From an uncultured bacterium (GTDB lineage: Bacteria; Planctomycetota; Phycisphaerae; Phycisphaerales; SM1A02), in contig CAIWCL010000294.1 in the NCBI GenBank assembly GCA_903911205.1, positions 1 through 36,933 on the forward strand: DNA of 36,933 nucleotides, given 5' to 3'. The notes under the pieces were generated by a model. That model ran no database searches. It saw only the letters and a list, made by a program, of their open reading frames with translations, and was not told where the DNA came from. This document shows, one piece after another, positions 1 through 36,933 of the stretch (positions are counted from its first letter, which is position 1; each line of letters begins with the position of its first letter). The translations under genes were made by a program, and so were the position numbers.

Positions 1-1077
1 CGCGCCGAAACTCCGCAGCGCACGTGCGTAGTAGATGTTCATGCGACGGCCGTTCTTCCGCCACGGAAGAATCGCCTCACGCAACGACTTCGACATGTCG
101 GGAACGCAGAGCTCTTCGTCGAACTCATTGACTGTTCCGAGACCAGCACACGACGAACATGCGCCTTGGGGCGAGTTGAAACTGAAGAGGCGCGGTTCAA
201 GTTCGTCGAGCGCACATTGTGGGTGGTCCGGGCATGAGAACTTCTCGCTGAAGCGATGCTCTGACCAACTATCCTTCGCCGCCGCGTCTTCAATGAGGAC
301 GGTCAGCGAGCCTTCAGCAAGTTTCAGAGCGGTTTCAACGCTCTCCGCAAGGCGCTGTCGGGAACTCTCGTCGAGCGCAATGCGATCGACCACCGCATCG
401 ACGTCGTTCATCTCATAACGGCCGAATCCGAGTGGATTTTCGCCGCCGTCCTTGAGGACTTCGCGCAAGTCGATGATTTTGCCGTTCGCACGCGCGCGGA
501 CGAGTCCTTGCTTCTGAAGCCCTTCAAGCACCTCGCGGTGGAAGCCCTTCTTGGCGCGAACAACTGGCGCACACAGCATGGCACGCTTGCCCGCGAATCG
601 GGTCAGTAACGAGTCGACGATTTGGCTCGCGCTCGTTGCGCGAATTTCCTTGCCGCAGATGTGCGCGGACTTCGACTTGCCTTTCCCGCGCTCCTCGACA
701 TGCCAACAGGTCGGTGTGCCGCAGCGCGCGAAGAGAAGTCGAAGGTAGTCCCAGATTTCCGTCGTGGTGGCCACGATCGAGCGCGGGCTGTGTCCGCCGG
801 AGCGCTGCTCGATCGCGATGGTGGGCGGAAGACCCTCAATCGCTTCGACATTCGGCTTCTGCATTTGATCGAGAAACTGTCGCGCGTACGCGGAGAGCGA
901 CTCCATGTACTTGCGTTGACCCTCTGCGAAAATGGTGTCGAACGCGAGCGAACTCTTTCCCGAGCCCGACACGCCGGTGATCACCACCAATTTGTCGCGC
1001 GGGATCTCGACCGAGAGGTCTTTGAGGTTGTGTTCGCGGGCGCCGCGGACGCGGATCGACTTCTCGGGCGTTGCCAT
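1..1077 (-). CDS. uvrA: Excinuclease ABC subunit A (UvrA), 5' part only
   Basis: Damage-recognition ATPase of nucleotide excision repair; UvrA2 loads UvrB onto lesions in the cytoplasm. The gene is read on the minus strand from ATG at 1077 and stays open to the window edge, giving 359 codons of a protein normally near 940 residues, so the C-terminal half lies outside. Seen directly: the N-terminal signature [11 protein letters not shown], Walker [10 protein letters not shown] (about residues 35-43), the family motif [11 protein letters not shown], and later [15 protein letters not shown] with the CxxC pair that begins the zinc-binding region. No convincing Shine-Dalgarno sequence precedes the ATG. 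The order uvrB then uvrA on the same strand suggests co-regulation, but a 555-bp gap separates them. The assignment is firm. Confidence 0.96.
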
Positions 1078-1632
1078 AGGGGGGCGATGATAGGCCTCAG
1101 GGCGTTGTAGGGCGGGGCAGCAGGTTGTGGGACTCCATTTCGGAGGTGCACCCGTCCGTTCTGCGGTCGCGAAGTTGCCTTTCCAAGGAATCGACGCTCT
1201 TTTTGCGACGTCTCCCTCGCTTGAGCCGAAGAGTTCAGTAGAGATTGACTTCTCGTTGACTCTGAACCCACATGACACCCGTTACCGCACCACTTTCCAC
1301 ACCGACCGAGACCGCGCCCGCGGCGCACGCGGGGGCGTTGGTTCCAGCGCAGCCGGTGACGATGGTGGTGGTGGAAGCGACGACGGTGGCTGAGAATGGG
1401 TTGATCTCGCCGAACACGCAGACACCGTCGCCGGTGACACCTGAGTCGAGCGACTCGCGTTGGCCGAATCTCCGTTCCGACAAGCCGAATCCGGGCTCCG
1501 ATGATTGGCGCGCACTGCAAGGGCGCGCCTTTTCGTTACGCCTGCGTGGCCCGCACGGTCAGATCGGCGCCTGAACTTTCTCCGTCTCTCGACGTGTGAA
1601 GTGCGCACGCAACGTCGCTGCCGTTGGATTCG
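1078..1632. other. Gap between uvrB and uvrA, coding status unclear
   Basis: No recognisable gene. Two overlapping opposite-strand open frames exist: plus 1272-1574 (100 codons, Pro/Thr/Ala-rich) and minus 1235-1483 (82 codons, Ala/Val/Thr-rich). Their wobble positions coincide, so GC bias cannot separate them. Neither has a clear ribosome-binding site or family motif. A GC-rich hairpin (GGCGCGC at 1507-1513 paired with GCGCGCC at 1523-1529) followed by TTTT could be a plus-strand terminator, but it lies inside the plus frame. The minus frame would be collinear with uvrB and uvrA. Either could be a small lineage-specific gene; both could be chance. Confidence 0.4.
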
Positions 1633-3795
<2,163 letters not shown>

Positions 3796-3815
3796 AGGAG
3801 CGCAGCGTACGCGCG

Positions 3816-6416
3816 TCAGGCCCCCGCGACGAGTTCACGGGTTGGCTTTCGCGAAAGCCCGAGAACAGCAGGGGTTGCCGCGAGCAACGCAACAACAACG
3901 ACGACGCCTGCTCCTGCCGCGAGTGGGATCCACGGAATGACCCACGCGAGACGGAGGCCGGCAAAGTCTCGGTACAGGGCCACGCCCATCCATGCGAGCA
4001 TCAATCCAAGCGCGGTGCCAGAGACGAGCGCGGCGATTGCCATCACGACGGTCTCACCGAGGACGAGCGCGACAAGAACGCGCGTAGAACCGCCGACGGC
4101 GCGAAGAACCCCAAACTCGCGCGTCCGCGCAGAGATTCCGGCCGCAACCACGCTCCCGACGCCGATCGCCGCAAGCGCGAGTGCCGCGAGCGCGACCGCA
4201 GAAGTGACCGCAAGGACGGTGCCGCCGATCTCTTCGACGAATCCGCGAATAGCACGTCCACTGGAGAAGACCGCACCGGGCACCGCATCGCTCACAGCGT
4301 CGCTGAGCGTCTTCTCACTCGTCTCATCGAGTCCGGGGTCGAGACGCAATTGCATGATGTACGCGTCGCGGGTGTCGAAGTGTCGCTCGACGGCGGCGAA
4401 GTCCATGAAGACGCAACTGACGGCCTGCTCCATGTAGATCTGCCGCATGCCGAAGGTCTGCGTCGCGATGTCAAGACCTGCGGCGGTGACCACGCCGACG
4501 ATCTCGAATTCGGCTTCGTTTGTGCCCGACCCCAAGCGCAACTTCGAGCCAACGCCGAGGCCACGTGCGATGAGAAACTCAGGCGCGACCAAAATCGCGT
4601 CGCCCTCTTCCAGGCGCGGAATCGCGGCTTCGGGCGTTCCCTCGATCCAATCGAGACGATTCATTTCGATGAATGGTCGCGGTTCAAATCCCACGCAGAC
4701 CACGTTGGTCGGTCCCATGCCTTCCACGCCAAACACCTGTTCGCCCGCGATTTTGAGCGGGAGATAGCCAACGGGGAGCGCATCGACAACATGTGGCAGC
4801 GCGCGAAGACGCGCTTGCTCATCCTTCGAGAGCCCGGAGGTGCAGAAGACGAAGCCATCGGCAAACCGCACGCGTTCGCGGAGATCTCGAATGATCGCGT
4901 CGCCGTTTGATCGTGTCGAAACAAGTATCGAAACCGCGACCATGAGGGCGCCTGCGGTGCAACCAAGTCGCCACGGCATGCGCGCGACGCTTCCCGCGAG
5001 GAGTCCACGCGGAAGGACGAAGACGCGCTCCAAGAGCGGGCTTGCGATCCACGAGACGGCGAGGGTGAGTGGAACTGAGAAGAGGAACCACGCGATGTGG
5101 AGCAGTGGAAGTCCGACGAAGATGTAGATCCAAAATCGAGTATCGCGTGAGGATGGGAGTAGTCCAAGCGCCCAAAGGCCGATGGCGGCGAGTGCCGCAA
5201 CAGAGGCGAGCAAAATGGGACGCGCGCTTGGTTCGCGCGCACGAATCGCAAGGGCTTCCAGTGGAGAAATGCGCGCGGCGCGAAACGCGGGGAAAATCGC
5301 TCCGAGGAGGCCCGCGGTCAGTGCGCCCGCCAGAGCCAGCGCGATCCCGCGCGGATCAACCGCAACGCCCGCTTTCAGAAACTCGCGGTAGCACACGGCG
5401 AGCAATCCGACGAGCGCGATGCCGAGCGGGATACCGAGCACGCCTCCCGCGAGTCCGATCGCGCCGCCGACAAGGACCTGTGCCCCGAAGAGCTGTCGCC
5501 GCGTGGCGCCGATCGCACGTGCAACGCCCATCTCGCGCAACTCTTCGAGGACCGCGGTGGTCATACCTGTTGCGACGATCGCAGCGCACGAAAGAAACGC
5601 GATCATGGTCGCGATCAACGTGGAAAGTTCACTCGCCGCAATTTGTTTGTCGAGTCCGGTTCGCACGCGCTCGGCCGGTTCGCAAAGCAGGGGGTCGCGA
5701 AGCAATTTGGATCGATCTTCGCACCACGCTTCTGCAGCGGTGTCGTCGGAGAGCGCAATCGAGATCCCCGTGAGTTTCCCGGTCCTTTTTGAGGCTTCCG
5801 CGAGCGTTGCGAGATCGATCTCTACGAGTGGGCGCTGAAGCGCGCCGAGCACGGGTCGCTGATAGATGCCTGCGACGATGACCTCGAGAGGTTTTCCGAA
5901 TCGCACGATGCGAAGTCGATCGCCGGGTTTCGCCTCGAGTGTCTTCGCGGTTTGCGGATCGAGTACAACTTCACCCGCGCGTTCCACGCGGCGACCTTCT
6001 TCGATTTCAACTTCGCGGAAGAACGCATCTTCATCAGGCATGACTCCGCGCGCTTGCACGGTGGCACGCGGCGCGCGCGATGCGCGGTTGCGCTCGCCTG
6101 TGTCCGACGTTTCGCGTGGATGTTCCAGCGTGATGGAGGCGAGGAGCCTCCCGGCGGCACGTTGTACGCCGGGCCACGCGCGCACTTCGTCGAGAAGCGC
6201 GGCGTCGAACGGCTCCGCGTAGCGATGCACCACACGCGCGTCGGTTTCACCCATCGCGCGCGCGATCGATGCTTCGAGACTCGCTTGCGCTGTGCGCATC
6301 CCACTTGTCACGGCAACCACGAGGCTGGTCGCGAGTGCAACCGCGGCGATGAGCAGGAGGGTTCTACCCCGCCGACCGAGCAAACTCCTGCGTGCGAAGG
6401 GCCAGAGTGCCCGCAT
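3816..6416 (-). CDS. ABC transporter permease with two FtsX domains (MacB/LolC/YbbP-like)
   Basis: Inner-membrane permease of 866 residues, partner of the ATPase immediately upstream. Visible order: a first membrane helix at about 18-40, a MacB-type extracytoplasmic domain (to about 250), three helices of a first FtsX domain with the typical [15 protein letters not shown] loop, a central pair of helices, a second extracytoplasmic domain, and a C-terminal FtsX domain with the matching [14 protein letters not shown] loop. This duplicated layout and length resemble YbbP rather than single-domain LolC/E. ATG at 6416 overlaps the ATPase gene by 53 bp and has a near-perfect Shine-Dalgarno (GGAAGGAGG) five bases upstream, which fixes the start. 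The family moves lipoproteins, lipids or peptides or transmits force rather than importing solutes; the substrate here cannot be told. Confidence 0.9.
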
Positions 6417-7134
6417 CGAGCCTCCTTCCTTGGCTGTCGGAGGTGTCGAAACTTCCAGCGACGCGTCCGTCGCGGAGCACGATCACGCGTTCGCAGTTGG
6501 CGGCGGCTTCGGGTTCGTGTGTGACCATGAGGAGCAACGTGTTTCGCTCGCGCGCGAGTCGTGTGAGCAACTCGAAGAGCCGCGTCGCTGCGGCGCTGTC
6601 GAGATTGCCCGTCGGTTCATCAGCGAGGATGACCGAAGGCGCAAAGAACAGGGCTCGGGCGATTGCGACGCGTTGTTGTTCCCCGCCTGAAAGGGCGTCT
6701 GGGCGATGCGATGCGCGCGCTCCGACACCGAGTTCATCGAGCAGGGCTCGCGCGCGCGGTTCCGCATCCTTTCGCACCACGCCGTCAAGGAGTGCGGGCA
6801 ACATCACATTGTCGAGCGCGGACATCGACGGCAACAGGTTGAAGTGTTGGAAGACGATTCCGATGGTCTTGCGGCGATAGCGGGTGAGTTCCGCTTCGTT
6901 CATGCAATCAATGCGTGCGCCAGCGACGGTGATCTCGCCGGACGATGGGCGATCAAGCCCCCCGATGAGATGCATCAGCGTGCTCTTCCCGCTGCCGGAC
7001 GCTCCCATCACGGCGAAAAAACCGGCGCCGGCAATGTTGAGATCGACACCACGAAGCGCCTCGACCTTGCGAGAGGCAAGGTCGTAGGTCTTGGTGACAC
7101 CGCGACAGGAAATGCTTGGCGGCGCGGCTTCCAT
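6364..7134 (-). CDS. ABC transporter ATP-binding protein (LolD/MacB/YbbA-like)
   Basis: Cytoplasmic ATPase of 256 residues that drives the adjacent FtsX-type permease. Motifs in order: Walker A GASGSGKST (44-52), Q-loop FQHFNLLP (about 95-102), signature LSGGEQQRV (148-156), Walker B VILADEP (168-174) with the D-loop GNLDS, and switch His in THE (206). The LSGGEQQR and DEPTGNLDS forms are characteristic of the LolD/MacB/FtsE class. Its start is 12 nt after the gcvH stop and its 3' end overlaps the permease gene, so ATPase and permease are probably translationally coupled. Function as an ABC ATPase is certain; the transported substrate is unknown. Confidence 0.95.
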   Translation of the reverse strand: MEAAPPSISCRGVTKTYDLASRKVEALRGVDLNIAGAGFFAVMGASGSGKSTLMHLIGGLDRPSSGEITVAGARIDCMNEAELTRYRRKTIGIVFQHFNLLPSMSALDNVMLPALLDGVVRKDAEPRARALLDELGVGARASHRPDALSGGEQQRVAIARALFFAPSVILADEPTGNLDSAAATRLFELLTRLARERNTLLLMVTHEPEAAANCERVIVLRDGRVAGSFDTSDSQGRRLDAGTLALRTQEFARSAG

Positions 7135-7146
7135 GGCAGTCGCCGA

Positions 7147-7527
7147 TCAGTGCGCGTTCTTCGCGTCGTACGCGGGGCCGTTCGGCAAAGCCTGAATTGC
7201 GGAGAGATCCGCAACTTCGAGCTTCACGAGCCAACCGTTGCCGTAGGGATCGCTGTTCACAAGCGAGGGATCCTTCGCGGCGGCATCGTTGACGGCAACG
7301 ATCTTGCCCGCGGCTGCGGTGTAGATCTCGCTGGCGGTCTTGACGCTCTCAACCTCACCCACCGAGGCGCCCGCGGCGACGGTCGTGCCGACGGCCTTCA
7401 TCGCGACGTAGGTGACGTCGTTCAGCTGATCCGCCGCGTGCTGCGTGATGCCGACCGTGACGGTCGAACCTTCGATGCGGAACCACTCATGGGTTTCGGA
7501 AACGCGGCAATCGGCGGGAGTCGGCAT
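7147..7527 (-). CDS. gcvH: Glycine cleavage system H protein
   Basis: Lipoyl carrier of the glycine cleavage system; shuttles the methylamine group between P and T proteins and can relay lipoyl groups. It has 126 residues, the usual length. The N-terminus has the family sequence HEWFRIEGSTVTVGIT and the lipoyl site GEVESVKTASEIY places the modified lysine at residue 63. The distal motif SDPYGNGWLVKLE completes the fold. No gcvT or gcvP lies nearby; the next genes downstream are an ABC transporter and uvrB. I looked for a glycine riboswitch upstream and did not find one. The assignment is firm. Confidence 0.97.
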   Translation of the reverse strand: MPTPADCRVSETHEWFRIEGSTVTVGITQHAADQLNDVTYVAMKAVGTTVAAGASVGEVESVKTASEIYTAAAGKIVAVNDAAAKDPSLVNSDPYGNGWLVKLEVADLSAIQALPNGPAYDAKNAH

Positions 7528-7651
7528 GCTGGATCTCAGGCAAGGTCGTTGGATGATCGGAGGAGGGGGGCCCGACGGCTCCCCGAGAAGGGGCGGATGG
7601 TAGCGTCGGGCGAGGAGGTCGAGATCTCGTGCCGGTTGGTTTGGGAAGCGG

Positions 7652-7813
7652 TTGCAAACGCTCGGACACGAAGTTATCGTCCCTCGTACCCTCTTCGGGC
7701 TCTCCTCTCGCGTACTCGTTCCACTCCACGCGCGAACGCCTCAAACCCACTCACAAGATTTCTCCCTCTGGAATGCGCCGACGCCTTCGTGCACGCCGGC
7801 GCGTTCTTTTTCG
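7652..7813 (+). ncRNA. Possible small RNA or leader RNA with promoter and terminator
   Basis: A promoter-like pair TTGCAA (7652-7657), a 17-nt spacer and TATCGT (7675-7680) precedes a terminator-like hairpin at 7772-7813. Together they would bound a plus-strand transcript of about 125 nt with no open frame of note. It sits between gcvH (minus) and the 8159 operon (plus). It could be an independent small RNA or an attenuated leader of the downstream operon. It matches no RNA family I recognise (SRP RNA, 6S and glycine riboswitch were considered). Both boxes match the sigma-70 consensus at only four of six bases. Confidence 0.22.
7772..7813 (+). terminator. Terminator-like hairpin
   Basis: AATGCGCCGACG (7772-7783) can pair with CGCCGGCGCGTT (7794-7805), with a G-T wobble and one mismatch, around a ten-nt loop. 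CTTTTT follows directly. It points to the plus strand although no plus-strand gene lies upstream, which is why a small RNA or attenuator is suspected. Confidence 0.4.
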
Positions 7814-7895
7814 AGTGGGCTCGGGCCCGGCCTGACGCGTCGCGCTCGAGCCGACCCGTCGGATGTGTCGCAAGGGATTCGGCATCCTTGCTGGC

Positions 7896-8001
7896 CTCCT
7901 CGTCGACCTTCCCGTCAACCTCCTCGTCGACCTTCTCCTTGCCCTTCTCTTTGCCCTTCTCCTTGACCTTCTCCTTGCCCTTCTCCATGACCTTCTCGTG
8001 G
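7896..8001. repeat. 12-bp tandem repeat, eight full units plus a partial one
   Basis: Degenerate 12-bp units beginning CTCCTCGTCGAC and drifting to CTTCTCCTTGCC run from 7896, with a partial last unit to 8001. Because 12 is a multiple of three, every frame stays open: one plus frame gives a Leu-rich stretch and one minus frame a Lys/Glu repeat (KEKGKEK). No frame has a credible start, ribosome-binding site or neighbouring domain, so I treat it as a minisatellite in an intergenic region rather than a gene. The rest of 7528-8158 holds nothing else I can support beyond the listed sites. Confidence 0.7.
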
Positions 8002-8014
8002 CACGCGCCGCGCG

Positions 8015-8023
8015 TGGTAGACT
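8015..8023 (+). promoter_or_regulatory. Possible extended -10 promoter of the 8159 operon
   Basis: TGGTAGACT fits an extended -10 element (TGn followed by TAGACT), about 135 nt before the GTG start at 8159. No good -35 box is visible at the right distance, which is tolerated with extended -10 promoters. It is the best candidate I see for transcription of the four-gene run. Confidence 0.25.
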
Positions 8024-8158
8024 CGACCGGCTGTCGCCGGACGGCCGTGCGCGCGGGCGTGGTTCCCTCGCGAGGCGTACAAAGGGAGTTCTTTCTTGGA
8101 GGGTTGGCTTCGTTTCGGTCTCCCATCGCGGGCGACCAGTTCTTGAAGCCATTTCGTC

Positions 8159-9049
8159 GTGCAACCTGAGATCTTGCTCACTCTGTCCGCCGGGTCGGTC
8201 GCTCCGCTTATCGCTGAGAAGGATCCGCGCTGCCCCTCGGTCTTCGCCGTGCCGCAGTTCGTGGCCACCGACCTTCAACTCCGCGGGTTGAATCTTCCCG
8301 CGACGATGCTCTCAGGTTTCGGTGTGCCGGAGATCGACCGGTTCCGCGATGAGGCGGATCGTGCGCATTGTCCGGTGCTCCTCCTGACCGAAGAACCGCC
8401 GATTGACTTCACCGAGCGCGGCCTAGGTTTCGCGAAGTCTCGCGATCGGCTTTCGCGTTTGGCACTCGCCGCGAATCGCCTCGGTTGCCCATCCATCGCA
8501 GTGCGTGCGGCGGCGGTTGATACCGACGCGGCGTTCGAAGCGACCGTGCTTGGCGTGAAAACGGTGCTCAAAGACATCGATCGCTACGAACTCAACTTGT
8601 TGCTTGCGCCGCACGAGGGGCTCACGTTCGACCCGACGCGCCTCACCGATCTCATCAAGAAAATCGGTGGGTTCCGCATCGGAAGCTATCCGAGTTTTGC
8701 GCACGCGCATGCCACCGGGGACGTCGAAAAAACGCTCCGTAAACTCGCACCCTACGCGCCCGCGATTTGCGCGAGCGTGCGTGGATTTGCGAAGGATGGC
8801 ACGCACGACGGCTTCAGTCTTGAGGTGTGTGTTGAGAGCGTTCGGAGCGTGGGCTACGGCAACACGCTTGCACTTGACTTTGTTGGAATGGCCGACGAGA
8901 CCGACGGCAAATCAAAGGGCAAGAAGAGTGCGAAGAAGTCCTCTGTCGACATCGTTGCCGAACTCGACATGGCGCGCCGTGTCCTTGAAGCAGCAACGAT
9001 GGAGCCGGAAGTCGATGAGGATGTGGAACTCGTCGAAGAGGAGGAGTGA
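8159..9049 (+). CDS. Xylose-isomerase-like TIM-barrel protein
   Basis: A 296-residue cytoplasmic protein resembling the sugar phosphate isomerase/epimerase (AP endonuclease 2/xylose isomerase-like) superfamily. Support is the alternating strand-helix pattern and segments such as RLSRLALAANRLGCPSIAVR and LNLLLAPHEGLTFDP, which sit where barrel strands carry metal ligands in that fold. Exact ligands are not obvious and it may not be an active isomerase. The C-terminus is Lys-rich and then strongly acidic (EPEVDEDVELVEEEE). GTG at 8159 is chosen because an in-frame TGA lies 12 nt upstream and it is the first start after it. The cmk start follows its stop codon directly, so it heads the cmk-plsC-nucleotidyltransferase run. 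Function is inferred at fold level only. Confidence 0.7.
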   Translation: MQPEILLTLSAGSVAPLIAEKDPRCPSVFAVPQFVATDLQLRGLNLPATMLSGFGVPEIDRFRDEADRAHCPVLLLTEEPPIDFTERGLGFAKSRDRLSRLALAANRLGCPSIAVRAAAVDTDAAFEATVLGVKTVLKDIDRYELNLLLAPHEGLTFDPTRLTDLIKKIGGFRIGSYPSFAHAHATGDVEKTLRKLAPYAPAICASVRGFAKDGTHDGFSLEVCVESVRSVGYGNTLALDFVGMADETDGKSKGKKSAKKSSVDIVAELDMARRVLEAATMEPEVDEDVELVEEEE

Positions 9050-9811
9050 GTGAGCGTCGTGGCCGCAACCGCCGAATTCATCGTCACCATCGATGGACCC
9101 GCAGGGACGGGCAAGTCGACGGTGGCGCATCGTCTCGCGCGGCGCCTCGGGCTCGAGTTCCTCGATACCGGCGCGATGTACCGCGCGGCGGCGTTGCGTG
9201 CCCTCGAACTTGGAATCAATCCGGCCGACGGCGAACGCGTTGCTGCGCTCGTGCGCGATCTTGAGATTCGATTCAACTGGCGATGTGATCCGCCGGACCT
9301 CTTGGTTGACGGCGAATCCGTCGGTGACCGCATCCGTACGCAAGAGGTGACGCGCGCGGTGAGTGCTGTCGCATCGAACCCGATCGTTCGTGCGGCGATG
9401 GTTGAAGCGCAGCGTGAAATCGCAAGCCTGCATCCTCGCCTCGTAACCGAGGGTCGCGATCAAGGGTCGGTGGTTTTTCCGGATGCCCATGTGCGAATCT
9501 ATCTCGATGCGCGGCCGGAAGTGCGAGCGCGTCGGCGCGTCGAACAGTTGGCGACGAAGGGAATCGTCACGTGCGAAGCCGAAGTGTTGTCCCAGATTCT
9601 TGAACGGGATCGCATCGACTCGACACGTCGAGATGGCCCACTCGTCTGTCCGAACGGTGCCGATGTGGTCGACACGAGCGACGTTGATATTGACGATGTG
9701 ATTGATCGACTCGAATCCATCGTGCGTGCACGCGCGGGCGCAGCACTTCGTTCGGCGCATCGCGCGCATGGCGGCCATGAAGATCGTGGCGACGGAGCGC
9801 GCACTCCGTGA
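9050..9811 (+). CDS. cmk: Cytidylate kinase
   Basis: Phosphorylates CMP/dCMP to the diphosphates in pyrimidine salvage. It has 253 residues, slightly longer than the usual 225 because of a His/Gly/Ala-rich C-terminal tail. Walker A GPAGTGKST is at residues 16-24, then the CMP-binding LDTGAMYRA motif, and the conserved VTEGRDQGSVVFPDA segment with the acceptor-site Arg-Asp; the lid carries RDRIDSTR. GTG at 9050 is preceded by AGGAGG at a spacing of about five bases, within the previous gene's acidic-tail codons. The stop overlaps the plsC GTG. The cmk-plsC pairing is common in bacteria. Secure. Confidence 0.96.
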   Translation: MSVVAATAEFIVTIDGPAGTGKSTVAHRLARRLGLEFLDTGAMYRAAALRALELGINPADGERVAALVRDLEIRFNWRCDPPDLLVDGESVGDRIRTQEVTRAVSAVASNPIVRAAMVEAQREIASLHPRLVTEGRDQGSVVFPDAHVRIYLDARPEVRARRRVEQLATKGIVTCEAEVLSQILERDRIDSTRRDGPLVCPNGADVVDTSDVDIDDVIDRLESIVRARAGAALRSAHRAHGGHEDRGDGARTP

Positions 9812-10572
9812 GTTCCACATCGCCTTCCACGTCGTCTTCCACGTCGTCTTCCAATTCGGCTTCAACGTTGAAGCGTCCCATTCCGAACCCGTTCGCATTC
9901 CGGCGTCGTGTGCCTGGGCGTTCATTCATCCGCACCGCGTGGTGGGATTTCTGTGCGTTTCTCTGCTGGAGCGCGTTGAGAATCTGTTACGGGCTTCGTC
10001 GTCTGCATCGCGAGCGCGTGCCAAAGACGGGCGGGATCCTCGTCATTTCGAACCATCAATCTTTTCTCGATCCCATGGTGAACGGGGTCACCGTTTGGGA
10101 TCGCCAGTTCACGGCGCTTGCGCGCGACTCGCTCTTTGTAGGGCCGCTCGGTTGGATCATTCGTTCCGTCTCCGCGCGACCGATCCGGCGTGAAGGCGGT
10201 GACCTCGAAGCAATGAAGGCGGCGCTTGCTGAACTGGAGGCAGGCCGCGTTGTGATCATCTACCCGGAGGGCACGCGATCGCCGGATGGCAAGATGCGCG
10301 AGTTCAAGCGCGGCGTGCTGCTCCTCGTCAAAAAGGCAAAGCCGACGATTCTCCCAATGGCGGTCGATGGCACTTTCGACGCGTGGCCGAAGGGACGAAA
10401 ATTCCCGCGGTTGCGCGGCAAGGTTGTCTGTATCTGCGGCGAACCAATGTCAGGCGAGGAACTTGCGAAACTCGACAGCGAGCAAGCCCTCGCTGCGATG
10501 CATGACGCGATTTCTCGACTTCACGTGGAAGCTTGTACCGAGCGCGCGCGATGGAGCGGAGGCGGTCGATGA
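9808..10572 (+). CDS. plsC: 1-acyl-sn-glycerol-3-phosphate acyltransferase
   Basis: Membrane-associated acyltransferase that converts lysophosphatidate to phosphatidate in phospholipid synthesis; 254 residues. Motif I is NHQSFLDP (82-89, catalytic His83 and Asp88), the glycerol-phosphate-binding motif is YPEGTRSPD (152-160), and later KPTILPMAVDGT corresponds to motif IV. A hydrophobic stretch at about 45-62 could hold the membrane. The GTG start overlaps the cmk stop as GTGA. The first 20 residues are almost only Ser/Thr, encoded by a 12-bp tandem repeat; this extension is unusual and probably disordered. The 3' end overlaps the next gene as ATGA. Confidence 0.94.
   Translation: MSSTSPSTSSSTSSSNSASTLKRPIPNPFAFRRRVPGRSFIRTAWWDFCAFLCWSALRICYGLRRLHRERVPKTGGILVISNHQSFLDPMVNGVTVWDRQFTALARDSLFVGPLGWIIRSVSARPIRREGGDLEAMKAALAELEAGRVVIIYPEGTRSPDGKMREFKRGVLLLVKKAKPTILPMAVDGTFDAWPKGRKFPRLRGKVVCICGEPMSGEELAKLDSEQALAAMHDAISRLHVEACTERARWSGGGR
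9820..9867 (+). repeat. 12-bp tandem repeat in the plsC 5' end
   Basis: Four units related to TCGTCTTCCACG (9820-9831, 9832-9843, 9844-9855, 9856-9867). They encode the Ser/Thr-rich N-terminus of the acyltransferase and keep the reading frame. Confidence 0.85.
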
Positions 10573-11882
10573 GTGGCAGCAGCGTGCCGACGGCGCGCGA
10601 GGCAGCCGTCGACATCGCTCGTGCATTGATCGCGGCGGGACACATCGCGTATTTCGCGGGAGGATGCGTGCGCGACGCGCTCCTTGGGATCGAGCCGAAG
10701 GATTTCGACATTGCAACGAGCGCAACGCCGGATGAGGTCAAGGCAGTCTTTCCGAAGGCGCGCGGAGTTGGCGAAGCATTCGGAGTGATGCTTGTTCGAA
10801 AATGGACGCACACGATCGAAGTGGCGACCTTTCGTGAAGACTTGGAATACCTCGATGGTCGTCGGCCAAGTGGTATTCGCTTCGCGGACGCGCGCGCCGA
10901 TGCGGAGCGTCGTGACTTCACGATCAACGGCATTTTTCGCGAGCCCTTGACGGGCGCGATCGTCGATTTCGTTGAAGGCGAACATGATTTGCGCGCCGGC
11001 ATCGTGCGCGCGATCGGCGATCCGCATGCGCGCATTCGTGAGGATCGGCTCCGCATGTTGCGTGCGGCACGCTTCGCCGCGCGCCTTGCGTTCACAATCG
11101 ACCCGGCGACGATCCACGCGATTCGTGCGCATGCGAGCGAACTCGCTTCGGTCAGTCCGGAACGCGTTGGCGACGAGGTGCGTCGCATGCTCGCGCACCA
11201 TCATCGTGGACAGGCTGCACGGATCATCGAGGAACTCGGGCTCGATGCCGCGGTCTTCGGCGAGGGTGCGGGCGCACACGGTTGGCAACGGTTGGATGCA
11301 TTGCCGCCGATGGCGAGTCCGGCAACGGCGCTTGCAGCGTGGTGGCTCGATCGAACACAGCCGTGCGTTCCGGGTGAGCGCATTGCGCACGCAGCACAAG
11401 GCGCCTTGGGAGCAGGAGGAGGAGGGGAAGCAGCAGGAGGGGCGGCGCGTCTGCGCGACGTCCTTCGCGCGCGACTGACACTCTCGAACGCCGATTGGGA
11501 GCATGTGGCGGCCCTTCTCGAGTGTCGCGAGCAATTGCGTGTCGATCCGGCGAAGACCTCGCTTCCTCAGCGGGTTCGCCTCGCGGCTCGGCCCGGATTT
11601 GACGCGGCCCTCGAAGTCCTCGCCGGCGAAGACGGCGCCCTCGCGGAGTCTTGGCGCTCCGCAGCAAACCGAGAGTGCCCGGATCGGCGCCTCCCCGCCC
11701 CGTTGGTCGACGGCAACGATCTCATCCGCGCGGGGCTGCGTCCCGGCCCGGCGTTCAAAGTGGTTCTGGACACCACGCTCGACCGCCAGATTTGCGGGGA
11801 ATACACGGACCGCAGCGCGGCACTGGCCTCGGCGCTGGCTCTTGCCGCGGCACACGGTTCGGCGAATGAACCGGGCGAATGA
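10569..11882 (+). CDS. CCA-adding tRNA nucleotidyltransferase / poly(A) polymerase family protein
   Basis: Class II nucleotidyltransferase of 437 residues that adds CCA to tRNA 3' ends or A-tails to RNA; the two activities cannot be told apart here. The catalytic palm has GGCVRD (31-36) and DFDIAT (45-50, metal Asp45 and Asp47), followed by RRDFTINGIF and the RNA-binding neck RIREDRLRMLRAARFA. The C-terminal half is diverged and contains a Gly/Ala-rich insertion (GALGAGGGGEAAGGAA). I prefer ATG at 10569, which overlaps the plsC stop as ATGA and has GGAGG six bases upstream, over an in-frame ATG 36 nt earlier. The tRNA-Ser in this window lacks an encoded CCA, so a CCA-adding enzyme is needed. 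The last codons and the stop lie inside a 13-bp minisatellite. Confidence 0.9.
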   Translation: MSGSSVPTAREAAVDIARALIAAGHIAYFAGGCVRDALLGIEPKDFDIATSATPDEVKAVFPKARGVGEAFGVMLVRKWTHTIEVATFREDLEYLDGRRPSGIRFADARADAERRDFTINGIFREPLTGAIVDFVEGEHDLRAGIVRAIGDPHARIREDRLRMLRAARFAARLAFTIDPATIHAIRAHASELASVSPERVGDEVRRMLAHHHRGQAARIIEELGLDAAVFGEGAGAHGWQRLDALPPMASPATALAAWWLDRTQPCVPGERIAHAAQGALGAGGGGEAAGGAARLRDVLRARLTLSNADWEHVAALLECREQLRVDPAKTSLPQRVRLAARPGFDAALEVLAGEDGALAESWRSAANRECPDRRLPAPLVDGNDLIRAGLRPGPAFKVVLDTTLDRQICGEYTDRSAALASALALAAAHGSANEPGE

Positions 11883-11912
11883 ACGGGGCGAAGTGACGGG
11901 GCGAAGTGACGG
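11861..11912. repeat. 13-bp tandem repeat spanning the nucleotidyltransferase stop codon
   Basis: Four units of 13 bp: GGCGAATGAACCG, GGCGAATGAACGG and two of GGCGAAGTGACGG, then a decayed fifth. The TGA stop at 11880-11882 is the TGA of the second unit, so the repeat defines both the last codons and the termination point. Confidence 0.85.
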
Positions 11913-12257
11913 GGCGGGTCGCGGTCAGCGAAGCGGGTGGGCAACCGCGCACCCGATGCCTGCCGCGATGCCTGCCCGAATGCCCACCCAGAGTCCCAGT
12001 TCGGGCCGCGACGCACCCTCAGAAAAGTCGCCTGTCGGGTTCGGCCCGACCACAGAGATTTGGTCGAGACCACGCGTTTGTGCCGCAACCCTGTCGGGCT
12101 CGGAAGTAAGATCAGACCCCGCGGCAGGTTGCCGCGTCCATCCGTCGAGCCCCGTCCGAATGGCGTGTGGGGCGTTGGCGGCGATTGCCCGCAAGCGATG
12201 CGCGGGTGGATCGTTCGGCCGGATCTCGCAGTTCCCCTCTCGAAAGAAGACTCACCG
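11913..12257. other. Spacer before the protease-like pair
   Basis: No gene is recognised; an open frame continuous with the next gene exists but lacks a credible start and a signal peptide at its beginning. It contains a run of related GATGCCTGCC-type units near 11955-11990 and a hairpin GTCGGG/CCCGAC (12035-12040, 12046-12051) without a T-run. No convincing promoter was found, although one is expected for the gene at 12258. Confidence 0.5.
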
Positions 12258-13451
12258 ATGCGCACGAATCGTCTTCCGAAGTTCATTCAGGTCGCCGCCC
12301 ACACCGTACTTGCTTCGACGGCACTCGCTGTGGCTGGAGCGGCATCTGCGCAAAGCGCGGACGCAGATCTCCCCGCGACGACCAGCACCCCGAAGGTCTA
12401 CGTCTTCCCGCTCGTCGGGCAGATGGGAACGGATATCTCGGAGTCGAGCTTCGAAGTCCTGTCGAAGGATCTTGAGAAGGCGAAGCCCGACATCATCGTC
12501 TTCCGACTGAAGAGCGCGGACATTGACCGCAACGACTACTTGAAGAACGACGATCCAAATGAGTTCGGCTTGCCGGGCGAAGTGGGTTCGTATCGCCAGA
12601 TGTTGAAGGACATCCGCGACAAGTTCCGCGATACGCCCCAAGTCGTTTGGGTGGAAGACGCCGTCGGCGTTTCGAGCCTCTACGCGCTCGGTTGGCCACG
12701 CATGTACATGGTGTCTGACGCTCGGCTCTACGGCCTCAACCGATTCAAGGAGATGGTTGAGAGTCAGTGGGAAGACGCCGACGTTCGCTCGAAAATGGTT
12801 GCCGCGTGGACGGGCATCATGAAGGGCCTCGTCGAAGTCGGTGGTTACCCACGCGAAGTTGCCGACGCCTTGATTTTCCCCGAGACGAAGCTCTCGGTGA
12901 ACTTCGAAGGGCGCAACGCGAAGTGGCTTGGTGACACGACAGGCATGTGGGTCGTGGATTCAAGCGACCAAGCCGCGTGCGCGTTCAATGCGCAACTCGC
13001 AGAAGATGCGATGTTGTCTGACGGCACCGCCGACAGCCTCGATGACCTCATGTTCCTGCTCGGTTACCGCGAGTTCGAGAAACTCGACTCCGGTGAGAAG
13101 GTCGGCGCCCAGTACATCAAGGACTGGCGCAAGGCCATGGACGAGTGCACCAAGAACATGGAAGACGCGCAAGAGACCGAGGACAGTGTCGCTGGTCTCG
13201 GGAAGCGCAAGGGTTACTACGAGAAGACCATCGCACTCATGAAGCGTTACCCGGCGATTGAGAAGCGTCGCGAGATGCAACAGCGCGGCGTGTCGATCAT
13301 TGCGCTTGAAGGCGCGGTGGACGACATCAAGAAGGAAATTCAGCGCCAACGCGAAGCGGAGAAGCAGGGCCGTCAAGGTGGCGGCGGCGGCGGTGGTGGC
13401 GGAGGTGGGCGTGGTCTCGGTGGCGGTGGTATGAGCCGTCCGGGCGGTTGA
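12258..13451 (+). CDS. Secreted ClpP/NfeD-like protein with degenerate active site
   Basis: A 397-residue exported protein. The N-terminus is a signal peptide (basic start, hydrophobic core at about 12-29, cleavage near AASA-Q). The rest aligns by eye with the next gene: KPDIIVFRLKS against the strand before the oxyanion loop, and VVWVEDAVGVSSLYAL against the segment holding the Ser nucleophile. The oxyanion NSGGG of the paralogue is replaced by KSADI (85-89) and the nucleophile position is Gly137, so peptidase activity is unlikely. The C-terminal third is charged and helical, ending in a tract of more than ten glycines. ATG at 12258 is chosen because it begins the signal peptide; the frame is open further upstream. 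It is probably co-transcribed with the active paralogue. Confidence 0.72.
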   Translation: MRTNRLPKFIQVAAHTVLASTALAVAGAASAQSADADLPATTSTPKVYVFPLVGQMGTDISESSFEVLSKDLEKAKPDIIVFRLKSADIDRNDYLKNDDPNEFGLPGEVGSYRQMLKDIRDKFRDTPQVVWVEDAVGVSSLYALGWPRMYMVSDARLYGLNRFKEMVESQWEDADVRSKMVAAWTGIMKGLVEVGGYPREVADALIFPETKLSVNFEGRNAKWLGDTTGMWVVDSSDQAACAFNAQLAEDAMLSDGTADSLDDLMFLLGYREFEKLDSGEKVGAQYIKDWRKAMDECTKNMEDAQETEDSVAGLGKRKGYYEKTIALMKRYPAIEKRREMQQRGVSIIALEGAVDDIKKEIQRQREAEKQGRQGGGGGGGGGGGRGLGGGGMSRPGG

Positions 13452-13556
13452 TCCGCTGCGCGAATGACGTGCGCATGGCCCTTGAAGTGTTGTGATTGCC
13501 TCAGACTTTCTCTCGACGCACGCGACGTGGCGGCGAGTCATCCGGACGAAAAACAC

Positions 13557-14933
13557 ATGAACCAATTCATGCACTCACTGAAGAACTCGAAATCAACCCT
13601 CGCGACCGTTGCGCTCTCGCTCGCCGTGCTCGCGGGTGGTGCGACGATGGCCGTCGCAGCCGACGTCAAGCTCGCGAATGGCTCGACCTGGAAGGGTGAT
13701 GCCGGCGCCCGCGTGCGTGTGACCTACACGCTCAACGGCAAGGAACTCACGCTCGAAGGTTTGGTCGTGAAAGCGGACAAGAGCTTCTTGCAGGTCGAAG
13801 TGGACGAAAATGGCAAGAAGGTCAAGAAGACGATCACCTCGTTCGACTTGAAGAAGGTGGAGACGCTTGCTGCGGATGGAGGCACTTCGACGAAGGCTCC
13901 AGCGGGCTCAAGTGGAACAACGACGCCAGGAAAGTCGAATACATCCGCTGGTTCCGCGTCCACAGCAACCACCTCCGGCGCTCCCGCCTCAGGCAAGCAA
14001 ACGATTTTCATTCTTCCGTGGGGCCGTGGCCCCGGCGGCGACGTCGACATGGTCGGCCTCGGTGCGCGTCACGAGGAGATTGAGAAGATCGGGGCAGAAG
14101 CCGACAAGATCGGCCCGGGCCAGATCATCGTCCTCGAAGTCAATTCGGGCGGTGGCTTGGTGCTCGAAGGCGACAAGATCGACGAAACGCTCAATAAGCT
14201 CCGTGAGCGTCACCGCGTCATCGCGTGGATCCACGAGGCGATTTCTGCCGCGGCGTTCACGTCGCTTCACTGCAATGAAATCTACTTCCAGCGCGTCGGC
14301 ACACTCGGCGCGATCACGATGTTTGCAGGTACGAAGTCCATCGAAGGACGCGAACTTGAAGCGTGGCTCAAGAAGGTTGGCGATGTCTGTGAGGCCACGA
14401 GCCGCAACCGTTGGATCGGTGAGGCGATGGTGACCAACGAGCCTGAACTCTCCTACGACAAGGACGAGGAAGGCAATGTCACGTGGTACAACACGTTGCA
14501 GGGAAAGTACGACCTTTCCGACAAGGTGCAGAACCTCACGATCAACGCGCAGCAGGCTGAGCACTCGAAGTTCTCGCAGGGCACCGCCGACACTGTGCCG
14601 GATCTGCTGAAGCTCCTGAATCTCTCGCCCGACAAGGTCGAGATTTCGCAAGCGGGCTACAAAATCCACAACGACTGGCAGGCGACGATGAAGCAGTGCA
14701 AAGAAGCGAAAATAAAGCTTCTTCGCGACATGCAAAACCCGCCGGGTCTGACCCAGCTCGATCAACTCAACGCGCGGCTCCGCGCAGCGAAGGAAATTCG
14801 CAAGTGGTTCGACAAGTGCTTCCCGATCATGACGTACGACCAACCCGCGGCCGGTAGCCCGGAGCAGTGGGATGGAATCATCGAAGACCTCAGTCGCCAG
14901 ATCAAGCAGGCGAAAGACCGTCGCAACGGTTGA
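13557..14933 (+). CDS. Secreted serine protease-like protein, ClpP/NfeD (SDH) fold
   Basis: A 458-residue exported protein. A signal peptide (hydrophobic core at about 15-32, AVAA) is followed by a small beta-rich domain (36-105), a Thr/Ser/Gly/Ala linker (108-147), and a crotonase-fold domain. In that domain IVLEVNSGGG (191-200) forms the oxyanion loop and AWIHEAISAAAFTSL gives the putative nucleophile Ser230, as in membrane-bound ClpP-class (NfeD/SppA-like) peptidases; VGTLGAIT follows as expected. A helical C-terminal region of about 130 residues is unassigned. Unlike NfeD it has no membrane helices or OB domain at the C-terminus. The gene follows its degenerate paralogue by about 105 bp and is closed by a strong terminator. 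The fold is well supported; substrate and activity are inferred. Confidence 0.78.
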   Translation: MNQFMHSLKNSKSTLATVALSLAVLAGGATMAVAADVKLANGSTWKGDAGARVRVTYTLNGKELTLEGLVVKADKSFLQVEVDENGKKVKKTITSFDLKKVETLAADGGTSTKAPAGSSGTTTPGKSNTSAGSASTATTSGAPASGKQTIFILPWGRGPGGDVDMVGLGARHEEIEKIGAEADKIGPGQIIVLEVNSGGGLVLEGDKIDETLNKLRERHRVIAWIHEAISAAAFTSLHCNEIYFQRVGTLGAITMFAGTKSIEGRELEAWLKKVGDVCEATSRNRWIGEAMVTNEPELSYDKDEEGNVTWYNTLQGKYDLSDKVQNLTINAQQAEHSKFSQGTADTVPDLLKLLNLSPDKVEISQAGYKIHNDWQATMKQCKEAKIKLLRDMQNPPGLTQLDQLNARLRAAKEIRKWFDKCFPIMTYDQPAAGSPEQWDGIIEDLSRQIKQAKDRRNG

Positions 14934-14958
14934 CGCGTTCGACATCTCAGTTCAACGA

Positions 14959-14993
14959 CACCGACCCCGTCGCGCACGGGGTCGGTGATTTTT
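14959..14993 (+). terminator. Strong intrinsic terminator
   Basis: A perfect 12-bp stem CACCGACCCCGT (14959-14970) pairs with ACGGGGTCGGTG (14976-14987) around a five-nt loop, followed by ATTTTT. It lies 26 nt after the protease-like gene and separates that pair from the genes downstream. Confidence 0.93.
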
Positions 14994-15106
14994 GAGGCAA
15001 ACTTCCTTGGACACCTTTGACGGCTCCGCCTGTGGTTTTCGACTGCTGGAATTGTTGAACTTCGAACACGACTTGCGAAACACCGTGATCCTGCGATCCT
15101 TCGCGC

Positions 15107-15796
15107 ATGAACGAAGGAAAGCCTGATTCCAAGCTGTCGCAAGAGCCATCGGTCGCGCCCGCAGCGGATCCATTCGCGCCGTATTCCGAGGCATCCCGTG
15201 CGGAAGATCTTGCAGAGCGTCGCGGTCGTTGGCGTGTTGTGTTTCCGGTGATCTCCGTGGCGATCGGTGTCTTCGGAATGTGCTTTCAGGGGTTGTTCGC
15301 CGTGCAAATCGTGTTTTGGGACACGATCATGGCAAGCGCAGGCATGGTGCTCACGCCGCCGCCTGACATCATCAAGTGGACAACGACCGCACAGGTTGCA
15401 ATCACGATTCCACTGGGAATCGTGCTGATCGCGGGCAGTGCGATGCTGCTCTTGCGTAAACCGCTTGGTGCGAAACTCGTGATGTTTTGGGCGGTGGCTC
15501 GGCTCGTCCTTGTCGTTGCAGGCCTCGTGGCAGCCGTGGTCACCATCAAGCCGCAAGTCGAGTGGGGAGTGACCCTCGCTTCAGAGATGCGCGATGAAAT
15601 GCGCAAGAAGGGCGTGAAGGAAGAAGACTTGCCGCCGCTCCCCGATGAGGCGAAGGCGCAATCGGACGGCCTTCGCAACATGGCGATCGTCTCCATTGCG
15701 ACCGCCACGTGGCCATTCGTGATGGCGATTGTGTTGACGCGGCGTCACGTGCGCGCGGAAGTCGCGTCGTGGAAGCAGCCGACGAATGCAGCGTGA
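15107..15796 (+). CDS. Small multi-pass membrane protein of unknown function
   Basis: A 229-residue protein. A polar N-terminus of about 42 residues is followed by four likely membrane helices (about 44-72, 90-113, 121-146 and 193-211). A charged amphipathic segment lies between helices three and four (EMRDEMRKKGVKEEDLPPLP). No family is recognised. It lies downstream of the terminator and converges on the ABC-2 permease gene 43 bp away. The start at 15107 gives a normal length; no strong ribosome-binding site is visible. Confidence 0.7.
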   Translation: MNEGKPDSKLSQEPSVAPAADPFAPYSEASRAEDLAERRGRWRVVFPVISVAIGVFGMCFQGLFAVQIVFWDTIMASAGMVLTPPPDIIKWTTTAQVAITIPLGIVLIAGSAMLLLRKPLGAKLVMFWAVARLVLVVAGLVAAVVTIKPQVEWGVTLASEMRDEMRKKGVKEEDLPPLPDEAKAQSDGLRNMAIVSIATATWPFVMAIVLTRRHVRAEVASWKQPTNAA

Positions 15797-15839
15797 ACCT
15801 CGCGTCACTCGCGCGTGATTTGTCGCAAGCAGGCTCGTT

Positions 15840-16877
15840 TCATCCAACTTCGCGGCGCTGGAAGAGCGCAGTCGCGACAGCAAGGAGACCGGTGACCAGG
15901 GCCAGCGTGTAGAGCATCGCGTAGCCGAAGTAATCGGCCGGGATCGCTTTCTTCTGCGTCAGCGCGTCTGCAAGCCAGAACAACTGGAAGTTGGGCACAG
16001 ACGCGCGGCACAGCGACAAAAACGCCCACTTTGCGTGCATCGTGAGCGGAACCTCGCCGCCAGCCTTGGCAACTTCCGCCATCGCGGCCGTCGTTTCGGA
16101 GAGCGGGCGACCGAACATCCAGTCGGAGAGCAACCCCAGCACGAACATTCCCACCACGATGGTGAGGGTGAGTACTTGCCCAAGCCTTGTGCTCGCGGCG
16201 ATGGCGATCGCGTTGAGGACCAACGTCGCGAGTGCAATGAGAAACAGCGCCTTCCAAACTTCAGGTTCAAACTGCTGCCCGATGGGAATCGACTTAAATT
16301 CGGCATCGAAGAACAGCGAGAGCAGGTAGGCGAGGCCCAAGAATGGCACGGAGAGCGTGAGGGTCCACGCGGCGAAACTCCGACCATAGAAGTAATTCAT
16401 CCAAGCGCCGACGGCGACCGCGGCAATCATCGCTCCCAAACCAAAGAGGATGACCGGGAGGTGGAAGGGATCACGCGCGGTTTGCAGGGTTCCGTGCACC
16501 TCAACCAGTGAGAAGACAAGTCCAAGGTAGAGAAGCGCCACGAGCATCGACGCTGACACGCCGAGGAACTTTCCGAGGATGAAGACGGGGCGGGGCACCG
16601 GCTTCGACACCACGGTCAGGACGGTGCGATTTTCGATTTCGCGGGCGAGAACGTTGGTTGCGAGGAACGATGCCAACACTGCGGTCGCGAGAAAGACCGT
16701 CGAAAGCCCGATGTCGAGGAACATGCGTTGGTCTTCCTGCATGGTCCAGGCGCTGAACGGGTTGGAAAGGACGACGAAGATCGTCGCCGCCACGCAGACC
16801 ACAAGGACGACCGGTTGACGGATCGACTCAAGGAAGGTGTTGCGGAGGATCGCGAGGAGCTGCTCGACGAAGGACAT
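15840..16877 (-). CDS. ABC-2 type transporter permease
   Basis: Integral membrane protein of 345 residues with about six or seven helices. It starts with the ABC-2/NatB-like NTFLESIRQPVVL segment and has the typical cytoplasmic loop EIENRTVLTVVSKPVPRPVFILGKFLG before the third helix. The same loop appears in the permease at 23590 (EIRDRQAWLTLTKPVSRFSFLLGKWLG), so the two are paralogues and may share the single ATPase at 22253. No ATPase adjoins this gene on its own strand. It is divergent from the SPFH operon across a 409-bp region. Identity as a permease is firm; substrate is unknown. Confidence 0.87.
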   Translation of the reverse strand: MSFVEQLLAILRNTFLESIRQPVVLVVCVAATIFVVLSNPFSAWTMQEDQRMFLDIGLSTVFLATAVLASFLATNVLAREIENRTVLTVVSKPVPRPVFILGKFLGVSASMLVALLYLGLVFSLVEVHGTLQTARDPFHLPVILFGLGAMIAAVAVGAWMNYFYGRSFAAWTLTLSVPFLGLAYLLSLFFDAEFKSIPIGQQFEPEVWKALFLIALATLVLNAIAIAASTRLGQVLTLTIVVGMFVLGLLSDWMFGRPLSETTAAMAEVAKAGGEVPLTMHAKWAFLSLCRASVPNFQLFWLADALTQKKAIPADYFGYAMLYTLALVTGLLAVATALFQRREVG

Positions 16878-16955
16878 AGTTTCTCGACAGGCTTACGGTG
16901 GGGTTCGGCGAAACAGGATTCGGAACCAAAAAGTCGGAATTACAAGACGAATTCT

Positions 16956-16997
16956 ACGAAGCGAGAGCCACGAAGCGAGAGCCACGAAGCGAGAGCT
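16956..16997. repeat. 14-bp tandem repeat, three units
   Basis: ACGAAGCGAGAGCC occurs at 16956-16969 and 16970-16983, with ACGAAGCGAGAGCT at 16984-16997. It lies about 80 bp upstream of the minus-strand permease start. Confidence 0.88.
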
Positions 16998-17120
16998 GCG
17001 TGGCAGGTCACCAACGCGCACAGAAGCAGGCAGGTTCGCGTCGTTGCGAGCGGCCGCGAGAGCAAAGTGTCCGAACCCGTGGTCGTTCGTCCTCTTCCAC
17101 GAAGGACAAGCGAACACAAG

Positions 17121-17135
17121 CGCAGTTGAACTGCG
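17121..17135. promoter_or_regulatory. Perfect palindrome, possible operator
   Basis: CGCAGTT-G-AACTGCG is a 15-bp inverted repeat with a single central base, followed at once by GTACCTTACAGTAC. In a divergent regulatory region such symmetry suggests a dimeric repressor site. No regulator gene is nearby. Confidence 0.3.
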
Positions 17136-17286
17136 TACCTTACAGTACCGCCCCGTCTCCGTCGCGGCTCTGGCATCGGGCTTCGTCTCGACCTTTGCTT
17201 CGGCGGACGGGTTCATCTCGCCACTCGGCAAGCCCAGCAGCGGTCTGGGTTGGCGCCGGGACTTTCTTGTCTCCCACAGACCAACG

Positions 17287-19476
17287 ATGCGCATCGATCA
17301 CCACGCGTACCAGCGGGCAACGGGCGTCGCCGCCAGCGGACTTCTCGCACAAGTCGCGATTGCACTCCTGCTCCTGATCTTCGGTAAGACCACAAGCGAC
17401 TCCACGCTCGTCGTGGCGTCCGCCTGGGCCTTCTGCGGGGCGATCCCGTGGCTTGGGCTCACGATGATCTTCTACCAGCACCGTCTGGAGCGGCTCGAGA
17501 GTCTCGAACTCGACGCAGGCGCACGGGTCGACTCGGAAGGACGCATTTTCAACACCGATGAGGCGCGCGTTGCACGCAAGCGACTTGGCCTCATGCACTC
17601 GGTGCTGATGCCCATCTTGAGCGTGCTGTACGCGGTACTCCTCGTGGCGATCGGGTGGTCGATTCTTTGGTGGTTCGAGAAGGAGGGTGATCCAAACGCG
17701 GATTGGGGCACCTTCGGCACGGGCTCTGCGCTCGGTTGGCAACTCGCGGTGACGTTCGGAACGGCGCTGCTTGCCTTCATCTTCTCGCGATTCGTCGCTG
17801 GTATGGCAGTCCAAAGCGCGTGGACGAACCTGCGCGGCGGTGCGGCGGTCATGGTCGGCAACGCGCTTGTGGCGTTGGCGGTCGGAATCGGCACCGTTGT
17901 TGAACTCCTCAAAGAGGAAGGTCAATCGGACACCGTCATGCGCGGTATCGCGCAAGGGATCGCGATCTTTATGTTCGCGGTCGCGGCGGAGACGCTCCTC
18001 AACTTCGTGCTCAATCTCTACCGCCCGCGCCGCATGGGCGAGACGCCGCGACCCGCGTTTGATTCGCGCGTGTTGAGCTTGCTCGCCGCGCCTGATTCGA
18101 TCGTGCGCTCGATCAACGAAGCGGTGAACTATCAGTTCGGCTTCGACATCACGAGTTCGTGGGGCTACCAGCTGCTCTTGCGCAATTTCGCGCGGCTTCT
18201 GGCTGTGGGGCTCGTGGTTGTACTCGCGCTGACCACGCTCGTGGTCGTTCAGCCGCAGGAGCAGGGCATGCGTTTGCGCTTCGGAGCGCGCGTTGGTGAG
18301 GTCTATCAAGGCGGCGCGATGGCAAAGTTGCCGTGGCCGATTGATACGGCGATCGTCGAAGATGTCAATCTCGTGCGTGACTTATCGCTCGGGATGGTGC
18401 GTCCGTTCTCAAGTGGTGATGTCATCACGTGGGGCGACGACACGATGCAACTCACGCAGCAGACGAATGTCTTCCTCGTCGGCCTCGGCGCCGCGGAGCC
18501 GACTGCAGCGCCGGTGCTTCCCGGTGCCGTTCCGAGCATTGCACCCACGACGTCGTTTGGTGTTGCTCCTGCGACGGCTGCGGCGGATCGCAGCGCGGCG
18601 ACCGAGCAATTCGCCGTGGTCGAAGCGGACATCGTTCTCCAGTACCGCGTGCGAGACCGCGAACTCGACAAGTACATCGCGTTCTCGAACGACATCAAGA
18701 GTCGTCGCTCGGCGATGGATATGCGCGAGCGTGCACTGAAGGCCATGGCGTTGCGTGAAGTCACGCGCACGATGAGCAGTCGCACACTCGACACAGTCCT
18801 TTCACCTCCACCAGACGCACCGCTTGTCGACACGCTCGTCAAAGCGATTCAAGGCGCGTTTGACGCGGCGGAGACCGGGGTTGAAGTCGTGGGTCTTTCC
18901 ATTCCGCGGCTCCGTCCGCCCGGCACCGAGGGCGGCAAGTTCGAAGAGCTCTCCATCGCGCGGCAGAATGGTCGTCGTCAAGTGGAGGACGCGCAAAGCG
19001 CCGTCAACACGACGATGAGCATGCTCGTTGGCGATGTCGCGCTTGCGGACGAAGTCTGGAAGGGCATCGCAGAACTCACGAAACTCGAGAACGAGGCGAA
19101 GGCTGGCTCCGCCGATGCGCGGCAAAAAGCTGACGCGCTGCGTGCGCGCCTTGAGCAGATTGTGCTTGATTCGCGTGCGCAGTCGGCGAGCGTTATCTCG
19201 AACGCCCGTGCGCTCCGATGGAACCTCCTCATGGACGCGCAAGCGATTGCCGCAGAAGTCACCGGTCAGGCACCGGCGTGGAACGCCGACCCGTCGCTGT
19301 ATCGAACACGACGCACGATGGACGCGCTCGCCGAAGCGCTCTCCGGCGTGCGTGCGAAGTACATGCTGCTCCCAGATCCCTCGCGCGTCCGGATCGACGT
19401 CGAGATGCAGGAAACAAGTACCGGGCTCAACCTTGGGGACTATCTCGAGAAGAAGTCAGGTGATGGTGGCGGATAA
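17287..19476 (+). CDS. SPFH/band-7 protein with N-terminal seven-helix membrane domain
   Basis: A membrane scaffold protein of 729 residues when started at ATG 17287. About seven helices are visible (near 14-32, 43-63, 105-130, 150-172, 185-205, 222-243 and 302-322). Directly after the last comes the HflK-like start of an SPFH domain, VQPQEQGMRLRFGARVGEVY, followed by the LPWPIDTA motif. The SPFH domain and its helical extension (EDAQSAVNTTMSM, QKADALRARLEQ) run to the C-terminus, with a Pro/Ala-rich insertion at about 400-440. Usual HflK proteins have a single helix, so the seven-helix fusion is unusual. It is the first of three consecutive SPFH genes. The exact start is uncertain because the frame is open upstream. 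Confidence 0.82.
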   Translation: MRIDHHAYQRATGVAASGLLAQVAIALLLLIFGKTTSDSTLVVASAWAFCGAIPWLGLTMIFYQHRLERLESLELDAGARVDSEGRIFNTDEARVARKRLGLMHSVLMPILSVLYAVLLVAIGWSILWWFEKEGDPNADWGTFGTGSALGWQLAVTFGTALLAFIFSRFVAGMAVQSAWTNLRGGAAVMVGNALVALAVGIGTVVELLKEEGQSDTVMRGIAQGIAIFMFAVAAETLLNFVLNLYRPRRMGETPRPAFDSRVLSLLAAPDSIVRSINEAVNYQFGFDITSSWGYQLLLRNFARLLAVGLVVVLALTTLVVVQPQEQGMRLRFGARVGEVYQGGAMAKLPWPIDTAIVEDVNLVRDLSLGMVRPFSSGDVITWGDDTMQLTQQTNVFLVGLGAAEPTAAPVLPGAVPSIAPTTSFGVAPATAAADRSAATEQFAVVEADIVLQYRVRDRELDKYIAFSNDIKSRRSAMDMRERALKAMALREVTRTMSSRTLDTVLSPPPDAPLVDTLVKAIQGAFDAAETGVEVVGLSIPRLRPPGTEGGKFEELSIARQNGRRQVEDAQSAVNTTMSMLVGDVALADEVWKGIAELTKLENEAKAGSADARQKADALRARLEQIVLDSRAQSASVISNARALRWNLLMDAQAIAAEVTGQAPAWNADPSLYRTRRTMDALAEALSGVRAKYMLLPDPSRVRIDVEMQETSTGLNLGDYLEKKSGDGGG

Positions 19477-19479
19477 GGG

Positions 19480-19535
19480 CGGTGCATGAGGCCCGGTGCA
19501 TGAAGCCCGGTGCATGAAGCCCGGTGCATGAAGCC
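19480..19535. repeat. 14-bp tandem repeat after the first SPFH stop codon
   Basis: Four units: CGGTGCATGAGGCC once and CGGTGCATGAAGCC three times, then a partial fifth (CGGTGC). It begins three bases after the TAA at 19474-19476, and each unit carries ATGA. Confidence 0.92.
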
Positions 19536-19642
19536 CGGTGCGCCCGCGCGTTGTGCCCGGCTCACGACATCGCCAGGAATCAGGTGAGAACTCACGAATC
19601 GAAGAACCGCGGCATGCGCCGCGATTGACAGGAACGACAGAC

Positions 19643-20680
19643 ATGAACAAGCGAACCTCTGCCATCGCACTCGGACTTGCCATCGTGGCCGTGCTTGTCC
19701 TCTACAGCACGACCTACACCGTCAACTTCCATGAGATCGCGATCCGCACGCGTTTCGGTGAAGCCTCCGGTGTCGAACGCAATCCCGGCCTCCATTTCAA
19801 GTGGCCGTTCTTCATCGACAACGTCACGAAGATTGATCGTCGGAAGCAACTCGCGGAAAGTCCGCTTGTGCAAACGGCAACTGCGGACGGCTTGCAAGTG
19901 GTCGTTCAGGCGTATCTCTTCTGGCAAGTGAAGGACACCGACGCCGACGCACAGTCGTTTCTCAAGAGTTACCCATCGGTTGATGAGGCCTCGAAGGATC
20001 TTGAACAAGCGCTCGCGGGCGCAGTAAAGGCGGTTGCGGGTTTCCGCTTTGATGAGTTGGTCGGCCCCAATGCACGGCTTGCCGACGCGGAGAAGGCGAT
20101 TCTCGCGGGTGTTTCCGCCGCGACCAAGACGGGTATTGAGCCGGTCTCCGTCGGACTCGCGCAGGTGGTTCTGCCGCAGAAAACCACGGTGAGCGTTCTC
20201 TCGCGCATGTCGGAAGTGCAGAACACGCTTGCACGACTTGAGAGTGCGAAGGCCGCGTCGCAAGCGGAGGCGCTCAAGAGCCAAGCGAACAGCCAAGCCG
20301 ACACGATTCGCGCGTTCGCTGCACAGTGGGCCGCGCGCATCGAAGCGAAGGGCAATGAGGAGGCATCGGTGTACTACGAGCGCATGAAAGATCACGCGGA
20401 ACTCGCGACGTTCCTCGCCTGGATCGATGCGATGAAGGCAGGTCTGCGCGGCTCCACGACATTCGTTGGTGATACCACCACTGCGCCGTTCCACCTGCTT
20501 GATCTCGGCTCGCCGATCGACGCAAGCGGAATTCCCCAGCCACGTCGTACCTCCTCGCGCGCGGAGAAGCCGGCATCCATCGGCGCTGCCGCGGCCACAA
20601 ACGGTGCCCCTGAGACGGCGAATTCGTCCACGATGAACGGTGTTGGTACCGCAGCGTCGGCGGAGGAAGCGGGCCAATGA
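19643..20680 (+). CDS. SPFH/band-7 protein, HflC-like
   Basis: A 345-residue single-pass membrane protein. The N-terminal helix is at 6-21, followed by the SPFH domain: NFHEIAIRTRFGEASG, then NPGLHFKWPFFIDNVTKIDRR, which is the classical HflC/prohibitin opening. A long helical region rich in Ala, Glu and Gln (about 190-260) and a low-complexity Ala/Ser/Thr tail follow. HflC-type proteins oligomerise with HflK-type partners into cage-like membrane assemblies, and the next gene is the likely partner. ATG at 19643 is chosen over an upstream in-frame ATG because it begins the membrane helix and has CAGGA upstream. The stop overlaps the next ATG as ATGA, indicating coupled translation. Confidence 0.88.
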   Translation: MNKRTSAIALGLAIVAVLVLYSTTYTVNFHEIAIRTRFGEASGVERNPGLHFKWPFFIDNVTKIDRRKQLAESPLVQTATADGLQVVVQAYLFWQVKDTDADAQSFLKSYPSVDEASKDLEQALAGAVKAVAGFRFDELVGPNARLADAEKAILAGVSAATKTGIEPVSVGLAQVVLPQKTTVSVLSRMSEVQNTLARLESAKAASQAEALKSQANSQADTIRAFAAQWAARIEAKGNEEASVYYERMKDHAELATFLAWIDAMKAGLRGSTTFVGDTTTAPFHLLDLGSPIDASGIPQPRRTSSRAEKPASIGAAAATNGAPETANSSTMNGVGTAASAEEAGQ

Positions 20681-22125
20681 GCACCGAGTCGAACAACCCT
20701 TTCGATCCGAGTGACGCCGAGAGGTTGGAGGGCGCGCCCGAGCAGCCACGTCGCGCAGCAAGCGCACGCTTCGACATTGCGGCGCGCGAAGACGCGGGGA
20801 TGCGCGATGCGCTGGATCCCGCGACCCAATCGCTCGGCGAAGCACTCAAGCTTTCGTATCGCATTCTGCAGGTTGGCATTCTTGCGCTGGTTGTCATGTT
20901 CCTCTTCTCAGGCTTTCAGTCGGTGAAAGAGGGCGACACAGGCGTGAAGACGCTCTTCGGAGCGATCGCCGGCGCTGAGGGTGAAGAGCAGTTGCAGCCG
21001 GGTTTTCAGCCCTTTTGGCCGTATCCGGTTGGCGACCTGGTCGTCTTCGAACAGAAGCGCACGCTTCGTCTCGATACGCAGTTCTGGCCAGCACGTCAGG
21101 TGCAGGGCGACACGAAGCAGAAGTCGACCGATGAGCAGATCGATAGCGCCGATGCGTCTGCGGGGCTTCGCCCAGGAAGTGACGGCTACATTCTGACCCG
21201 CGACGGTGACATCGCGCATGCACAGATTGAAGCCGAGTACCAAGTCGCCGACGCGGTTCGCTTCCTGCAGACGACGAGTCCGCAGGAAGCAGATCGCCTG
21301 GTGATGAGCGTTCTGGAACAGGCAACCGTCGAGGCCGCGAGCACGCTTGCGCTTTCGGAACTCACCGAGACGCGTGACCTGCTTGGTCCCGTCGTTCGCG
21401 AGCGTGCACAGCGCGCGCTCGATCGGCTCGATGCAGGCATCGACCTTGCGTCGGTGCGCGCCGTGGAGCGAAGTGCACCATTTGCCGTGCAGAACCGCTT
21501 GCGTGAAGTGCAGACGAGCCGTGAGGCCGCGAAGAGTGAAGTGGAACGCGCGCGTCAAGAAGCGGGTGCGACACTCACTTCGATCGCCGGCGGTGAGGTC
21601 TACACCGAACTACTCAAGCTGATTCGCGAGTATGAAGAGGAACTCGGCGCTGGGCGAAGTGCGGAAGCGGAAGCGACGCTCGTGCAACTTGGTGCGCGAC
21701 TTGAAGCGCCGGATGTGGGTGGCGAAGTTTCGCGCACGATTCAGCGCGCAAAGGCCGCGGAAACCGCCTTGCGCGCGCGCCTTGAACGCGAGGTTGAACG
21801 GCTCGACAGTCTCGCGGGGGCGTATCGCGATTCGAGTTCGCAGGTTGTTGCGCAGCTTTGGCTCGACGCGGTTCGTGAGATCTATGAGAACCCGCAAGCG
21901 GAGATCTACGCCGCACCAAATGTCCTTGGCGGACTCAATCTTCGCTTGACGAGTTCGAGCGAAGTTATGCAAGCGCGACGCGATGCGGAAACGCAACGGA
22001 AGAAGGCAGAGCAGGCGTTCAAAGACGCAGGCGGCTTCTATGCGCCGAACAGCGAGCAAATCTACATCGGCAAACCGGGACGCCGTTTGAAGCGTGATGC
22101 AAGTGGCGGCGTGGGCCGTCCGTGA
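20677..22125 (+). CDS. SPFH/band-7 protein, HflK-like
   Basis: A 482-residue single-pass membrane protein. A polar N-terminus of about 60 residues precedes one helix (about 64-82) and the SPFH domain with SVKEGDTGVKTLFG and QPGFQPFWPYPVGDLVVFEQ, the last close to the HflK 'PGxxxxxPxPI' opening. A long coiled-coil-prone region (about 285-400, REVQTSREAAKSEVERARQE) follows. It is longer than typical HflK (about 400) because of inserts near 140-165 and a C-terminal extension. It is translationally coupled to the HflC-like gene by ATGA overlap. No FtsH gene, the classical client of HflKC, is in the window. Confidence 0.86.
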   Translation: MSTESNNPFDPSDAERLEGAPEQPRRAASARFDIAAREDAGMRDALDPATQSLGEALKLSYRILQVGILALVVMFLFSGFQSVKEGDTGVKTLFGAIAGAEGEEQLQPGFQPFWPYPVGDLVVFEQKRTLRLDTQFWPARQVQGDTKQKSTDEQIDSADASAGLRPGSDGYILTRDGDIAHAQIEAEYQVADAVRFLQTTSPQEADRLVMSVLEQATVEAASTLALSELTETRDLLGPVVRERAQRALDRLDAGIDLASVRAVERSAPFAVQNRLREVQTSREAAKSEVERARQEAGATLTSIAGGEVYTELLKLIREYEEELGAGRSAEAEATLVQLGARLEAPDVGGEVSRTIQRAKAAETALRARLEREVERLDSLAGAYRDSSSQVVAQLWLDAVREIYENPQAEIYAAPNVLGGLNLRLTSSSEVMQARRDAETQRKKAEQAFKDAGGFYAPNSEQIYIGKPGRRLKRDASGGVGRP

Positions 22126-22188
22126 CAGGAACGTCACGCGAATTCGGACGGATGCGCGGCGCGCCTCGCGCAGTACGTCGGAAACACA

Positions 22189-22232
22189 GTGTGAGAACGG
22201 CAGTCGGATGAACGGCAGCTGGGCGACCGGCA
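22189..22232. repeat. Degenerate 14-15-bp repeat before the ABC ATPase gene
   Basis: Three diverged units ending in CGGCA: GTGTGAGAACGGCA, GTCGGATGAACGGCA and GCTGGGCGACCGGCA. It lies in the 127-bp gap after the HflK-like gene. Confidence 0.55.
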
Positions 22233-22252
22233 CTTGAAGCCGCGAGGAAACC

Positions 22253-23593
22253 ATGGCAACGGCAGGACGCGATTCAACACGTGGCATCACGCAACCGGGA
22301 ACCACGCAACCGACGAGCGCCGCAAGCCCCTCCGCATCCTTTGCGAAAGGTGAGCGGATCGTGGAGGCGGCGGGCCTGACGAAAACGTTCAGTGATTTCT
22401 GGATGCGGGCGACGGCGCGCGCGGTCGATGGCATCGATTTTCATATCGATCGTCATGAAATCTTCGGGCTTCTTGGTCCGAACGGATCCGGCAAGTCGAC
22501 CACGATCAAGATGATCCTCGGCCTGTTGCACAAGACGCACGGACGGCTTGTCGTCTTTGGTCGTGATCCGTCCGATGTTGCCGTGAAGCGAAAGATCGGC
22601 TACCTCCCGGAGGAGACGTATCTCTATCGCTTCTTGAATCCAACAGAAACGCTCGATTACTACGGCAAACTCTTTGGTCTTGATCGCCGCACGCGCAAGC
22701 GTCGAACGGGCGAACTGCTTGAGATGGTTGGGTTGACGCAGGTTGCCCATCGCGCCGCTGGCGAGTTCTCGAAAGGTATGGCTCGTCGACTCGGTCTTGC
22801 GCAAGCACTCGTGAACGACCCAGAGCTGTTGATCCTCGACGAGCCGACATCGGGCCTCGACCCGATCGGGACGAAACAAGTCAAGGATCTCATTCTCGAA
22901 CTCGGTCGCCGTGGAAAGACGATCTTGCTGACGTCGCACCTCCTGGCCGATGTTGAGGATGTTTGTGATCGGATGGTGATTCTGTACGGCGGCAAGATTC
23001 GCGCTGCCGGAACGGCGAACGAGTTACTTGCCGATAGTCGGCACACGCTCATTCGCGCACCGCGCCTCGATGAGGCGACGATTCGCGCCATCGACGAAAC
23101 GTTGCACCGTGTGCAGGGCGTTGGTATCGAGCGCGTCGAAGCGCCTCGACAAACGCTGGAGAATCTCTTCCTCGATATTGTCGAGCGCGCTCGTCAGGAG
23201 CAACTCGCGACGAGCGGCGCCCAGTCGGGTGGTCGAATCGCGTCGTTCCTTCAGGGCGACGAGACGCGGGGCGGAACCGACGCCGCGGATGGCGGTGGAC
23301 GACACGTGGTCGATGCACTTGTCCAGTCGACCGACGCGCCCGCTCGCGCGACTCTGGCGCAGCCTACAGCTCCCGAATCGCCCAAGGGCGTCGATGCGTC
23401 GGTGTTGGATGCGCTTGTTTCCGGCGAGAAAGCCAAGCAAGGCGGTCCGGCAACGCCCACGTCGCCCGCGAAGAAGTCCGACGCACCTCAGGTGCGCAAG
23501 GCTGCGGATGTCGATCAGGGCTTGATTGACTCGCTGCTTTCGGATGATGTGAAAAACGGTGCTGAGCGGAAGGGTCCGGAGGGTGGCGCGTGA
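22253..23593 (+). CDS. ABC-2 type transporter ATPase with long C-terminal tail
   Basis: Cytoplasmic ATPase of 446 residues. Walker A GPNGSGKST (75-83), a signature in the NatA-like form FSKGMARRLG (172-181), Walker B LLILDEP with TSGLDP (about 193-204), and switch His in TSHLL (229). The ATPase domain ends near 315. The remaining 130 residues are low-complexity with four short hydrophobic motifs: RIASFLQ (328), HVVDALVQS (351), ASVLDALVS (382) and GLIDSLLSDD (424), spaced like docking sites. ATG at 22253 has GAGGAAA a few bases upstream. The stop overlaps the permease GTG, so the pair forms one transporter. The transported substrate is not evident; the SPFH genes upstream suggest a membrane-organising role. 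Confidence 0.92.
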   Translation: MATAGRDSTRGITQPGTTQPTSAASPSASFAKGERIVEAAGLTKTFSDFWMRATARAVDGIDFHIDRHEIFGLLGPNGSGKSTTIKMILGLLHKTHGRLVVFGRDPSDVAVKRKIGYLPEETYLYRFLNPTETLDYYGKLFGLDRRTRKRRTGELLEMVGLTQVAHRAAGEFSKGMARRLGLAQALVNDPELLILDEPTSGLDPIGTKQVKDLILELGRRGKTILLTSHLLADVEDVCDRMVILYGGKIRAAGTANELLADSRHTLIRAPRLDEATIRAIDETLHRVQGVGIERVEAPRQTLENLFLDIVERARQEQLATSGAQSGGRIASFLQGDETRGGTDAADGGGRHVVDALVQSTDAPARATLAQPTAPESPKGVDASVLDALVSGEKAKQGGPATPTSPAKKSDAPQVRKAADVDQGLIDSLLSDDVKNGAERKGPEGGA

Positions 23594-25704
23594 GCGGCGC
23601 AGACGGAAGAACATCGATGGGAACGTCGATTGGAACACCGATGGGAGTCAGCGTGATTTCGCGATTCCAGCAGAAACTCGCTGAGCTTTCGATGCGTCGA
23701 AGTGTGCGTATCGCGGTTGCGTCGATCTACGCGATCGTCATTCTCGCGTTGGCATTCGTCGCCTATCGCGAAGCGGCGTACATCGATCGATTCGCCGAAG
23801 AAGTTCCTGAACTCTTGAAGGGTGCCAACCTCGTCGCGAAGGATGCTGCGGCGATTGAACTCGCGGAGAAGGGCACCGTGACCTTCGAAGGTCGTACCGT
23901 TGGCGACGCGGCGCTCGCAACGCAGATGGCTGGCCTGTATGGCGTTGCTGGAAACCTCGAACGTTACGCCGAAGCAACATCCATCCTCATCGGAACAATG
24001 CGCCCCGACTGGCTTCCCGTTCCGTTTGCGGAAGATCCATGGCTCGTTCTCGCGACGGCAGCGTTGCTCTTGACCATCGTCTGCTTCGCGGTGTTTTCAG
24101 GCCTCGCGGTGGCACTTGTCGGTGTCACGCTCGCGGCGCTCGCTGTCGCGATTCCCGTCACGCTGATAGGTCGACCGAGCCTCGCGACGAGCCTCTCTGC
24201 CATCCCCGTTGGGCTTCTCACGTTTGCGCTCGTGGTGCGCCTCGCGCAGTTACTTCTGGATCGCGCTTCACCCGTCTTTGCGATCGCGTCTGGGGTGCTT
24301 CGAGAGGCGATGCGACTTCGTATCGCGGTTGCATTCGCGGCTGTCGCGGTTGTTGCCATTCCGCTCTTTCCGCAATGGATCGATCCAACGACGCCGTTGC
24401 GCTATCAGGTGCAGACGTTCCTTTCGCGCTCCATGGACACGATGTACGTCGTCTGCGCATTCCTGACGGTCTTTCTCGGTTGCGCAACGGTTGCGTTTGA
24501 GATTCGCGATCGCCAAGCATGGCTCACGCTCACGAAACCAGTGTCACGCTTCTCATTTCTTCTCGGGAAGTGGCTTGGACTTGTCACGCTGAACGCGTGC
24601 ATCTTGATCGTCGCCACGATCGCGATGTTCGCGTTCTTGGTCCAGGTTCGTGCGCGGCCGGCGCAAGACATCTTCGACGCCCTCGCAGTGCGCGACGAAG
24701 TGCTTGTCGCCCGCGTTGGTTCGCTGCCCATCTACGAGCCTCTTCCCCCAGAAGAACTCAAGTCGGCAGTCGAGGAACGGATGCGGGCGGACCTCAACGC
24801 GCAGGCAGATCTTCGAGCGGGTACCCGCACGGAGATTGAGATCAAAAAGCAGTTCGCGCGAGACATTGCCGGCGACTATCTCAAGCAACTTCGCTCCGTT
24901 CCTCCGGGAGGAGAGCGCGTCTATCGCTTCCCAAATCTTGGCGCCGCGCGCGATGCAGAGGGAAATCTCTCCCTTCGGTACAAGCTCTATTCTGGCGAGA
25001 GTGATCCGCACGCGACCTACCCCGTGATCTTTGTCTTCGGTGAAGGAGATCGCCAAACATGGGCGGATCGGCAGATTGTTGCCGCACAAGTGAACGCGCT
25101 ACCCGTTCCCGCGAGCACCATCGCGGATGACGGATCGCTTGTTGTTCGCATCGTCAATGCGCAGGTCAATCCGAATCCGCAGCCAGGCGCACCAGAGTTT
25201 TTGCCTGGTCGCACATCGCTTGCCTTCGATCTTGATGGACTCGAACTCTTGCATCGCGTTGGTGGCTTCGAGGCGAACCTCTTGCGCGCCCAGTGCGTGA
25301 ATCTGCTGAAACTCTCTTTCCTTGGCATGCTCGCGGTTTCGCTCGCCTCATTCCTCTCGTTCCCTGTCGCGTGTTTGGTCGTGTTCACGATCTTCGCGGC
25401 TGGTTCGATCGCGCCCTATCTTGCGACGAGTGTGGATGAGTATCGCATTCGAACCGAGTCACAGGCATGGAAAGCGTTTGAAGCGGTCATCAAGGGTATT
25501 GCGGGTGCAACGGAGTTCAGTGTGCGGAGTTTCGGTGAAGCTCGCGCAAACGGCGCGCTTGTTGAGGGACGCTTGGTTTCGACAGGGCTCGTTCTGCGAA
25601 CTTTTGCCTTGATCGGCGTTGCCTGGTCCGCCGTGGTGCTCCTCCTCAGTCTTGCGGTGTTCCGCCGCAAGGAAATCGCGATTTACAGCGGGCAGGGAGG
25701 CTGA
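23590..25704 (+). CDS. ABC-2 type permease with large soluble insert
   Basis: Membrane protein of 704 residues, far longer than a standard ABC-2 permease (250-400). One helix is near 41-60, a soluble segment follows to about 145, then helices at about 147-225, 240-262 and 280-305. The ABC-2 loop EIRDRQAWLTLTKPVSRFSFLLGKWLG precedes a further helix. A domain of roughly 220 residues (about 355-575) is hydrophilic and probably extracytoplasmic; three C-terminal helices end the protein. GTG at 23590 overlaps the ATPase stop as GTGA. The N-terminus (TSMGTSIGTPMG) comes from a 12-bp repeat. Its signature loop matches the divergent permease at 15840, so the two may form a heterodimer. Substrate unknown. 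Confidence 0.85.
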   Translation: MSGADGRTSMGTSIGTPMGVSVISRFQQKLAELSMRRSVRIAVASIYAIVILALAFVAYREAAYIDRFAEEVPELLKGANLVAKDAAAIELAEKGTVTFEGRTVGDAALATQMAGLYGVAGNLERYAEATSILIGTMRPDWLPVPFAEDPWLVLATAALLLTIVCFAVFSGLAVALVGVTLAALAVAIPVTLIGRPSLATSLSAIPVGLLTFALVVRLAQLLLDRASPVFAIASGVLREAMRLRIAVAFAAVAVVAIPLFPQWIDPTTPLRYQVQTFLSRSMDTMYVVCAFLTVFLGCATVAFEIRDRQAWLTLTKPVSRFSFLLGKWLGLVTLNACILIVATIAMFAFLVQVRARPAQDIFDALAVRDEVLVARVGSLPIYEPLPPEELKSAVEERMRADLNAQADLRAGTRTEIEIKKQFARDIAGDYLKQLRSVPPGGERVYRFPNLGAARDAEGNLSLRYKLYSGESDPHATYPVIFVFGEGDRQTWADRQIVAAQVNALPVPASTIADDGSLVVRIVNAQVNPNPQPGAPEFLPGRTSLAFDLDGLELLHRVGGFEANLLRAQCVNLLKLSFLGMLAVSLASFLSFPVACLVVFTIFAAGSIAPYLATSVDEYRIRTESQAWKAFEAVIKGIAGATEFSVRSFGEARANGALVEGRLVSTGLVLRTFALIGVAWSAVVLLLSLAVFRRKEIAIYSGQGG
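23614..23649 (+). repeat. 12-bp tandem repeat in the permease 5' end
   Basis: Three units: TCGATGGGAACG, TCGATTGGAACA and CCGATGGGAGTC. They encode the Gly/Thr/Ser/Met-rich start of the permease and preserve frame. Confidence 0.75.
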
Positions 25705-25705
25705 C

Positions 25706-27667
25706 ATGGGCGACCGCGTGATTCAATTCGGCTCAATCCTCGCGCTTGGCGGCGCGATTGCTGGCGCGGCGTTGACACAGCCAAAGCTCGTCGACGTCGC
25801 AGATCGCGAAGAACTTCGCTACACCGATGTTTCGATTGATGGAGCTCCGCCGATTGTGGCCATTGGTACGGCGATTGGTGCGCTTCGCGGGCTCATCGTC
25901 GACTACTTGTGGATCAAGGTCACGCTGCAGAAGGAAAAGGGTTTGTTGTACGAGGTCATGGCCGACGCGGACCTCATCACGAAACTGCAGCCACGCTTTC
26001 CGGATGTGTGGGCGTTTCATGGTCACAACATGGCCTACAACATTTCGGTGATGACCAACACGCAGGACGAACGTTGGGCGTGGGTCAACGCGGGCATCAA
26101 CCTCGTTCGCAACAAGGGCATTCGGTACAACCCAAACGATCTCATTCTCGGCAAAGAACTGTCGTTTTGGTTTTCCCACAAACTTGACGGTGTCGCCGAC
26201 GACGCGCATCTCTTCTACAAGAGAAAGTTCGCTGAAGAGTGGACGTACATCCTCGGTCCAGCGCCGTACGACTACGACCAACGACTTGCGTGGATGAAAT
26301 CCATCGCGGACGCCCCCGATACTCTCGAAGTGCTCGAGCAGAAGGTGCCGGGAACAACGGAGTTCATCGCCAATCTTTCTCAGCGACTCAAGCCGCTTGG
26401 TGCGCGCTACGAATTCGCGGTCGACAAGCGATTCCTCGACCTCTACGGTCAGTGGCTCGCGCGCAAGAACTCGCCATACGCGAAGGCGCTCAATATCCGC
26501 GCTTCGAGCGAGGGCGCGGCCGCGCTCGTCGGCATCTTTGATTCGACGTTCGGCGACGAGAAGAACCGCGAAGTTGCAGACAAGCTTGTTGCGTTCCTTC
26601 GCAAGCGCGTTTTGCTCGACTCATACAATATGGATCCGCAGCTGATGTATGAGTTCACGCGCGATACGGGACCGCTTGATTGGCGGCACCCCGCGGCGCA
26701 CGCGCTCTATTGGGCGCGGCGCGGCATGCTGTTTGGTGAAGATCGCATGTTGCGCGATGAGTTAGAAGCATTCAAAGTCATCAATAACGACCGCCAAGAA
26801 ATCCAGGCGATGCAGGCGCTCGCGCGTTCGGGACTCGTGAGTTACGACCCGTTCAGCGGCGACAATGTCACGCGGCTCAACGATCCGCGCTGGATCCTCG
26901 TACTGGATCGGTACTTCGAAAAGCTCTACGAAAAGCACTACGAAACGCGCGGTGCAGGTGCGGACACCTTTACGAACCTGCACGAGAACTTCATGCGTCA
27001 GGCGGTGCGCGAGTTGTATCGCCTCGGCGATATCGAAGGCGCTCAGAAGATTCTGACACGACTCGACACGCTGTACGGCACCGGTAGCTTCAATCCGAAC
27101 ACCCAGTATCAGAAGCCGCTCGAAGATTTTGTGCGTGATCAGCTCTACGGCGAGTTTGAGATGCAGCCGGAAGTTGTGCGCAGCGATGTGTATGCCGCGC
27201 TGGAGCGTGGCTTCCGCGAAGGACTTCTTCTCGACAACGAGAAACTCCTTGAGGACAGTCTGAAGTATGCGCGTGATCTGACGCGCTACTTCCGCGAAAC
27301 ACGTTTCAACGACTTCGTGAACAAGTTCGGCGAAGGCCGAATGAAGGATGTCCTCGGAACGCTCGAAGACTCTATTCCAGCGGTCTTCACGAAGATCATG
27401 CTCGATACATCGCAGCCCATGCTGGATCGACTTGTGATCTATCGCAAGGCTCCGGACGATTTGAAGCTCGCGATCTACGATCGCGTGAAGCCGACGCTTG
27501 AACGCGAATATGCCGTTGCGCGTCTGTCGCAAACAGGCATGCCGTTCGCTCAAGCGTTCCCCGAGCCGCCTGGGCTTGCCGAGTACCGGAAGGAGCAGGA
27601 AGCAGCGGCACGCGCGCGTGAAGAGGCGAAGAAGTCGGACAACACGAGCGAGGCGCAGCGGAAATAG
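25706..27667 (+). CDS. Membrane-anchored helical protein of unknown function
   Basis: A 653-residue protein I cannot assign to a characterised family. One N-terminal helix (about 6-24) probably anchors it, and a second hydrophobic stretch (IVAIGTAIGALRGLIVDYLW) lies near 50-70. It then has a conserved-looking aromatic segment, ITKLQPRFPDVWAFHGHNMA, and long helical stretches suggestive of TPR-like repeats. The C-terminus is Glu/Lys/Ala-rich. The start follows the permease stop by one base and has a strong GGGAGG, which rules out the longer upstream frame. Tight coupling to the ABC genes suggests it works with the transporter, for example as an assembly or substrate-binding partner; that is inference. 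Confidence 0.8.
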   Translation: MGDRVIQFGSILALGGAIAGAALTQPKLVDVADREELRYTDVSIDGAPPIVAIGTAIGALRGLIVDYLWIKVTLQKEKGLLYEVMADADLITKLQPRFPDVWAFHGHNMAYNISVMTNTQDERWAWVNAGINLVRNKGIRYNPNDLILGKELSFWFSHKLDGVADDAHLFYKRKFAEEWTYILGPAPYDYDQRLAWMKSIADAPDTLEVLEQKVPGTTEFIANLSQRLKPLGARYEFAVDKRFLDLYGQWLARKNSPYAKALNIRASSEGAAALVGIFDSTFGDEKNREVADKLVAFLRKRVLLDSYNMDPQLMYEFTRDTGPLDWRHPAAHALYWARRGMLFGEDRMLRDELEAFKVINNDRQEIQAMQALARSGLVSYDPFSGDNVTRLNDPRWILVLDRYFEKLYEKHYETRGAGADTFTNLHENFMRQAVRELYRLGDIEGAQKILTRLDTLYGTGSFNPNTQYQKPLEDFVRDQLYGEFEMQPEVVRSDVYAALERGFREGLLLDNEKLLEDSLKYARDLTRYFRETRFNDFVNKFGEGRMKDVLGTLEDSIPAVFTKIMLDTSQPMLDRLVIYRKAPDDLKLAIYDRVKPTLEREYAVARLSQTGMPFAQAFPEPPGLAEYRKEQEAAARAREEAKKSDNTSEAQRK

Positions 27668-27679
27668 CCGAATTCGGCT
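27666..27679 (+). terminator. Short palindrome at the end of the SPFH-ABC operon
   Basis: AGCCGAATTCGGCT is a perfect 14-nt palindrome overlapping the stop codon, followed by GCGTTTCGTT. It could act as a weak terminator; the stem is short and the T-run interrupted. Confidence 0.3.
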
Positions 27680-27736
27680 GCGTTTCGTTCTGGTCGTGCC
27701 GATCCATCCGGCGTCGGCTCGCGGTAAAGTGCGAAC

Positions 27737-28393
27737 ATGCGCATTCCTCCCGCGATTCTCGCTATCGGCCGCAACTATGCGGATCACGCCGCTGAAATGG
27801 GTACGAAGACCGATGAACGCCCGATGGTGTTCATGAAGAACCCCGCATCGGTGTGTCGCCATGGCGATGACATCGTGATTCCCAAGATCTGCAAAGAGGG
27901 CGGTCCTCAAGTTGATTTTGAGGGCGAGCTCGCGTTTGAGATTGCGCGCGATTGTCGGGATGTGCCGGCATCCGAGGCGATGTCGGTGATTGCGGGCTAT
28001 CGCGTTGCGAATGACGTGAGCGCACGCTGGTGGCAGAAGACGGGTTCCGGTGGTCAGTTCTGTCGCGGCAAGAGTTTCGACACGTTTTGTCCGATGACTG
28101 AATTGGTTCCGGCCGGCGCGATCGATGACCCACAAGCGTTGGAGATCGAGACCGTACTCAACGGTGCTCGCGTCCAGCATGCGAGTACCTCATTGATGGT
28201 TTTTCCGGTGCGTTATCTCGTCGCAGAACTCTCGCGCGGTATGACGCTCCTCGCGGGCACCATCGTGCTCACAGGAACTCCTGCAGGAGTTGGTGCGGGT
28301 CGTACGCCGCCGCTTTACCTGAAGGACGGCGACACGATCGAAGTGCGCATCGCGAAAGTCGGCCATCTCGTGAACCGCGTGCGCGAGGAGTGA
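27737..28393 (+). CDS. Fumarylacetoacetate hydrolase family protein
   Basis: Cytoplasmic metal-dependent hydrolase/isomerase of 218 residues, the usual size of the bacterial FAH-fold proteins that act on acylpyruvates or oxo-acids. The start AIGRNYADHAAEMG is the family signature; VDFEGELAFEI supplies two metal-binding Glu (ExE), and the catalytic region continues with GYRVANDVSARWWQ, RGKSFDTFCPMT, and LTGTPAGVGAGR near the end. ATG at 27737 follows a TAAAGT sequence (27724-27729) by seven bases, so transcription could begin at or beside the start codon (leaderless); this is speculative. Substrate cannot be decided. It converges on yidD 54 bp away. Confidence 0.93.
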   Translation: MRIPPAILAIGRNYADHAAEMGTKTDERPMVFMKNPASVCRHGDDIVIPKICKEGGPQVDFEGELAFEIARDCRDVPASEAMSVIAGYRVANDVSARWWQKTGSGGQFCRGKSFDTFCPMTELVPAGAIDDPQALEIETVLNGARVQHASTSLMVFPVRYLVAELSRGMTLLAGTIVLTGTPAGVGAGRTPPLYLKDGDTIEVRIAKVGHLVNRVREE

Positions 28394-28447
28394 TGACGGA
28401 CGACGTTGGAAAGCTCGCGCGCCTCTCTGATCACGCCGGCGATTTTC

Positions 28448-28783
28448 TCACGGCACTGGATCGTGCCCATGGCTACCCCACGGATGGCAGCGAAGCAGTC
28501 GGCGGAGCGTGAGCGTTGTGCCGCGCCACGCGCCGTGGCGTCGATAGGCGTCGATGGAGTAGAACGAACAACTCGGTGTATATCGGCACTGCCCGCCGAG
28601 GATTGGCCCAAGAAAAATCTGATAGCCGCGCACGCAGCCGATCAGGAGCCGCGCGGCGACGCCGGGGTATCGGAGTTCGTTTCCGTCGACGGATTCCCGG
28701 GATTCGCGGTGCCCATCGCGCGCGCCGACTCGACAGCATGTCTCGCCGCATCCGCCGCTTTTCGTTGGGCTCGTTTCGTCCAT
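28448..28783 (-). CDS. yidD: Membrane protein insertion efficiency factor YidD
   Basis: Small membrane-associated protein that helps YidC-dependent insertion. The conserved core is complete: RLLIGCVRGYQIFLGP, GGQCRYTPSCSFYSIDAYRRHG, and RLLRCHPWGSHGHDPVP with the characteristic Cys residues. The core begins near residue 45, and the upstream 44 residues are not conserved-looking. No ATG, GTG or TTG occurs in frame between the ATG at 28783 and the core, so translation probably starts at 28783, inside the 3' end of rnpA and in another frame. The pairing rnpA-yidD is the classical one. Identity is certain, the exact start less so. Confidence 0.93.
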   Translation of the reverse strand: MDETSPTKSGGCGETCCRVGARDGHRESRESVDGNELRYPGVAARLLIGCVRGYQIFLGPILGGQCRYTPSCSFYSIDAYRRHGAWRGTTLTLRRLLRCHPWGSHGHDPVP

Positions 28784-29271
28784 ACCGCATGCAGGGTAGC
28801 GAAGGCTTGGGCGAGGTGCGTGCGATACGCATCGAGCGTCAGCGCGGCGTGAGGGCGCACAACGATGACGATGTCGTAGGTTGTTGGACGCGACTCTGGA
28901 CCGTGATCAGGACCGTGATCTGCAATCTGATCTCGGATTGAGGACGGAACCGAGCTCACGGGCGTATTCGTGGGCGTATTCGTGGGCGTATTCGTGGGCG
29001 TATTCGTGGGCGCGCCGCTCCAAGACGACGCATATTCGTGCTGTGAGAGTCGATACGCCTCACGCAAGAGTCGCTTGATGCGATTCCGAGTCACAGCGTT
29101 TCCGCAGCGACGTCCGATGGAAATTCCAAGACGGGTTTGCAGTGTCTCGCCTGGCGCGGAGTGCACAGAGAATGGACCGACTTCCGCTCGTGCGCGCGCA
29201 TCCATCACACGGCGAAATGCGCCACGGCCTGCGAGCCGCTGTGTCCGTTGAAAGGTGAGTCGATCACTCAC
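28642..29271 (-). CDS. rnpA: Ribonuclease P protein component with repeat insertion
   Basis: Protein subunit of RNase P, which matures tRNA 5' ends. It has 209 residues against the usual 110-130. Key parts: the N-terminal RLTFQRTQRLAGRGAFRRV, the RNR signature GNAVTRNRIKRLLREAYR (57-74), and the last strand YDIVIVVRP (132-140). Between signature and strand sits an insertion of about 50 residues (81-130) built around four TNTP repeats. The C-terminal 45 residues are low-complexity and overlap yidD. The start is GTG at 29271, overlapping the ClC stop as GTGA. rpmH, the usual upstream neighbour, is absent. The core is intact, so it is probably functional. Confidence 0.93.
   Translation of the reverse strand: MSDRLTFQRTQRLAGRGAFRRVMDARARAEVGPFSVHSAPGETLQTRLGISIGRRCGNAVTRNRIKRLLREAYRLSQHEYASSWSGAPTNTPTNTPTNTPTNTPVSSVPSSIRDQIADHGPDHGPESRPTTYDIVIVVRPHAALTLDAYRTHLAQAFATLHAVWTKRAQRKAADAARHAVESARAMGTANPGNPSTETNSDTPASPRGS
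28960..29007 (-). repeat. 12-bp tandem repeat inside rnpA
   Basis: Four exact units of GGGCGTATTCGT (plus-strand reading), encoding Thr-Asn-Thr-Pro four times in RnpA. The identity of the units suggests recent expansion. Confidence 0.95.
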
Positions 29272-31157
29272 CGTTCATGCTCCATCCGATGTCGCCACGT
29301 TCGCATGATGCGCGAACGAGTAATGACTCCAAGCATCTCGCCATCTGATCCGCGCACAGGAAGCGGACCACGATCAAGTCGATCAAGGGCGTGGTCGAGC
29401 GGCATGTCGCGATCGAGCGCACGAATGCCGGTTCGTGCGATGTCACGTACTTGGAGAAGCGGAAGCGCCTCGCGATTGACGAGCGCGATGCGAAGATCGC
29501 GCGCCCCGACAATGCCCTCGAGCTTTCCGTCGTCATCCAGCACGACAAAATCCTCGCCGCCGCGTGCGAGCTCGATGAGCGATGTTGCCCACGCCGAGCC
29601 GCGCACGATGACGAGAGGTTTCAGTGTGACGTCGCTCACGCGGAGTCGACGCAAGATCGACATGTCGCTCGCAGAACCAAGTCGGAGGCCGAGCGCCGCC
29701 AGTTCTGCGGTGTAGAGGCTGTGACGCTCGAAGAGTCGGGCCACAATGGTCGAAACAGCGGCGACGAGCACAACGGGCAACAAGACCGAAGACTCGCGTG
29801 AGAGTTCGTAGACGAGCAATGCACCCGTGAGCGGGGCATGCGTACTGCCAGCGACGACGCCCGCCATTCCAGCAAGTGCGAGTGGGGCAGGGCCCACATC
29901 ACGTACGAATGGGATGTATTCGCCGAGGCTGCCAAACGCACCTCCGACGAGTGCGCCGACGAGAAGGCTCGGTGCGAAAAGTCCGCCAATACCGCCGGAA
30001 CCGAGCGTCAGACTCGTTGCAACGCACTTCACCACCGCGAGACCGAAGAGCAGTGCCGCAACGATGAGCGCGGCGTCCTTTGTGTAGAAGTCGGGCTCGA
30101 GGACGGCCTTCGCGAGTGGATAGCCGTTGCCGTAGAACGCAGGGATTGATCCTTGGCCGAAATCAAGCCACTTCGCGGCGAACGCCATGTGGCATACTCC
30201 AAGCACCGCGAGGATCGCCGCTCCGCATGCGGGCAGCATCCATCGCGGCACGGGGAACTTCGCGAATGCAGTCTCTGATGCCTGCAGCGTGCGGATGAAG
30301 AAGACGCTTGCGATGCCGCACACAAGACCAAGCATGGCGAACGCGGGCGTCGTCGCGATGGACAGTCCATCGCCCGTGCCTCGGAAGACCTCGGCGCCGA
30401 TACCAAAGAGTGGTTCTTGAGTCCCAAGTAACGTTTGAACGGTTGCCGCAGCGAACACCGCGGCGATGACGATGGGGGTGAAGGTGCGCAGCGAGAAGTC
30501 GCGCAGCAGCACCTCGAGCACGAAGAAGATTCCCGTAAGAGGTGCGTTGAAGACCGCGGCGATTCCAGCGGCCGCGCCGCAACCAACGAGCGTGGTTGAG
30601 TTCTGCGGGTTCGTGCGGAGGAATCGAGCGATGACCGATCCGAGCGTCGCTCCGATGGTGACGATGGGGCCTTCCGGACCGGCCGAGCCACCCGAAGCAA
30701 TGGTGGCGCTTGCTCCGAGCCAGGTCCGCGCTGCCAACGTTGCCGGGAGTTGTGCGCGTTTCCGATGGATCGCGTAGAGGACGCTCGACACGCCGTGGCC
30801 CTGCATCTTCACCCGAAAAATGCTCTTGACCGCGCCGCAGAGCAGGGCGCCAATGACTGGCACGATCGCAACAGCCAACGGAATCTGGGCCGGGTGCTCT
30901 GCCAGCCACGCGCTCGAGGCATGCTCGGCCCATTGGATAGGTCGGATAAATGCGAGCGCAATGACCGCGAGCGCGGCTCCGGTGAGCGCGGCGAAGAGCA
31001 GAAGTCGGCGGTCGCGCTGGAGACCAACCCTGCTCAGGAGCCGGGCGATGACCCGCGCTGCGCGGGTTCTCGTTGGTCCCTCGCTTGGCCGTGCGGCCGC
31101 AACGGCACGCCCGCGGCGTTTGACCTTCGAGTTGGATTTGGGTTCGTAGTCTGGCAC
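29268..31157 (-). CDS. ClC-family chloride channel/antiporter with C-terminal CBS pair
   Basis: Integral membrane anion channel or Cl-/H+ exchanger of 629 residues. After a basic N-terminus, the anion-site motifs are present in the form used by many bacterial ClCs: QGHGVSSVL (119-127, in place of GSGIP), GSAGPEGPIV (158-166, gating Glu162), and GSGGIGGLFAPSL later. The C-terminal 120 residues contain two CBS units ending in GVITRSRIMRTW, which sense nucleotides in the cytoplasm. The start is GTG at 31157, without a clear ribosome-binding site, divergent from rpoZ. Its stop overlaps the rnpA GTG start, an unusual coupling of an ion channel with RNase P. Confidence 0.93.
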   Translation of the reverse strand: MPDYEPKSNSKVKRRGRAVAAARPSEGPTRTRAARVIARLLSRVGLQRDRRLLLFAALTGAALAVIALAFIRPIQWAEHASSAWLAEHPAQIPLAVAIVPVIGALLCGAVKSIFRVKMQGHGVSSVLYAIHRKRAQLPATLAARTWLGASATIASGGSAGPEGPIVTIGATLGSVIARFLRTNPQNSTTLVGCGAAAGIAAVFNAPLTGIFFVLEVLLRDFSLRTFTPIVIAAVFAAATVQTLLGTQEPLFGIGAEVFRGTGDGLSIATTPAFAMLGLVCGIASVFFIRTLQASETAFAKFPVPRWMLPACGAAILAVLGVCHMAFAAKWLDFGQGSIPAFYGNGYPLAKAVLEPDFYTKDAALIVAALLFGLAVVKCVATSLTLGSGGIGGLFAPSLLVGALVGGAFGSLGEYIPFVRDVGPAPLALAGMAGVVAGSTHAPLTGALLVYELSRESSVLLPVVLVAAVSTIVARLFERHSLYTAELAALGLRLGSASDMSILRRLRVSDVTLKPLVIVRGSAWATSLIELARGGEDFVVLDDDGKLEGIVGARDLRIALVNREALPLLQVRDIARTGIRALDRDMPLDHALDRLDRGPLPVRGSDGEMLGVITRSRIMRTWRHRMEHER

Positions 31158-31233
31158 TGCGTTGGAGAGAGGGCTTCGAAAATGGGGCTGTGAGAAAGGG
31201 ATACGGAGCGGCTGCGCCGTTCGGAGCGGGCGC

Positions 31234-31239
31234 TATACT
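31234..31239 (+). promoter_or_regulatory. Possible -10 box of the rpoZ promoter
   Basis: TATACT matches the sigma-70 -10 consensus at five of six positions, 45 nt before the rpoZ start. No good -35 element is seen at the standard spacing. A start near 31246 would give a leader of about 40 nt with a hairpin (CCCGAG 31251-31256 with CTCGGG 31268-31273) that overlaps the Shine-Dalgarno. Confidence 0.4.
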
Positions 31240-31284
31240 AACCCCCTTCGCCCGAGGGACAGCCCCGCTCGGGGAGACCTAATC

Positions 31285-31524
31285 ATGATCGAAGCACTGA
31301 AGAGCGACCACATCGTCGAAAAGCTCGGCGGCCGGTTCAAGTTGACCGCCCTCATCCAACGCCGCCTCGGTGAAATCATCGACGGTGCACGTCCACTCGT
31401 CGATCGGAACGGTCGTTCCGACCTCGAGGTGGTCATCGATGAGATCATGCAGGATAAGATCACACTCGAGATCGACCCTGAGTACATCGAGAAGATGAAG
31501 GGCACGCCGTCCCGCAAGCGTTGA
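31285..31524 (+). CDS. rpoZ: DNA-directed RNA polymerase omega subunit
   Basis: Small RNA polymerase subunit that aids beta-prime folding and assembly; 79 residues. The family pattern is visible in GGRFKLTALIQRRLGEIIDG (15-34) followed by ARPLVD and the acidic DLEVVIDEI. ATG at 31285 is preceded by GGGGAG at a spacing of eight bases, which decides against longer upstream frames. The next gene is coaC, matching the conserved rpoZ-coaBC neighbourhood of many bacteria. The stop codon is the first three bases of an 11-unit minisatellite. Confidence 0.9.
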   Translation: MIEALKSDHIVEKLGGRFKLTALIQRRLGEIIDGARPLVDRNGRSDLEVVIDEIMQDKITLEIDPEYIEKMKGTPSRKR

Positions 31525-31686
31525 GCTTCGGGGCTTTGAGCTTCGGGGCTTTGAGCTTCGGGGCTTTGAGCTTCGGGGCTTTCAACTTCGGGGCTTTCAA
31601 CTTCGGGGCTTCGAACTTCGGGGCTTTCAACTTCGGGGCTTTCAACTTCGGGGCCTGAAAACTCGGGGCCTGAAAACTCGGGGATG
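31522..31686. repeat. 15-bp tandem repeat starting at the rpoZ stop codon
   Basis: Eleven head-to-tail 15-bp units fill 31522-31686. The first four are identical TGAGCTTCGGGGCTT; later ones become TCAACTTCGGGGCTT (one CGAACT variant) and finally GAAAACTCGGGGCCT. The rpoZ TGA is the start of unit one, and with a unit of five codons the next three TGA are also in rpoZ frame. Opposite-strand frames through it give monotonous peptides and are not taken as genes. Confidence 0.97.
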
Positions 31687-31764
31687 CGCTCGCTCAACTC
31701 GTCCTGTCGCGCGGGTCTGCAAATCGACCGCGTCTGATTCGGTCGAAACGCCCGCCTACCAAAC

Positions 31765-32436
31765 ATGTACCGAGGCAACCCTGACAATCTGTTGCCACTC
31801 AAGGCGACGCTGCAAGGCCGCCGAGTCGCTATTGGTGTCTGCGCGGGGATCGCCTCGTACAAGGTGTGCTCTGTTGTCAGCACGCTCGCCCAGGCGGGTG
31901 CGGATGTCACCGTCTGCATGACGCCAGACGCCCAGCGGTTTGTGACGCCGCTTGTGTTTCAGTCGCTCTCGGGTCGGCCAGTTCTGACGAGCCCCTGGGA
32001 GTCGGTGGAACCGAAGGATCCGCAGCACATCCGCACAGCAGCGGCGCTCGATGTTGCGCTCATCGCTCCTTGCACGATGCACATGCTCGCGAAACTCGCG
32101 CAAGGCAGTGCCGACTGCGTTGTGTCGCTACTGGCGGCCTCGATCGATCGCGCGAAGACGCCGGTCATCCTCGCTCCAAGTATGAACGAAGTGATGTGGC
32201 GGCAGCCGGCGACGGCCCGGAACATCGAGACCTTGAAGGCAGACGGATTCCGCGTCGTCGATCCGGCGTCGGGTTGGCAGGCATGTCGCGCCGTGGGGCC
32301 GGGGCGACTTCCAGAGCCAGACCAACTGGTGGATATCGTTGTCGAAGCAATCGCGGGTATCACGGCTCACGCGGCCGCAAACATCGTTGCGGGCGGCTCT
32401 GCAGCCGCTCAGAGCGGCCGTCCCGCCAACGGCTGA
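31765..32436 (+). CDS. coaC: Phosphopantothenoylcysteine decarboxylase (CoaC domain only)
   Basis: Flavoprotein that decarboxylates 4'-phosphopantothenoylcysteine in coenzyme A synthesis; 223 residues. The flavin-binding start RRVAIGVCAGIASYK, catalytic His88 in DPQHIRTAAALD, APCTMHMLAKLAQGSAD, and the substrate motif PSMNEVMW (138-145) are intact, with the late GPGRLPEP loop. Most bacteria have a CoaBC fusion of about 400 residues; here the synthetase (CoaB) half is missing and the protein ends in an Ala/Gly-rich tail, so CoaB must be encoded elsewhere. It lies 240 bp downstream of rpoZ, the gap being mostly the 15-bp repeat. Confidence 0.93.
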   Translation: MYRGNPDNLLPLKATLQGRRVAIGVCAGIASYKVCSVVSTLAQAGADVTVCMTPDAQRFVTPLVFQSLSGRPVLTSPWESVEPKDPQHIRTAAALDVALIAPCTMHMLAKLAQGSADCVVSLLAASIDRAKTPVILAPSMNEVMWRQPATARNIETLKADGFRVVDPASGWQACRAVGPGRLPEPDQLVDIVVEAIAGITAHAAANIVAGGSAAAQSGRPANG

Positions 32437-32439
32437 ACG

Positions 32440-32458
32440 CCGGATGCACCCCATCCGG
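32440..32458 (+). terminator. Hairpin after coaC
   Basis: CCGGATG (32440-32446) pairs perfectly with CATCCGG (32452-32458) around CACCC, three bases after the coaC stop. There is no T-run, so it may stabilise the mRNA end rather than terminate. Confidence 0.35.
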
Positions 32459-32592
32459 GTGTCAAAACGATGGAAACCGCCATGAGGCGCTTTGCCGCTG
32501 TGAAGGTGGTGTTAGGTTGGGATGCACCGAATCGTCGGTTCGCGTTGTCGCATTGCTGCGACGCTCGAGCCGACATGTTGGAGGATCTCCGC

Positions 32593-34083
32593 ATGCACCG
32601 TCTCCCAATGGTCGTCACCCTTGTCGCCGGAACTCTTGGATGTACCGCGATGGCGTTGGCTGACTTGCCCCGCGGCGGGCGCCGTGCGGAAGAGGAACTC
32701 GTGGGGATGCGGGATATCCCAAGCCTTTTGATTCGTTCGGACGAAGCGGCCGACGGTGGCGTCGCGGGAGCGTGCCCGCCCATCATCTCGACCTACACCA
32801 ACGCGAGTTTCGAGGGCGGACAATATGTCGCCCAAGGTGGTTTCGCAGAGGGTGAAATCGCGGCGTGTTCGTACACCGTGAACGCGTCAGATTTCCCATT
32901 GCGCATCGACCTCTGCGAGATGATTTTTGCGACGAGTGCCACCACGGTAACGACGACGACCAAGTGGTCGGTCATTGTCTGGGAAGGCACTCCCGCCACC
33001 GGCAACATCATCGCGACGTACTCGTCCGACGGAAAGATCCTCCCGCATCTCGTCATCCCGCCCGGCACGAACGGAACAAACATCCAGTTTGGCATTGACC
33101 CTAGTGATCCTGAGCAAATCATCGTGCAGGACAACGGGTCGCGGACCTTCAGCATCGGATTCCGCATCGATGACCACAACAATCAGACGCAGAATCCTTG
33201 CGTTGTCGCTCCGCCTTCCGGATCGAACGCGTTCCCAACGACCGACGTGGGTGGCTTGCAGGCCTCGACGACGAACTGGCTCTATCTGCTGAATTGTGGC
33301 GCATTAGGATGCCCCGCAGGCTGGAAGACATTCGCTCAACTTCCGACGGGCTGCCGGCCCTCGGGTGATTGGGTGATGCGTGTCACGTGGACCCCGGTGA
33401 ATTGCGCGCAACCTGGTGCATGCTGCCTTCCGAATGGAACATGCCAGTTGCTTTCGGCGGCGGACTGCCAAGCGCAGGGCGGCACCTTCAATGGTGAAGG
33501 CACTGCTTGCACAGGTGACGCTTGCGCTCAAGACCTTTGCCCATGCTGCTTTGCCTCGACGGGTGGTTGCATCACGCTTCCACCAGCGTCGTGTGTTGCG
33601 GCGGGCGGTGTGGCTGGGCCCATCGGACAAACGTGCACTGGCTACGTCTGCTTCCCGACGGGCGCGTGCTGTTTGCCCGACGGTACGTGCATCGGCCCAG
33701 TCAGCCCTGAACAGTGCGCAGCGCAGAATGGCGTTTTCAAGGGGAACAACACGGTCTGTAACGCATCAACGTGCCCGCAACCCACTGGCGCGGCGTGCTT
33801 CCCGAACGGATTTTGCCTGCAGTTGACGCAGTCGCAGGCCAATTCCGCGGGTGCGACGTGGAAGGGTCCCGGAACAGATTGTGTCGATACCAATGGCAAT
33901 GGCCTTGCCGATGATTGCGAGCAGGCGAATCCCGCAGACGTGAATGGCGACGGCACAGTGAATGCGGCGGATCTCTCGATCGTTCTCGGAGCGTGGGGCT
34001 CGTCGGGCGGTGCTGCCGATGTCAACGACGACGGCACGGTGAATGCCGCCGATCTCTCGCTCGTGCTCGCCGCGTGGGATTGA
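32593..34083 (+). CDS. Secreted Cys-rich protein with dockerin-like C-terminus
   Basis: An exported protein of 496 residues. A signal peptide (hydrophobic core 6-22, cleavage near ALA-D) is followed by a beta-rich domain (about 50-300) without recognised family. Four Cys-rich repeats follow, each beginning like GACCLPDGTC and ending in a C-x4-C pair (the last one degraded). The final 50 residues (447-496) hold two dockerin-type calcium loops, DVNGDGTVNAADLS and DVNDDGTVNAADLS. Such tails and Cys repeats are typical of Phycisphaerae secreted proteins, where the tail is thought to act in sorting or surface attachment. ATG at 32593 begins the signal peptide and has GGAGG upstream; the frame is open earlier. 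Function unknown. Confidence 0.8.
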   Translation: MHRLPMVVTLVAGTLGCTAMALADLPRGGRRAEEELVGMRDIPSLLIRSDEAADGGVAGACPPIISTYTNASFEGGQYVAQGGFAEGEIAACSYTVNASDFPLRIDLCEMIFATSATTVTTTTKWSVIVWEGTPATGNIIATYSSDGKILPHLVIPPGTNGTNIQFGIDPSDPEQIIVQDNGSRTFSIGFRIDDHNNQTQNPCVVAPPSGSNAFPTTDVGGLQASTTNWLYLLNCGALGCPAGWKTFAQLPTGCRPSGDWVMRVTWTPVNCAQPGACCLPNGTCQLLSAADCQAQGGTFNGEGTACTGDACAQDLCPCCFASTGGCITLPPASCVAAGGVAGPIGQTCTGYVCFPTGACCLPDGTCIGPVSPEQCAAQNGVFKGNNTVCNASTCPQPTGAACFPNGFCLQLTQSQANSAGATWKGPGTDCVDTNGNGLADDCEQANPADVNGDGTVNAADLSIVLGAWGSSGGAADVNDDGTVNAADLSLVLAAWD

Positions 34084-34183
34084 GTATCGCGGTTGCGTGT
34101 GGGACTCTCATATGGAACGGGGCACGAGACCAGCGTTCTCGGGCTTGACGGACTTCGTTGGGTGTCTTTGTCCGACATCAACG

Positions 34184-34211
34184 TGGACTTGTTGCGAAAG
34201 AGACGTATGTT
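34184..34211 (+). promoter_or_regulatory. Possible promoter of the second dockerin-tailed gene
   Basis: TGGACT (34184-34189), a 16-nt spacer and TATGTT (34206-34211) resemble a sigma-70 promoter with four of six matches in each box. It would give a leader of about 25 nt containing the strong GGAGGAGG ribosome-binding site. Confidence 0.3.
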
Positions 34212-34242
34212 CCGTCCGCTTGAGGGTGGCGGAGGAGGCGAT

Positions 34243-35613
34243 ATGCAACGTGGAAATGGGCGAGATTTTTCGGCAGTACCGTCGCGCGCGAATGACGCGT
34301 TCGCTGATGCGAATGAGGCGTTGACGCACCCTCTCAGACCCTGTTTGTTGAGTGCATCGGCAGCCGCATGGCGGCATTTCGTCGGCCCCACGACGGCGTC
34401 GATGGTGGTCCTTGTTGCGGCAGTTGGTACTGCCTCTTCGGCCGTCACGGCCTCTGCTTCCGCGGGTGGAACCCAGTGCGGCGAACCAACATCAGGCAGT
34501 TGTTTTGATGTGCGACTCACGCCGTCTTGCGCAGATGCGACTTGCTGCGCTGCCGTCTGTGCGATCGATCCATTCTGCTGTCAAGAGGCGTGGGACGCGG
34601 TGTGTCGGCAGAGCGCGAACGACCTTCCCGTCTGTGGTGCGCCAGTACCTTCCAATGACGCACCTCTCTCGGCGCGTTTCTCGCTGCCTGGGCTTGTCTC
34701 GTTCACCACCGTTGGGGCGACCGATTCTGCGGTGACCACGATTCCTGTCGAATGCGGCGGCGTCTTTGGTGATGAGATTCGTCGCGATGTTTGGTTTGAG
34801 TTCCGCGCGGATCGCACTGGTTTCATGCGATTGAACACATGCCCCGCGCTTGGATCGGGTGCGTTCAGTGAGTTCGATCCCATCCTCGTCTTGCGTGATG
34901 CCGTGACGTTGCAATCGATTGTGTGTAACGACGAGGCAATTGGTTGCGGGGGTTACGCGACGCTCGAATTCCCGACGATCGTGGGCGAGCGATATCTCGT
35001 GCAACTCGGTGGACATGACTTTGAGATCGGGAACGGTGCCATTCGAGTCACCGAAGTCGGAACGCCCGTTTCGGCACCTGCAAACGACGCGTGCACGGGC
35101 GCGAGCAACGTCGCGGTACCCGCAAAGGGCGAATCGATTGCGTTTGATCTTCTCGGCGCGGGCGCGAGCGTCGCGACGTGCGGATCGGACCTCGCGGACG
35201 TTTGGTTTCAGGTCGGTCCGTTCGAGGTGGGTGGTGTCGCAACACTCTCCGCCTGCAGTGACGACGCGCCAGTTCTGCTCGAGGCCGGCATCGGCTCCTG
35301 CGATGATCCTCGCGGTTGTAGCGAAGCAGATGCGTGCGAAGCGGGCGGCGGGCTGGAGATTGCCGTTGAGGCTGGTCAGTCGATCCTCGTTCGCGTGGCG
35401 TCGCTCGCGCGTGTCGAAGGTGAACTCTCCGTCGCGTTCGAGCCTGTCGCCGCGTGTCCTGCCGATCTTGATGGAGATGGTGCAGTCAGCGCGGCCGACC
35501 TTTCGCTCGTACTTCTGAACTGGGGAACGGCTGCCGCGGATATCGATGGCGACGGAACGACGTCCGCTGCGGATCTCTCACTCGTCCTTGAAGCGTGGGG
35601 TGCTTGCAGCTGA
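34243..35613 (+). CDS. Secreted protein with CCxxxWDxxC motif and dockerin-like C-terminus
   Basis: A probable exported protein of 456 residues. The N-terminus has a polar stretch of about 40 residues before a hydrophobic segment (about 52-72), so the signal peptide is unusually long. A Cys cluster follows, with the planctomycete-type DPFCCQEAWDAVC, and then two beta-rich modules of about 130 residues resembling bacterial pre-peptidase C-terminal-like domains (VWFEFRADRTGFMRLNTC; DVWFQVGPFEVGG). The last 52 residues carry two dockerin-type loops, DLDGDGAVSAADLS and DIDGDGTTSAADLS. ATG at 34243 is fixed by GGAGGAGG just upstream. The neighbouring gene has the same tail but a different body. 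Role unknown. Confidence 0.78.
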   Translation: MQRGNGRDFSAVPSRANDAFADANEALTHPLRPCLLSASAAAWRHFVGPTTASMVVLVAAVGTASSAVTASASAGGTQCGEPTSGSCFDVRLTPSCADATCCAAVCAIDPFCCQEAWDAVCRQSANDLPVCGAPVPSNDAPLSARFSLPGLVSFTTVGATDSAVTTIPVECGGVFGDEIRRDVWFEFRADRTGFMRLNTCPALGSGAFSEFDPILVLRDAVTLQSIVCNDEAIGCGGYATLEFPTIVGERYLVQLGGHDFEIGNGAIRVTEVGTPVSAPANDACTGASNVAVPAKGESIAFDLLGAGASVATCGSDLADVWFQVGPFEVGGVATLSACSDDAPVLLEAGIGSCDDPRGCSEADACEAGGGLEIAVEAGQSILVRVASLARVEGELSVAFEPVAACPADLDGDGAVSAADLSLVLLNWGTAAADIDGDGTTSAADLSLVLEAWGACS

Positions 35614-35696
35614 ATCCGTTAGGGCAGGTTGCAACGGCGTGCGGACGGCTGCAACTACGTGGGGCAGGCTTCTGCCGCGTTTGGCACAATGCCGGC

Positions 35697-36209
35697 ATGA
35701 AGGCGACCTATCTTGCCATCGGAGCCGGCCTCTGTTGGGGCATCGGCGAAGTCTGCACTCGCAGCGCGCTCCATTCGGGGAAGCTCGGACCAATCTCCGC
35801 GATCACGATTCGATCTTTGGTCGCGATTCCGTTGTTGCTTCTCGCATATCTCGCGATGACGCGCGGAATCGCGGGCCTTCGGCAGGAGCCTGCGCTCGGG
35901 CAAATGGATGCCGTGAACTGGACAAAGGTCGTGCTTGGATCCGGGCTTGTTGCCGGCGCGCTCGCGATGGTGCTTTTCTATGCAGCGCTCTCGCTCGGCG
36001 AAGTGTCGATCGTCAAGCCGATTGCGTTCGCGATCGCTCCCTCGGTCGGCGTGTTGCTCGGTTGGCTCGTGCTCGGTGAGTCGATGGATGCCCGAAAAGC
36101 GACGGCGGTGCTGCTGATTGTTGGTGGCGTTGTGCTGTTGACGACGGGGGGGAGCAAGGCTGCGAGCAGCACAATGCACCCCGCAGGGGCTTCGGAGCCG
36201 ACGAGATAA
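35697..36209 (+). CDS. Half-size EamA (DMT superfamily) transporter
   Basis: Membrane protein of 170 residues with five likely helices (about 3-17, 32-52, 77-98, 101-121 and 131-148). The sequence LGPISAITIRSLVAIPLLL, the end-helix pattern EVSIVKPIAFAIAPSVGVLLGWLVLGE and ATAVLLIVGGVVLLT are typical of one EamA repeat. Full DMT transporters carry two repeats (about 300 residues); single-repeat forms act as dimers. No partner gene adjoins. ATG at 35697 begins the first helix; no ribosome-binding site is evident, and in-frame codons upstream do not look coding. Confidence 0.82.
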   Translation: MKATYLAIGAGLCWGIGEVCTRSALHSGKLGPISAITIRSLVAIPLLLLAYLAMTRGIAGLRQEPALGQMDAVNWTKVVLGSGLVAGALAMVLFYAALSLGEVSIVKPIAFAIAPSVGVLLGWLVLGESMDARKATAVLLIVGGVVLLTTGGSKAASSTMHPAGASEPTR

Positions 36210-36387
36210 CGCAGGCGACGGGATTCTCGGTTCTATGAGAGAGTGAGACGCGGCGACTCCATCTGCACAGCACAGTGGCACGCGCTGACGGGGTTGAACG
36301 TGCGGCTTCGCGGATTTTCGGCCTGCAGGGTCCCTCGACGGAACCTCGCCCGCCCTGTGCCATCCACTTGAACCTTGTCGAAAGGAC
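36210..36387. other. Spacer before tRNA-Ser
   Basis: No open frame with supporting features and no repeat is seen here. The only recognisable element nearby is the tRNA promoter that follows. Confidence 0.5.
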
Positions 36388-36416
36388 TGGACAAACGTCG
36401 CCAATTTGCCGATACT
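36388..36416 (+). promoter_or_regulatory. Sigma-70-type promoter of tRNA-Ser
   Basis: TGGACA (36388-36393, five of six matches to TTGACA), an ideal 17-nt spacer, and GATACT (36411-36416, four of six matches) lie 36 nt upstream of the tRNA. Transcription would start near 36423, giving a leader of about 30 nt that includes GCCCGTAAGGGC, a small hairpin. Confidence 0.6.
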
Positions 36417-36452
36417 TCCCACCCCGCTCAGCCCGTAAGGGCAGTGCCCCTA

Positions 36453-36540
36453 GGAGAGGTGTCCGAGCGGTTGAAGGAGCTAGTCTCGAAAACTAGTAGT
36501 GGGTTCATCCTACTCGTGGGTTCGAATCCCACCCTCTCCG
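36453..36540 (+). tRNA. tRNA-Ser (anticodon CGA)
   Basis: An 88-nt type II tRNA. The acceptor stem GGAGAGG pairs with CCTCTCC, discriminator base G. The D-arm has TCC/GGA; the anticodon stem CTAGT/ACTAG encloses CTCGAAA, giving anticodon CGA for the codon UCG. A long variable arm (AGTGGG/CCTACT) is typical of serine tRNAs, and the T-arm is GTGGG-TTCGAAT-CCCAC. CCA is not encoded. An intrinsic terminator follows 12 nt later. The last 18 nt reappear downstream in a tandem repeat. Confidence 0.97.
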
Positions 36541-36933
36541 CTTCTTGAAAAACCCGCGGTCGCCTCCGGCGAGCGCGGGCTTTTTCATTTGCGGAGATGG
36601 TTGCGCCGCGCGGCTCGAAGCACTCATCTCGGCCCCCTCGGATTCAGTCCGAGGGGAGGCGGCCAGAGCGAGCGAAAGCCAAGCGAGTCGCGAGCGCGAC
36701 GATCTCGCGCGTCGTGGATCCGTGGCTTCGCCACGTCTCCGGGCTTGGACCTCGCATGCGCGAGGTAGCGAATCCCACCCTCTCCGCTTCTTGAAAAACC
36801 CGCGGTCGCCTCCGGCGAGCGCGGGCCTTTTCATTTGCGGAGATGGTTGCGCCGCGCGCGGGCGCGCGCGTCGCGGATCCGTGGCTTCGCCACGTCTCCG
36901 GGCTTGGACCTCGCATGCGCGAGGTAGCGAATC
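36523..36933 (+). repeat. Tandem repeat of tRNA-Ser 3' end, terminator and hairpins
   Basis: Unit A spans 36523-36768 (246 bp), unit B 36769-36927 (159 bp), and a third begins at 36928 where the window ends. Each begins CGAATCCCACCCTCTCCG, the 3' end of the tRNA, continues through the terminator, and ends with two hairpins: CGTGGC-TTC-GCCACG (36721-36735 in A) and ACCTCGC-ATGC-GCGAGGT (36749-36766 in A). Unit A carries an extra 87 bp with a CCCCTCGGA/TCCGAGGGG hairpin (36634-36656). Only unit A is joined to a full tRNA. Opposite-strand frames here reproduce a known false-gene peptide (GWDSNPR) and are not genes. Confidence 0.93.
36553..36585 (+). terminator. Intrinsic terminator of tRNA-Ser
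   Basis: CCCGCGGTCGCC (36553-36564) pairs with GGCGAGCGCGGG (36568-36579), with one mismatch, around TCC, followed by CTTTTT. The A-run before the stem can pair with the T-run. A second copy with CCTTTT lies near 36799-36830. Confidence 0.92.

Follow-up and report, generated by a model that had tools for sequence, protein, structure and literature searches.

The locus described here raises the question of what a set of SPFH proteins does beside the genes of a membrane exporter, and of what SPFH cages enclose besides FtsH. The window, namely the whole stretch of DNA that was analysed (36,933 nucleotides from an uncultured bacterium of the Phycisphaerales), encodes two ClpP-like proteins, three SPFH proteins and an ABC-2 exporter at positions 12258-27667. 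A first-pass annotation had read these genes as an ABC exporter organised by SPFH proteins and controlled by one active and one inactive protease. Its open reading frames, with their coordinates and order, were all correct, and the genes are as follows.

clpA, 12258-13451, plus strand: exported ClpP-fold paralogue, probably inactive judging from its motif; outside the conserved block
clpB, 13464-14933, plus strand: exported protein of the ClpP/NfeD1b fold, probably active judging from its motif; outside the conserved block
mem229, 15107-15796, plus strand: four-TM protein
perm345, 15840-16877, minus strand: divergent ABC-2 permease (ABC2_membrane_2); conserved neighbour of S1
S1, 17287-19476, plus strand: HflK-like SPFH protein with an N-terminal six-helix CDF-type membrane domain
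S2, 19643-20680, plus strand: HflC-like SPFH protein with one N-terminal TM helix (Band_7, TIGR01932)
S3, 20677-22125, plus strand: HflK-like SPFH protein with one TM helix (Band_7, TIGR01933)
ABC ATPase, 22253-23593, plus strand: ABC-2 exporter type, DrrA/GldA/NosF/ABCA-like (ABC_tran)
large permease, 23590-25704, plus strand: ABC-2 type, with about ten hydrophobic segments and a large soluble insert according to hydropathy
TAIL, 25706-27667, plus strand: N-terminally anchored, all-helical TPR-like solenoid with a basic C-terminal end; assigned to no family

The reported gene overlaps are real: S2 and S3 are joined by ATGA (20677-20680), and the ABC ATPase and the large permease by GTGA (23590-23593). 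One base separates the stop codon of the large permease from TAIL. The ATG at 17287 is a likelier start of S1 than the upstream GTG at 16837, because relatives align from 17287. The mem229 gene adjoins the block mainly within the family of this bacterium, and also in locus L086.

Linkage was counted in two sets of loci. The first set comes from a scan of genome contigs that gave at least 591 relatives, of which the best 80 were kept; these are labelled planctomycete or 'uncultured bacterium', the one exception being L125 (labelled Limnohabitans, probably in error). S1 is reached in 61 of these loci, and in the other 19 the contig begins inside the block and contains no S1. In all 61, S1, S2, S3, the ABC ATPase, the large permease and TAIL are found together, and perm345 is beside S1 in 58, the remaining three being cut at that end. 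Thus, the SPFH trio and the ABC genes form one conserved neighbourhood, as had been proposed. The linkage is far beyond chance, though many of the 61 loci are close relatives of one another. In the second set, the ABC ATPase is downstream of S1 in 55 of 63 loci, a count that is not from a random sample, since L063-L122 were picked for TAIL and L203-L222 for S1. Four of the eight loci with no downstream ATPase end less than 5 kb from S1. The two sets share genomes (e.g. L063 and L124), and many of the loci are close kin and not independent. As exceptions, L219 contains S1 without S2 or S3, and L212 and L214 contain no S3, L214 being at a contig end.

The two groups of genes are also found apart. 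TAIL was detected in 104 of 149 genomes versus long S1 matches in 32, which indicates that the ABC module occurs without the trio too. Eight loci in five families contain the trio and a P-type ATPase without these ABC genes (within 9-17 kb per locus). A trio mostly lacking the ABC genes had been named as one of the findings that would speak against the proposal; such trios do occur in other families, but they are not the rule in this class. Since the trio and the ABC genes are conserved as one neighbourhood, it is reasonable to suppose that SPFH proteins and exporter cooperate. Such conservation can also reflect co-regulation rather than contact.

The P-type ATPase is a further neighbour of the trio. 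A gene of the P1B family starts less than 8 kb from the S1 start in 31 of the 63 loci; it is near the trio in none of the 18 own-family loci, and not near it in 14 of the 45 others. In the 61-locus set, whose loci hardly extend past perm345, no P-type gene was found near the trio. In many families S3 and the ABC ATPase flank the gene, and in others it adjoins perm345. Nine genomes of the own family have their closest P-type relative 30-39 kb upstream of TAIL on one contig with it, at 57-59% identity to the copy in L083; in the genomes G024, G042, G046 and G051 the gene is far from TAIL. All four P-type copies scanned scored 507 to 565 bits against TIGR01525 (cut-off 346). Of the 38 locus copies that could be read, 22 have the CPC motif in TM6, which we take to be a metal site of P1B ATPases, and the other 16 have CPG, CPS, CPT, CPL or TPC. 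This neighbour was overlooked in the first-pass annotation.

Other planctomycete trios, from families other than that of this bacterium, start with a fusion of an SO_0444 Cu/Zn efflux transporter (NF033936) to HflK, and the exporter domain scored above the cut-off in seven of the nine leaders scanned. SO_0444 itself is absent from the window, where the N-terminus of S1 is of CDF type. One sister trio (L233) is led by a CDF-HflK fusion whose TM2 and TM5 each contain HxxxD. It was found in one draft genome with 6% contamination, and a search of 391 other genomes gave no second CDF-HflK fusion. These fusions had likewise escaped notice. In the accessible part of the literature, with most subscription journals outside the search, the papers listed included none on SPFH proteins fused to CDF or SO_0444 domains, and none on a P-type ATPase accompanying an SPFH trio.

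S1 consists of a six-helix domain (approximately 5-250), a further TM helix, an SPFH domain (approximately 318-545) and C-terminal helices. In the AF2 model (pLDDT 78.9, pTM 0.50), the predicted N-terminal domain is fitted to YiiP with Z 18.4 over 200 aligned residues at 3.1 Å. In the structure search, ranks 1 to 15 are all CDFs (Z 18.4 to 13.7). Profile-profile comparison of the S1 N-terminus gave an E-value of 1.3e-8 over 208 columns against 30 CDFs and 1.5e-6 against nine CDFs, with reversed controls at 0.05 and 0.18 and other membrane families at 0.02-0.68; these values come from single-pair comparison and are not database-search E-values. The S1 profile was built from 109 sequences (score above 380, with one kept per identical 70-residue slice), and the CDF set contained nine sequences and later 30. 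A divergent S1 set matched the CDFs weakly (E 0.002), and the match of the S1 N-terminus to the single L233 CDF domain was not significant (E 0.021). Among 20 S1 members scanned with the Pfam CDF profile (Cation_efflux), none was above the cut-off, the best being E 1.3 in one member. According to the predicted structure and the profiles, the N-terminus of S1 has the fold of the CDF zinc/manganese transporters. The earlier assignment of S1 to the SPFH proteins is borne out by its Band_7 match, but the CDF-type domain had been missed.

The metal-ligand positions in TM2 and TM5 were taken from YiiP. In TM5, His is present in 3 of the 109 S1 sequences and Asn occupies the Asp position in 65, whereas all 30 sequences of the CDF set have the Asp and 27 of them the His. 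In TM2, Gly occupies the Asp position in 97 of 109 S1 sequences and His is kept in 12; this position is variable in the CDF set too (Asp in 10 of 30). Thus, S1 as a working CDF transporter was rejected, because the metal ligands are lost. S1 resembles YiiP, ZnT1 and SLC30A10 in its six-helix transmembrane fold and profile similarity, and differs from them in the absence of metal ligands and in continuing into an SPFH domain.

All three SPFH proteins scored above the Band_7 cut-off of 23.6 bits (S1 27.3, S2 68.5 and S3 56.2). The trio had been compared with the stomatin-class SPFH proteins found in NfeD-SPFH pairs, and this class was rejected because the HflK and HflC profiles fit best. S1 and S3 scored 54.0 and 47.7 bits against TIGR01933 (hflK, cut-off 159.4), and S2 scored 71.6 bits against TIGR01932 (hflC, cut-off 134.4). 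As these values are below the NCBI equivalog cut-offs, S1-S3 are labelled HflK/C-like and not HflK or HflC. The trio, with two HflK-like proteins and one HflC-like protein, shares with the HflK/HflC-FtsH system of E. coli SPFH domains that have an N-terminal TM helix and C-terminal helices. It differs in having three subunits instead of two, in the six additional CDF-type helices of S1, and in being encoded with transporters.

These likenesses suggest a plain alternative, namely that the trio is the ordinary HflK/HflC set of the lineage and regulates FtsH proteolysis, the exporters being linked merely as co-expressed envelope housekeeping genes. S2 resembles HflC (E 1.4e-12 against HflC in the PDB) and S3 resembles HflK; no SPFH protein besides S1, S2 and S3 was found in the draft genome (E 0.001; 96.9% complete), which contains one FtsH gene. 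HflK/C reportedly form 24-subunit enclosures around FtsH, and E. coli FtsH is regulated by HflKC (PMC12048511). However, the FtsH gene of this genome is on another contig, outside the block, and the trio has P-type ATPase and ABC genes as conserved neighbours across many families. Co-expression does not explain the exporter-HflK fusions of the sister trios, and all three proteins are under the equivalog cut-offs. We regard this alternative as rather unlikely.

The ABC ATPase (ABC_tran 103.6 bits, cut-off 25) and perm345 (ABC2_membrane_2 33.6 bits, cut-off 27.2) are both above their cut-offs, which identifies an ABC-2 exporter. The large permease shows weak ABC-2 and GldF matches, all below the cut-offs, and a PDB sequence search gave no relative of it; its position in the block is conserved. 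The AF2 model of TAIL (pLDDT 83.9) matched generic helical repeats only, the best at Z 11.2, a value common for repeats, and a PDB sequence search gave no relative, its best match being to designed proteins at E 0.035. The C-terminus of TAIL reads [EQ]R[KR] in 58 of 129 relatives. The module is similar to NosFY and GldAF in its type of ATPase and ABC-2 permease, and differs from them in that its two permeases are unlike each other, one of them being very large, and in having an anchored helical-repeat protein of no known family.

A metal route has also to be considered, in which the trio and the P-type ATPase serve metal export or metal-cofactor delivery and the ABC module belongs to the same pathway of metal or metalloenzyme maturation. 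The CDF-type fold of S1, the SO_0444 fusions and the TIGR01525 scores are consistent with it, and NosF is, with ABCA transporters, among the best PDB relatives of the ABC ATPase. On the other side, the ATPase scores higher against the lipid-transporting ABCA proteins than against NosF, and no metal enzyme was found among the block genes profiled. Because the ligands of S1 are lost and the canonical CPC is missing in 16 of the 38 P-type copies, a metal substrate cannot be regarded as secure. On this evidence, the metal route is unlikely.

The ClpP-like proteins are paralogous, as had been stated: clpB retrieves clpA in its own genome (E 4e-8, 25% identity). clpB matches Pfam NfeD1b_N at 64.1 bits (cut-off 40) and so contains an NfeD1b-type protease domain; clpA has no Pfam match, and a PDB sequence search with clpB gave no relative. 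An AIS motif, the candidate catalytic-serine site, is conserved across 10 aligned clpB sequences and is absent from nine aligned clpA sequences. From this motif, it is plausible that clpA is inactive and clpB active. In loci that have 4 kb or more of upstream sequence, the pair is upstream of the block in 8 of 15 own-family loci, in 0 of 16 in the rest of the order and in 0 of 8 in the rest of the phylum. In three genomes clpB and TAIL share a contig but have their starts far apart, by approximately 795 kb in G024, 461 kb in G051 and 237 kb in G054. In 19 of the 61 loci, clpA or clpB appears where the locus is cut, which favours linkage close to home. According to these counts, the pair is unlinked outside the family among the relatives examined, an outcome that the first-pass annotation had itself named as speaking against its proposal, and was ruled out as a component of the block; it is a separate unit, alongside the block in part of one family. 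Control of the SPFH-organised exporter by the pair, which adjacency at home and the differing motif would favour, is very unlikely and already largely refuted by this linkage; NfeD proteases, moreover, accompany SPFH proteins of the stomatin class, to which the trio does not belong.

The stomatin-class system of E. coli K-12, QmcA-YbbJ (SPFH-NfeD), offers a partial parallel. Its SPFH gene adjoins the exporter ABC pair FetA-FetB, and the copper P-type ATPase gene copA is 3.5 kb away in this one genome. Unlike the trio, QmcA is single, has an NfeD partner and no fusion, and FetA-FetB is of another ABC type.

The gene content, its conservation, the similarities in sequence and predicted structure, and the fusions are most consistent with the following reading, to which we assign a probability of about 0.45. 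The locus would be the Phycisphaerales version of a two-module planctomycete machine, in which an HflK/C-class cage with a transporter-derived anchor surrounds transporters. The first module would be the SPFH trio, encoded beside the P1B P-type ATPase in many other families, and the second the ABC-2 exporter, composed of a single NosF/ABCA-like ATPase, a pair of dissimilar permeases and the N-anchored helical-repeat protein. Like HflK and HflC, S1, S2 and S3 may co-assemble into a hetero-oligomeric cage on the periplasmic side of the membrane. The CDF-type domain of S1, its metal site lost, is most likely now a membrane anchor or docking domain. It would fix the cage to its clients, probably the P-type ATPase first and here also the ABC exporter. 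The pumps may discharge their substrate into the enclosed membrane patch, or gain stability within it, and FtsH may still use the cage for client turnover.

A broader form of the two-module reading is possible, though somewhat doubtful. Planctomycetota would build transporter-carrying heteromeric HflK/C-class cages that act as a periplasmic export chamber and not as a protease cage. The metal-exporter domain of the leader (CDF, SO_0444 or degenerate CDF) would be placed in the membrane patch under the cage. The client would be the P-type ATPase, joined in Phycisphaerae and some other groups by the ABC exporter.

For the contents of SPFH cages, the genomes thus name candidates: exporter domains in in-frame fusion with HflK-like subunits, and adjacent P-type and ABC pumps in many families of the phylum. 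With a fusion the question can be tested directly, since transporter and cage necessarily occupy the same place. The repeated association of cage and metal pump, even by gene fusion, suggests what some of these widespread cages may contain.

The window, contig C294 of a 3.87 Mb draft genome, carries the block as annotated at first pass. The gene models of two paralogous ClpP-fold exported proteins, a small membrane protein, a divergent permease and a six-gene plus-strand run hold, and the overlaps are confirmed:

12258-14933, clpA and clpB, two exported ClpP-fold paralogues
15107-15796, mem229, a four-TM protein
15840-16877, minus strand, perm345, a divergent ABC-2 permease
From 17287 (preferred S1 start), plus strand, the six-gene run of S1, S2, S3, ABC ATPase, large permease and TAIL
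20677-20680, ATGA overlap, real
23590-23593, GTGA overlap, real

S1, S2 and S3 (an HflK-like leader, an HflC-like and a further HflK-like protein) form the SPFH trio, and they are the only SPFH proteins detected in this genome at E 0.001. They miss the curated cut-offs and are not HflK or HflC, yet they are of that class. The single FtsH gene of the genome is located on a different contig. Elsewhere in the window, a MacB/FtsX-type ABC pair is located upstream of the block (3816-7134, minus strand) and a tRNA-Ser (cga) at 36453-36541. Two proteins at 32470-35613, one of them cysteine-rich, bear at their C-termini a repeated 'AADLSLVLxAWG'-like motif, which we take to be dockerin-like.

Profiles built on the proteins of the window were used to scan loci of relatives: 60 taken around TAIL, 20 for S1 or its TAIL, 20 for other SPFH groups, and a set of 80 named loci. 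S1 is present in 61 of the named loci, which are the best 80 of at least 591 relatives; in the other 19 the contig begins inside the block. S2, S3, the ATPase, the large permease and TAIL are all present, with the order kept, in the 61 S1-bearing loci, and perm345 is found in 58 of them, the remaining three being cut at that end. A second set comprises 63 S1 loci chosen for TAIL or S1; it shares genomes with the first, both include many close relatives, and here the trio is complete in 60 and the ATPase lies downstream in 55. Eight loci show no downstream ATPase: L210, L214, L217 and L222 stop no more than 5 kb from S1, in L220 the permease is present with the ATPase not found, and L212, L213 and L219 lack the ATPase within 11-12 kb. 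The proposed linkage of the SPFH trio to the ABC genes is thus borne out by the scored neighbourhoods.

Of 61 relatives searched, 59 have TAIL; by profile search it occurs in 104 of the 149 genomes of the phylum, whereas S1 matches at E 1.1e-54 or better occur in 32 of the 149. ATPase-permease-TAIL also occurs without the trio nearby (L099, L109, L111, L115-L121). Thus, of the two units, the ABC module has the wider distribution, and the trio is added to it in Phycisphaerae and a number of other groups; in the one-contig genome G163, S1 and TAIL are separated by 850 kb. The module is an old planctomycete exporter. At L118-L122, TAIL is recognised in its N-terminal part only. In the TAIL model (pLDDT 83.9) a helical solenoid comes after one N-terminal helix, and the structural hits, at Z 11.2 or below, are helical-repeat proteins, TPR-like ones among them. 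Of 129 TAIL relatives, 58 have [EQ]R[KR] at the C-terminus and at least 90 have K or R as the last residue; the C-terminus of the large permease reads GQG, QGG or GHG in 66/147. The ends of TAIL (25706-27667) and of the large permease (23590-25704) are possible docking tails.

An active and an inactive protease had been proposed to control the SPFH-ABC exporter, and this part of the first-pass annotation is not upheld. Counting only S1 loci that extend 4 kb or more beyond perm345 on the upstream side, clpA/clpB are present in 8 of 15 from the window's own family, 0 of 16 from elsewhere in the order and 0 of 8 from the phylum outside that order. Either gene is located at the cut edge of 19 of the 61 S1-bearing named loci. 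On the same contig, clpB is separated from TAIL by about 795 kb (G024), 461 kb (G051) and 237 kb (G054), and clpA adjoins the distant clpB in G034, G051 and G043, among others. The pair is a separate unit and was rejected as a member of the block.

The S1 model (37 sequences; mean pLDDT 78.9, pTM 0.50, with poor stretches between 374 and 436) comprises six helices and a seventh TM, then the SPFH domain and long helices. Foldseek matched the SPFH part to HflK (E 2.5e-10) and listed CDF zinc and manganese transporters next for the model (E 0.009 and up). Using VIA-align, ranks 1 to 15 were all CDF chains, the best being YiiP (Z 18.4, 200 residues, 3.1 Å, model residues 5-250), where Z up to about 13 may be chance among helical bundles. 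The Pfam scan of S1 did not recognise CDF. In a profile-profile comparison, which does not depend on the model, 109 S1 N-termini aligned over 208 columns with 30 CDF proteins from relatives (probability 95.5, E 1.3e-8); with nine CDFs the values were 90.3 and E 1.5e-6. The reversed-S1 control gave 0.05 and 0.18, and five other membrane families gave 0.06-0.33 against S1 and 0.02-0.68 against CDFs. At the positions which we assume to be the CDF ligands, TM5 of the CDF set has His in 27/30 and Asp in 30/30, and S1 has His in 3/109 and Asn for Asp in 65/109. In TM2 of S1, the Asp position is Gly in 97/109 and His is kept in 12/109; in TM2, however, there is variation within the CDF set too (Asp in 10/30). 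The sober reading of these profiles and the model is a degenerate CDF domain at the S1 N-terminus, with the metal site lost.

Related trios in other planctomycete families (L230-L238) carry transporters in the leader itself. In L230-L232 and L234-L238, an SO_0444-type Cu/Zn exporter is joined in frame to an HflK-like SPFH domain in one ORF. NF033936 exceeds its cut-off of 300 in seven of the nine leader ORFs scanned, which also show Pfam ArsP_1 and Band_7; the L234 leader, cut at the contig end, scores 268 bits. The L233 leader (3974-5779, minus strand) joins a CDF domain to HflK (TIGR01297, 120 bits, cut-off 82; PF01545, 115 bits, cut-off 26.6; HflK, 186 bits, cut-off 159), and HxxxD is kept in both sites. 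This fusion needs confirmation, because it comes from a single draft genome with 6% contamination and no second copy was found in 391 other genomes (self-search at E 1e-55). The S1 N-terminus does not match this lone sequence significantly (E 0.021). Over the first 420 residues, the S1-like leaders of nine loci (eight ABC-free loci and L229) are S1-like at E 5e-32, with a weak CDF match (E 0.002).

A P-type ATPase gene accompanies many trios, either between S3 and the ABC ATPase (L107, L108, L112 and further loci) or upstream adjoining perm345. Against TIGR01525 (heavy-metal translocating; cut-off 346), four representative copies reach 507-565 bits. In 31 of the 63 loci (own family 0/18, others 31/45) the P-type gene begins no more than 8 kb from where S1 begins, and it is found in 0 of the 61 S1-bearing named loci, which extend hardly past perm345. 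In G115 and G041 the contig breaks in or beside this gene, with S1 on one side. Eight loci (L224-L228, L239, L241, L242; families f32, f33, f48, f72 and f17) hold the trio and the P-type ATPase without these ABC genes in the fetched stretch. In nine own-family genomes (G001, G007, G013, G015, G021, G028, G030, G031, G032), the closest P-type relative shares a contig with TAIL, 30-39 kb upstream of it, and is 57-59% identical to the L083 copy; in G024, G042, G046 and G051 it is far from TAIL. The window's genome has a fragment (L246), apparently cut by the contig end, with the motif CPG. The CPC motif of TM6 is a metal site in the P1B-type ATPase family. Of the 38 copies near S1-type trios in which the motif can be read, 22 have CPC and 16 have CPG, CPS, CPT, CPL or TPC; such variation within one conserved neighbour is unusual for this family.

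No such SPFH trio turned up among the papers listed by literature searches, and a 2009 survey of SPFH proteins in prokaryotes (PMC2636767) has neither the word ABC nor the word ATPase in its main text. Genes for SPFH proteins, exporters and P-type ATPases are neighbours outside planctomycetes as well. In E. coli K-12 (L248, 506000-519500), the SPFH gene qmcA is flanked on one side by ybbJ, which encodes its NfeD partner, and on the other by the ABC exporter genes fetA and fetB, and copA is 3.5 kb from qmcA, a loose parallel from one genome. One report ties HflKC to respiration in E. coli (PMC12005517).

HflK and HflC are described as alternating in a 24-subunit enclosure around FtsH (PMC12048511). 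One HflC-like and two HflK-like members would fit a three-component cage; from this co-assembly onward, we infer each step. The transporter-derived membrane domain of S1 would place transporter folds inside the enclosed patch. The first-pass interpretation was half right: the protease role falls away, and the association of the cage with transporters is stronger than was claimed, given the fusions in relatives. Since leaders of sister trios carry exporter fusions, the cage is most simply read as a housing for exporters. The S1 domain may have turned into an anchor, and pumping would be left to the P-type ATPase and the ABC exporter.

Follow-up and report, generated by a model that had tools for sequence, protein, structure and literature searches.

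The window analysed here is the whole of contig CAIWCL010000294.1 (hereafter C294; 36,933 nucleotides) of a planctomycete genome, G000, assembled as 3.87 Mb in 393 contigs. At its right-hand end lies an intact tRNA-Ser gene, which is followed, up to the contig edge, by an array of copies of its own 3′ end. The features of this array, all on the forward strand, are listed below; P′ denotes a strand complementary to the tRNA acceptor strand.

36453–36541 (+): tRNA-Ser, anticodon CGA, intact, head of the array (ARAGORN; Rfam RF00005, 57.2 bits).
36523–36768 (+): unit 1, 246 bp; tRNA 3′ end, terminator, P′ and arms, with a dispersed repeat inserted.
36523–36612 (+): 90-nt stretch repeated in unit 2; the last 19 nt of the tRNA, the terminator, P′ and the start of arm 1.
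36546–36587 (+): terminator hairpin of the tRNA with a T run (fold and sequence).
36591–36600 (+): P′ strand GCGGAGATGG, a near reverse complement of the tRNA acceptor strand, predicted to close a four-way unit.
36613–36705 (+): dispersed hairpin repeat inside unit 1 (BLAST family match at 36622–36697; outer limits from comparison with unit 2).
36716–36740 (+): arm 2 hairpin of unit 1, GGATCCGTGGCTTCGCCACGTCTCC (sequence and fold).
36741–36776 (+): arm 3 hairpin of unit 1, continuing into the copied tRNA 3′ end (fold and arm-3 alignment).
36769–36927 (+): unit 2, 159 bp, without the inserted repeat.
36837–36846 (+): P′ strand of unit 2 (fold and sequence).
36849–36874 (+): arm 1 hairpin of unit 2 (fold).
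36875–36899 (+): arm 2 hairpin of unit 2 (fold).
36900–36933 (+): arm 3 of unit 2, truncated by the contig end (sequence and fold).
36928–36933 (+): first bases of a third copy of the tRNA end; the remainder is on contig C329 at 64–155, where the array ends.

The original prediction, that the tRNA-Ser 3′ end and its terminator are repeated in tandem with spacings of 246 and then 159 bp and that a third copy begins at the window edge, is borne out. Positions 36523–36612 recur at 36769–36858 (90 nt, 99% identity, 246 bp from start to start), and positions 36706–36774 recur at 36865–36933 (69 nt, 99% identity, 159 bp apart), reaching the contig edge. The third copy, starting at 36928, continues on C329, the first bases of which are identical to the last 69 nt of the window. 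Reading on into C329, as had been proposed, reveals a third tRNA end (CGAATCCCACC-AACCTCC-GC; diverged form, CCACCAACCTCCGC) and a terminator, at which the array ends; past this terminator lie genes on the opposite strand, and no mobile gene was found on C329. The join between C294 and C329 is well supported, since in the relative G011 both flanking genes, the tRNA-Ser(CGA) gene and one unit are present on a single contig. Within G000, the 69-nt arm region has no match outside C294 and C329. Short tandem repeats of a different kind are found elsewhere in the window, at 31503–31682 (period 15 bp), 28960–29019 (12 bp) and 19475–19544 (14 bp).

The two spacings had been taken to reflect differing units of 246 and 159 bp. 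The spacings are correct, but they arise from one unit, the first copy of which contains a dispersed repeat; once the inserted stretch is removed, units 1 and 2 are nearly the same. Of the 55 matches that this region gives in G000, most are to a core at 36622–36697. We considered the dispersed repeat as a component of the unit, and dropped this model on comparison with unit 2, which is without it. The repeat (CATCTCGGCCCCCGAGGATTCACTCCGAGGGGAGCCGGCCAGAGCGAGCGAAAGCGAAGCGAGTCGCGAGCGCTC; window 36613–36705; L003–L030) is found genome-wide, often directly after stop codons, and also in the relatives G002, G003, G010 and G011; many contigs terminate in or close to it. Genes for Y1_Tnp (PF01797), present in G000 (C181:1697–2029) and in 12 other genomes of the genus, may partner this repeat. 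It has the dispersed intergenic copies of REP/RAYT-type elements, which the units behind tRNA genes (here, tRNA-tail units) do not. The latter resemble REP/BIME sequences in being palindromic non-coding repeats, and one dispersed family of this general type sits in unit 1; they differ in that they are not dispersed and are found only behind tRNA genes.

The last 18 bases of each of the 44 tRNAs of G000 were sought downstream of the respective gene. Exact (18/18) copies of the own end are located behind tRNA-Gly(GCC) (+139), tRNA-Ser(TGA) (+128) and tRNA-Ser(CGA) (+228), whilst the remaining tRNAs with enough flank gave best scores of 13/18 or lower; the Phe, Met and Glu tRNAs had too little downstream sequence in the scan because their contigs end there. 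Across the 128 distinct tRNA flanks from all loci fetched, the scores are bimodal, with 110 at 13 or below and 18 at 15 or above, the latter comprising 13 units or end copies in the genus, four neighbouring tRNA-Glu genes and tyrV of Escherichia coli. Within the genus, Ser(CGA) units are present in G000, G002, G011 and G007, with a decayed form in G009; Ser(TGA) units in G000, G002, G005, G009 and G011; Gly(GCC) units in G000, G001, G003, G010 and G011, with a decayed form in G002; Glu(TTC) units in G002 and G011; and a Gly(TCC) unit in G002. The Gly(CCC) gene of G005 is followed by a fitting P′, arms and T-loop bases, with the acceptor copy absent, and is probably a sixth, partial, unit-bearing tRNA gene. 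Tandem arrays are formed by the Ser(CGA) units of the window, the Gly units of G001, the Ser(TGA) units of G005 and the Glu units of G002 and G011. In other species the same tRNA genes have empty sites, with the same genes flanking filled and empty sites; the distribution of Ser(CGA) units between species is patchy, as judged on a weak and mostly unresolved single-gene tree. All copy numbers are lower bounds, since contigs break in the arrays.

A simpler arrangement is observed behind tRNA-Gly(GCC) of G009 and G015 (L175, L176), where the T arm and acceptor strand recur on their own, armless, 66–68 bp past the tRNA; the copy in G015 has a terminator, and both are counted among the 13 above. 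These bare copies may represent a simpler stage of the same process. Several contigs stop inside a tRNA gene (Phe, Met, Glu or Ser) or immediately past it, namely C14, C350 and C208 of G000, C299 of G006, C118 of G012, and C285 and C573 of G014, which suggests further collapsed arrays. A 27-nt copy of a tRNA-Glu 3′ end with no tRNA upstream (L259; G004:C19:59475–59501) looks like an ordinary att remnant.

The units have a common order: the tRNA 3′ end (from the T loop on), a terminator hairpin, P′, arm 1, arm 2, and arm 3, which leads into the next tRNA 3′ end. Of 14 units, 11 measure 107–112 nt from P′ to the tRNA end. What different tRNA loci have in common is arm 3, consisting of AGGTCTTTACGC, a variable hairpin and GAGCGAATCCC, with 12 invariant columns in an alignment of 13 copies. 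Arms 1 and 2 have little sequence in common between loci, so that arm 3 and the layout carry most of the case for common ancestry; the Gly(TCC) and Gly(CCC) units have no close match to the arm-3 motif. Two arm-3 patterns were searched, with controls, in 181 genomes of the family and in 400 of the order (15 in the genus and 385 outside). Matches were obtained in six of the 181 (one control match) and in eight of the 400 (no control match), in each case all in the genus; none of the 385 sampled genomes outside it contained either pattern. Where matches lie inside longer contigs, they adjoin tRNA-Gly or tRNA-Ser genes. Within an array the terminators are near-identical, and distal copies are decayed.

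P′ is 67–100% paired with its own tRNA in the segments compared, and usually fits that tRNA better than others, with some cross-fit among similar acceptors. In the predicted fold, P′ and the next tRNA end close a four-way junction, such that the outline of the unit would be that of a tRNA without its anticodon. Isolated units have folding z-scores of −2.1 to −6.0, and a strict four-way fold (at least five closing pairs, exactly three branches and at most six unpaired junction bases) is adopted by 9 of 14 units, as against 1–9 of 200 shuffles (0.5–4.5%); these statistics are supporting rather than decisive, because the unit limits used for both length and fold were set by us. P′ has a second possible partner in the tRNA end that precedes it, beyond the terminator, and the two then form the limbs of a long inverted repeat. 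Behind tRNA-Ser(CGA) of G015 (L042) this inverted repeat is at its most complete, being nearly perfect and extending over the acceptor strand and some of the T stem, as well as the terminator and the downstream strand. The possibility that the unit is a decayed duplicate of a full tRNA was rejected; its ends fit, but its interior, as judged by eye, is unlike the tRNA.

The closest precedent for this arrangement is in E. coli, where the tyrT locus has 178-bp repeats holding the tRNA-Tyr 3′ end. These have been known since the late 1970s and, to our knowledge, neither their origin nor their role has a settled explanation. At the E. coli tyrV locus (NC_000913), copies matching the tRNA end at 19 of 22 positions lie at +156, +334 and +512 and are annotated as rttR; the locus, used as a positive control, gives four matches to the Rfam family RtT (RF00391). 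In the RtT model the strand GGGAAGGAU pairs with the tRNA end AUCCUUCCC, and the E. coli units have a P′-to-end length of 111–112 nt with three branches in the predicted fold. An additional covarying pair has been reported for RtT (PMC7657543), and the copy number of rtT varies between Salmonella strains, for which a 175 bp VNTR is listed (PMC2658671).

The planctomycete units share with these repeats a tandem layout behind a tRNA gene, in which every unit finishes with a copy of the upstream tRNA's 3′ end, together with a closing stem in which P′ pairs with that end, and a P′-to-end length that is similar (107–112 nt in 11 of 14, compared with 111–112 nt). They differ in the sequences of their arms, in having a clear hairpin terminator inside each unit, and in occurring behind six tRNA genes (one partial) in the genus, compared with one (Tyr) at the E. 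coli locus checked. No match to RF00391 (gathering score 45 bits) was obtained, even at E ≤ 5, in the window or seven other unit-bearing loci, and for this reason we do not file the units as RtT members. In the same eight loci only tRNA exceeded the Rfam cut-offs, with weak matches (sX4, plastid families) mostly overlapping the tRNA itself. We consider it probable (about 0.62) that the planctomycete units are tRNA-tail repeat units of the tyrT/RtT kind. By analogy they may work like RtT, with no claim made to membership of that family.

One alternative explanation is that the tRNA 3′ end and terminator were simply duplicated in tandem on the spot, with the hairpins as a by-product of G+C-rich intergenic sequence. 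The window array is indeed short, ends on C329 with no mobile gene there, and has an arm region confined to C294 and C329 in its own genome, and armless copies exist in G009 and G015. However, the same layout is present behind at least five tRNA genes, different loci have arm-3 sequence in common, P′ fits each tRNA, and the folds are rarer in shuffled sequences. We therefore regard local duplication by itself as unlikely, and a one-off event, which had been put forward as the favoured reading if the array stopped just past the window with neither similar units elsewhere nor a mobile gene, is too weak a description: the array does stop there and has no mobile gene, but similar units exist behind other tRNA genes. 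That the array is an artefact of assembly is hardly credible: the data are metagenomic and contigs do break inside the array, but arrays or units occur inside individual contigs, in MAGs that come from separate projects, and E. coli tyrV has the same layout in a finished genome. It is also conceivable, if rather doubtful, that the unit is a selected, transcribed tRNA-like RNA (a mimic or decoy) and not a passive repeat. Retention of the four-way fold while the stem sequences change, the fit of P′ to each host tRNA and the annotation of E. coli RtT as a small RNA are consistent with selection; the position of the units behind terminators, their patchy occurrence between species and the failure of 5 of 14 units to adopt the strict fold are evidence against it.

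Two further explanations invoke mobility. The T loop, where the copies begin, is a known crossover zone for tRNA-targeting integrases, and the units, like the partial tRNA copies described at attR sites (PMC9897764), are partial direct repeats of a tRNA 3′ end starting in that loop. In contrast to attR remnants, the units are small, tandem and of constant length, and the duplicated stretch takes in the terminator; the intervals from tRNA to copy in the window array, 159–246 bp per unit, contain no island, and no integrase is seen. The same genes lie beside filled and empty sites, and a recombinase acting at the T loop is an unlikely agent of insertion, as exchange between two different tRNAs would leave the recipient with the wrong acceptor strand. 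The proposal that the copies are att-like scars of tRNA-targeted integrative elements is thus not supported, and we consider it quite improbable; collections of phage and viral sequences gave no match. Alternatively, the units could be non-autonomous elements that an integron-type recombinase, or else a Y1 transposase, mobilises in folded single-stranded form. Their imperfect hairpins and tandem arrays, and the constant base and variable tip of arm 3, resemble the design of integron attC sites (a resemblance only), and Y1_Tnp genes are present in 13 of the 16 genomes of the genus. Unlike attC sites, the units have tRNA-specific ends and are without cassette genes, and none of the 16 genomes has an integron integrase (TIGR02249) above cut-off, the one partial match (137 bits) being in G006. 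The confinement of the units to tRNA genes, and the absence of a PF01797 match from the unit-bearing G009 and G011 (both incomplete assemblies), likewise argue against movement of this kind, which appears very improbable.

The tRNA-tail reading is best accommodated by duplication in place, which is well supported. The direct repeats (90 nt in the window) would allow arrays to gain and lose units by slippage or unequal recombination, and the same events would keep the copies alike; since only the first tRNA end is needed, distal copies would be free to decay. Because arm 3 is common to several loci, the unit has presumably been copied, at least occasionally, from one tRNA gene to another. Of the readings originally offered, a structured repeat family spreading by duplication is the best supported, with units behind several tRNA genes, in several species, and a common arm 3; its spread between tRNA genes is the part that we infer. 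A weaker inference concerns a role like that proposed for RtT, in which read-through would yield a structured 3′ trailer or a reinforced terminator. On this analogy the units may act as trailer RNAs or tRNA mimics; the terminator ahead of each unit speaks against strong transcription, and units located behind such apparent terminators are possibly not transcribed.

We suggest, tentatively, that these loci are a second, independent occurrence of RtT-type units, behind six or more tRNA genes of one planctomycete genus and with a closing stem fitted to each host tRNA. If so, tRNA-tail units would form a recurrent class of structured elements derived from tRNAs, perhaps transcribed as tRNA mimics, and would not be an oddity of E. 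coli. Such units would also account for several of these MAG contigs being broken at tRNA 3′ ends. A tyrT-like layout in a distant phylum, behind several tRNA genes and with filled and empty sites in relatives, provides natural replicates for studying the birth of such units, their arrival at further tRNA genes and any selection acting on them.
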